From positions 19,080,501 through 19,144,500 of the forward strand of contig NC_092580.1 of assembly GCF_037975245.1 (NCBI RefSeq): a stretch of 64,000 nucleotides of DNA, in the 5' to 3' direction. The DNA comes from Apostichopus japonicus (Eukaryota > Echinodermata > Holothuroidea > Aspidochirotida > Stichopodidae). Positions 1 through 64,000 of this stretch are shown here, piece after piece (position 1 is the stretch's first letter; each line of letters starts with the position of its first letter). The position numbers were made by a program, and so were the translations under genes. The notes beneath the pieces are model-generated. The model was not told the DNA's origin and searched no databases. It saw only the letters and a program-made list of their open reading frames with translations.

Positions 1-152
1 TTTTTCTTTATTTTAGCGCCCCCCCCCCGATCATAGGCCCCATCCCCCAGGTTCGCGTACATTTCACCATCCGGCCCATCGCGTCCCCAAAAATTCTGTG
101 GGGCACTCTTCCCCCTTCCACCCCCCCCCCTTTCCCGCTGGCTACGCCACTG
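1..152. mobile_element. Truncated hAT-like miniature element, right end
   Basis: The stretch ends in GCTACGCCACTG (141-152), the reverse complement of CAGTGGCGTAGC. That is the same type of terminal sequence as in the complete elements at 39270 and 61531. The interior is C-rich, as in those copies. The left end lies outside the window, so no target duplication can be tested. Family assignment rests only on the terminus and composition. Confidence 0.45.
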
Positions 153-750
153 ACAATAACATCATCCGGTCCCATCTTTTTCGAGTTTTCATTTTTCCTT
201 AAGTGCATTAGGGTATTTAACCCATATTTCCACAGGGCACCTACTTGACCCGGATCCGTGGCTGTAGATCCCCGACACCTCCCCCACTCCCCCCTCATCA
301 GGCCTTTCCTTGTTGCTTTTATCACCTTTCCTGAGAAAGGAGAACACTTTGGGAGATGGAATAGACTTTATGGAGCACGCCAGCATGCAATACGTGCCAA
401 AATATGTAACACGCTGAATAAATTATTAATCGTGTCGGATTTAAATCAAATTCGCAATTGCGCCATCCTCTACAGAAGCCAGCCTCCTGTAGTATTCAAT
501 AGCTTCCAAAGGTTACCTTCATTATGCAGACAAAATCTGCTTCTCAAAATTTATGAGCGATAGCAGCCACTGCAGAGGGGATGAGAGAAAGACTGCTCTC
601 CGTGACGACATCGCCATCGCCATCATCGTAATCATCATCAGAGCATGTTTGCTTATTACACGGTTTCATCTCATCAAGCAGCGTGTACATAGAGTCTTTG
701 GAATTTAGTGCTGATAATACTTGCTGAGTATTGGTTGATTTCATATGATT
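153..750. other. No convincing gene
   Basis: Open frames on both strands here have no recognisable domain and no good splice context. One on the minus strand (544-744) ends in an acidic, serine-rich stretch, but it has neither a clear acceptor nor a family resemblance. I see nothing I would call a gene. Confidence 0.4.
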
Positions 751-751
751 T

Positions 752-757
752 TATAAG
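752..757 (+). promoter_or_regulatory. Candidate TATA box of the cysteine-rich peptide gene
   Basis: TATAAG lies 44 bases upstream of the ATG at 801, inside an AT-rich stretch. That spacing would give a short 5' leader of roughly 15-20 bases if transcription begins about 30 bases after the box. The call rests on position and motif only. Confidence 0.35.
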
Positions 758-800
758 TGAAATATTGTAAAAAAGCTCGGTGATTTAGGAATTTAAAAAT

Positions 801-2083
801 ATGAAGACTATTCTATTACTGGTGGTGTCAGCTTTGGTTGTTTCTGTCGTGGCTACAGGCCAAAAGGTAAGTGGAAATATTGATCTGTTCTATAGTATGT
901 GGTCTATTGAAGTCTTGTGTAAAGATTTAAGGCCTGTTATCAATGTGTATGATATCATATACACATAGATAAGGATTACATAATGACAATTGAAGAAAAT
1001 GTTTTGCAAAACGAGTTATTGAATCATCATCAGAGGACAAAGTATGGGTTAAAAATAAACGGATCGGAACCGGCAGTTACATAAATGAATGTTTATAACT
1101 ATACCTTGTTATTGACTAAAATAAGGATATTTGCTAAGAATTGATTGTTTAGGCTCGTTCTGTAATACATAGACAAATATTCTCTAACGTGCCGTAATGA
1201 ACCAAGATGGCCGCCAGTAACCATACAATTACTATGTTATCAGATATATACAGTATCGTCGTATATATACGCTATAACTGCAATCTATAACAAACTAAAA
1301 CGGAAAGAAAAGAAATTCCCACAATGCTCAATCCAAATTATACCTAACCGAATAAGTAATCGCCTTATTCTCTTCTTATCAATATAGGTTGTACACAGAC
1401 TGAGGCAATTCTGCTTAACGTGCTTCTTGTATATTCCCATTCATTTACTTCTAAAGCTTCACTAAGCCATTCAGTCTCATTATATCCTTTCATTGTACGC
1501 CAGTAATCCTAATCTGAAACTCGCATCATTTGACTAACAATTCATCTGCATTCCAAACACAACTGCTTTATAGTGCGCTGCTCCTATATATAGATTCCCA
1601 GGTGGTCAGGCCAAAGCAAGTCAAATGTAGTTCAGTTAATTGCTGTCATGCATGCTACCTGGGCGTAACATGAAGGAGTTTAAGTTGACATTTTAAGTAA
1701 GTTGTAGCTCTTTATACTAGTTTAAAATTATATATTTCATGTTAGGCTTATAATGGTCAATCATTTATGTGTCAATATTTATTGGCAATAGCTTTAAATC
1801 GTCTGTTTATTATTCTTATTTATTTTTATTCTGTTGAAATCTAGCGGGTTCGACTTGTCACAGTATTATGCATTACTAGTATTATAGTGTACTGCATATT
1901 ATTTCGTAACACGCTCTACTAAACCTGGCGGTGATGTGTGGTGAAAAGAACGGTATAGTCAATTTAATTTGTCTCTTCTAGGATTCATATGTATTCAAAA
2001 CAAACTGCTTCAATGCCTTCTGCACACTGGGCTGCAATAAACAACAAAATGGCAGAAAGTGCGCAATTCCCACCTGCGCATAG
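801..2083 (+). CDS. Small secreted cysteine-rich peptide, two exons
   Basis: Exon 1 (801-866) encodes MKTILLLVVSALVVSVVA plus TGQK, a textbook signal peptide. It ends in phase 0 at donor AAG|GTAAGT. Exon 2 (1982-2083) follows acceptor GTCTCTTCTAG and ends in TAG, giving a 55-residue precursor. The mature part is about 35 residues and has five cysteines spaced C-x3-C-x3-C-x8-C-x4-C, with a basic GRK before the fourth. AATAAA at 2269 supports the 3' end. An odd number of cysteines suggests a free thiol, a dimer, or a missed exon. Small secreted cysteine-rich peptides include antimicrobial, signalling and venom-type molecules; I do not recognise a family and assign no activity. The intron is 1,115 bases. 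An open frame at 1989-2210 overlaps exon 2 in another frame and is a shadow. Confidence 0.6.
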
Positions 2084-2268
2084 ACTTATGAAATTGTCCA
2101 TATCCATTGATCCATGGTGCCTAAAATATGTATCGAGTTACTTAACGATAATTGTTGGATACCTTTATTTGATTTTTCACTCCTGGAAAAGCCGTTCCGT
2201 AGTTGAGTAACAAAGATGTATACTGTTGAGCAGTGTGTATTTTCGTTGTCATTTCTTTTATTTAATGA

Positions 2269-2274
2269 AATAAA
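2269..2274 (+). terminator. Polyadenylation signal AATAAA
   Basis: AATAAA occurs 186 bases after the stop codon of the cysteine-rich peptide gene, on the same strand, giving that two-exon model a plausible transcript end. Confidence 0.5.
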
Positions 2275-2744
2275 ATAACTACTTTAATTACCTAATAGAA
2301 ACACAATATTAATACAAAGATGCATCTTTAACATTTACATTTAAAATTTAACATTCCAAGGTCAAATAATAACAAAGAGAACGATGACTGCGAGAATATT
2401 GAATCAAAGGTACAGTATGAAGTGTTTCCCGAAAGGAAGTGAGGGCAGTATTGAAGAACTTAGCATAGACTTCGGATGAGTGACCTGATTAATTCACTTT
2501 GGCTTCGGCTTTGAGAACGTTTCTCTATGCTGCCGTATTGAACGAATCTAACCTAATAGTGATTACCGCCTCTTGGGATCTATAGTTTGCACTCCCCCAC
2601 CCCACAATTTTGTAAGGTAGGTAAGAGTAACTCCATAGTTTGCCCTTTCGGGAAACCGAATGTTTGGAAGCTTTGAAAGCTAATAAAGACGTCTGTCTAG
2701 AGTTGGTTTAATTTTTTTCTGGAATAATAAAGGGTTAATTATAT

Positions 2745-2845
2745 ATTAATTATAATTATTATAATTATATATTATTATAATTATATATTATTATAATTAT
2801 ATATTAAATGGTTAATTATATATTAACTATATATATATTATAAGG
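2745..2845. repeat. AT-rich simple repeat (TATAATTAT type)
   Basis: Repeated TATAATTATTATAAT and TATATTA blocks form an imperfect AT microsatellite. No coding potential is seen. Confidence 0.85.
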
Positions 2846-2967
2846 TAAACATCCTTTACAATCATGAAGAGGTATAAGAGTTAAATCAGAATATTTAGGT
2901 CGTGACTTAATCAGAGTCAAAAATATTTCAATCTTCCGCTACTGCAATACCCCTTTAACGCAATTCC

Positions 2968-3325
2968 CAGGGGCGTAGCGAGCGGGGGGGGGGGTGTCGG
3001 GGGGTGTCACACCCCCAATAATTTGGTCGCTGTCGGCAAATTTTGGGTCTGTCGGCAAAAGGAGAAAAGGTGAAGAGAGCGGAAGGGAAGAAAGAAGGAA
3101 AGCTGAATAGAGAAAAGGAGAACGGGAGCTCCTTCCGTGCCAAATTTGACTTAAAATATGCACCAGATTGCATCTAAAGACGTTTCAAAACTAAAAATTT
3201 TCCAAAGGGGAAGGGGACATCCCCTCCCCTTAGACCCCTCCCCCATTTCAGTCACCACTTCCAGATCCGTCGGCAAATCAAATTCTCCACACCCCCCCAA
3301 CAAAAAAACCTTCGCTACGCCCCAG
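2968..3325. mobile_element. Miniature inverted-repeat element, same family as 61531-61891
   Basis: The ends are inverted: GGGGCGTAGCGA near 2970 and TCGCTACGCCCC at 3312-3323. The interior shares several blocks with the element at 61531, notably a 'CACCAGATTGCATCTAA' type segment and a purine/pyrimidine-rich 'CCCCTCCCCTTAGACCCC' segment, so the two are one family. No perfect target duplication is visible here, which suggests an older copy or altered ends. No transposase is encoded. Confidence 0.7.
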
Positions 3326-3995
3326 CCTATACGTTAATATTAATGTCATTATGAATATCCATGTTTAGATCATTTTCCGCACCCAGTTGGGACAATTATT
3401 TCTATACCTTTGATAATTTCAGAATGGTTACGTTCAGATTTGAACCATCAAGAATGAGTGAAGTTTTTGAAGCAAAAGTGAAAATAATTATTATGGAGTA
3501 TTTTTGCGATAATTTTAGATGTTAGATGTGTATGCAGACAGATCTTTTCAGTGTACATGTCTCATTGGCGAGTTTTTAAAAATACGAAAAAGAATCCCTT
3601 TAAGCCAGGCTGCTTTTGTGTGCATGCGTGGGTGATAAGTTTTATTTGGTACACAGGCTACCTCGTGGCTTCCACCAGCATTCCCCTTTTTGACTCCATG
3701 GCAAATTATTGGATATACACTGAACCTATTTCTCCATAATGATAATTGATAGTATTGAATTAAGGATGGTTTTATGTGAAGCCGAATCTTATCATTTCAA
3801 CGAAAGGTTGCTTTTAATTCATTTTGAATAAAGACAACCATAAAATCTGAACATTTTCAAAGCACTTCAGATGCTTCTGTTGAAATAGAACCTACTGAAT
3901 TTGGCAGTTATCTGGATCCCGAAGTTTGTTAAAACTTCCTACGGCTGGGAGAACTTGCTTACTGTATCTTTCTCTGTAAATATTCGCATCACTAC

Positions 3996-4480
3996 GGAAG
4001 CTTAATAGTGCCATCATCATAAGAAAAAGTTTGCCCTATAAGTTGACATTTTTCAGTAACTTGTTTAGATAACAAGATAATATCTTATCAAAAATCAGAA
4101 AAAAATGTTGTATTGCTCAGTTGCTTTAACTGAGCAATTGAACACGTTTCTGCAAAATGTTCAATTGCCGAGATACGATAAGTTGTCAATTCAACACTGC
4201 AGAAAATTGTTCAATTGGAATAAAGTGAACAATTCAACATTTTGCAGAAAAAATGTTGAATTGACGAGATACGATAAGTTGTCAATTCAACATTTTGAAA
4301 AATAAAATTGTTAATTGCTCAGATGGAAAGAAGTTAACAATTCAAAATTTTGTAGAAAGCTGTTGAATTGACGAGATACGATTAGTTGTCAATTTAACAT
4401 TTTGCAGAAAATTGTTGAATTTAACAATTGAACATTTTGCAGAAAAATGTTGAATTCACGAGATCTGAGGAGTTGTCAGT
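3996..4480. repeat. Tandem/inverted repeat block, AACATTTTGCAG family (left copy)
   Basis: Units containing GAGATACGATAAGTTGTCAA and AACATTTTGCAGAAAA recur at about 93-107-base spacing (near 4170, 4263, 4371 and 4456). A palindromic segment, TTGCTCAGTTGCTTTAACTGAGCAA, spans about 4116-4140. The stretch GAAGCTTAATAGTGCCATCA leads the block. A related block occurs at 63665-64000, with the palindromic segment in the opposite orientation. This looks like a mobile or satellite-derived repeat; no coding capacity is seen. Confidence 0.7.
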
Positions 4481-4513
4481 TTATAAACAGATGTCCTGCT
4501 TACCTTCCTACAG

Positions 4514-4732
4514 ATGACCAACCGCCTACAGCGTTCTACTGGCCAAGAACCATACGTAGAGTCGCCAAGTATTCGAACAGGAGGGCGCTTGTCAAAATGG
4601 GTTGAGCGCCAACACATGATGATGGATAAATTGAAGCGTTACCGAAGGATGGCCGAGGATCCAACCTTCTCCCGCAGTGGTATGCATGACCACGCTGCTC
4701 CACTCAAGAGGTTTAAACGACCCATAGCTTGA
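4514..4732 (+). CDS. Possible terminal exon, basic unknown protein
   Basis: A pyrimidine-rich tract and CAG acceptor (TTACCTTCCTACAG) precede an open frame of 72 codons ending in TGA. The encoded segment is rich in Arg, Lys and Met, beginning MTNRLQRSTGQEPY and ending KRFKRPIA. A second frame of the same exon is open for about 29 codons and includes YWPRTIRR, so the reading frame is not settled. No upstream exon was identified and no domain is recognised. It lies immediately after the AACATTTTGCAG repeat block, so it could be part of a repeat rather than a host gene. Confidence 0.3.
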   Translation: MTNRLQRSTGQEPYVESPSIRTGGRLSKWVERQHMMMDKLKRYRRMAEDPTFSRSGMHDHAAPLKRFKRPIA

Positions 4733-5640
4733 AGGGGGACCGATTGAGACCAACAAAGTGTAGGTAAGCAAGACTATTCTGCTAGGACATTGGTAAGGAA
4801 AAGTTTTAGGCCAGGAGATCATTTGATCAGGAAGAGGGAAGGGTGGGTGGGGTACATGTTCAAACAGAGTTTTTGAGATTACCACTTCTTTCCTGAGAGG
4901 GGGAGGGTGGGTGGTGGCGGGGGAAGGTTTGCAGGTTTTCTTTTATTAATGCAGTTTATTTCAAATGAACCAGGTATCGGACAGATCCCTGCATAGTCTG
5001 CAGTGTTCCTAAGAAGAATTTTGTATAGAAAAAAGGGGGGGGGGGGGACAAAACTATGGTCATCTTAGATTAAAGTGTTTTTTGTCATCTTTATTACTCA
5101 GACGCATTGAATTGTTATAAGTTTTAGGCAGTGATATGACAAACTTTTGATACTTGTGTGCATATAGCATACCAGGGATTTGGACAGGGGAAAGGGAAAT
5201 TGGCCACTCCTGTGAATTCAAGCTTGCTCATCCATAAAGATTCATGTTCTTACTCAAATCAATCAAAAACTTAAAATATCCTCCCCCCTTGCCTTGATAT
5301 CCTCTGTACATCACTGGTGTTTACCCAGGAAGATATGTTATCTCTCTCCTGTAACAAAAATGTTGGTTGCACGATCATCATCGGTAGCAGATCCAGGAAT
5401 TTTCTCAATGGGGGATGGGGCACACTTCATAAAAAGTCTGCTGTGAATCATGGGCCCTAAGCCAAGTAAATATTATTTGATGCTTGTCATGTACAGCATA
5501 GGATTTTTGCTTATTGAAGGGAAATGGGATCGGATTGAAAGCCTGAGTAGATCAATAAATAGTCTTAGAAGAAAAAATGTTATAACACAATTATCAGAAT
5601 ATCTCTTTAATTATTTATTCTCTTTTTTTTTTCCTTTCAG

Positions 5641-5694
5641 GAAGAAACTAAAAAAAGGAGAGACAAGATGTCAAGTTCTGTAAATACTTGTTAA
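5641..5694 (+). CDS. Possible short terminal exon with polyA signal
   Basis: A strong polypyrimidine tract and acceptor (TTTTTTTTTTCCTTTCAG, ending 5640) precede a phase-0 open segment encoding EETKKRRDKMSSSVNTC, then TAA. AATAAA follows at 5734-5739, 40 bases after the stop. That combination is typical of a last exon. The partner exons were not found: the 4514 exon could join only through a weak phase-0 donor at TAC|GTAGAG. The product is unknown. Confidence 0.35.
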   Translation, partial: EETKKRRDKMSSSVNTC

Positions 5695-5739
5695 ATAATT
5701 ATTTATATTACAAATATAAAGCTTAAATATTTAAATAAA

Positions 5740-6880
5740 AACTTTGTAACACTGAAACCCTACTAATCTGACCAACAGATGAAAACATGCCATTGATCGT
5801 CGTAAACAGCTTATAAACGAAGCAAGAAATGCAATGTAAACGGAACAATATCAACTTCAAATTGAGGAAATACAGATATTCATGCCATGAGGACATAAAG
5901 TTGGATAAACAATTTTTTTCAAAGCCTTAAAGGATCTTGTAATAATAGCACTGTGAATTAGTCCAGAACTTTATAAATGTATATATGTGATGCACAACGA
6001 ATAGTTTTTGTAGAAACAATATTACTAATGTTGCTGTGTTATCAGTTCAGGCTACATTCATAGATATATATGCTAGTTATGAGAGTGAAACCTCCAATAT
6101 TTATAGACTTAATTTAAAAGAAGTTGGTCTTTGCAAAGGCACGTCTGTAGTAATCATCAGTAATATAGTAGATCGTCTTGGATAACCAGGACTTGCAGTA
6201 CATTACAAAGAATGTTCAATATGTACACTGTAGTTTAAATATGCTGTACCTAGTTAGGGGTATCTGATTACAAATACAATATTGCTTCATTTGATTTAAA
6301 CTAGTCGCCATTTGTCGGAATACTTTCAATGCTGATTAAGGTTGTCCTAACGATCGTTAACAAGTTGCCCTTTAACACCAAAATGCATATATATTTCTTG
6401 CAACACAATGTAAAGTGTGTTTTCAATGTTTACATGAAACACAGGTGGGGGCTAAAATCAGGCCTGATGACACTTATCATCCTGAGGGCCTTGAAAGTTT
6501 GACAAACATGTTTTTATTCTGACTGACTGTGTTTGATTAAAATAATAGCAGTAATGCGTTACAATTGAAATTATGAAAATGGAGTGAATGCAATAATATT
6601 AGCTAAGCCTACAGGCAGTACCATTACTATGTTTCATACAATAGCAGCACTGTAGCACCTGTTTATTGAGTTGTTTTAATAACCGAGAACCTCGTTTCCC
6701 AAGTTTCCTTGGAAGGAACGTTCTGACTGCTACTGTGGTGCTAAGAACAATAAGTGTTTCATAAGTGTATTATTTTTCTTGTTTTAAAATTCATGTTAAC
6801 GGTAATAAAACATTAATGAGACAGTTTGCGAAACATCCCTAACATTTTCGGCACTGAGCAAATGAAGTAAATATATTTAA
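5740..6880. other. Intergenic, nothing recognised
   Basis: AT-rich sequence without convincing exons, RNA genes or repeats on either strand. Confidence 0.5.
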
Positions 6881-6886
6881 AATGAA

Positions 6887-6892
6887 TTTATT
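6887..6892 (-). terminator. Polyadenylation signal AATAAA (minus strand)
   Basis: TTTATT on the plus strand reads AATAAA on the minus strand, 8 bases after the stop codon of the minus-strand exon at 6901-7026. Confidence 0.5.
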
Positions 6893-6900
6893 ACCATTTT

Positions 6901-7026
6901 TCAAACAACATGTCTCTTTCTTCCTATGGCACCTGTTAGGAAAGTGATGAGGTCCCTCTTCTGAGGAGTTGCTGGCCCCCACAGAGTCCTCTTTTTCTTC
7001 ACAGCCCGTGTAACTTCATTTGTCAC
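6901..7026 (-). CDS. Terminal exon on minus strand, possible last exon of the IHO1-like gene
   Basis: Reading the minus strand, acceptor AATTGGATTTTAG is followed by a 41-codon open segment and TGA. It encodes VTNEVTRAVKKKRTLWGPAT and then PQKRDLITFLTGAIGRKRHVV. AATAAA follows almost at once. The exon starts in phase 0. The only coding exons upstream on this strand lie beyond the 22-kb satellite, where the last IHO1-like exon has two phase-0 GT sites (30026|30025, GTTAAG; 29996|29995, GTATTT). Joining them would make a roughly 23-kb last intron made almost wholly of satellite. Alternatively this is the end of another gene whose other exons I missed. The KR and GRKR motifs resemble prohormone cleavage and amidation sites, but one exon cannot establish a neuropeptide. 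Confidence 0.55.
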   Translation of the reverse strand: MTNEVTRAVKKKRTLWGPATPQKRDLITFLTGAIGRKRHVV

Positions 7027-7347
7027 CTAAAATCCAATTGGTTGGATAAGAGGATCAAGGTTTCTTGTATTTTAAAGTTATGTCAATTGAAAACATATCA
7101 AAAGTTGACCTAATATGTCCTTTATTCAATTTTAACCTTGTTCATTCACACAAATACAATTATTTCATTCAGTCATTCATACAAATTCATTCATACAAAT
7201 AATCTTCTTAGATTGGTACAACTTAAAAAGAAAAATAACCAACACCATTGTCTCGAAAGGGTACCCCATTGCTTTTTCTATTGCTTTTTCTATTGGTCTC
7301 ACAACGATGTGTTTTATGTAGATCTATTGACCTAACGGTCTATGCAT

Positions 7348-7397
7348 TCTCCATTAGGAACGGTGGACTAGCAGTTCGAAGAATACGTAATTGTAGC
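7348..7397. repeat. 50-bp direct repeat, left copy, bordering the satellite region
   Basis: This sequence starts TCTCCATTAGGAACGGTG and includes CTAGCAGTTCGAAGAATACG. It recurs at 29181-29230 in the same orientation with three mismatches in 50. It lies at the outer edge of the left GATA tract, and its partner lies at the outer edge of the right one. Confidence 0.9.
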
Positions 7398-7769
7398 TAG
7401 CTAGCTAGATACAAGAGATAGATATATGGATGGCTGAGATGCGATAGATTGCTGCGATGCGATAGATAGATGGCTAAGATGCGATAGATAGATGGCTAAG
7501 ATGCGATAGATAGATGGCTAAGATGCGATAGATAGATGGATGGCTAAGATGCGATAGATAGATGCTATGGATAGAATAGATGCGATACCATAGATTAGAT
7601 AGATACGATTAGATAGATACGATACGATAGATACGATACATAGATACGATAGATAGATAAATACCATAGATACGATACAATAGAAACGATACGATACATA
7701 CGATACAATAGATACGATACAATAGATACGGTACGATACAATAGATACGATACGATAGATAGATACGAT
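7398..7769. repeat. GATA/GATACGAT-type microsatellite, left flank
   Basis: This is an imperfect array of GATAGATA, GATGCGATAGATAG and GATACGATAGATA words. The minus-strand open frames in it (runs of YRIYCIVSIVS) are artefacts of the repeat. It continues after the inserted element at 8299-8345. Confidence 0.95.
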
Positions 7770-8298
7770 CAAGGGCGGCGGAACCGGGGGTCACAGGGGG
7801 CACGTGCCCCCCCATTTTTCCTCAGGTTAAAAATGTGCCCTTTTTCTACATAGAAATTGAGGTGTCTCAAGTTAGCAAGAGGCCAGGGAACCAGAATGAA
7901 CACTCGGGAAGGGCCATCTGAGGGGTTTGTAAAACCAAAAAATTTTCTAGTACGCTCCGCGCCATCCGAATTTGTTAAGATATTAACAAGAAATAAACTC
8001 TTAATTCGGAAGATTCCTAAATTTGCAACTAGCATGATTTCACCTCAGTTTGTCTCAAAAGAAAACTTGTTCCTTGTTTCCCAATTTGCACATTGGATAT
8101 TGCAGTGCTAGTATGCATATTTTCCTTGAAGGGGGGTGGGGGGGGGCGTTGATGGAGTGATGTGTATACGCAAATAAGATCATACAATAAGAGTTATAAA
8201 GGGTACTAAATATAAGGCTGCATCAGTCCAATCGAATTCTTCAGAGTGCCCTCTGATGTCGGTGCCCCCCCAGATTAAAAGTGCTTCCGCCGCCCTTG
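7770..8298. mobile_element. hAT-like nonautonomous element inserted in GATA satellite
   Basis: Terminal inverted repeats CAAGGGCGGCGGAA (7770-7783) and TTCCGCCGCCCTTG (8285-8298) are perfect over 14 bases. An identical 8-bp direct repeat, GATACGAT, flanks the element (7762-7769 and 8299-8306). An 8-bp target duplication is characteristic of the hAT superfamily, although here the target is itself repetitive. The interior shares GTACGCTCCGCGCCA with the 39270 element. It is 529 bases long with no transposase. Its open frames (7769-8035 minus, 7857-8111 plus) have no recognisable domain. Confidence 0.85.
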
Positions 8299-8350
8299 GA
8301 TACGATAGATAGATACGATAGATAGATACGATAGATAGATAAGATCGATA

Positions 8351-11300
8351 GAGGTACAGAGATACTACTACATACGAGAGGTAGAGAGATACTACTACAT
8401 ACGAGGGGTAGAGAGTTACTACTACATTTGAGTGGTAGAGAGATACTACTACATACGAGAGGTAGATAGATACTACATACGAGAGATAGAGAGATACTAC
8501 TACATACGAGAGGTAGAGAGATACTACTACATACCAGAGGTAGAGAGATACTACTACATACGAGAGGTAGAGAGATACTACTACATACGAGAGGTAGAGA
8601 GATACTACTACATACGAGGGGTAGATAGATACTACAACATACGAGAGGTAGAGAGATACTACTACATACGAGAGGTAGAGATACTACTACATACGAGAGG
8701 TAGAGAGATACTACTACATACTAGAGGTAGAGAGATACTACTACATACGAGAGGTAGAGAGATACTCCAACATAAGAGAGGTATTGTATACTCCTACATA
8801 CGAGAGGTAGAGAGATACTACTACATACCAGAGGTAGATAGATACTCCTACATACGAGAGGTAGAGAGATACTCCAACATACGAGAGGTAGATAGATACT
8901 ACTACATACGAGAGGTAGAGAGATACTACTACATACGAGAGTTAGAGAGATACTACTACATACGAGAGGTAGAGATACTACTACATACGAGAGGTAGAGA
9001 GATACTACTACATACGAGAGGTAGAGATACTACTACATACGAGAGGTAGAGAGATACTACTTCATACGAGAGGTAGATAGATACTACTTCATATGAGAGG
9101 TAGTGTATACTCCTACATACGAGAGGTAGTGTATACTCCTACATACGAGAGGTAGATAGATACTCCTACATACGAGAGGTAGTGTATACTCCTACATACG
9201 AGAGGTAGATAGATACTCCTACATACGAGAGGTAGATAGACACTCCTACATACGAGAGGTAGATAGACACTCCTACATACGAGAGGTAGATAGATACTCC
9301 TACATACGAGAGGTAGATAGATACTCCTATACGAGAGGTAGAGAGATACTCCTACATACGAGAGGTAGATAGATACTCCTACATACGAGAGGTAGATACT
9401 CCTACATACGAGAGGTAGATAGATACTACTACATACGAGAGGTAGAGAGTTACTATTACTACATACGAGAGGTAGAGATACTACTACATACGAGAGGTAG
9501 AGAGATACTACTACATACCAGAGGTAGATAGATACTCCTACATAAGAGAGGTATTGTATACTCCTACATACGAGAGGTAGATAGATACTCCTACATACGA
9601 GAGGTAGAGAGATACTACTACATACCAGAGGTAGATAGATACTCCTACATACGAGAGGTAGAGAGATACTCCAACATACGAGAGGTAGATAGATACTACT
9701 ACATACGAGAGGTAGAGAGATACTACTACATACGAGAGGTAGAGAGATACCACTACATACGAGAGGTAGAGATACTACTACATACGAGAGGTAGGGAGAT
9801 ACTACTACATACGAGAGGTAGAGATACTACTTCATACGAGAGGTAGAGAGATACTACTTCATACGAGAGGTAGATAGATACTACTTCATACGAGAGGTAG
9901 AGATACTCCTACATACGAGAGGTAGTGTATACTCATACATACGAGAGGTAGATAGATACTCCTACATACGAGAGGTAGTGTATACTCCTACATACGAGAG
10001 GTAGATAGACACTCCTACATACGAGAGGTAGATAGACACTCCTACATACGAGAGGTAGATAGATACTCCTACATACGAGAGGTAGATAGATACTCCTATA
10101 CGAGAGGTAGAGAGATACTACTACATACGAGAGGTAGATAGACACTCCTACATACGAGAGGTAGATAGATACTACTACATACGAGAGGTAGAGAGTTACT
10201 ATTACTACATACAAGAGGTAGAGAGATACTACTACATACGAGGGGTAAAGAGATAAACTACTACATTTGAGTGGTAGAGAGATACTACTACATACGAGAG
10301 GTAGAGAGATACTACATACGAGAGATAGAGAGATACTACTACATACCAGAGGTAGAGAGATACTACTACATACGAGAGGTAGAGAGATACTACTACATAC
10401 GAGAGGTAGAGAGATACTACTACATACGAGAGGTAGAGAGATACTACTACATACGAGAGGTAGAGAGATACTACTACATACGAGAGGTAGAGAGATACTA
10501 CTACATACGAGAGGTAGAGAGATACTACTACATACGAGAGGTAGAGAGATACTACTACATACGAGAGGTAGAGAGATACTACTACATACGAGAGGTAGAG
10601 AGATACTACTACATACGAGAGGTAGAGATACTCCTACATACGAGAGGTAGAGAGATACTCCTACATACGAGAGGTAGATAGATACTCCTACATACGAGAG
10701 GTAGATAGATACTCCTACATACGAGAGGTAGATAGATACTACTACATACGAGAGGTAGAGAGTTACTATTACTACATACAAGAGGTAGAGAGATACTACT
10801 ACATACGAGGGGTAAAGAGATAAACTACTACATTTGAGTGGTAGCGAGATACTACTACAAACGAGAGGTAGAGAGATACTACATACGAGAGATACAGAGA
10901 TACTACTACATACCAGATGTAGAGAGATACTACTACATACGAGAGGTAGAGAGATACTACTACATACGAGAGGTAGAGAGATACTACTACATACGAGAGG
11001 TAGAGAGATACTACTACATACGAGAGGTAGAGAGATACTATTACATACGAGAGGTAGAGAGATACTACTACATACGAGAGGTAGAGATACTACTACATAC
11101 GAGAGGTAGAGAGATACGACTACATACGAGAGGTAGAGATACTACTACATACGAGAGGTAGAGAGATACTACTTCATACGAGAGGTAGATAGATACTACT
11201 TCATACGAGAGGTAGAGATACTCCTACATACGAGAGGTAGTGTATACTCCTACATACGAGAGGTAGATAGATACTCCTACATACGAGAGGTAGTGTATAC

Positions 11301-14300
11301 TCCTACATACGAGAGGTAGATAGATACTCCTACATACGAGAGGTAGATAGACACTCCTACATACGAGAGGTAGATAGACACTCCTACATACGAGAGGTAG
11401 ATAGATACTCCTACATACGAGAGGTAGATAGATACTCCTACATACGAGAGGGAGAGAGATACCCCTACATACGAGAGGTAGATAGATACTCCTACATACG
11501 AGAGGTAGATAGATACTCCTACATACGAGAGGTAGATAGATACTACTACATACGAGAGGAAGAGAGATACTATTACTACATACGAGAGGTAGAGAGATAC
11601 TACTACATACGAGGGGTAAAGAGATACTACTACATTTGAGTGGTAGAGAGATACTACTACATACGAGAGGAAAAGAGATACTACTACATACGAGAGGTAG
11701 ATAGATACTACTACATACCAGAGGTAGAGAGATACTACTACATACGAGAGGAAGAGAGATACTACTACATACGAGAGGTAGAGAGATACTACTACATACG
11801 AGAGGTAGAGAGATACTACTACATACGAGAGGTAGAGAGATACTACTACATACGAGAGGTAGAGAGATACTACTATATACGAGAGGTAGAGAGATACTAC
11901 TACATACGAGAGGTAGAGATACTACTACATACGAGAGGTAGAGAGATACTACTTCATACGAGAGGTAGATAGATACTACTTCATACGAGAGGTAGAGATA
12001 CTCCTACATACGAGAGGTAGTGTATACTCCTACATACGAGAGGTAGATAGATACTCCTACATACGAGAGGTAGTGTATACTCCTACATACGAGAGGTAGA
12101 TAGATACTCCTACATAAGAGAGGTAGATAGACACTCCTACATACGAGAGGTAGATAGACACTCCTACATACGAGAGGTAGATAGATACTCCTACATACGA
12201 GAGGTAGATAGATACTCCTACATACGAGAGGTAGATAGACACTCCTACATACGAGAGGTAGATAGACACTCCTACATACGAGAGGTAGATAGATACTCCT
12301 ACATACGAGAGGTAGATAGATACTCCTATACGAGAGGTAGAGAGATACTCCTACATACGAGAGGTAGATAGATACTCCTACATACGAGAGGTAGATAGAT
12401 ACTCCTACATACGAGAGGTAGATAGATACTACTACATACGAGAGGTAGAGAGTTACTATTACTACATACAAGAGGTAGAGAGATACTACTACATACGAGG
12501 GGTAAAGAGATAAACTACTACATTTGAGTGGTAGAGAGATACTACTACATACGAGAGGTAGAGAGATACTACATAGAGAGATACAGAGATACTACTACAT
12601 ACCAGATGTAGAGAGATACTACTACATACGGGAGGTAGAGAGATACTACTACATACGAGAGGTAGAGAGATACTACTACATACGAGAGGTAGAGAGCTAC
12701 TACTACATACGAGAGGTAGAGAGATACTACTACATACGAGAGGTAGAGAGATACTATTACATACGAGAGGTAGAGAGATACTACTACATACGAGAGGTAG
12801 AGATACTACTGTACTACATACGAGAGGTAGAGAGATACTACTACATACGAGAGGTAGAGATACTACTACATACGAGAGGTAGAGAGATACTACTTCATAC
12901 GAGAGGTAGATAGATACTACTTCATACGAGAGGTAGAGATACTCCTACATACGAGAGGTAGTGTATACTCCTACATACGAGAGGTAGATAGATACTCCTA
13001 CATACGAGAGGTAGTGTATACTCCTACATACGAGAGGTAGATAGATACTCCTACATACGAGAGGTAGATAGACACTCCTACATACGAGAGGTAGATAGAC
13101 ACTCCTACATACGAGAGGTAGATAGATACTCCTACATACGAGAGGTAGATAGATACTCCTACATACGAGAGGGAGAGAGATACCCCTACATACGAGAGGT
13201 AGATAGATACTCCTACATACGAGAGGTAGATAGATACTCCTACATACGAGAGGTAGATAGATACTACTACATACGAGAGGTAGAGAGTTACTATTACTAC
13301 ATACAAGAGGTAGAGAGATACTACTACATACGAGGGGTAAAGAGATAAACTGCTACATTTGAGTGGTAGAGAGATACTACTACATACAAGAGGTAGAGAG
13401 ATACTATTACTACTTACGAGAGGTAGAGAGATACTACTACATACGAGGGGTAAAGAGATACTACTACATTTGAGTGGTAGAGAGATACTACTACATACGA
13501 GAGGAAGAGAGATACTACTACATACGAGAGGTAGATAGATACTACTACATACCAGAGGTAGAGAGACACTACTACATACGAGAGGAAGAGAGATACTACT
13601 ACATACGAGAGGTAGAGAGATACTACTACATACGAGAGGTAGAGAGATACTACTACATACGAGAGGTAGAGAGATACTACTACATACGAGAGGTAGAGAG
13701 ATACTACTACATACGAGAGGTAGAGAGATACTACTACATACGAGAGGTAGAGATACTACTACATACGAGAGGTAGAGAGATACTACTACATACGAGAGGT
13801 AGAGATACTACTACATACGAGAGGTAGAGAGATACTACTTCATACGAGAGGTAGATAGATACTACTTCATACGAGAGGTAGAGATACTCCTACATACGAG
13901 AGGTAGTGTATACTCCTACATACGAGAGGTAGATAGATACTCCTACATACGAGAGGTAGTGTATACTCCTACATACGAGAGGTAGATAGATACTCCTACA
14001 TACGAGAGGTAGATAGACACTCCTACATACGAGAGGTAGATAGACACTCCTACATACGAGAGGTAGATAGACACTCCTACATACGAGAGGTAGATAGATA
14101 CTCCTACATACGAGAGGTAGATAGATACTCCTACATACGAGAGGTAGATAGATACTCCTACATACGAGAGGTAGTGTATACTCCTACATACGAGAGGTAG
14201 ATAGATACTCCTACATACGAGAGGTAGTGTATACTCCTACATACGAGAGGTAGATAGATACTCCTACATACGAGAGGTAGATAGACACTCCTACATACGA

Positions 14301-17300
14301 GAGGTAGATAGACACTCCTACATACGAGAGGTAGATAGACACTCCTACATACGAGAGGTAGATAGATACTCCTACATACGAGAGGTAGATAGATACTCCT
14401 ACATACGAGAGGTAGATAGATACTCCTACATACGAGAGGTAGATAGATACTCCTACATACGAGAGGTAGAGAGATACTACTACATACGAGAGGTAGAGAT
14501 ACTACTACATACGAGAGGTAGAGAGATACTACTACATACGAGAGGTAGATAGATACTCCTACATACGAGAGGTAGTGTATACTCCTACATACGAGAGGTA
14601 GATAGATACTCCTACATACGAGAGGTAGTGTATACTCCTACATACGAGAGGTAGATAGATACTCCTACATACGAGAGGTAGATAGACACTCCTACATACG
14701 AGAGGTAGATAGACACTCCTACATACGAGAGGTAGATAGATACTCCTTCATACGAGAGGTAGATAGATACTCCTACATACGAGAGGTAGAGAGATACCCC
14801 TACATACGAGAGGCAGATAGATACTCCTACATACGAGAGGTAGATAGATACTCCTACATACGAGAGGTAGATAGATACTACTACATACGAGAGGTAGAGA
14901 GATACTATTACTACATACGAGAGGTAGAGAGATACTACTACATACGAGGGGTAAAGAGATACTACTACATTTGAGTGGTAGAGAGATACTACTACATACG
15001 AGAGGAAGAGAGATACTACTACATACGAGAGGAAGAGAGATACTACTACATACGAGAGGTAGAGAGATACTACTACATACGAGAGGTAGAGAGATACTAC
15101 TACATACGAGAGGAAGAGAGATACTACTACATACGAGAGGTAGAGAGATACTACTACATACGAGAGGTAGAGATACTACTACATACGAGAGGTAGAGAGA
15201 TACTACTACATACGAGAGGTAGAGATACTACTACATACGAGAGGTAGAGAGATACTACTTCATACGAGAGGTAGATAGATACTACTTCATACGAGAGGTA
15301 GAGATACTCCTACATACGAGAGGTAGTGTATACTCCTACATACGAGAGGTAGATAGATACTCCTACATACGAGAGGTAGTTTATACTCCTACATACGAGA
15401 GGTAGATAGACACTCCTACATACGAGAGGTAGATAGACACTCCTACATACGAGAGGTAGATAGATACTCCTACATACGAGAGGTAGATAGATACTCCTAT
15501 ACGAGAGGTAGATAGACACTCCTACATACGAGAGGTAGATAGACACTCCTACATACGAGAGGTAGATAGACACTCCTACATACGAGAGGTAGATAGACAC
15601 TCCTACATACGAGAGGTAGATAGACACTCCTACATACGAGAGGTAGATAGATACTCCTACATAAGAAAGGTAGTGTATACTCATACATACGAGAGGTAGA
15701 TAGATACTCATACATAAGAGAGGTAGTGTATACTTCTACATACGAGAGGTAGATAGATACTCCTACATACGAGAGGTAGATAGATACTCCTACATACGAG
15801 AGGTAGATAGATACTCCTACATACGAGAGGTAGATAGATACTCCTATACGAGAGGTAGAGAGATACTCCTACATACGAGAGGTAGATAGATACTCCTACA
15901 TACGAGAGGTAGATAGATACTCCTACATACGAGAGGTAGATAGATACTACTACATACGAGAGGTAGAGAGTTACTATTACTACATACTAGAGGTAGAGAG
16001 ATACTACTACATACGAGGGGTAAAGAGATAAACTACTACATTTGAGTGGTAGAGAGATACTACTACATACGAGAGGTAGAGAGATACTACATAGAGAGAT
16101 ACAGAGATACTACTACATACCAGATGTAGAGAGATACTACTACATACGGGAGGTAGAGAGATACTACTACATACGAGAGGTAGAGAGATACTACTACATA
16201 CGAGAGGTAGAGAGATACTACTACATACGAGAGGTAGAGAGATACTACTACATACGAGAGGTAGAGAGATACTATTACATACGAGAGGTAGAGAGATACT
16301 ACTACATACGAGAGGTAGAGATACTACTACATACGAGAGGTAGAGAGATACTACTACATACGAGAGGTAGAGATACTACTACATACGAGAGGTAGAGAGA
16401 TACTACTTCATACGAGAGGTAGATAGATACTACTTCATACGAGAGGTAGAGATACTCCTACATACGAGAGGTAGTGTATACTCCTACATACGAGAGGTAG
16501 ATAGATAATCCTACATACGAGAGGTAGTGTATACTCCTACATACGAGAGGTAGATAGATACTCCTACATACGAGAGGTAGATAGACACTCCTACATACGA
16601 GAGGTAGATAGACACTCCTACATACGAGAGGTAGATAGATACTCCTACATACGAGAGGTAGATAGATACTCCTACATACGAGAGGGAGAGAGATACCCCT
16701 ACATACGAGAGGTAGATAGATACTCCTACATACGAGAGGTAGATAGATACTCCTACATACGAGAGGTAGATAGATACTACTACATACGAGAGGTAGAGAG
16801 TTACTATTACTACATACAAGAGGTAGAGAGATACTACTACATACGAGGGGTAAAGAGATAAACTACTACATTTGAGTGGTAGAGAGATACTACTACATAC
16901 AAGAGGTAGAGAGATACTATTACTACATACGAGAGGTAGAGAGATACTACTACATACGAGGGGTAAAGAGATACTACTACATTTGAGTGGTAGAGAGATA
17001 CTACTACATACGAGAGGAAGAGAGATACTACTACATACGAGACGTAGATAGATACTACTACATACCAGAGGTAGAGAGATACTACTACATACGAGAGGAA
17101 GAGAGATACTACTACATACGAGAGGTAGAGAGATACTACTACATACGAGAGGTAGAGAGATACTACTACATACGAGAGGTAGAGAGATACTACTACATAC
17201 GAGAGGAAGAGAGATACTACTACATACGAGAGGTAGATAGATACTACTACATACCAGAGGTAGAGAGACACTACTACATACGAGAGGAAGAGAGATACTA

Positions 17301-20300
17301 CTACATACGAGAGGTAGAGAGATACTACTACATACGAGAGGTAGAGAGATACTACTACATACGAGAGGTAGAGAGATACTACTACATACGAGAGGTAGAG
17401 AGATACTACTACATACGAGAGGTAGAGAGATACTACTACATACGAGAGGTAGAGATACTACTACATACGAGAGGTAGAGAGATACTACTACATACGAGAG
17501 GTAGAGATACTACTACATACGAGAGGTAGAGAGATACTACTTCATACGAGAGGTAGATAGATACTACTTCATACGAGAGGTAGAGATACTCCTACATACG
17601 AGAGGTAGTGTATACTCCTACATACGAGAGGTAGATAGATACTCCTACATACGAGAGGTAGTGTATACTCCTACATACGAGAGGTAGATAGATACTCCTA
17701 CATACGAGAGGTAGATAGACACTCCTACATACGAGAGGTAGATAGACACTCCTACATACGAGAGGTAGATAGACACTCCTACATACGAGAGGTAGATAGA
17801 TACTCCTACATACGAGAGGTAGATAGATACTCCTACATACGAGAGGTAGATAGATACTCCTACATACGAGAGGTAGATAGATACTCCTACATACGAGAGG
17901 TAGAGAGATACTACTACATACGAGAGGTAGAGATACTACTACATACGAGAGGTAGAGAGATACTACTACATACGAGAGGTAGATAGATACTACTTCATAC
18001 GAGAGGTAGAGATACTCCTACATACGAGAGGTAGTGTATACTCCTACATACGAGAGGTAGATAGATACTCCTACATACGAGAGGTAGTGTATACTCCTAC
18101 ATACGAGAGGTAGATAGATACTCCTACATACGAGAGGTAGATAGACACTCCTACATACGAGAGGTAGATAGACACTCCTACATACGAGAGGTAGATAGAT
18201 ACTCCTTCATACGAGAGGTAGATAGATACTCCTACATACGAGAGGTAGAGAGATACCCCTACATACGAGAGGCAGATAGATACTCCTACATACGAGAGGT
18301 AGATAGATACTCCTACATACGAGAGGTAGATAGATACTACTACATACGAGAGGTAGAGAGATACTATTACTACATACGAGAGGTAGAGAGATACTACTAC
18401 ATACGAGGGGTAAAGAGATACTACTACATTTGAGTGGTAGAGAGATACTACTACATACGAGAGGAAGAGAGATACTACTACATACGAGAGGAAGAGAGAT
18501 ACTACTACATACGAGAGGTAGAGAGATACTACTACATACGAGAGGTAGAGAGATACTACTACATACGAGAGGAAGAGAGATACTACTACATACGAGAGGT
18601 AGAGAGATACTACTACATACGAGAGGTAGAGATACTACTACATACGAGAGGTAGAGAGATACTACTACATACGAGAGGTAGAGATACTACTACATACGAG
18701 AGGTAGAGAGATACTACTTCATACGAGAGGTAGATAGATACTACTTCATACGAGAGGTAGAGATACTCCTACATACGAGAGGTAGTGTATACTCCTACAT
18801 ACGAGAGGTAGATAGATACTCCTACATACGAGAGGTAGTTTATACTCCTACATACGAGAGGTAGATAGACACTCCTACATACGAGAGGTAGATAGACACT
18901 CCTACATACGAGAGGTAGATAGATACTCCTACATACGAGAGGTAGATAGATACTCCTATACGAGAGGTAGATAGACACTCCTACATACGAGAGGTAGATA
19001 GACACTCCTACATACGAGAGGTAGATAGACACTCCTACATACGAGAGGTAGATAGACACTCCTACATACGAGAGGTAGATAGATACTCCTACATACGAGA
19101 GGTAGATAGATACTCCTACATAAGAAAGGTAGTGTATACTCATACATACGAGAGGTAGATAGATACTCATACATAAGAGAGGTAGTGTATACTTCTACAT
19201 ACGAGAGGTAGATAGATACTCCTACATACGAGAGGTAGATAGATACTCCTACATACGAGAGGTAGATAGATACTCCTACATACGAGAGGTAGATAGATAC
19301 TCCTATACGAGAGGTAGAGAGATACTCCTACATACGAGAGGTAGATAGATACTCCTACATACGAGAGGTAGATAGATACTCCTACATACGAGAGGTAGAT
19401 AGATACTACTACATACGAGAGGTAGAGAGTTACTATTACTACATACTAGAGGTAGAGAGATACTACTACATACGAGGGGTAAAGAGATAAACTACTACAT
19501 TTGAGTGGTAGAGAGATACTACTACATACGAGAGGTAGAGAGATACTACATAGAGAGATACAGAGATACTACTACATACCAGATGTAGAGAGATACTACT
19601 ACATACGGGAGGTAGAGAGATACTACTACATAGGAGAGGTAGAGAGATACTACTACATACGAGAGGTAGAGAGATACTACTACATACGAGAGGTAGAGAG
19701 ATACTACTACATACGAGAGGTAGAGAGATACTATTACATACGAGAGGTAGAGAGATACTACTACATACGAGAGGTAGAGATACTACTACATACGAGAGGT
19801 AGAGAGATACTACTACATACGAGAGGTAGAGATACTACTACATACGAGAGGTAGAGAGATACTACTTCATACGAGAGGTAGATAGATACTACTTCATACG
19901 AGAGGTAGAGATACTCCTACATACGAGAGGTAGTGTATACTCCTACATACGAGAGGTAGATAGATACTCCTACATACGAGAGGTAGTGTATACTCCTACA
20001 TACGAGAGGTAGATAGATACTCCTACATACGAGAGGTAGATAGACACTCCTACATACGAGAGGTAGATAGACACTCCTACATACGAGAGGTAGATAGATA
20101 CTCCTACATACGAGAGGTAGATAGATACTCCTACATACGAGAGGGAGAGAGATACCCCTACATACGAGAGGTAGATAGATACTCCTACATACAAGAGGTA
20201 GATAGATACTCCTACATACGAGAGGTAGATAGATACTACTACATACGAGAGGTAGAGAGTTACTATTACTACATACAAGAGGTAGAGAGATACTACTACA

Positions 20301-23300
20301 TACGAGGGGTAAAGAGATAAACTACTACATTTGAGTGGTAGAGAGATACTACTACATACAAGAGGTAGAGAGATACTATTACTACATACGAGAGGTAGAG
20401 AGATACTACTACATACGAGGGGTAAAGAGATACTACTACATTTGAGTGGTAGAGAGATACTACTACATACGAGAGGAAGAGAGATACTACTACATACGAG
20501 ACGTAGATAGATACTACTACATACCAGAGGTAGAGAGATACTACTACATACGAGAGGAAGAGAGATACTACTACATACGAGAGGTAGAGAGATACTACTA
20601 CATACGAGAGGTAGAGAGATACTACTACATACGAGAGGTAGAGAGATACTACTACATACGAGAGGTAGAGAGATACTACTACATACGAGAGGTAGAGAGA
20701 TACTACTACATACGAGAGGTAGAGATACTACTACATACGAGAGGTAGAGAGATACTACTACATACGAGAGGTAGAGATACTACTACATACGAGAGGTAGA
20801 GAGATACTACTTCATACGAGAGGTAGATAGATACTACTTCATACGAGAGGTAGAGATACTCCTACATACGAGAGGTAGTGTATACTCCTACATACGAGAG
20901 GTAGATAGATACTCCTACATACGAGAGGTAGTTTATACTCCTACATACGAGAGGTAGATAGACACTCCTACATACGAGAGGTAGATAGACACTCCTACAT
21001 ACGAGAGGTAGATAGATACTCCTACATACGAGAGGTAGATAGATACTCCTATACGAGAGGTAGATAGACACTCCTACATACGAGAGGTAGATAGACACTC
21101 CTACATACGAGAGGTAGATAGACACTCCTACATACGAGAGGTAGATAGACACTCCTACATACGAGAGGTAGATAGATACTCCTACATACGAGAGGTAGAT
21201 AGATACTCCTACATAAGAAAGGTAGTGTATACTCATACATACGAGAGGTAGATAGATACTCATACATAAGAGAGGTAGTGTATACTCCTACATACGAGAG
21301 GTAGATAGATACTCCTACATACGAGAGGTAGTGTATACTCCTACATACGAGAGGTAGATAGATACTCCTACATACGAGAGGTAGATAGACACTCCTACAT
21401 ACGAGAGGTAGATAGACACTCCTACATACGAGAGGTAGATAGATACTCCTACATACGAGAGGTAGATAGATACTCCTACATACGAGAGGGAGAGAGATAC
21501 CCCTACATACGAGAGGTAGATAGATACTCCTACATACGAGAGGTAGATAGATACTCCTACATACGAGAGGTAGATAGATACTACTACATACGAGAGGTAG
21601 AGAGTTACTATTACTACATACAAGAGGTAGAGAGATACTACTACATACGAGGGGTAAAGAGATAAACTACTACATTTGAGTGGTAGAGAGATACTACTAC
21701 ATACAAGAGGTAGAGAGATACTATTACTACATACGAGAGGTAGAGAGATACTACTACATACGAGGGGTAAAGAGATACTACTACATTTGAGTGGTAGAGA
21801 GATACTACTACATACGAGAGGAAGAGAGATACTACTACATACGAGAGGTAGATAGATACTACTACATACCAGAGGTAGAGAGATACTACTACATACGAGA
21901 GGAAGAGAGATACTACTACATACGAGAGGTAGAGAGATACTACTACATACGAGAGGTAGAGAGATACTACTACATACGAGAGGTAGAGAGATACTACTAC
22001 ATACGAGAGGTAGAGAGATACTACTACATACGAGAGGTAGAGAGATACTACTACATACGAGAGGTAGAGATACTACTACATACGAGAGGTAGAGAGATAC
22101 TACTACATACGAGAGGTAGAGATACTACTACATACGAGAGGTAGAGAGATACTACTTCATACGAGAGGTAGATAGATACTACTTCATACGAGAGGTAGAG
22201 ATACTCCTACATACGAGAGGTAGTGTATACTCCTACATACGAGAGGTAGATAGATACTCCTACATACGAGAGGTAGTGTATACTCCTACATACGAGAGGT
22301 AGATAGATACTCCTACATACGAGAGGTAGATAGACACTCCTACATACGAGAGGTAGATAGACACTCCTACATACGAGAGGTAGATAGACACTCCTACATA
22401 CGAGAGGTAGATAGATACTCCTACATACGAGAGGTAGATAGATACTCCTACATACGAGAGGTAGATAGATACTCCTACATACGAGAGGTAGATAGATACT
22501 CCTACATACGAGAGGTAGTGTATACTCCTACATACGAGAGGTAGATAGATACTCCTACATACGAGAGGTAGTGTATACTCCTACATACGAGAGGTAGATA
22601 GATACTCCTACATACGAGAGGTAGATAGACACTCCTACATACCAGAGGTAGATAGACACTCCTACATACGAGAGGTAGATAGATACTCCTTCATACGAGA
22701 GGTAGATAGATACTCCTACATACGAGAGGTAGAGAGATACCCCTACATACGAGAGGCAGATAGATACTCCTACATACGAGAGGTAGAGAGATACTACTAC
22801 ATACGAGAGGTAGAGATACTACTACATACGAGAGGTAAAGAGATACTACTACATACGAGAGGTAGATAGATACTACTTCATACGAGAGGTAGAGATACTC
22901 CTACATACGAGAGGAAGAGAGATACTACTACATACGAGAGGTAGATAGATACTACTACATACCAGAGGTAGAGAGATACTACTACATACGAGAGGAAGAG
23001 AGATACTACTACATACGAGAGGTAGAGAGATACTACTACATACGAGAGGTAGAGAGATACTACTACATACGAGAGGTAGAGAGATACTACTACATACGAG
23101 AGGTAGAGAGATACTACTACATACGAGAGGTAGAGAGATACTACTACATACGAGAGGTAGAGATACTACTACATACGAGAGGTAGAGAGATACTACTACA
23201 TACGAGAGGTAGATAGATACTACTTCATACGAGAGGTAGAGATACTCCTACATACGAGAGGTAGTGTATACTCCTACATACGAGAGGTAGATAGATACTC

Positions 23301-26300
23301 CTACATACGAGAGGTAGTGTATACTCCTACATACGAGAGGTAGATAGATACTCCTACATACGAGAGGTAGATAGACACTCCTACATACGAGAGGTAGATA
23401 GACACTCCTACATACGAGAGGTAGATAGATACTCCTTCATACGAGAGGTAGATAGATACTCCTACATACGAGAGGTAGAGAGATACCCCTACATACGAGA
23501 GGCAGATAGATACTCCTACATACGAGAGGTAGATAGATACTCCTACATACGAGAGGTAGATAGATACTACTACATACGAGAGGTAGAGAGATACTATTAC
23601 TACATACGAGAGGTAGAGAGATACTACTACATACGAGGGGTAAAGAGATACTACTACATTTGAGTGGTAGAGAGATACTACTACATACGAGAGGAAGAGA
23701 GATACTACTACATACGAGAGGAAGAGAGATACTACTACATACGAGAGGTAGAGAGATACTACTACATACGAGAGGTAGAGAGATACTACTACATACGAGA
23801 GGAAGAGAGATACTACTACATACGAGAGGTAGAGAGATACTACTACATACGAGAGGTAGAGATACTACTACATACGAGAGGTAGAGAGATACTACTACAT
23901 ACGAGAGGTAGAGATACTACTACATACGAGAGGTAGAGAGATACTACTTCATACGAGAGGTAGATAGATACTACTTCATACGAGAGGTAGAGATACTCCT
24001 ACATACGAGAGGTAGTGTATACTCCTACATACGAGAGGTAGATAGATACTCCTACATACGAGAGGTAGTTTATACTCCTACATACGAGAGGTAGATAGAC
24101 ACTCCTACATACGAGAGGTAGATAGACACTCCTACATACGAGAGGTAGATAGATACTCCTACATACGAGAGGTAGATAGATACTCCTATACGAGAGGTAG
24201 ATAGACACTCCTACATACGAGAGGTAGATAGACACTCCTACATACGAGAGGTAGATAGACACTCCTACATACGAGAGGTAGATAGACACTCCTACATACG
24301 AGAGGTAGATAGATACTCCTACATACGAGAGGTAGATAGATACTCCTACATAAGAAAGGTAGTGTATACTCATACATACGAGAGGTAGATAGATACCCAT
24401 ACATAAGAGAGGTAGTGTATACTTCTACATACGAGAGGTAGATAGATACTCCTACATACGAGAGGTAGATAGATACTCCTACATACGAGAGGTAGATAGA
24501 TACTCCTACATACGAGAGGTAGATAGATACTCCTATACGAGAGGTAGAGAGATACTCCTACATACGAGAGGTAGATAGATACTCCTACATACGAGAGGTA
24601 GATAGATACTCCTACATACGAGAGGTAGATAGATACTACTACATACAAGAGGTAGAGAGTTACTATTACTACATACAAGAGGTAGAGAGATACTACTACA
24701 TACGAGGGGTAAAGAGATAAACTACTACATTTTAGTGGTAGAGAGATACTACTACATACGAGAGGTAGAGAGATACTACATAGAGAGATACAGAGATACT
24801 ACTACATACCAGATGTAGAGAGATACTACTACATACGGGAGGTAGAGAGATACTACTACATACGAGAGGTAGAGAGATACTACTACATACGAGAGGTAGA
24901 GAGATACTACTACATACGAGAGGTAGAGAGATACTACTACATACGAGAGGTAGAGAGATACTATTACATACGAGAGGTAGAGAGATACTACTACATACGA
25001 GAGGTAGAGATACTACTACATACGAGAGGTAGAGAGATACTACTACATACGAGAGGTAGAGATACTACTACATACGAGAGGTAGAGAGATACTACTTCAT
25101 ACGAGAGGTAGATAGATACTACTTCATACGAGAGGTAGAGATACTCCTACATACGAGAGGTAGTGTATACTCCTACATACGAGAGGTAGATAGATACTCC
25201 TACATACGAGAGGTAGTGTATACTCCTACATACGAGAGGTAGATAGACACTCCTACATACGAGAGGTAGATAGACACTCCTACATACGAGAGGTAGATAG
25301 ACACTCCTACATACGAGAGGTAGATAGATACTCCTACATACGAGAGGTAGATAGATACTCCTACATACGAGAGGGAGAGAGATACCCCTACATACGAGAG
25401 GTAGATAGATACTCCTACATACGAGAGGTAGATAGATACTCCTACATACGAGAGGTAGATAGATACTACTACATACGAGAGGTAGAGAGTTACTATTACT
25501 ACATACAAGAGGTAGAGAGATACTACTACATACGAGGGGTAAAGAGATAAACTACTACATATGAGTGGTAGAGAGATACTACTACATACAAGAGGTAGAG
25601 AGATACTATTACTACATACGAGAGGTAGAGAGATACTACTACATACGAGGGGTAAAGAGATACTACTACATTTGAGTGGTAGAGAGATACTACTACATAC
25701 GAGAGGAAGAGAGATACTACTACATACGAGACGTAGATAGATACTACTACATACCAGAGGTAGAGAGATACTACTACATACGAGAGGAAGAGAGATACTA
25801 CTACATACGAGAGGTAGAGAGATACTACTACATACGAGAGGTAGAGAGATACTACTACATACGAGAGGTAGAGAGATACTACTACATACGAGAGGTAGAG
25901 AGATACTACTACATACGAGAGGTAGAGAGATACTACTACATACGAGAGGTAGAGATACTACTACATACGAGAGGTAGAGAGATACTACTACATACGAGAG
26001 GTAGAGATACTACTACATACGAGAGGTAGAGAGATACTACTTCATACGAGAGGTAGATAGATACTACTTCATACGAGAGGTAGAGATACTCCTACATACG
26101 AGAGGTAGTGTATACTCCTACATACGAGAGGTAGATAGATACTCCTACATACGAGAGGTAGTGTATACTCCTACATACGAGAGGTAGATAGATACTCCTA
26201 CATACGAGAGGTAGATAGACACTCCTACATACGAGAGGTAGATAGACACTCCTACATACGAGAGGTAGAGAGATACTACTACATACGAGAGGTAGATAGA

Positions 26301-28738
26301 CACTCCTACATACGAGAGGTAGATAGATACTCCTACATACGAGAGGTAGATAGATACTCCTACATACGAGAGGTAGAGAGATACTACTACATACGAGAGG
26401 TAGAGATACTACTACATACGAGAGGTAGAGAGATACTACTTCATACGAGAGGTAGATAGATACTACTTCATACGAGAGGTAGAGATACTCCTACATACGA
26501 GAGGTAGTGTATACTCCTACATACGAGAGGTAGATAGATACTCCTACATACGAGAGGTAGTGTATACTCCTACATACGAGAGGTAGATAGATACTACTAC
26601 ATACGAGAGGTAGATAGACACTCCTACATACGAGAGGTAGATAGACACTCCTACATACGAGAGGTAGATAGACACTCCTACATACGAGAGGTAGATAGAC
26701 ACTCCTACATACGAGAGGTAGATAGATACTCCTACATACGAGAGGTAGATAGATACTCCTACATACGAGAGGTAGATAGATACTCCTACATACGAGAGGT
26801 AGAGAGATACTACTACATACGAGAGGTAGAGAGATACTACTACATACGAGAGGTAGAGATACTACTACATACGAGAGGTAGAGAGATACTACTTCATACG
26901 AGAGGTAGATAGATACTACTTCATACGAGAGGTAGAGATACTCCTACATACGAGAGGTAGTGTATACTCCTACATACGAGAGGTAGATAGATACTCCTAC
27001 ATACGAGAGGTAGTGTATACTCCTACATACGAGAGGTAGATAGATACTCCTACATACGAGAGGTAGATAGACACTCCTACATACGAGAGGTAGATAGACA
27101 CTCCTACATACGAGAGGTAGATAGATACTCCTTCATACGAGAGGTAGATAGATACTCCTACATACGAGAGGCAGAGAGATACCCCTACATACGAGAGGCA
27201 GATAGATACTCCTACATACGAGAGGTAGATAGATACTCCTACATACGAGAGGTAGATAGATACTACTACATACAAGAGGTAGAGAGATACTATTACTACA
27301 TACGAGAGGTAGAGAGATACTACTACATACGAGGGGTAAAGAGATACTACTACATTTGAGTGGTAGAGAGATACTACTACATACGAGAGGAAGAGAGATA
27401 CTACTACATACGATAGGTAGATAGATACTACTACATACGAGAGGTAGAGAGATACTACTACATACGAGAGGTAGAGAGATACTACTACATACGAGAGGAA
27501 GAGAGATACTACTACATACGAGAGGTAGAGAGATACTACTACATACGAGAGGTAGAGAGATACTACTACATACGAGAGGTAGAGATACTACTACATACGA
27601 GAGGTAGAGAGATACTACTACATACGAGAGGTAGAGATACTACTACATACGAGAGGTAGAGATACTACTACATACGAGAGGTAGAGAGATACTACTTCAT
27701 ACGAGAGGTAGATAGATACTACTTCATACGAGAGGTAGAGATACTCCTACATACGAGAGGTAGTGTATACTCCTACATACGAGAGGTAGATAGATACTCC
27801 TACATACGAGAGGTAGTTTATACTCCTACATACGAGAGGTAGATAGACACTCCTACATATGAGAGGTAGATAGACACTCCTACATACGAGAGGTAGATAG
27901 ATACTCCTACATACGAGAGGTAGATAGATACTCCTATACGAGAGGTAGATAGACACTCCTACATACGAGAGGTAGATAGACACTCCTACATACGAGAGGT
28001 AGATAGACACTCCTACATACGAGAGGTAGATAGACACTCCTACATACGAGAGGTAGATAGACACTCCTACATACGAGAGGTAGATAGATACTCCTACATA
28101 AGAAAGGTAGTGTATACTCATACATACGAGAGGTAGATAGATACTCATACATAAGAGAGGTAGTGTATACTTCTACATACGAGAGGTAGATAGATACTCC
28201 TACATACGAGAGGTAGATAGATACTCCTACATACGAGAGGTAGATAGATACTCCTACATACCAGAGGTAGAGAGATACTACTACATACGAGAGGAAGAGA
28301 GATACTACTACATACGAGAGGTAGAGAGATACTACTACATACGAGAGGTAGAGAGATACTACTACATACGAGAGGTAGAGAGATACTACTGCATACGAGA
28401 GGTAGAGAGATACTACTACATACGAGAGGTAGAGAGATACTCCTACATACGAGAGGTAGAGATACTACTACATACGAGAGGTAGAGAGATACTACTACAT
28501 ACGAGAGGTAGAGATACTACTACGTACGAGAGGTAGAGAGATACTACTTCATACGAGAGGTAGATAGATACTACTTCATAGGAGAGGTAGAGATACTCCT
28601 ACATACGAGAGGTAGTGTATACTCCTACATAAGAGAGGTAGTGTATACTCATACATACGGATAGGTAGAGAGATACTACTACATACGAGAGGTAGAGATA
28701 CTACTACATACGAGAGGTAGAGAGATACTACTTCATAC
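8351..28738. repeat. 27-bp satellite with higher-order repeats (about 20.4 kb)
   Basis: The basic unit is GAGAGGTAG, a variable middle (AGAGATACT, ATAGATACT, ATAGACACT, TGTATACT or AGATACT) and an end block (ACTACATAC, CCTACATAC or ACTTCATAC). Units are therefore 27, 26 or 25 bases long. Dividing the length by 27 gives about 750 units. Variants occur in ordered runs repeated on a kilobase scale, so this is a higher-order satellite. Because 27 is a multiple of three and the unit lacks stops in some frames, it makes spurious long frames on both strands (RYYYIREVE and ILLHTRGRE on plus, YLSYVGVSI on minus). The 25- and 26-base units break every such frame. It is purine-biased on the plus strand. 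Confidence 0.97.
14968..21885. repeat. 3,459-bp higher-order repeat, two adjacent copies
   Basis: The marker CATTTGAGTGGTAG recurs at 14968 and 18427, and the features that follow (around 15310, 16042 and 16511) all reappear 3,459 bases later (18769, 19501 and 19970). Some translated segments of the two copies are identical over more than 130 residues and others differ by one residue. One run of about 189 bases (seven 27-bp units) near 17.1 kb is present only in the first copy, offset elsewhere in the repeat. Blocks also recur at shifts of 1,345 (20446 to 21791), 3,885 (21791 to 25676) and 5,230 bases (18430 to 23660). Confidence 0.85.
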
Positions 28739-29135
28739 GGATAGGTAGATTACTACATACGGATAGGTAGATTACTACATACGGATAGGTAGATTACTAC
28801 ATACGGATAGGTAGATTACTACATACGGATAGGTAGATTACTACATACGGATAGGTAGATTACTACATACGGATAGGTAGATTACTACATACGGATAGGT
28901 AGATAAATACATACGGATAGGTAGATTACTACATACGGATAGGTAGATTACTACTACATACGGAAAGGTAGATAACTACATACGGATAGGTAGATTTCTA
29001 CATACGGATAGGTAGATTACTACATACGGATAGGTAGATTGCTACATACGGATAGGTAGATTACTACATACGGATAGGTAGATTACTACATATGGATAGG
29101 TAGATTACTACTACATACGAATAGGTAGATTACTA
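28739..29135. repeat. 22-bp satellite, GGATAGGTAG + ATTACTACATAC
   Basis: About 18 copies of a 22-base unit sharing the GGTAG and ACTACATAC blocks with the 27-bp satellite but lacking its middle. It begins exactly where the 27-bp array stops, so it looks like a derived or ancestral form of the same satellite. Confidence 0.95.
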
Positions 29136-29180
29136 CATACGAATAGGATAGGTAGGATAGGATAGTTAGGATAGGATAGA
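29136..29180. repeat. GGATAG/GATAG simple repeat
   Basis: A short degenerate run of GGATAGGATAG words linking the 22-bp satellite to the right-hand 50-bp direct repeat. Confidence 0.8.
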
Positions 29181-29230
29181 TCTCCATTAGGAACGGTGTA
29201 CTAGCAGTTCGAAGAATACGTAGGTGTAGC
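29181..29230. repeat. 50-bp direct repeat, right copy
   Basis: 47 of 50 bases match 7348-7397 in the same orientation. GATA-type sequence (29231-29304, including GATACCATAGATTAGATACG) follows, as it does the left copy, so the homology probably extends into the microsatellite. Confidence 0.9.
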
Positions 29231-29304
29231 AAGATATGATAGATAGCTAAGATACCATAGATTAGATACGATAGATAGATAGGTACGGTACGATAGATAC
29301 GATA

Positions 29305-29983
29305 CCCCACAACACAAACTCTCAACACCCCAACACAAACTCTCTACCCCCAACACAAACTCTCTACCCACGCCCCCAACACAAACTCTCAAACTCCCCA
29401 ACACAAACTTGATACTCCCCAATACAAACTCTCTACCCGCCCCAACACAAACTCTCTACCATCCCCAACACAAACTCGATACCCCCCAACACAAACTCTC
29501 TACCATCCCCAACACAAACTCGATACCCCCCCAACACAAACTCTCTACCATCCCCAACACAAACTCGATACCCCCAACACAAAGTCTCTAAACTTTACCT
29601 CCCCAACACAAACTCTCTAAACTTTACCTCCCCCAACACAAACTCTCTAAACTTTACCCCCAACACAAACTCTCTAAACTTTACCCCCAACACAAACTCT
29701 CTAAACTTTACCCCCCCAACTCAAACTCTCTAAACTTTACCCCCCCCCAACACAAACTCTCTAAACTTTACCCCCCCCAACACAAACTCTTTAAACTTTA
29801 CCTCCCCAACACAAAATCTCTAAACTTTACCTCCCCCAACACAAACTCTCTAAACTTTGCCCCCCAACACAAACTCTCTAAACTTTACCCCCAACACAAA
29901 CTCTCTAAACTTTACCTCCCCCAACACAAACTCTCTAAACTTCACCCCCCCCCCCCAACACAAACTCTCTAAACTTTACCCCC
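29305..29983. repeat. 27-bp minisatellite, CCCCAACACAAACTCTCT + AAACTTTAC
   Basis: More than 20 units are present. The first third of the array has shorter forms lacking AAACTTTAC (for example CCAACACAAACTCGATAC); later units have the full 27 bases with a variable C-run. The array ends at the base before the stop codon of the minus-strand IHO1-like exon at 29984, so it occupies the apparent 3' UTR. No AATAAA is seen on the minus strand within it. Confidence 0.95.
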
Positions 29984-32900
29984 TTAGATAAATACCCTTG
30001 CATCTGTGCAGTGGTTGTCCTTAACGTTGCGGAGAAAACATGGGCTGAATTCTTCTTCCTCCTCATCTGATGTGTTTATCTGTTGGTCCTCGATAGCATC
30101 GATGAAAAGATCTGTTTTTATTTAAAAGATATATTCACTCATAATTCCAGCAGAGAGATCATTTTCATACATCACAGTTGCACTTTTCACTATAAAGGAA
30201 CAAAGCTAAGGAAACCATGATAAAACATAATTAGTTAGTTCTGTGTGTTGCCAGGACACCAATAATGTCACAAACTTGTAACCTTAGTTATGAAATGATC
30301 CCTAAACACTAACTGATGAATTACACCACGATTCAGCACTGGCAATTTGTGGTACGGTGGTACAGTGGGATGGGCAGGCAGAATGCTCTTACTGTATTCA
30401 TTACCTTGAGATGATGAGACTCCCTGATGTTGTGCAGAGAGGAAAGTTCCCTCCGTTGAAGAGTTGTCACTGTCTGATCCATAGTTAGAAACAAACTGTG
30501 GCACTGTAAACAAGTTAAATTGCAGACCAAAGGAGAAATGATTTCATATGGTCATTTGGCTTTGATTGTCCTTTAGTTCAACAATACTCTCAAATCAACG
30601 ACCGTAAATTCAAGTAAGCAGAAACTGATTTGTTGCCAGAAGAGACTACACATTCCATAAGGCAATTTGATAAATTATAAATATATGAATCTTCACATAG
30701 TAAATTGCTATGACTATGTTATCCAACATAATTAATATAGTTTAAAAAAGTTTAGTGGTGGAACTCAGCATATAATAATATTCTGTAGTGTCCTGACGCA
30801 AGACTATATTCTATCAAATATTACAAGTCAATACCTGTTTGAAAAACCTCCTTCATTTGATTTCCGCTTCTTTTTCCTGATCTATTGTACGTCACTACTG
30901 GTGCTCCAAACACAGGTTCGTGACATGATGTATTGTGATTCTCACCAAAGTGAACGTATCCAGTCATTTCCATTGGTCTTCTTGGAACCTGGATGACTTG
31001 TTCATCATTATTCAAACCATAAAAATCCTTCTGGACAGCTCGTCGTTGGGAAGAACGTGCCATCTCAAAATTTAACTGACTTTGTGATTTACGCTTCATC
31101 TTGGTCATATATCCATGTGAATAAGCATCTCTTTTCTGGGTCTGACTTTTACGTTCTTGTGAGTAGCAAGCGGCTGCTGGATATTGTTTTCCACCAACCT
31201 TTCTCTCTTTCAGTCTCGCTGATCTTCGTTGTGGAGGTAAGTAATTATTTCTCTTTCCTTTTCTTCTTATATCCTGCTTGCTTGGTGCCACAGATGACTG
31301 GCCACCCCTAGGAATCACTTGTTGAATAGTTTCCTTTACTAGCGGGGCTACGGTTGCAACGGGGGATGGTCCTTTGCTACCCCATCTTGCGAAGGGAGTT
31401 CGCAGTGTCGGCTGGGTCACAGACTGCTGAGAAAGAGAGGGACTGCCAAATTCTGTTCTTTGCTCAGGAAGGGCATTGTGATTTTGATTTGAAGTGAAAT
31501 GACATTTTGATCTTGTTTGTCCGTTAACATAAACTTCCTGTGTCATGAGATTGAGTGTACTTTGCAGTACTCTACCATCCCTGGATGGCACAGAAGGCAT
31601 AGTTGGTTTAAGGGAGGCTTGATTAGAGGCAGCTGTACCGTGAACAGCAGTCAATGGTGCATTGTGATGTGGTATTGGGATAGCAGGTGGTAAATACTGA
31701 TGAGGCTTGGAGTTTGAAAGTCTGCTACCAGCATGGCCCCGAGATAAGTGATATGGTGATACCTGTCCACGACTGACGGAGATATTCTGGGATTCACTTG
31801 TGGATGCACCCGCGACTTGAGCAATTTGGACTAAATCCTTATTCCACTCCTGAGCAACCTTCCGGAAACCATCTTCCAGTTTCTCTTCCAACTTTGTAGC
31901 AGCGGTATTACAGAACTCATCTAGAAAATGTTGTTGATCCAGCTTCCAGCTGTTACAAGAGTCATCCAGGATCTTATTAACCTCCTCTATGTTTGCTTTG
32001 TGATGCTCTGAAGAAGTCTTTTGGAGAATTTGTTTGATTTCATCATATCTTGTGGCTCTGGCATTTTCAAGCTCAGATCGTAGAGTCTCAACAACTGCTT
32101 CTTTCTGAAATGTAAACAGAAAGTGTTTTGGGGTTCCTATGAGGTACATTCTTGAATACAAAAAATAAGAAAAGTTTGAAGAGATGATCCAAATCACATA
32201 CCACAATTGAATCATCTTATTACAAGATTCTATGGACAAAATTTGAGTGTATAGACATTAAGCCCCACTCACTTATTAATATACATAGTCAACACAAAGA
32301 AACAATAGGGTCTTATTCTTATTCAGAATTTGTACGTACCTACCTATTACAAACACACACATAACCTATCAAATAGAATTCTTGCACAATAAGCTGGTTT
32401 TCTGTTGCTGCAATATACAACTTGCATGAGTATGGTGCAACACTAGTCATTTTCCAAACGTTTCTAGAGTCAAGTATTTCAGTGGCAGTTCCTGCGGCAA
32501 AGCGTTCAGCAAGCTAAAACAAAAGGAATAAAACAAACTATTCTTCCAGGGTGCAAACCCCAGAGGCAGCATTTTGAATTTCTGCTCTTTCTCTGCTATC
32601 CTGAATCAGAAATGAGCATTATTTCACGACAGTTACTCTGGCACATTGGTCAGTGCTCTGTAAACAAAGGTATCATCTACTGGACTAAACAAGTAGAATA
32701 ATGGATATGATGGAGAAAGAGTTGTAAAATTACAATATTGTTGTTCTGTACCTCTTGAAGTTTATTTTCCATTTGGCTAGTTGTCTGGTAAACAGTCAGT
32801 TTGTTAATGACTTCCTGAAAGATATCTTTAGTGTAATCCTGAAAGCACTGGGAGGCTGAAATTAAATGAGAGAATTAAATTTAAAGTTAAGCGCAGGAAG

Positions 32901-35900
32901 AATTATTTAGTTTGTATAATATTCAATCCCCTTTTACATCAAGTGAAAGGACCCTATTTGCGAATCAGGACGTTAGTTGGAGGGAGTTGGAGGGGCAGTA
33001 GGATCAACTGCCAGGGGAGTTGAAATTGTTGCCTGTAACAACATTATAACCACATGAAAATCACTGCTGTTAAAATTATTGGTATAGAGGTTGGGGGGGA
33101 GGGGGTTCTTGATGTTAGGGCCCCTACAGTAGATGTTTACTATGTGGCAAAAACAATTCAATACAAATAAAAGGATGATTTTAGACAGAAGTTTAGCCCT
33201 CACATGGTGTAGTCTTAAGAAAACAGAATTAGAGCTAGGAATGTATCTATACCTATAATTAGAGTGTTCAAGATATATAACTTTAAAATATGGTGAATCT
33301 GTGGAATGTTCCCGTACGGCTAAATCAATGACGACATCAGCTCCTCAGTTAAGGCCTTAATATGTTCATGGTTATCCATTGTTTCATGTATTCTAATAAC
33401 AATATCAAAACATTTCTTATATTACATCATATAAACAACAGCAATTTCTTGGATGACATTCAACACTATTTGTCCCTCAAAAATTTATAACACATTATAA
33501 ACGTGTCTAATTTCCAGGCTATAAAAGTCTTGAGTTTTGTGTTGCATCTGATGAACTGACCTAATGATCTATGTATTAGACTACATAGTCCAGTCACTTT
33601 AATGGATTAACTTCAGCTGTTTAAAGATTTCTCAAAAATTAAAAATTATTACAGCAATACAACCTAGACTAATAGCCGTGGGTCTATTATTGTTTAGGAA
33701 TTGCTCATAACGTCAATTCATTAAACAATATCCAATCTCACGGATCTTGTAACCAAACTTGTGACAACTGTTTCATGATCAATGTTTTATCGAAACATGA
33801 CGGCATGTAGATTAACTAATGAGCAAAATGTTTCTTTCTTAATGCTGTATACACATGCAAACAAAATAGAGAACACATCAATTACTAATCAAATGTGACT
33901 ACTTTTATGATTGATGTATGTTGTTCTTTCAAGTAGGATTATTAAACATTCAAACACACTGATCATAGTTCTCTACATCAGTCCCTGGCATTTGACTTCC
34001 GAAGCTATTAATTTCCAAGTTCTAACATCCACAATACTGTAACTTTTTATAAAAGACTGAAGGTTCTCATTACTTTCGAGTTGTTAATCAAAGATCAGAT
34101 TGTGACTTTTGATACCTGAGGCCTCACATTTTACAGTATTCTCTGTCTGGTCACATTTCTCATGTCTGGTTGCTCAAATTACTCTTATTGAAGCTTATAG
34201 AATGTAAATCTCACTTTTTCTGAGGGCCTCTTCCGTCTTCACAGAAGCACTTGATATTTGTGTCTGCACATCAGTTTGCAGTTTCTCCACTACACTCTTG
34301 ATTTCATCTGTGCTTTCTTTGAGAAGACTGATAAGAGTGCATATAAGGTCCCTAAAACCAAAACAAAACAAGAGAAAAATAATGAGAAATGTGAGGTAAG
34401 TAAATTGGTTACAGTTGGTCAATTATTGCAATGTAATACTCATATTAATACTCATTAATACTCATATTAAAGGAGGATTAAAGAAATAAAAGCTAGAAAA
34501 ATCAAGACAGAAAACTGAGACAAGATCTGTGCACTTTATATAATATTGACCATTTAAGATATACACTTCTAAAATACAGACAATCATTTGTTATGGATGC
34601 TGGACTTGGCTTTTCTGTATTGAAATTTGCAAGATACAGTACTTTACCTTCACCTCATTGAAATTATAAATTTTTGTAATGTTCCTTTCAAGTTTTAAGG
34701 CAACATTCCATCATGACATCAGTTGCGAGATACACATAAATAGGTTTCAAAATTATTTGGCTTGCACTTAACCTAAAAACCAATCAGCTATGGAGAAATT
34801 CAATATTCTTTTGTGTGCAAGAGGAATTAATATCCCTGATATCATTTCACCATGCCTTGACTGCATGATTTCAACTTGTTCCAGTGTGCAATGAACTTTA
34901 GTCATCAATTCTTGACAAGAGGTCAAAGCAGACCCAAATAGTACATAAAATCATGTTCAAGAAAAATCAATCATAGAATCAAACCATCATTGTTTGAAAC
35001 TTTCAAGTTCATCAAGGAAAATCTCAGCAAAACAAAAACACTTTTACAATGCCAACTTTACATGATGGCCATCCATATGTAGAGGTGGGCACTTGGTCAA
35101 TAATCCTGCTGGCAATGTGTTTCCTTCACATTCATTAAACCCCATCGCAATCTCACAAAAAAAATTGAAGATATCTGTAAAAAATATGCTCCTTTTGCTA
35201 AATGCATATCTGCCTTGAAGTGCCAACAGGATGGGGCTGGGATGGGGTGGACTTTGTCCACAACTACATATGATGCAATAATGTGGAAATAAGTGGTTCC
35301 TAACCGTTCTTCTTTGTCTCTGATTTTTTGCTTCTGAAATTCCTGAAGATCCTGAAAACTTCTTTGTCTTGTTAACCCAGGCTTGTCACTAAGTGCTGTC
35401 ACTTCCTTCCCTCCTGTATTCCTGAATAAGGATGGTTTAGAGGTAAACTTTGTGTAGTACTTCTGTGCAACTTGTGAAGCCTGCAAAGAGTAATAAAATT
35501 GGAGAAAGACATTCAAAGACAATTAATACCAAAATAACAATAATAAAATTAAGGTTCCAATGGTTTGTTATCTGAGTCATCTCCAGTCCAGAACTGAATT
35601 ATTGTAATCTAATCTTACATGATTGCTCATGTATCCTCTATTGCTTCGCAACTTGACCAATGAATGATCTGCTAACACAGAGTTATCTGGAAGCTAGTTT
35701 GCAAAGTAGGAGTGAACAGGTGATAAGAAGTATATATGTTAGTTTATTCTTGCAAAAACAATTTTCAAAAACTCACCCAAGTATATTATTCAGAAGGTTT
35801 TGCTGATGAGAACTACTGTACCAACCTTTCCCTCATGCTAGCTTAGAAGCATGTCATACAATGTGAGTATAGCTAGTGACATTTGTTGCATTATAAGCTA

Positions 35901-36252
35901 AGCTTGACTTGACTCTGTTTGCCAGTTTGGGCACTTGGAACAATTATGTCATCAGTACCCTTTTGCACTTTTCGAATATATTCCACATTTTCCTGAGCCC
36001 CCCAAATACAGTTTGTGAAACATACCTGGGCAGAAGAGAAATGTTAACAGAACACTTTAAGGTATAGGTTACCTCACTAGGCTGAGAGTTGTATCCCTGC
36101 TGTTGAGACATCATCTGAGAGAACAGATCAAAAGAGCTGCATTGTGAATTCTCCATCTGGGATGATGTTTGCTCTGAATTCCTGAGACTCTGACTGGACT
36201 TGAGACCAACATCATCTGTCTCCAAAGAACCAACCATATATCTTCGCATCAT
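29984..36252 (-). CDS. IHO1: IHO1-like meiotic recombination protein (CCDC36 family)
   Basis: Eight exons join in phase on the minus strand: 36252-36073, 35480-35305, 34351-34215, 32855-32752, 32104-30835, 30503-30405 and 30111-29984, seven coding segments giving 697 residues, plus a possible extra exon. The start ATG (36252) has an in-frame TGA just upstream, within an exon whose acceptor is at 36273. The N-terminal part has a Ser/Gln-rich segment (DLFSQMMSQQQGYNSQ, residues 42-57). Next comes KYYTKFTSKPSLF (67-79), resembling the conserved N-terminal motif I recall in IHO1, and then charged coiled-coil sequence to about residue 290. A long disordered basic region includes QRRSARLKERK. The C-terminal part is acidic: NYGSDSDNSS (629-638) and NTSDEEEEEF (668-677). 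In mammals IHO1 binds HORMAD1 on unsynapsed chromosome axes and works with REC114-MEI4 in double-strand-break formation. Exon joins are well supported; orthology rests on short motifs, order and length. Confidence 0.72.
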
Positions 36253-36272
36253 CGACTTTCATGCAAGGACGC

Positions 36273-36797
36273 CTATGGGAAGAAACAAAAAAAGCAGATA
36301 AGCTAACACATGCTACTTAGTCTGGTCAATGCATACAAATACTCCTAAGTTCAACATGGCAAAGTGAGGACAAGATATGCAGTAATAAACAACAATAAAG
36401 TAATCCACTTTACTCAAGGTATTTGACAGACAAGGGAATACCTCCAGTCCTCCACATCGAACCAATCTACCACTTTGCCAGAGATACCAAATCAGGGAAG
36501 GCTCTGCTCAACAACATTGCACAGAAGCAATTTCTAAATAGGCTAGGTCAAGAGAATTTAGTTCCTGATGTGGCTTGGAATTTAAACCTAAGCCTTGTTG
36601 TAGGGCAGGCACTCTAAGTCCTAATTGTATACATGACTTCATCCTCAACTCATAAATTTGCTAATATGTAAAGTTTGAATTTGCCAGTTCAGTGTTTTGT
36701 TTCCAGTTAGTAGTGAGACCACATTTACATCATTATCTGTCTTAAACTGAAAGCACCTTGATTAGACGTTTCTGAGTTTGTGTAGTGTGTCCCCTGA
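36273..36797. other. Probable 5' intron of the IHO1-like gene
   Basis: On the minus strand TTTTTTGTTTCTTCCCATAG precedes the first coding exon, so a noncoding 5' exon probably lies further upstream. An open plus-strand frame at 36423-36617 has no recognised family. Confidence 0.4.
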
Positions 36798-38460
36798 TCA
36801 AAAGTACCTCCAGACAGGGCAAATTTGTGTAAAAGTAAGTTGGCCTGATGTTTCAATCCTAGCAGGATCTTCTTCAAAGGCTAAATGACAAGTAACAGTA
36901 GGGACAAAAACATGCACAGAATACAGACAGGTTAATGAGCATGGTGAACACAACAAGATAGATGTAAGGGGATTAGTAGACAAGGGATCGAGAGAAGAAA
37001 GAAAGAAACCAACAGGGGGAGAGGAGAGGAAGGGGGGACAGAAGAAAAGTGAGTCATGTCCTTCCTGACTGTTGAGCCCATGTAGTTGAATGGTGTGAAT
37101 GCATTGCATCCACAGCCTCTCTCTGCTGCCTAAGGATTCAATCCCCTGTAGGGACATGTCGTTAATGGTATGGTTAGAAAGGTTAAAGTGTTCTTCAACT
37201 GGGGTTGGGGTCTCAGTCTTCATGGTGTTGACTGTGACCATAGAATCACTTCTTGAGGGTGGTTTTGGTTTTGCCAACATACTGGATACCGCAAACTCTA
37301 CAAGAGATCAGATAGATGACATAGTGGTTGTGCAAGTGATGTGACCCTTAGTCTTGTGTACTGTGTGAGTTGCATGCTGTGGCTGGTGATGGAATTGGAT
37401 TCAACAACCTGGTGGCTGTAGATGATGCATCTCGAAGTACGATCACATTTGAAAGTACTATGCTGAATGGGTGTAGGGTTAAAAGTTAGAGGTGGAACAG
37501 TAGCACGCACAAGAAGGTCTTGTAGGTTGCGTGGTCGTCTGTAGGCGATGATGGGTTTTTCAGGGACGGCTCTTTGGAGTCTATCTGAAGTGAGGAGAAT
37601 GTTGTGGTTGTTAGAGGTGATTTGCTGAAAGGAGGAAGATTTGGGTGGAAAGAAACAACCAGGGGGAGCTTGTTGTCGCAATCTTGTCCCTTTTTGTCCT
37701 TCACTGCCAAAGTAGATGATCTGGAAAGGGAGCTGACTCTCTGAATGGCTTCACGCACCCTTCTGGTACTACGGCCCCTGGCAGTGAGGTGTTTTTCCAA
37801 AGCATCTGTATGGCGAATGAAAGAGGAATTGTTAGAGCAAATGCGATGAAGACGAAGTGCTTGACTGTAGGCAATTCCAGACTTGCAGTGACAGGGATGG
37901 CAGCTTGAAGAATGGAGATACTGGTGTGTGTCTGTGGGTTTGGTGTATAAGTCTGTAGAGAGAGAACCGTGTTCCTTGCGAACAGTCACATCGAGAAAGT
38001 TAACTTGTTGGTGAGAGTAATCAGAGATGAATTTGATGGTGCTGTGGAAAGAATTTATGTGATTGATGAAGGTGAGCAGGCTATCCTCATCACTGGTCCA
38101 AACGTAGAAGATGTCATCAATGTACAGTAGCGCCACCAGAAAAGAGGACGGCACGGAGCTATACTGAGCATGCGTTCTTCAAGGCTAGACATAAACAGGC
38201 AAGCAAAGGAAGGAGCCATCCTGGTACACATGGCTGTTCCGTGTCTTTGAAGGTAATGCTTGTCCATGAACGTGAAGTTGTTTTTGGTGAGAACCTGTTA
38301 CATGAGAACTTTGATGTCAGAGATGGGTGGACAAAGGGTGGACCTTCTTAAACAGAGCTGCACACGTGGCTGCGATACCTTCAGCATGAGGGATGTTAGT
38401 GTAAAGAGAAGTGACGTCGAAAGTACCAATGATGGCTGATGTTTTAGCTTATTCTTGGGA
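36798..38460 (-). mobile_element. Decayed Penelope-like retroelement (RT + GIY-YIG)
   Basis: Reading the minus strand, reverse-transcriptase motifs appear in order but in shifted frames. FDVTSLYTNIPHAEG is at about 38420-38370, FMDKHYLQRHGTAM to 38267, and the catalytic YIDDIF at 38124-38107. Next come VNFLDVTV and LYTKPTDTHQYLH with the S-C-H-P motif typical of Penelope-like elements, and then RRPRNLQDLLVRA near 37540. A GIY-YIG endonuclease segment follows at about 37325-37250 (IYLISCRVCGIQYVGKTKTTL), broken by a stop. The 3' end carries the GATCTTCTTCAAAGGCTAA type sequence common in this class. Frameshifts and stops make it inactive. It lies between the IHO1-like and TEX36-like genes, probably in the IHO1-like 5' intron. 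Confidence 0.88.
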
Positions 38461-39269
38461 GAGGATATATTGTATTAATTAAGAAGAAAAAGTCATGCCA
38501 GCAATGCTGTCAGGCAAGGGCAGACCATCTAAACTTTAAGACCAATAATGCTCATTAAATATAAGTTAATTAATCAAAATATATCAAACGACAACCTTAA
38601 TAAGTTTGACCAGTCGGGAGTGGTAATCATTAACATTCTTAATCCTAACCAAAGCAACGTCCTCCCCGGTGTAAGTCCTAAAGTATTCTGTTGATTTAAC
38701 ATAAAACCTCAAGAATAATATCCCAAAGCTAACATTTACCGAAGCACAGTGAACTCCCTTAATGCATAATAACCACCAGCCCAGAATAGTATGATGGTGT
38801 AAGGTAAATTTGGGATAGTAAGGGCATTAACAATAATAACATTCTTTTAAAAGAAAATGGATGCTGACTTTCTCTCTGATTTCGCTCAGTGGTTTACTAG
38901 ATCTGCTATTTCAAGCTTCCAACAGAAGTAGGCCCTAGGTAAAATTATACTTGCAAATGTCAGGAGTCAAACTGCTTGAAGCAAGGAAAATTTTGAGAAT
39001 GTGTTGAATTTATTATCAGTCTATATATAGTTCTTAAGTGCTTAGCCCTCCCCGTGCCTCCCAGGTTGAAATGTCTGAAGACGACACTACATGTCACACA
39101 TTCTCCTTTACACAATACTAGCAACATAGGCAACGATACACCGAGCACACCAATAAACCATATTTCAAATACTGTAGCTATCTCGCAAACCTTAAATTAA
39201 GGATTTTCGGAGATAAAGTTTTATCCCGAATAGCAATAAGACTCAAGGAGAAAAGCTTGGCACTTCATG

Positions 39270-39631
39270 CAGTGGCGGAGCGTCCATACAGATTCGCCCC
39301 CCCTGACGGACTCAAATGGACTGCTGGCGCCCTTTTCAGCGTTTTACTACTTTATACTTATTCGCGATTATTGACTTGCGCTCTCATCTACCTATTGACA
39401 TTTGTCACAATTTGTTGGTGTAATTTTCTGACAAAATGGCGATGACACCTATTTATTTTTCGATTATCTGCAAATTAGCAAGGCCCGGAAAGGGTCACTT
39501 CCTGCAATCTTTACTCAAAAATTTTCTGTACGCTCCGCGCCAACCTGTGGTGGCGCTCCGCTTTGATAGTGTCGAAAGCGCCCCTACAGACCATTCTCAC
39601 CCCCCTGCCAATACCCCTAGCTCCGCCACTG
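39270..39631. mobile_element. hAT-like miniature element with 8-bp target duplication
   Basis: It starts CAGTGGCGGAGC (39270-39281) and ends GCTCCGCCACTG (39620-39631), a perfect 12-base inverted repeat. The 8-bp direct repeat ACTTCATG flanks it exactly (39262-39269 and 39632-39639). It is 362 bases long, noncoding, and shares GTACGCTCCGCGCCA with the 7770 element. The intact target duplication indicates a fairly recent insertion. Confidence 0.93.
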
Positions 39632-39639
39632 ACTTCATG

Positions 39640-41967
39640 CATTTCCTTTACCGTAACAACAGATAAGAAAATGATCATGAAAATGATGGGGAAACATGAA
39701 TAGCTTTGCAAGTGAAAATATATTTTAATTAGAATGAGCAGTGTGAATATATGGTTAGAATAAAACAGTCATACCATCAATTTAATCAACATAAAAAAAA
39801 AAATGGTCAAACTTCAGCTTTTTATTCAGGAATTTATTGACCCCATAAAGAACATAACCTGCCCTTCCCAATCCGGGCCCTCCACAGCCTATTATGAGCA
39901 ACTAACATGCGTTTTTCTACGAAAGCAAGAATAATAAATAGTAAGCCTATGCGCAATTTTAACCAAACTAAAGTTGCACCAGACCACGCTTGTTAATTAT
40001 TAGTTATAAACTCTAACTTAACTCAATCAATGGTAACAACTGAAATTATCTAGGGCCCTAGGCCTAGCCATAAAAATATATACAAGCTAGACTAGAGGCT
40101 AAGTGTAGTGTTAGACCTAGGCTACATGAAATACACATAACATAGCCTAGGCAGTAAGTTAATCATATGGGATACTAGTAGCATGGTGACTTCGAAGTTC
40201 GGACACTTAAGACTTAAAACACCCCAAAACTAAATCTTCTGGTATAAATCACCGGAAAATAAACTTCATATGGTGGGAGAATTGTGTTATAGTACGATAC
40301 ACGGCCAAACTTTCTTTCCTGCAAACTGTTTTCACGTTGTATTCCAAGAAGATTCTTCGTGATTGTGGAACTGGTATTTCTTTGCTAGAGTATTGCGAAG
40401 TTCGGGTACGCAACCCACAGTGTGGCGCTGGTGATAAAATTGGTGGCGCAGTTGCTTTTTCAGTAATTATAACAGACTTCATATATCTCGGTCATTTTAT
40501 TGACTAATATGTAAGTATTTTCTTGCACACGGGCCATTTTGGAGAGAAACTAACTGTAGCTTCGTACTTTTTGGTGAAATTTGGCTCTTCCTGTAAGTTG
40601 TCATGGTAAAATCGTGTATTTCTTAGGGTGTCCGAACTTCACAGTATGCCAAACTTTGCACTACTGACTATACTAGCAACGTTAGTTACATAAGGTCAGC
40701 CTTATCCTAACTCAGTAACAACTTAGACTGCTCGGACGGCCCTATCCTATTCATACAGGCCTAGGCCTAGGTTAGGCTATTATTAATATTAGTTAGTATT
40801 ATTAAACTTAGCCATAACTAATTTCTAATAACTATTTCACTTGGGCTAATATACATGCAGCAAGTTTGCGCCAGATACCTTATGTTATATTATGCCTAAG
40901 CACAGGTCTTGAAAGTTCGGCTACTAAACACTTTAGGAACACGTTTCTCGAGTCAGCATGATGAGTGCTTATATTAATCGTACCGTTTTGTAATTTTCTA
41001 GTTATTTATGTGCACGGCACTTTGTACACTTCTCCACGCTGAGCGCGGCAAGTATATAGTCTATAACGCAGACGACTCTCGCTCGCAGCCGCGCCTTGCG
41101 AATTTTACAGACTTTAAAGTTGCCCGCCGCTTTAACTACGGTAGCCTATTAAGTCCATAGATATCTGAGTAAGGTTAGCCTCTGCAGAAAATCCTGGTAA
41201 GATCGAAACACGGCCCTCAAACTTTTAAATATGGTTACTTGTAGCAGTATTGCCACTTTGGAGGTACTATATAAGGCGTAGCTTTTAACAGGGGATGTGC
41301 TCCCCCCCCACCTTCCCCTGAATGTACAGGCTTTCTACTCTTCTAAATTTAAAACACAGAATGGCATCTAGGTCAAAACATTCAAATATGTTGATGACAA
41401 ACGATGGGATGATTTTTTATGTATGACATTTCATAATGCCAATATAATAACATTCACGTTAATACAAGCGAGAGTTTGCTTATTCGAAGGAGTTTACTTA
41501 ACGTTACTGAATAAATGCTATATGTTTGTGGAATGGGAGTTAACCAATTTTCAGACTGATATTTCTGAGCTTCCGTAGATACAGGCATCTCACCTTTATC
41601 TCCGTTGCCATAGTGAAGCGTTCCCTGTAGGCTATGTATAGAGCACCTGTTCCACTTTCACTACATGTACACAGAATGCATGAGATATACCGTTTAATTG
41701 TTGTTTACATTTATTTGTATAGCGTGTATGGTTAGCAACGAATGTGATCAGTTTGTGTACAATGTATTGTTCTGTTATTGATACTACCATTACTACGCCT
41801 ACAATTAATTCCACACTTTCAAAGTTAGTGTCGAGGGAAAATCTTTCGGGAATTACATATATCGTTGCATATTTTCACCGATAGGATACGTCTTTGTGGC
41901 ATAAGCCGAACAGTATAATAATAAACCAAGGTAACAGAAAGGCATTTAGTAACGTAAAGTTAGTATC
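39640..41967. other. Intergenic/promoter region between divergent IHO1-like and TEX36-like genes
   Basis: No coding exon is recognised. The region holds an inverted-repeat pair (see 40194-40644), many AGGCCTAGG words and a short GC-rich segment near 41035-41100 with several CpGs, which could be part of a promoter. Confidence 0.4.
40194..40644. repeat. Inverted repeat pair around GAAGTTCGGACAC
   Basis: GAAGTTCGGACAC at 40194-40206 and its reverse complement GTGTCCGAACTTC at about 40629-40641 are 450 bases apart; CTAAGA/TTAAGA words extend the match inward. A third related word, GAAGTTCGGGTACG, lies between them. This could be a small DNA transposon, but no target duplication is evident. Confidence 0.4.
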
Positions 41968-44435
41968 ATGGGAGGACAATCCCAAGGCAATTGGGTAAGT
42001 AAAACTCATAATCGAGTAACTTAGGCCTAGGCCACAAGCTGGGCCAAGGTATGGTATAGCGCTCGGACCATAGGCCAAACTCTAGGTTATGGCATAATGT
42101 ACACGTACTATTTTTTCAAAAGTATTTTTATTATTGATAACATTTTGGAAGTGTGAGAGCATTAATTATTTTGTCACTCTAATAAGACCAAACTGTTTAT
42201 TCAGTTCTCATATTCTCTTTCACTGAGCAATAACCTTTTTTACATATTGTATATAGGGTATTTGTATTTTTATATCTTTAGGCAATGCAGACCTTCGGGT
42301 TACAGGAATTTAGTTCCTTTTGCTTGTCCTGATCCTCGTTCTGTTTGTACTTGTTTTTGTTGTTATATATTTGATGTTATTGGATCAGAAATATAATGAA
42401 ATAATAAAATTCTCAGTCAAGGCAGGGACAAACCTCAATCATGGAGAATTTTCAGAACAGGGGACGTAGTTCAGCCTCATGAAATTTTAAGTAATAATAT
42501 TGTGACCCTTATAGGACTTATGTGCGGTGCAGTCAGTAGGCTATGCTGCAGTGCATAACTTGAAGAGTCAGATGAAATTAATATTTCTCTGGCTTAACAT
42601 TGAGCCCACTATACTGTATGTTTTGGGGTAGTAGTGATTACATCTTGAAGCTACATTTTCTTTGACAGTTTTCCAGTGGATACTATGGCCATTTTCGCAG
42701 TAAATCAAGAAGTGACTTTACAAATCGATACAGACAAGAATCTAAACCATTTCCACCACAAAAGTTTGTGAGGCAGATACAGGTATGTAAAAAAAGAAAA
42801 GGGTAACAGTCAAGTATCAATAACATATAAATAAGGAAATTAGCCTAAATCTTGCAGTTGCGTAGTAAACTTTCACCAGACGAGGAAGATATATATTTTT
42901 TCTTTGTTTTAAAGGTACGTATTTTCCTGATTATATACAACAGATAATGGCCAATATGTATGCATATATTGTACAGTGTTATAACAAGTTGTCATGTTAT
43001 AGTCTTTCTTCGTGGTAAATTATTTCCAGTTTATATGATTGCTACACACTGATCTACAATGCAGCATACAGTTGTATATACTGCTGCATATTTTTTACTT
43101 ATTTACAAAATCATGAGTATCATTTAGTGTGTTATTTCAACTTAAGTAAATGTACAACAATTGTTTTTCAATTGGGAGAAGACGTCAGTACCAAATGACT
43201 CTATTTATGAATGTAAATATGTGAAGCTACAGAGTACAGTATGCAATATGCTCATAGACCAGAGTACAGTATGCAATATGCTCATAGACCATTTAACTAC
43301 TGGTACAGTAATTATACAAAGTTCTGCATATGTTCAGTTTTTAAAATTTTAAATGATTTTCTCTTGCTGTGTTACAATTATAATAATTTTAATTCTTCAA
43401 CAGGATCGGCCATCTCAGCACAATTTTTCTCACCATGATAATAGGTTTTCGTTCCTCAACACAGTGACGTCATTTCAAGACGTAAGTTACATTTCTCTCA
43501 AGTGATTTCAGTTGAACTACTTTAAAGGGACAAAAAAAAATAAGATTAATATGATCATGTAGAAATACTAACTTCCTATGGTTAAGTTAGAACTTGTGTC
43601 AGAAACTTGTTATCAAACTGTAATAAAAAAAAAATCTAAATGCGTAATGGATAATTCATATTTTTCAGACAACTGTTATATTCCACCTTCTGTAGTCTTT
43701 TAATACAAAACAAAAAATGTTCAGTGAACAATTTGTGGCCTTATTTATTATTGTTTAAACAGTCCAGTTTTACCAAGTGTGCTTTTATTTTCACAGGGGC
43801 TTGGTAAGAAGAAAGTCAGTAACAGAAACTCCAGTAAATTTAGACCTGATTTCATATCGTGGGTACCTCATGCCAAAGAGATCAACAGCTCTGGTCCGCT
43901 GGTATCCATCTACAGGGAAACTCATAAAGGTAATGATACGTCAGCTCTTTCACAAACACTCACCGAAAGTGTAAAGAGGTACAACACAACTCCGACACGT
44001 GAACATAAAGTAATCAGTCTGCAGTCACCTTATACTGATCCAGATGATTATGACACTTCACCTCTTGAAACAACCTATCGCGTAACTCATCAACATTCAC
44101 AACCTAATCCCTGCATGAACACCAATATGAACACGGGGTTGGTAGAGAGCGACCAGATTCCGACGGAAGTGACAAACCGCTATATTAATCCAAAAGTCGC
44201 CTCAATTTACGACGTCCCTCGTAGACTCACTCGACGATCTAGAGTTTCTTCTGCTCCTGTCACGAGATCCAGCGTGGCCCAGTGCATGGTTTGGCATGAC
44301 TGCGAGAATGAGATACTACCTGCAGTTGTGCTGAGACCGAAGACAGCGATGGCTGCTTTACCTCCTATGGGCGACACACTCAATGAGCGGGAGGGTCGGC
44401 CAGTGCAAGAAATCATCGCTGCAGATGAAGGCTGA
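41968..44435 (+). CDS. TEX36: TEX36-like protein (HDNR family)
   Basis: Four exons join without a break: 41968-41994 (MGGQSQGNW), 42669-42782, 43404-43481 and 43797-44435, all in phase 0, giving 285 residues. For exon 2 the acceptor TTCTTTGACAG must be used; the nearer CCAG four codons on puts the frame out. Exon 3 contains NFSHHDNRFSF, the H-D-N-R motif that names the family. Exon 4 opens with GLGKKKVSN and then a phenylalanine/tryptophan segment (FRPDFISW). This order, W-F near the start, HDNR, GLGKK, F-x-x-W, matches TEX36, a testis-expressed protein of poorly known function. The C-terminal 150 residues are longer than in mammals as I remember them and show no other domain. It is divergent from the IHO1-like gene. 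Confidence 0.85.
43231..43290. repeat. 30-bp perfect tandem duplication
   Basis: A 30-base unit beginning AGAGTACAGTATGCAATATG is present twice, without mismatch, in intron 2 of the TEX36-like gene. Confidence 0.95.
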
Positions 44436-47400
44436 GATAACGTCAGCTAAGTAACTAACTTATAATGATGAATGCCTCGTAAACACACCCTGGGTGTACA
44501 GTACAACACACCTAGTGATGTGTCACTTTCAAATTGGTCTGCAGCCTTGAGTTGTTTACAACCACCCTATAGAGTGGAATCTTTAATTCAATGTTATTGA
44601 TCAATTAACAAACACCTCATTAATGTGATTAACTGTAGTAATGAGTATCCCATTTCATGCCCAAGTCAGAGGACAAAATATTTCACGTCAAATACTTCAC
44701 TGGAGTGCATTAACAAAATATAATGTGTGCCCTCTGTGGGAATTTATTTTTTAGCAATGCTGCAGACTGCCCCTAACTATATATGATATCGTATAGCCAT
44801 GAGTCTAACATAGATCTAGACATTAGCTCAATAAGAAAGTACAATTTACATGTGCAAGTTTGAGTACATTCACCTTTAACAGTGATCTGTCCTCCATATG
44901 AAATATTCTAATATTTTATTATCATGTTGAAATTTTAGAACATCTTGACGTATTATAACTAATGTCATGTTTTCACGTTAGCATAGATTGGTTAAAAGGG
45001 AAAGTTTATTGCAGGTTCTGTGGGTTTAGCATCAACCAATGTCGAGCTTCATTGGTATCTGATAGTAAGTAGTCTATCATGTAATTAAACATATTTATGT
45101 ATTAATATCCTGTTGTGAATGTACAACAAAACTATCCAGACATGCCTTGACCAGAGGTCGTTCAGATGTCAAAAAAAGTCTGGATGAAGAAAGTTCCTAC
45201 GTTGAGCATGGCTTGTCTTTTACAGTAGGGTCCATTAATAGCATCATGTAGTTTATAATGTCCAGTATTGTACAATAATGTGCCTACATTCATACTGCAG
45301 CTTATGTATTGAGAAATTCTATAAACAGTGATATTTGTCTGCGATGACAAAATATTTTTTATTGGTGTTTTATTAAGAAAGTTGAAGTAATGGATACTAG
45401 CAATGCTGTGTGATAAAATTATCAAATGGTTGGATTTTGGTTCAAGATAATCCAGAATCTGGATGAGAAAGGTCTGGATTATCCATGTTTTACCGATTGG
45501 ATATTGACAATATTGATTAAAAATACAAGCTATGATATCTACTGTAAAATAGACACTTTCATAAGTTTATAATGTATTTTAAGTATGTAATGTAATGCAT
45601 TTTTTAAGTGATGCTCAAACAACAAGTCTGAAAGTATCTACTTTCAACAATCTTACTATTGAAGACAAAAGCACAGCAGATGAATCATACTGAAAGCCTT
45701 ACCTTCTGCCATGAATATTTTTTAATTAAGTCTGGAATTTGTTTTGTTTACCATTAAGAAGCTGTTTAACTTTAAGAAAACATTAATCAGAATAAACTTT
45801 AAAATACTGTAAGTACTACCAAAAGCTTCCTATCAAATAAACTGAAATTAACTTATCCAGATATCTTCCATAACATTGCCCAGATTGTTCACAACTGAGT
45901 TACAATTGTCCAATGTTCTTAACTATAGATTTTATTTTATGTAATGTCATGAGCTTTTATGTGACTTTGAAATAACAAAAGACTCCCTCCAAGGTCTAAA
46001 TATTTCCATCTATGTATAATGTTAGTGTTAATAAAGTATTGCAGAAACTGAACACATGGCAGATTCACGAAACATTTTCTGAGAGAGTGAATTGATTTAA
46101 TTCTATAACATTTAAAATTCAATTAGGAACTTCAGATAAATTTACAATATTATGTTTATCTCCAGAATGTATTTTGGAAAGGTGTGTAAAGATGAGCGCT
46201 TTAACAATCTGTTCCATTCAATCATGTTTTCCATTATTTAGAACTGAATGTGAAATACAGCTATGTATTTCATTCCACTTATTCTTTTACTTTTTTATTA
46301 AGCTACAGGAACTACTTGTATATATACTATTTTTCGGTTCCTTTGATCAATATTAAATACGAAAGTGTGCAATCTATTTACCTGCTTGTTTGGTCATTTA
46401 TTAGTAATTGCTTGTCCATGATAACTGTTATAAAAATTGAAGAAACACTGCTAGCTTATTTGCATTTACTAGCTAATTTTGACACTTCAGTTTGTAGAAG
46501 AAAAAGAAATGCTAAAACAAATGTAAAGAAGGCTAAAACGAATGACAGATAATTTGTTTTAATTACATGAAAAAAAAAAAGACTAGGGCAACAAATATTA
46601 GGAAAGTCCTTTGCTAATTTTCAAAATATATATGAATGGGTTGTAAGGTTGACTACAAAACTGATACTTTTGGAGTCACTTATACCAGTAATATGTTCGA
46701 AGCAACTTTTTGTCAACAAATTTAGACAAAACTACCAACTCTGACCAACTCAAACTGAGGTTGGAATTGATTTAACTAGGAAAGGTTCCTAGATTAAATG
46801 AAGGACAATGAGAAAATAATTAAATGATTCCACTTAATTTTTCAAAACTTTGTCTCCCAGACACTTTGAATCACTGATAATAGGTAAAATTATAATTTGT
46901 TTATAATTATAGTTCATTAATTGAAATGAAATCTAACTACCCAAGCTTATGAACTACATTGCTTTATGATCTTTGTATCACAGATTTATCAAAATCACCT
47001 AAAAACAATTAAAAAAAAATAAAATTAAGATCAGTCCTGTGAATTTGAAAGAATAGTCTGCCTCGATAAACATCTATATTTTCATGTTTCAACATTCACA
47101 AACAACATCAAATAGTTCATAGAGAAACATGCAAAATTTTGAAGTAGAAAAATTGATGCACCCTTAATAGGAAAGAACAGCTAACAACAACAGAATTTAC
47201 CACTACTAACAAAAATCAACACAGTTCATAATTATTGTTGACCAAAATAAAAATGAAAAATAAATAAATGTTTTTAATAAACTCATGTTCAACACAGATA
47301 TAGTGTAATCTTTACGTAGCCATAAGAAAGCAAAAAATAAAATAAACAAATAAAAGCAGACAACTATATTGCAGTGATATTTCAAACTTCTGGATTGATC

Positions 47401-48618
47401 TCCATGGAGACTACAAGCTGTAACAACATATTTAAGTTGCTAAGTTGCATAACTTAACTATGGATCCTGATTATTTCTAATGAAGCAAAACTTTCCTGAG
47501 GTAGGTTTGACTCTGCAGTTACCATGGCTACCAAAATGTGACATTATTTCTCTATAATTCCATTTTGTTAAGAAAGAAAGGAAAAAAGCATGAATAACTT
47601 AAGGAAAACCAGGTAGAATCCTACAAAGGAAGCACTGCATGGCCTTGATTATAAACAACTATTTTATTGTTCAAAGGCTATAAATAAAGCTAAACTAAAT
47701 ATATATTGCAGGTAAAGTTACTCTGTTGTCAAGGACAAATATTCATGCAACATAATGTGTTATGAAGCAGTATGATATTGTATAATGTATTTCATGACAT
47801 ATTATCTTCAGTCGTTTACATATTTGAAGGATGTGCTTCTTGTGACACTGTAAAACCACACAGAAACTTGTACGACTCACAATCTCGACTAGTGATGTTA
47901 CTATACAAATCAACACATTTATAACAACATAAAGTATATTATGTATCAAATAATATTGTGTCACTATTGCCTAAACACATAGCATTTCAATTAAGTATTG
48001 AAATATCTTGTAATTTCAAGGTTACATATTATAAATATTTCCTTCCATGGAAGAAAGAGCCTCCATAACATTTGCAGGATTAAAGCCATGTTCTGTATTT
48101 GTGTATGGACTTTGAAAACAGCAAATGTCACATTTTACAATTTAAATATGTATAATTGCACTAAACACAAACCCTTGGTGTCCCTTGTTTCATTAGGGTC
48201 ATTTCATCCCACAACAACATGAGAAAAACAAAGACAAATGTTACCATGAACTGCTATTAAATAGGTTCTCACCATACAAATGGAACAAGAAGTCAAACAA
48301 TTGTTTGCACTTCATATGAAAATTTATCTGGAAAGGAATCTGCAAGGCTGTTTGCACTCACATCTAGATCTATCCATGAAATGATCCTCTGTTGATATCA
48401 AACGACCATTCACTCCACTAAAAGACACAAAAAGAGTTCTTACACCTACTAAAGTGCATCCGCACATCACATCCAAAGCTTCCCCCCCCCCTTCTTTTTG
48501 AATTGTTGTGTTTAAAAGATTACAGATTTTGATCTCTGGTGACCTCACATGACTTTTGACCTCTATGAAATACAAGAGAGTTCTTGTACTCATTAAGATG
48601 GATCCACATATTAATTAT
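44436..48618. other. Long intergenic region, no gene seen
   Basis: AT-rich sequence after the TEX36-like stop. Many short open frames, none with splice context or recognisable content. No clear AATAAA close to the TEX36-like stop was found, so its 3' UTR end is unplaced. A C-run with mild pyrimidine bias occurs near 48480. Confidence 0.5.
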
Positions 48619-49246
48619 TAGTGTTGCGCCGATATCACCAATATCGGTTTTGGCCGATATCCGATATTATCATCCCAATATCGGTCCGATACCGATATTT
48701 TTTAACAGTCAAAATAAACTGGACGCAGTAAATGTGAGCCTTTTTAAATTTATCAGTTTCGTGACAATTTAAATAAAAAAAGTTGTCAGTATTTTGTGTT
48801 CGCAGGAAATTGAACAAGGTTTTCCAACACTGCTGAACTGTGCAGTTATACATCATGTTCAAGGTTTTCACGGCCTTTGAGAAAATGAATGGTTAGTACA
48901 GTGTGTATATGCTGCACTAATGCTGTGTGTAGGCCAAGGTTCACGAAGGTCATTGGTTATATTCGCGCGCCGTAGACATGTTTTTAGAGGTTACGGAGGG
49001 TCAGCTTTCCATGGATATTAATCGAAAATGAATCTGAGTTTAACTGACGCTAAAGAAATGGATCGTCTTAGGCAGATTAACAGATCATTGCAAGTATAAA
49101 GAAGTAGCACTGCTGTTAAAAAGAAAAGTTCAATATCGGTTTGCTGTTATCGGCAATTAGGCAAAATTTTACCGATACCGATATGCTGCCGATATTGCAA
49201 ATATCGGCCGATACCGATATTGAAAACGATTATCGTAGCAACACTA
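48619..49246. mobile_element. hAT-like element rich in CCGATATCGG words
   Basis: Termini TAGTGTTGC (48619-48627) and GCAACACTA (49238-49246) are inverted and flanked by a perfect 8-bp direct repeat, TTAATTAT (48611-48618 and 49247-49254). Each subterminal region is packed with ATATCGG/CCGATA words in both orientations (about 48635-48705 and 49130-49225), a layout expected of transposase-binding subterminal repeats. It is 628 bases long and has no intact transposase frame. Confidence 0.88.
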
Positions 49247-49849
49247 TTAATTATGACATTAATCTTTGATGTACACACACACACCTGTATACATTATATA
49301 ATACTAACAATAATAACAATATCACTATTGCCTTCAGTGAGGAATTAAAAGTAGTAAAGCAGTGGCTAAATACTAAACAGCGTAACCACTAACTTTCTTT
49401 TAGCCTTTCATATGACAATGTGGTTAGATGAGTCTATACCTACATTTTTCTGCAGTGTAGGCTTTTACTAAATGTTGCTATTAGTTTGAAATCAAGCAAG
49501 GCTTTCTAATGATTGTATGAAACATCTAATGTGATGCTAATACAGACAAACGGTTAAGTTACATATTCAACACAACTGCTTTCTTCAAGTACCACTAAGT
49601 AAGCTTAGAGGGTCACCAATTATAAGCATTAAGGGAAGGATTGCATGCTTTAAGCATTAAGATAATGGTCACCTGCTTTAAACAGTAGGCAAAGAGTCAG
49701 CTGCAATGTGCAGAAAAGTATGTAAATTATAGAAGTAAATGAAATTGTTAAGTATCCCACAAGGTACACATTCTTTGAATGTTAGGATTGAGATAGGAAG
49801 AGAGCAAAAATATGGTAAATGAAATATGTGAATGTTCTACAAGGTCCAT

Positions 49850-49855
49850 TTTATT
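49850..49855 (-). terminator. Polyadenylation signal for QNG1
   Basis: TTTATT on the plus strand reads AATAAA on the minus strand, about 106 bases after the QNG1 stop codon. Confidence 0.55.
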
Positions 49856-49960
49856 TGACAGGTAGCATTGTGAAAACGTTCATGCTTCCAGAACAACTTT
49901 TCCTCCAATGGACCCATGCACCATATCATTGAGCTGTGTGTCATGGTTGTAACAGCCTTA

Positions 49961-52900
49961 TTAATAGTAAGTACTTCTTAGTCTGTGTATAGGAATGTGC
50001 TTCATGTCCTGCCAATGGTCCTTGCTGTAATCCCAGAGGTAAAAATCCACCACTACAGAGTTGACATTGGCCAGGGCTTTCCCCCCATTGGTTTGAGCCT
50101 TCTTTCGGACTGCTTTCAGAATTAGCTGTTAATAATTCAAACAGGAAGGGAGATAGTAAGCATCTGTCATGGTGAATATACTCCACTGATCAAAAACATT
50201 AAGTACTCTAAAATGTGATCAGTTAACTGATTGTTATGAATATGCATTGTATTTCTCCATATGTTTTTTATTTGTATTCTATTTGTGGTATAACTCTGTT
50301 CTGGTTCCTACATGTTTTATTGATCTTGAGCTGTCAAAAATTACCCTATGAAATACAAAGGCTAATCCATTAACCAAAAAGCTGTGATTTAATAATAATA
50401 ATAATAATCAGCATTTTTTTTTATAGCTGTGTTTTGCATTGGGTTTCAAACTTTTACCAAGCTGTGTAATTTCTTATAATACATATTTGAATAAAATTAG
50501 ACTGATACATCAATGCACTTACTATCTTGCTCTTACTACAAAATGAGTTCATAACCATGAAATCCAACAAAGAAAAAAATTCTGTTCTCCACAAATTTTA
50601 TTGTTAAGCTATATGTTTCAATGGCAAACCTTTAAAGTTTAATGCCTCAATTCATTGCACTAGATCCTAGTGCATCCTAGTGCATTGCACTAGATCCTAG
50701 TGCTATCTTGAGAGACTATTAAAAGGAACAACATGGCATGGAATGAGACAAAACTGAGAAAGTGTCCCAACTTTTTCTCGATTTTTGGTTGTTGTTGATA
50801 TATAACCAAATATTGTTTACACAAAAGGGTAGCACTGCAAGGTATCATTTTTATAAATGCTGCCCTTTTACAAACATTTTGATGATCATATTTGCTTACC
50901 TCCACAGCCCATATTGAACATCCTCTTATCTCCAACTCCAGAGGATCACCGTTGGATATTTCATCTTCTCTCAAAGCTTTCATCAGGACGTCTGAATATT
51001 CCAAAATGCCAAAATAGTTCAGAACTTGAGGAACTCTATAAGATGGAGAAATAAAAGCATAAAGAAGGCATCCAGTGTTGTACTTGTAGCAAACATATAT
51101 ACTCACTCATCATTCGCCTGTTTAGTCAGTGACTTAAGGGTAAAAGTGTGGGGGGGGGGGGAGAGGAAAGTTATGGCATGTTCTTTACACCGGAGTCGTA
51201 AAATAATGAAACCATTAATTTTGAGGTGAACTTTTCATGTAGGATAAATAGGAAGTAGCCGTTGGACTCAATGCAAATACATAACAAAGTATACACAATG
51301 TGTCAATCTGCACATCATATCTGGGGAATGGCTTAAATTAGACGTTACGACTATGCAGCAAACCATTGTTATTCCGTTGAGACATTTCTAAGATATAAGT
51401 CAGCAAAACATTCCTTATCTACTGATTTAGCATTGTAGGCATTAAAATAACATGCAGCAATTCATTATGACTGATAATACATTGGAAAGTATTTATAACA
51501 TCACATTGTTCCTAACTATTAATGTAGAACTCTAGATATGAAATTAATTATTTTACTTTGTAGAGTTTTTTCCCCCTCTCACTTCTGGTTAAAGGTACTC
51601 AGCTAGACTTGCCACCTTGGAACAAAGTTTTTTCAATTACACAATTGATTACTATCATGTCAAAAAGAAAGAATTGTTGGTAAAAAAATGGATAGAAATA
51701 AAATAAATCATATTTTCCCATTCTGCAGACTATCAATAAAATGGCAATGAAATATTCACTACCTAAACATAGACACTAATACTTTACACAGCTTATTAAG
51801 TCACCAATCATCACTACCAAACCAATTTTCAATTATTTTTTTTCATTCGTTCTTTAAATTGTTTCCACAAACCTGTAGTCCGCAAACATGGTAAGGCTAT
51901 CGATATCATGGAATTCGCCAAAACTCTTTGCTTCAAAGCAAGCCCAAATATCAGCTATAAGTATCTGTGCTCTCTTCAAAATGGACACTGTAAAAAAACA
52001 TAAAAAACGAATAGTTTCATGTTTTACTTTTGCTAATATCTGCAGTTTGTGAGTAAGCACTACTAAACTAGAGTAGCAATTCTGCAGAATTTCGGTACGA
52101 CAGTTGTGATTGTACTTTGATGCATAGTGAATCAGTTGGTATTGCATAGTTAATTAAATAGTTAATTAATTGTTTTTATCTTAACAGGGAACTTTTCATG
52201 CACAGAGGAAATTGTTGAAGCGACACCAAAAATAAACAAAAAATAATTTAAGGAGAATTGCAGCAAGATAGGACTTTACTTAAAAAGTCAATAGCAACAA
52301 AAATAACTCTAAATCATAAGTAGTACTTCCTTTCTGGCAGCTGGTAGGAGTATATTGAAACTTGCCATGATATCAAAATGTTTGAGATATCACTTCAGGC
52401 AAACATTGTCATTTCAAGAGTGCTTTAACATTTTTCAAAAAGTTTGGATCCAGCTCGTACAGGTGCCTAGACCAGCAAAAAAGACCTAGGCAAAAAATGG
52501 GTAAGGAATTTGAATATCACTAGTAGGTTCTCTTGCAGATACGACTGTCGCATTAGCATAGTCTATTACAAAGCTATTAAGTCAAATGTGTCAGTAGCTT
52601 CTGGCCTAGATTGGGCTTGTAACCTGAGACTATTTGATAATCAACACTCTTTGATTAACTCCTTTACACACAATGCTTTTGAAGTCATGTTTAGAAGGTC
52701 ATAAACCTGTGTGGTTGATATTTAGAGTACATAGCTGTAGATGAGAGATGCATGCATCAAAGTATGGCAAAAATACATCAGAATTTGTCTTTGAAATAGG
52801 TTATTACCCCAGCGGCAAAATGCCACAAGAGTCGTCCGAGAGGTTTGGCAGCAGAAGCAAAAAGTAACAGTCGCCTTCAAAACCTTACAATATCTCAATA

Positions 52901-55900
52901 CACAGGACAAATGTATTGAGATAAAATTGAGGTAGATGTGTAAACAGTAATTACTCTGATTTTATTTTAGACCAGTATTTAAAGCCACTAGACCACCTAT
53001 CCTACTCATCTTCCCCATTATACATTCCAGAGTTGACATCATTTAAAGCAGCTTTTCATGCTGGTTTTGAGAAATCTTTGGCAGTAATGATATGATAATC
53101 AATAACATAATCTTGTAACGGTACAGCTCTTTTTATTTGTCCAGTTTCGTTTTTAAAACACACTAAATATGTCAAACCATTTGAATGTTTCAAACTGCTC
53201 TTTTGCGTGTGACTATTGACTACTATCATAAACTAAAGTTGAGAACTGATTGATATCCATAACAACCTCACAAACTTATTTTCATTTGGCAAAGAAACTA
53301 TCTAGAAGGATGTCCCAGCTTCATCAACTCTAATCTCCTTTTGAACAGCTTATGTCATTTAAAGTTTGGCAACATTTTTCAGACATTTTCAAATCAACTC
53401 AAACAGCCGCTGTAAGCCATATCCTTAATAACCTCACAAACTTATTTTCATTTGGCAAAGAAACTATCTAGAAGGATGTCCTTGCTTCATCAACTCTAAT
53501 CTCCTTTTGAACAGCTTATGTCATTTAAAGTTTGGCAACATTTTTCAGGCGTTTTCAAATCAACTCAAACAGCCACTGTAAGCCATTGCTCAAACCTATT
53601 CACCACAACAGATAGGAATTAACAAGATTGAGAGAAGAGAAAAATACAGAAGACAGGTTACTCGGTCTCCTTCAAAGTCAAATAAAGTTTACCTCTCTTT
53701 CCTTTGTATGTGCCAACATCTCGATAGGATGGAAAGTTTGTGACGATTAAGTCCAGGAGTTTTTGGGCACTCTTGTCGCACTCCAGAATACAGTTGACGA
53801 ATGAACCACCAAATTTCTGTGAAGGAAACAGAGTGGTAAAACTTCCTTTGTTTGAAACTCAATGCAAATTGTAAGTAGAAAAGAAGACATTACTTTCATG
53901 CTGACAACACACTATATTATACTGTAGATTCTTAACGAGATTCATCTTTTACAATGTGCTATTAAAGAATAAAACTCACAGATGTTATTGATGTTAATCA
54001 CACACAAAAGAAAAAATTACTTAATAATTTCAAACATGAGCAAATGACACACAAAAATGCGAACTTTTATATAACATTTTGGACATTGATTTCATCCTGG
54101 ATACTGATAAAACGCACATCTAGTTGCTGTGTAATATGCTGGCAAAGGAGTAAATAACTTCAATATCAAAATTACAGATAAGTAATAAAATTGTCACACG
54201 ATCTTCCCTTTATGGAGCGATTTTTTTCTGAACGCTGAGATGGAAATATTCTATAAGTAGTAATAATAACTACACTGAATCTGCACATTGCTTTCATGTA
54301 GAAATTATAAATTGATGTGGCGTTATGCACTGACCTGTTTCTGCGATCCACCCACCCCCCTCCCCCACAAAACCTCTCTACCCACCCTTCCCCTACTCAC
54401 AAAAACAACTTTTGATTGGTCTCTAAATGTACACTTGCACAGAGACTATAAATGCACTTGATTCTACAGTACCTCTAGGAGAACCTTTCCTGCTTCGTGT
54501 AAATTCTTTCTCCTTTGCTCCAGTAGAGGTATAGGAGTATTGGTCGCTGATCTGAATACCTGTTTTAGTTGCTCTTCTGTAATTTTAGCATAATATGATG
54601 GATCTGTGATAGGAATCCCCTCCTTCAAAAATGTAGAAAAACAGAACGAGTAATTTCATTTGATTTTGGCTGCTTTAATGAAACAAAATTAAGGAAATGT
54701 TCACACAAAAAAATAATCATAAAAATGATCAGAGCTTGTAATGTATTGTTTGTTCACTGCAACTCCATAGCATATGAAAGATGTGAAACATGAAATAGCC
54801 ATGCCATTTAAGCAAAATGGCCTCCTTTCAATGGTTAGTTATTGATTAATTTGTTCCTTCATTTGGGTCTGTCCTTCCGTCCGTTTGTTTACTTTCCAGT
54901 CTGTGATAGTGCCCCAATACAACAATTAATAGCATCCATGATCTCATTTCCAATTCCCAACACAACCCTCCCCCTCCATCCTCCCCATCCATCCTCCCCC
55001 CTCCCCTCTCCTCCCCCATAAAGTACATCAACAAAAATTTCAGTTTTAAAAAGGATCTTAAAAGTTATCAAGGTTAACTTAAATAAGTCATTTTGAGCCT
55101 TTTAAAAGGTTCATTTCTTGGTTAGAGGTAAAGTCTCAGCAAAATTTCTAGAATATTTCTGCATCTGACAGTCAAAACCACATCCTGGTGGTAGCATTTT
55201 GTAAAACAAAGACATGAAGTTTTCAGATTTGTTGAGAATTTGGTAATGCATCTGAGCTTTAAATAACTTTGCTTATCTTTATAATTTGCAACTCACTTAT
55301 TCAAAAAGAAAAAGAACTCAATTACGGTTTATGGAGCTTTAAATGTAAATGTGAAATTGTAGAAGTATAAATCAACAAGAATAGGAGAGAAAAGGCTATT
55401 GAAGGGGCAGCAGACTTGATGACATTAAAGGCCACCTAATGTGATTCTTTTCCTGGATTCTATTCCCGGAGTAAGAGAAGGTTTAGTTGGTCAATATAGT
55501 TTGCAATCAATCAATTCAATCAGGAATAAGGGACAATATACTGAGATAGGACGTCAACAAGCAGCGTAGGTTGACATTTTTCCCCTCCAAGCTAAGCAGA
55601 CTACCCATCAAAAGTGATTCGCATCAATTACAATAGCTATAACAATAATAGTAACACTGGATTCAAGCTTTACTGTTTGTGTTTGGTTCATTACATTCAC
55701 AGATAATTCTCTTGGGGGGACTGTCTGCTGTGAAATAAATATAAATTCAAAGGTCACATTTTTAAATCTCACTATGAAAGGAATATTTCCACCCTTTTTT
55801 TACATACACTCAAAACTGAAGCTGTGATATCTTTTTATAGCAAAATTTGTCAAAACAGATGTTATGAAATATCTATCTTTGGGCAAGTTTGTTACGTTTC

Positions 55901-57386
55901 AAAAACAAAATATAATCATATGGCTAATCCTATTACATACTCAGCCTTCTTTTACTTATCAGAATGAATGCAAAAGTTATTTAATCAACAGTTTCAGAGT
56001 CATCCCACCTTTTGGGACAAGAACAGTTTGAGCAGAACCTTGCGTGAGTCAGTAACTGAATCTGGACCAGCTGCCCAACAGTTCCTAAATTACTTACCTC
56101 CACCGCCCTTTTAATAGCAGCGCATAATGCCCAGTAACCGCTGTGCTTCTCACCGTTGAATTCAACTAAGTACCTCTTGTCGTTGCTTTCGCTCCAAAAG
56201 GAAAAGTTAAGTGTGTCCATTATAAATATCCTTTGAAGAAGAAAAGAATAATAATAATCTTAAAATTGTTTTTTTTTTTTCCTTCTACATTTGGGTATAT
56301 TATTTTATGGTGTAGGTGAATGTACTGAATAAACATGAGTTGCAAGGAGGACAAAATTTAGCGTTCTCCAAATTATGTGTGGCTAATGGAAGTACAGGTA
56401 GCCTGGCATTCATATGCTCCTTTTGTTTTGTTTACAATAAACACCTCAAATATCTTGAGGTAAACATTTTGGATTTTCTTCACTTGTTAAAATGTTTTTA
56501 CATATTGGTCACAAACAGTATAACAAAAGTAATGACATTTTGGCTTCAATCCTGTAACTTAGGTAAGTTAGTGAGAATACTTGGATGACTTTTACAGTAC
56601 TCACCAATCAACAGTTTCTTGAACCATTTTCTGGGGATGTAATTTATGATGTTTCCATTCTTGAATGCTATACTCCTGCTTCTTGAAGCTATTGAAAAGC
56701 TGTCAGGTGAAAATTGGAAAACCAGAATCTAATTGAATATTTGGTCTGTTCATCTTTTTTTTCTTTCACAGATATCATGTCACTTTTTTTCATGATTTTT
56801 ATGCCTGTTTGTGTAATAGGTTTTGCAAAATATAGGACATGATATCCATCATCCAAACAAAGGACTCTGCTGTTTCTGTAACTATCTACGCTCACTGAGT
56901 TTCGCTGGGAACGGACGATTCATCTCAAATGACCTTTGGCAGCATCTTATTATCATTTCATTATCTTGGCATTTATTGTCATGTCCTTATAACAAAAATA
57001 TTTTACATCTAATATATCTTTTATATATATACAGAACAGGGCACTCAAAAAGATTTTTTTTACATTTTTTTTTTATTAGTTAATTAAAGCAGACACCTTA
57101 GATCTGTCTTTTCAGACAACTTTTACTCCTTGAAACCCAAACTTACTCCTCCAAACCTACAGAAGTAAATTCCAGAAAGGCCATTCAAAATATATACATC
57201 TTCTAAAGGTTTCATGGGGATGCTGATACACTTTGTTATTTAACTTTTATTTATAAGTTTACTCACCTTTTTGGCTAAAACATCAACTGCAGCCTCATTG
57301 ATCGTCACCTCATCACAGTTCTCTGCAATAAACTGACTGGATTCCCTTGGTAGAGGCAACTTATCAGTTCCATTTAAGTTCATCAT
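49961..57386 (-). CDS. QNG1: Queuosine 5'-phosphate N-glycosylase/hydrolase (queuosine salvage protein)
   Basis: QNG1 (formerly C9orf64, DUF2419) releases queuine base from queuosine 5'-monophosphate so that tRNA-guanine transglycosylase can reuse it. Eight exons join in phase on the minus strand: 57386-57267, 56699-56605, 56230-56098, 54622-54473, 53816-53693, 51987-51873, 51035-50900 and 50125-49961, giving 345 residues, close to the human length I recall (about 340). Family hallmarks appear in order: PLPRESSQFIAEN, DTLNFSFWSE, SGYWALCAAIKRA, EGIPITDPSYYA, KFGGSFVNC, FPSYRDV, KRAQILIAD, LTMFADYR, LEIRGCSIWAVE and the C-terminal FYLWDY...RSTYY. For exon 4 two acceptors three bases apart are possible; the upstream one (54622) restores the family's usual EGIPIT spacing. 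No break or missing block is visible, so it is probably functional. Confidence 0.97.
50396..50408. repeat. AAT microsatellite
   Basis: A short AATAATAATAATAAT run in the last QNG1 intron. Confidence 0.8.
53254..53585. repeat. 166-bp tandem duplication in QNG1 intron
   Basis: Two adjacent copies of a 166-base segment (shared starts AACCTCACAAACTTATTTTC at 53264 and 53430) differ at only a few positions, such as CCCAGCTTC versus CCTTGCTTC and CAGACATTT versus CAGGCGTTT. It looks like a recent local duplication between exons 5 and 6. Confidence 0.93.
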
Positions 57387-57654
57387 GCTGACAAAACATG
57401 TCAATCAAAAAACATTTTATCAAATGTCCACAGGCAACAAATTGACAATTTTAGCTAATTGTCCTGTAAAATATAATACTTTAGCCTTATTATGACAAAG
57501 CAACATCAGTCAGTTCAAACTGGACGACAAGTTTGACGAAAGTCTCTTTTACAAGCTTAGACATTGTACTTAAAATTTAATGAAACTGTGAGCAATTTCT
57601 GTAGAAGTATATTTGTTACTAATGGTGGAATAAATTATAGTACAGTCTAAGTCT

Positions 57655-57728
57655 ATATATACATATATGTATATATATATATATATACATATTTATATAT
57701 TTATATATATACATATATATATATAAAT
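57655..57728. repeat. AT microsatellite flanking a DNA element, left
   Basis: TATATACATATATG-type dinucleotide repeat, interrupted at 57729 by the element that starts CAGGCCTCG. The same repeat resumes at 58751-58803. Confidence 0.9.
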
Positions 57729-58750
57729 CAGGCCTCGACAAATATTTCTTGAAACTACTCGCCAACTGGCGACCGAGTCTAAAATTCTACTCGCTAAAAC
57801 GTTAAATTTACTCACCATATTTTCTCGCTAAGTGTTTGTGTGATATAAGCCTAGGTAGTATGGCCTAACTTATAGCACTATACACTATATTGCGTTATAG
57901 TGTTACTGTTAGTTGTTTACAGCAAAAAACGATATTTAAATTGTGTTTGTCAAAAGTGTTTAAAACATGATATATATGAAAATATAAAACGGTGAAACAT
58001 TGTTTATGACTTGCTTTGTAAAAGTGACCACAAAAATAAGCAATGGCATGGCTGACCATTTGTAACTTTCACTGGACATGACATCAGACTACTGTATCAG
58101 GGCATGTGTTAGTTTCATTAACAAGTTAAGATAACACTTGGTACTGACAAATTGTTATCGATGATTACTGAGTGTCCGACTTGCAGCTTTCACTGGTCAG
58201 GTCTCGAGAATTATCAATTTTTTTGGACTAAAAATTAATCCAATAAACTTCCTGTTGTTCATTTCGAGAAATGTAATGCTATTTCGGCAAAACTATTATT
58301 TTACATTTGTTTCCTTGAAAGTTCAATTTTTTTACTTATTGACATGTCAGGTAGGCCTTATCGCACGATTGCGTTAACCTACTGACAACGTTGTTTTCAT
58401 TTGTGCCGATCGTACACAAAAGGTACCCAGTTGTCGTTACACATTTATTTAAGTTTATTGTATTCCATTTTGGTTACCCCTATCGTGCATCATTTAGTTT
58501 GAGAGATTAGTATCAAATTAGTTTCGAGCTGGTGAACAGAGCTGTTTCTTAGGACATACTTGTAACAGTGCACTTGATAATTCTACTGTGATGTTTAACA
58601 TTAGGCCTTTGTTGATTGTAAGCCTATCGTATAAAGGTAGTGAGCGAATGAGACACTCGCCAAAATGTCGAGCGTAATGCATTTTTTGTTAGCCAGTCGC
58701 AAAATTCTAGTAGCCATTGGCGAGTTGGCGACCGTATTTGTCGAGGCCTG
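57729..58750. mobile_element. 1,022-bp DNA element with 16-bp perfect terminal inverted repeats
   Basis: CAGGCCTCGACAAATA (57729-57744) and TATTTGTCGAGGCCTG (58735-58750) are perfect inverted repeats. A second inverted pair lies inside them: CTCGCCAACTGGCGACC near 57759 and TTGGCGAGTTGGCGACC near 58717. The element sits in an AT microsatellite. The adjoining octamers are ATATAAAT and ATATATAT, so an 8-bp target duplication is possible but not provable in a repeat target. No transposase frame is seen. It lies upstream of the first certain QNG1 exon, probably in that gene's 5' intron. Confidence 0.85.
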
Positions 58751-58762
58751 ATATATATATAC

Positions 58763-58794
<32 letters not shown>

Positions 58795-58803
58795 ATATAT
58801 ATT
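58751..58803. repeat. AT microsatellite flanking the DNA element, right
   Basis: ATATATATATACATATATAT-type repeat continuing the tract that ends at 57728. Confidence 0.9.
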
Positions 58804-59389
58804 ACTAGATACTTTGCGGCTAAAGGTTGCAAATTGAATTGTTTGTTCCCGTTATTTTTGTGTAAAACACATTAAGACACCAATTAGTGCTGTTCAAGTG
58901 ACTATCATTTTGCATTCATTGCTAAGGTTAAGTGGCCAAAGTGCTATGGTAAAGTGGCAAAAGTGGTAGGATTGCAAGCTTCCATGTTAGTTAGCCTGCA
59001 GGCGAAAGTATGATGACTGTAACTACTCTAGTGTAACAGAAATGACTTAGGCCTAGGCTATCATGAATAATCTTCCTCCATCAATAACGATGGTACTTGA
59101 CATAAAAAATAATTACGTTTTCCATATTTTTTGGCGTATTCAACGTGCCAAATATCAACTTAGCCTTGGTCTAACGTCACAAGACGTTATTAGTTTGAAA
59201 GGCTAAGCCTTTGGGCGGTTCTGCTTAGACTGGATGCGTGCAGACATTTTATCGTGAAACAGGGTTGTCCTAGACAGTAGGTACGTAACCCACAATCCCG
59301 TTCTAAGTTTCATGAGCAGAAATTTATGTTTTAACGAAACAAGCGCCAAGCGAGTGAGATGATATGGAAAATTCTCTTTTATATATTAC

Positions 59390-59466
59390 CTAGCTTCTTT
59401 ATATACATGAGCGAAGCAATGATCCGCACTTGCCAACGGCACAATTAATTTCTGTGGTGCCAACAT
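59390..59466 (-). CDS. Possible upstream in-frame first exon of QNG1
   Basis: On the minus strand, ATG at 59466 opens 25 codons (MLAPQKLIVPLASADHCFAH then VYKEA) and two bases, ending at donor AAGCTAG|GTAATA. The next QNG1 exon can be taken from 57387, after acceptor TTTTGTCAG; its extra C completes an AGC serine codon and runs directly into MMNLNGTDKLPLPRESS. The join is in phase and would add 26 residues. As remembered, mammalian QNG1 begins near the internal start, so this may instead be 5' UTR with a coincidentally open frame. Confidence 0.45.
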
Positions 59467-61056
59467 TGATTTAAGAATAGATAACACTTTTCGATCTGCC
59501 CGGAACGTGTCGAACTAAATACATCCTTAGTGTTGCATGGTGACGTCTAAAATATGCCCCGCCCATAGGAACTTAAATTCATTACAGCTTTTGCCTTACT
59601 TGGGGTTAGTAATAGTCCCATAATAGTCCCACAGTACAGTTTCATATTACAAGGCGGGGCTTAAGAGGTATGGAACACTCATAGTTTATCTTCCGACTGC
59701 GCACATTTCAAACCATTACGTGCAACCTGCTTGCAACGAGGTAAATGAATCACCTCGTTGCCTGCTTGCATGGAAGGTTGCACATAATTAGTACGACAAC
59801 TAACAACGTAATACAAAAAAACAACTTTACCATTGCCCAAGGAACAAGTGTAATGGCTGCCTCGTCGTCTATGAACAGATCAGCAACGTATGTGTGTGAT
59901 CGACAGCCCTAATATGTTCTTCTCATTTACCTCTTTATCTATCCAAAAAAGAAATAACATTTTACTAGTAAATTTATATACTGTAAGCGTGTATAGTTAT
60001 CAAATGAATAACAAACCCACTATTGGTCTATGTGATAGGCACAACTGTCATTCACAACTTTCCGAATAGCAAACATCTTATTCTATTTGGGAGATATCAC
60101 GGATTTAATGTTTCTTCACATACAATGTTCAGACTTGATCAAGTCTAAATATGACATACCAGTAAGCGAATCACAATGTTCTTCATTTTTCGTAATTTTT
60201 TTTTTTTTCCTTCTTTTGCAATGTTTGTTTTCTATAATGGTGATGGGTTTAACAAATACTGAACCTAACAAGTTGGAGCCGATTATATAATACATTGTTG
60301 ACCAAGGGTCAAATTCAAAGTCAAGCCTGTTAACATATATCGTGTTGAAAATATGAACAGAACAACAATGAGAAAGTATAAGGTATCAGATCCTAGTGGC
60401 ACTATGACATCACACATTTGCAAAATGGCAGCTCTCATCTTTAACTGTTTATCTTTAACAAATAAAAATGTATTATTCTCTGTCAATATCTTCGCTAGGA
60501 AAATGTATTATATAAATTCGTCCAGAAATAGCGCGCTCGGTGACTGGCATTACAAAATGCACACTCTACTGGTTTTCAATACTATCAGATATTTTTATAC
60601 TGACCTTGCAAACAAGCAAGCTTTTCATCAAATAGCGTTTTAAAAAAAAATGATATTGGCTGTTGAAAAGAGTATTTATCAAGATATTCAATAAACTATT
60701 GCATACAACTGCAGTCAGACGTAAACCGCATAGAGAAACAAAAAGCCAACCGTGAATAAAGACGTACAATACATCTATGACGAAAATTATTGTACATAGA
60801 GTTAAAAAGTGACTTTGTTCAATTTTATAGCCTTAGAACCTTAATAAAAAACACGGAACGACAGGTTAACTTGTTGTGTCGGTGCTGTCATGTCTGCCAG
60901 AAGTATATTCTGAAAGTAGTTTATTTATTGAAACAATGATTGTGCAGAATACAGCGTAAATTAGTCAGTAAATTTAATCATCTCTCAGTATATCATCGTC
61001 CATACCACGCACAGCACTTCTCTCGTACGCCGGGGTACTGACCAGCAAGTTCATAG
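59467..61056. other. Intergenic, nothing recognised
   Basis: Between the divergent QNG1 and HYR genes. A few short open frames occur (for example 60087-60290, 60353-60643, 60566-60769), but none shows a domain or splice pattern. It may include the promoters of both genes. Confidence 0.45.
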
Positions 61057-63035
61057 ATGGATCAACAGTTGAATTGGAGGGTGTCTTTCTCCGTTTTATT
61101 AGTACTTGTACACGGTAAGAGATATCACCTATAGGTCTTTAATGGTTTCTCAAACAGTCAATGTACTTACACTGGGCTATACTTCACAAATTCTTTGACA
61201 TAGGTTATTATAGGAAACTGTTAAAATGGCTCAATTTTCAATGTCAACTTTACATATGGTTGAAAGTCAACGAAAAGGCCGCATGTATTTGGGGAGGAGG
61301 GGGGGGGGAGAGATTGTAACTGTACAAAGTAGAGATCATACATGTGTGTATTGGGCGGAAATTCCGGTTAGATATACGGTAGAGCTGATCCCTCGACGAT
61401 GCCAATCGTTACCGTTGGATGACTAGACGAGGTTTCCCTTTCTTGCTCATTTTGTTATTATATGTCATGATTATTACACATGAAGAAATCATACCGCTAA
61501 TTCCAGAATTTGAATGTTTTTCAGCAAAACCAAGGGCGTAGGAACCGGGGGGCTGGGGGGGCGCCAGCCCCCCAGTGAAAAATGTGGAGGGGCGGAAGTA
61601 TCATTCCGCCCCCCCCCGCTTCGCAAGTCAGAAAACCCCTTTTTCATTCCAAAAAAAAAATCTCATTTGGAGCACCAAATTGCATCTAAGGCCTGGTGAA
61701 AATACAAAATTAAGTTTACAAAATGGAGTGGGTGTTGAAGTGTGCTATATTGCACCAAATTGCATCTGAGGCTACCTGGAAATGCAAAAAATTCCAAAGG
61801 GGAGGGGGACACCCCCTCCCCTTAGACCCCTCCCCCAGGCCGGCCATCAGTCTTCAGCCCCCCCACTCAAAAGTACCTTCCTACGCCACTGAGCAAAACC
61901 GTACATGTTGTTCTTTTTTTCAACTTTACAACAAAAGAGCACTGTCTTATTCCATGTTTTCTTAATTTTCTCAATTAAAGGTCTATTTTTTTATTGGATT
62001 CAAACGGCATTTTTGGCATTACAGAAATGGATAAGGGTTGTAACAAAATGGGGCACTCTTAATTTCTGAAAAAGGGTACCTTTGAAGTTTCAAAAAATCG
62101 CCCAGCTGCCCCTGGCTCAGGGCATCTTGAAGAGGTTGATTCTTTGAAAACCAAATAATGCCTTTTAAAACATTTCTTTCGGGATTTGTTTCAACTTTAT
62201 TTTTCACGACTAATTTTATCCTACGACTGATTCTTTGGTCTCTACTTTTTACATCATCATTGTTTTGGTACAGTGACATATAGCCAGCTACAATGTCCAA
62301 GTGACATATATACCAATATCCAATATGGTGCAACGGAAACGACTGTCCAATGGGAAGAGCCGGTGCCACCTCCTGATTACATACTAGTCTTCCAAAGTTA
62401 CAGTCAAGGGACATTTCGTGTAGGAATCTCTTATGTGGAGTACATATATGAACATCCAATAACAACATTTGACCGCTTGTCGTGTTCATTCCAAGTGATA
62501 GTGGAAGTAGGTAAGTCATTTTTTTTTTGGGGGGGGGGAGGTATTCGCATCGGTTGTACTTCGACCAGTGGTCATGTCCGACCAACCATAATGCACCTGT
62601 AGTGAGGTTGCTCAAATGAAGTCCCCGTCCCGCCCGCCCTCCTCCCCCTCCCTCAAAACAACCCACTCTGTTTGGATTATTGTTCCCCACATATAATTTC
62701 TGAAGATCACAAACGTGGGAACAGGTACAATAAAATGATATTACGAAGGTCTAAGTCATTCGTCTGCCTCAGCGTGCATGGAACACCTATTATTAAATGG
62801 AAAGCAATGGGTGTTTGCAGTGGGTGTTTTGGTGTTTGCGATGGGTGTTTGCAAAGCAAAGCAATGGGTGTTTGCAATGCAAAGCAATGGGTGTTTGTGA
62901 TCAATGATCACTTTCGTGAAATTTGTATCTTTGTTGAGCAATTCCGAGCCAAATTTAGATTAATGCATGAGGTCAAAAGCCGAATGATTGCCTTGTTTTT
63001 TTTCAGCTATCAAAGAAATGCATCCAGATGAATGA
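61057..63035 (+). CDS. Small secreted protein with a single HYR (hyalin repeat) domain
   Basis: Exon 1 (61057-61114) encodes MDQQLNWRVSFSVLLVLVH, a signal peptide, ending in phase 1 at CACG|GTAAGA. Exon 2 (62274-62510) is a phase 1-1 exon of 237 bases encoding one HYR domain. It begins TYSQLQCPSDIYTN, has a VQWEEPVPP segment mid-domain, VGISYVEYIYEHP later, and ends CSFQVIVEV, with the two conserved cysteines (CP near the start, C-S-F near the end). Exon 3 (63007-63035) follows a strong acceptor (TTGTTTTTTTTCAG) and adds AIKEMHPDE and TGA. The product is about 107 residues. HYR domains are common in echinoderm extracellular and adhesion proteins such as hyalin, usually in tandem; a lone domain with a signal peptide is unusual. 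Exon 2 is firm; exons 1 and 3 are in phase but could belong to a larger gene. AATAAA at 63621 is the nearest downstream signal. Confidence 0.68.
61531..61891. mobile_element. hAT-like miniature element in HYR-gene intron 1
   Basis: It starts CAAGGGCGTAGGAA and ends TTCCTACGCCACTG; the ends are inverted with two mismatches in 14. A perfect 8-bp direct repeat, AGCAAAAC, flanks it (61523-61530 and 61892-61899). It is 361 bases long. The interior has G-rich and C-rich blocks and the segments shared with the 2968 element. The open frames that cross it (61514-61699, 61575-61769) are artefacts. Confidence 0.93.
62806..62900. repeat. TGGGTGTTTGCA minisatellite in HYR-gene intron 2
   Basis: Short imperfect tandem copies of AATGGGTGTTTGCAA and GCAAAGCAATGGGTG words, about 95 bases in all. 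The minus-strand frames (HCFALQTPIA repeats) come from it. Confidence 0.85.
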
Positions 63036-63664
63036 TTTGCACTGTCGTATACACTGTATCTCTGAATGATTGCAAATGTATAATGGGGTATAGAAACATG
63101 TTCTTCTCAAAGTACCGGGTGTAGGGGCAGGTGCCCCTGCATTACCACTGTTCTTATACACACCCAGTGAGAACTCTTGTTCCCCACTTTAGCTCACCAA
63201 TCAAATTCGATTTGGGAAGTTTTAAAAATTGTCAATCATTAGAGCAGCACATATATAGTAGGACTGATAATGAATTCAACAGAGACGTGTTCACATGACC
63301 GATCTTGGAAATGTCAAGTTTAAACTTGTTAATTTTCCATCAAATTGCAAAACACAATATGAAGTGAATTGTAAAATTGCCTAATTATTCGGTAAAGAAC
63401 CACGTCCGCTCCCCCTTGAAACGTAATAGGTTATTCTATAATGTGCTTACCCACCAACCCAGTCGTCCGTCCTCGTTTTCTCTTCAATTCCACCCCTCCC
63501 CTCTCCCTCCCCCACACCAATGGAAAATACTGGTTACGTCACCGTATCTTACGAAATCGTAGCAAAATTACATAAGCAAATTACAAAATTACATAAGACG
63601 TAGTATACTGATAGTCTGGTAATAAATTCTTTTGCTGTAAACAAGCCACGACGCAAGAGTTATT

Positions 63665-64000
63665 TACTGAAGCTTAAAAGTGCCATCAACATAAGAAAAA
63701 CCTTGCCTCATAACATATGATAAGTTGTCAATTCAACATTTTTGCAGAAAATTGTTCAATTGCTCAGTTGGAATGAAGTGAACAATTAAACATTTTGCAG
63801 AAAAATGTTGAGTTGACGAGATACGATAAGTTGTCAATTAAACATTTTGCAGAAAATTGTTTGAATTGCTCAGTTGGAATGAAGTTGTTGAATTGACGAG
63901 ATATGATAAGTTGTCAATTAAACATTTCGCAGAAAATTGTTCAATTGCTCAGTTAAAGCAACTGAGCAACCCGGCATTTTCTGATTTTTGATAAGATATT
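63665..64000. repeat. AACATTTTGCAG repeat block, right copy (runs off the window)
   Basis: It opens with GAAGCTTAAAAGTGCCATCA, matching the start of the left block at 3996, and carries AACATTTTGCAGAAAA and GAGATACGATAAGTTGTCAA units. It ends with GTTAAAGCAACTGAGCAA and TTTTTGATAAGATATT, the reverse complement of the segment at about 4080-4135 in the left copy. So part of the block matches directly and part is inverted relative to the left copy. Confidence 0.75.

Follow-up and report, generated by a model that had tools for sequence, protein, structure and literature searches.

A satellite array found at a single locus, in or at the 3' part of a likely IHO1-like gene

Organization of the locus

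The window, meaning the whole stretch of 64,000 nucleotides analysed here, contains no N. On its minus strand eight segments between 36252 and 6901 join in phase to give a protein of 735 residues. Exons 1 to 7 (36252-29996) are phase-matched, and the putative exon 8 is in phase 0. These segments and one poly(A) signal among them are listed below, all on the minus strand, with a slash at the exon border.

36073-36252, minus: IHO1-like exon 1 (coding part), with ATG, open frame and donor GAG/GTAACC
35305-35480, minus: IHO1-like exon 2, phases match; contains KYYTKFTSKPSLF, which aligns with FTKYQTKPQLF of IHO1
34215-34351, minus: IHO1-like exon 3, phases match; beginning of the coiled region, inside the PF15771 match
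32752-32855, minus: IHO1-like exon 4, phases match; inside the PF15771 match
30835-32104, minus: IHO1-like exon 5, 1270 nt, phases match, fully open
30405-30503, minus: IHO1-like exon 6, phases match; donor AAG/GTAATG at the 97.5th percentile
30117-30122, minus: AATAAA, which could terminate the gene ahead of the array, given read-through of exon 6 (TGA 30270-30268)
29996-30111, minus: IHO1-like exon 7, phases match; acidic patch TSDEEEEEF, read-through TAA at 29986-29984
6901-7026, minus: candidate terminal exon 8, with 41 codons and a stop that is followed 8 nt later by AATAAA

Searching the genome with the joined protein gave eight matches, one for each exon and every one at this locus; the gene is single-copy. 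No second copy, retrocopy or paralogue with exons 7 and 8 joined was present in the genome, where the matches are the gene's own exons. Likewise, no relative of the exon 7-exon 8 region appeared among the matches of the full-length protein, and the sole genome match of exon 8 is exon 8 itself. Direct splicing of exon 6 to exon 8 was rejected, as the frame closes after three codons (phases compared by eye).

According to the coordinates, six introns of the gene measure 293 to 1359 bp and the hypothetical intron between exons 7 and 8 (29995-7027) measures 22,969 bp. Joining the two exons would thus place the satellite, the GATA tracts and the transposon within one intron of about 23 kb, as originally predicted. 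Following the minus strand after exon 7, the order is minisatellite, GATA-like pieces, 22-bp array, 27-bp array, GATA tract, hAT-like element, GATA tracts and candidate exon 8. Further downstream, 723-544 is a phase-0 frame with an acidic stretch. The features of the array region are the following.

29300-29983, no strand assigned: CCCCCAACACAAACTCTCTAAACTTTACC minisatellite and variants, from the tandem-repeat layout
29181-29254, minus: flank repeat, right copy, from the 40-base core and the alignment
28729-29147, no strand assigned: 22-bp satellite, 18.8 copies
8350-28749, no strand assigned: 27-bp satellite, 761 copies
17665-21047, no strand assigned: block repeat, recurring at 22895-26277 with 99.0% identity
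14551-17266, no strand assigned: block repeat, recurring at 18010-20725 (99.7%) and 23240-25955 (99.6%)
7770-8298, no strand assigned: hAT-like non-autonomous element, 529 bp, with 14-bp inverted ends and GATACGAT on each side
7421-7769, no strand assigned: GATA-type tracts, which occur at both ends of the array
7348-7420, minus: flank repeat, left copy; 7420 is the edge of the compared stretch, so the copy may extend further

Relationship of the gene to IHO1

IHO1 is needed to start meiotic recombination. The IHO1-like identity given to the gene in the original prediction holds for the N-terminal half, for which both a Pfam search and BLAST give support, but the C-terminal half lacks that support. 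For an N-terminal piece of 195 residues, picked after the full-length protein had given nothing, the top Pfam family was IHO1 (PF15771; E 1.9e-4, profile positions 50-208), with 20.8 bits against a curated cut-off of 27. The full-length protein had no IHO1 match at E<=10. A search of the genome with the PF15771 profile found no match, and its controls were likewise silent.

BLAST against one human IHO1 sequence matched query residues 49-245 with E 2e-7 in this one-sequence search; Pfam gives the human sequence used 1029 bits for IHO1. The observed score was reached neither in 1000 shuffles of the core segment nor in 200 of the whole protein. The genome also has a single MEI4 match and three HORMA-domain pieces at other loci; these pieces may belong to different HORMA proteins, and two of them read across stops. 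Among solved structures the whole protein had no significant relative (best E 0.42, in the coiled region). Taken together, the gene is likely IHO1-like, as judged from its N-terminal half only. It shares with the IHO1/Mer2 family, as far as described in the excerpts of PMC10997794, an N-terminal motif and a coiled region, and it has a candidate acidic patch near the C-terminus.

In mouse IHO1 the acidic patch FDSSDDD at the protein end is needed for HORMAD1 binding, according to the same excerpts (PMC10997794). There the patch lies at the very end (PMC10997794, excerpts). Here TSDEEEEEF would be followed by 20 residues with the stop at 29984 and by 58 with exon 8 in use. The candidate exon 8 tail is basic (10 K/R and 2 D/E in 41 residues). 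The peptide expected after the acidic patch with exon 8 in use is RTLWGPATPQKRDLITFLTG.

For the C-terminus, a truncated human C-terminal piece was extended by each candidate segment in turn and scanned with Pfam. Exon 7 gained 6.2 bits, compared with 32.1 bits for the native human end and -0.4 to +4.2 bits for four shuffles of exon 7; the gains of exon 8, exon 6 and the exon 6 read-through were 3.9, 1.1 and 0.3 bits, respectively. This result only weakly favours exon 7. In a search of solved structures exons 7-8 had no significant relative (best E 1.5).

The array and its flanks

The 27/22-bp satellite is 20.8 kb long in total, somewhat less than the 22 kb first reported. Counts in the whole genome cover the 27-base unit, the 52-base dimer, the minisatellite and the flank unit, and stretches of N may hide copies. 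With up to three mismatches the 27-base unit occurs 629 times in the genome, always in forward and never in reverse orientation, and 629 times in the window; the dimer is found 253 times in either. The equal counts of genome and window place the 27-bp satellite at this locus only.

The minisatellite proper (29571-29983, with related units at 29300-29591) starts twelve bases beyond exon 7, and all 14 genome matches to its unit with up to two mismatches are located here. The 40-base flank unit has exactly two copies in the genome at up to three mismatches, in the same direction and one at each end of the array; they can be aligned for about 73 bases, adjacent TATC-type sequence included. The array is confined to one locus at the mismatch limits used. 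As satellite, minisatellite and flank copies were seen only here, the array probably grew in place. Delivery of the satellite by a mobile element was rejected, since within these mismatch limits no other place in the genome yielded the satellite, the minisatellite or the flank unit.

A diagonal scan of the array revealed repeated blocks of 3,383, 2,716 and 1,363 bp with 99.0-99.7% identity. Such near-identical blocks suggest recent amplification or exchange.

The 529-bp element at 7770-8298, which its features place provisionally in the hAT group, has an 8-bp target duplication (GATACGAT on both sides); this is weaker evidence than usual because the surrounding tract is GATA-rich. At least 76 other pieces across the genome are related to it, with 85-96% identity among the 40 of 2,114 candidates that were scored. 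The element was dismissed as carrier of the satellite, because it lies within the GATA tract, next to the satellite rather than around it.

Splice sites and coding content of exons 7 and 8

All elements described earlier for the terminal exon at 6901-7026 were recovered, i.e., acceptor (ATTGGATTTTAG/GTG), 41 codons in phase 0, stop (TGA at 6903-6901) and AATAAA, the latter starting at 6892. The judgement that it makes a good terminal exon did not hold, as 63 of the 358 minus-strand AG sites at 400-7400 open at least 30 phase-0 codons. Taken alone, exon 8 as a terminal exon is not beyond chance.

The segment 30111-29984 is in-frame up to its TAA (29986-29984) and contains the two phase-0 GT sites that had been noted, AGG/GTATTT after 29996 and AAC/GTTAAG at 30025. 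They score -1.13 and -5.23 with human splice-site weights; the original prediction had called the donors not ideal. Exon 7 has the weakest splice sites of the gene on this scale (acceptor -3.90, 62nd percentile; donor -1.13, 85th percentile). Donors of exons 1-6 reach the 93rd to 98th and acceptors of exons 2-6 the 86th to 99th percentile. The exon 8 acceptor (-1.12, 85th percentile) is about equal to that of exon 6 (-1.01). Between 7400 and 29995, 410 of 2882 GT sites score at least as high as the donor of exon 7, which is itself counted, and 999 of 1629 AG sites at least as high as the acceptor of exon 8.

Codon content was scored with two models, a gene model built from exons 1-6 and a kinase model built from 20 kinase loci. 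Compared with open non-coding windows, exon 7 falls in the top 3.0% (77/2539) with the kinase model or 4.4% with the gene model, and exon 8 in the top 1.9% with the gene model but 15.3% (330/2162) with the kinase model. Exon 6 itself scores poorly, with 1801 of 3518 open non-coding windows equal or better. Since the models disagree on exon 8 and exon 6 scores like non-coding DNA, coding potential is a weak judge here. Among 207 candidates at 400-7400 (phase 0, at least 10 codons) exon 8 ranks third with the gene model, or 15th when only the score per codon in that model counts, and eighth with the kinase model. Of 625 non-coding AG openings of 38-60 codons, 78 match its kinase-model score and 25 have AATAAA within 57 nt, and none combines both.

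Where the gene may end

On the minus strand neither AATAAA nor ATTAAA starts between 29989 and 7127, i.e., for 22.86 kb after the stop, which agrees with the earlier observation of minisatellite and no AATAAA behind the stop at 29984. The first canonical signal beyond this TAA is AATAAA at 7126; the rest of the window has 53 AATAAA on this strand. Together with the matching phases, this gap makes it plausible that the array lies within the transcription unit. The original prediction did not mention the AATAAA at 30122, which lies a short way upstream of the acceptor at 30111.

Phases and poly(A) gap are therefore in favour of the satellite being the last intron, as had been proposed, but they do not demonstrate that exon 7 is spliced to exon 8: exon 7 carries the weakest sites, the array holds many acceptors with better scores, other downstream candidates outrank exon 8, and there is the AATAAA at 30122. 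We consider it about evenly balanced whether the array is inside an intron of the IHO1-like gene. Exon 8 is the leading candidate for the last exon, although this assignment is tentative and we lean against it.

Different endings of the gene have to be weighed against this. The gene might end at the TAA at 29986-29984, which is in frame only 9 nt past a weak putative donor, and its transcript be cut at one of the variant TATAAA signals (27822, 24074, 20937, 18844 and 15385). Its 3' UTR would then be minisatellite and satellite RNA, with the array in or after the UTR and 7026-6901 a chance frame. However, the UTR would have to contain at least about 2.2 kb of repeats and use a variant signal, with no AATAAA or ATTAAA until 7126, and we regard this as unlikely. 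The gene could also end before the array. Read through, exon 6 gives a frame of 45 codons up to the TGA at 30270-30268, which with cleavage after the AATAAA at 30122 makes a complete shorter gene, and the weak exon 7 acceptor overlaps this AATAAA region; exons 7 and 8 and the array would all be outside. Against this stand the strong donor of exon 6 and the largest C-terminal IHO1 profile gain, given by exon 7 in the grafts. In addition, the read-through codons look non-coding: depending on the model, 26% or 38% of the open non-coding windows score as well as they do, compared with 3-4% in the case of exon 7. Such an early end is rather improbable; if true, the array would be an ordinary intergenic one beside a fast-evolving gene.

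Alternatively, the array may be intronic and the gene may finish with a different downstream exon or one with 3' UTR only, e.g., 723-544 or one beyond the window. Two frames, 4892-4860 and 723-544, do outrank 7026-6901 in the gene model, but the former has just 10 codons and the latter a poor acceptor (-4.64), and we give this reading little probability. Our preferred reading, a satellite that arose in place in or at the 3' part of the IHO1-like gene, probably in its last intron and with exon 8 as leading candidate, is close to balanced but tilts slightly towards being wrong.

Discussion

In the preferred reading of an in-place, probably intronic satellite, tandem duplication would first have copied a TATC/GATA tract together with about 40 bp of unique sequence. 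Between the resulting flank copies, the simple repeat may then have grown by slippage and unequal exchange into the 27/22-bp satellite, which was probably amplified later as blocks of up to 3.4 kb, and the hAT-like element would have inserted in the GATA tract. The array would most likely lie in the last intron and be transcribed and spliced out with it, and use of exon 8 would add a basic tail downstream of the acidic patch in exon 7.

One could go further and suppose that the length of the array and its hundreds of decoy acceptors set how often the basic exon 8 tail follows the acidic, HORMAD-binding patch, so that length alleles would tune meiotic break activity and the array would act as a self-renewing recombination modifier. 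We consider this highly improbable. As the array lies directly behind the acidic-patch exon of an IHO1-like gene, an effect of its length on expression or on the C-terminus is testable. Within a 671.6-Mb assembly the satellite was found at one place, where its duplicated flanks and near-identical blocks are still visible, so that the birth of such an array can be studied.

PRDM9 is a recombination-initiation gene with a coding zinc-finger minisatellite. The locus described here resembles it in that a putative recombination-initiation gene is combined with a tandem array, but the array of PRDM9 is coding whereas the present one is non-coding. Among the papers listed on satellite DNA, introns and meiotic genes, the titles and beginnings of abstracts mentioned no satellite in a break-formation gene, which does not prove its absence in print.

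The original prediction had considered a large array in such a gene unusual. This was overstated, as the excerpts of PMC13131567 describe an intronic VNTR (TRACT) of 30-bp units in human CACNA1C that spans 3-30+ kb, with long alleles of about 24 kb. Similar to this array of roughly 30-bp units in the intron of one gene, the present one has 27-bp units and 20.8 kb; it differs in that the gene belongs to another class, that intron membership is putative and that the array is known from one assembly. The Drosophila genes kl-3 and kl-5 contain gigantic introns with megabases of simple satellites that were shown to be transcribed, and these satellite-filled introns are found in spermatocyte genes, as stated in the excerpts of PMC6508621. 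The likeness is satellite DNA in introns of germline-expressed genes, with intron membership putative in our case; in contrast to megabases of transcribed simple satellite, the array here is a putatively transcribed one-locus satellite of about 21 kb. Going by the excerpts of both papers, intronic arrays of this kind are thus already known from CACNA1C and from kl-3 and kl-5 (PMC13131567; PMC6508621). What is new at the present locus is that satellite, minisatellite and direct flank copies are all found only there.

Candidate Terminal Exons and Splice Acceptors Downstream of Exon 7

The proposed terminal exon of the IHO1-like gene (exon 8, 7026-6901, minus strand) is outranked in summed codon score by another candidate frame, and this was obtained with both the gene model, trained on exons 1-6, and the kinase model, built on 20 kinase loci.

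669-544 and 723-544, minus strand: open frame in phase 0, 41-59 codons long, that includes the acidic run CSDDDYDDGDGD

When the minus strand of 7400-29995 was scored with human weights, 999 of the 1629 AG dinucleotides reached at least the score of the exon 8 acceptor. Common forms of the 27-bp satellite unit (8350-28749, minus strand) carry, in the direction of the gene, a pyrimidine stretch followed by TAG.

Other Features of the Window

50690-51106, minus strand: frame matching a queuosine salvage protein (PF10343, E 3.4e-15)
62273-62602, plus strand: match to the HYR domain (PF02494, E 4.2e-5)
4101-4496 and 63715-63954: short arrays at two separate sites with a common unit of ~52 bp, ATACGATAAGTTGTCAATT...
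37298-38154, minus strand: reverse-transcriptase-like open frames, residues LYIDDIFYVW...QVNFLDVTV

The PF10343 frame suggests that another gene lies nearby, on the strand of the IHO1-like gene. As the ~52-bp unit is common to both arrays and an inverted-repeat structure lies by the array at ~4.1-4.5 kb, the sequence suggests a dispersed repeat family. Neither reverse-transcriptase-like frame gave a Pfam match at E<=0.01; by their look, we take them to resemble a Penelope-type element.
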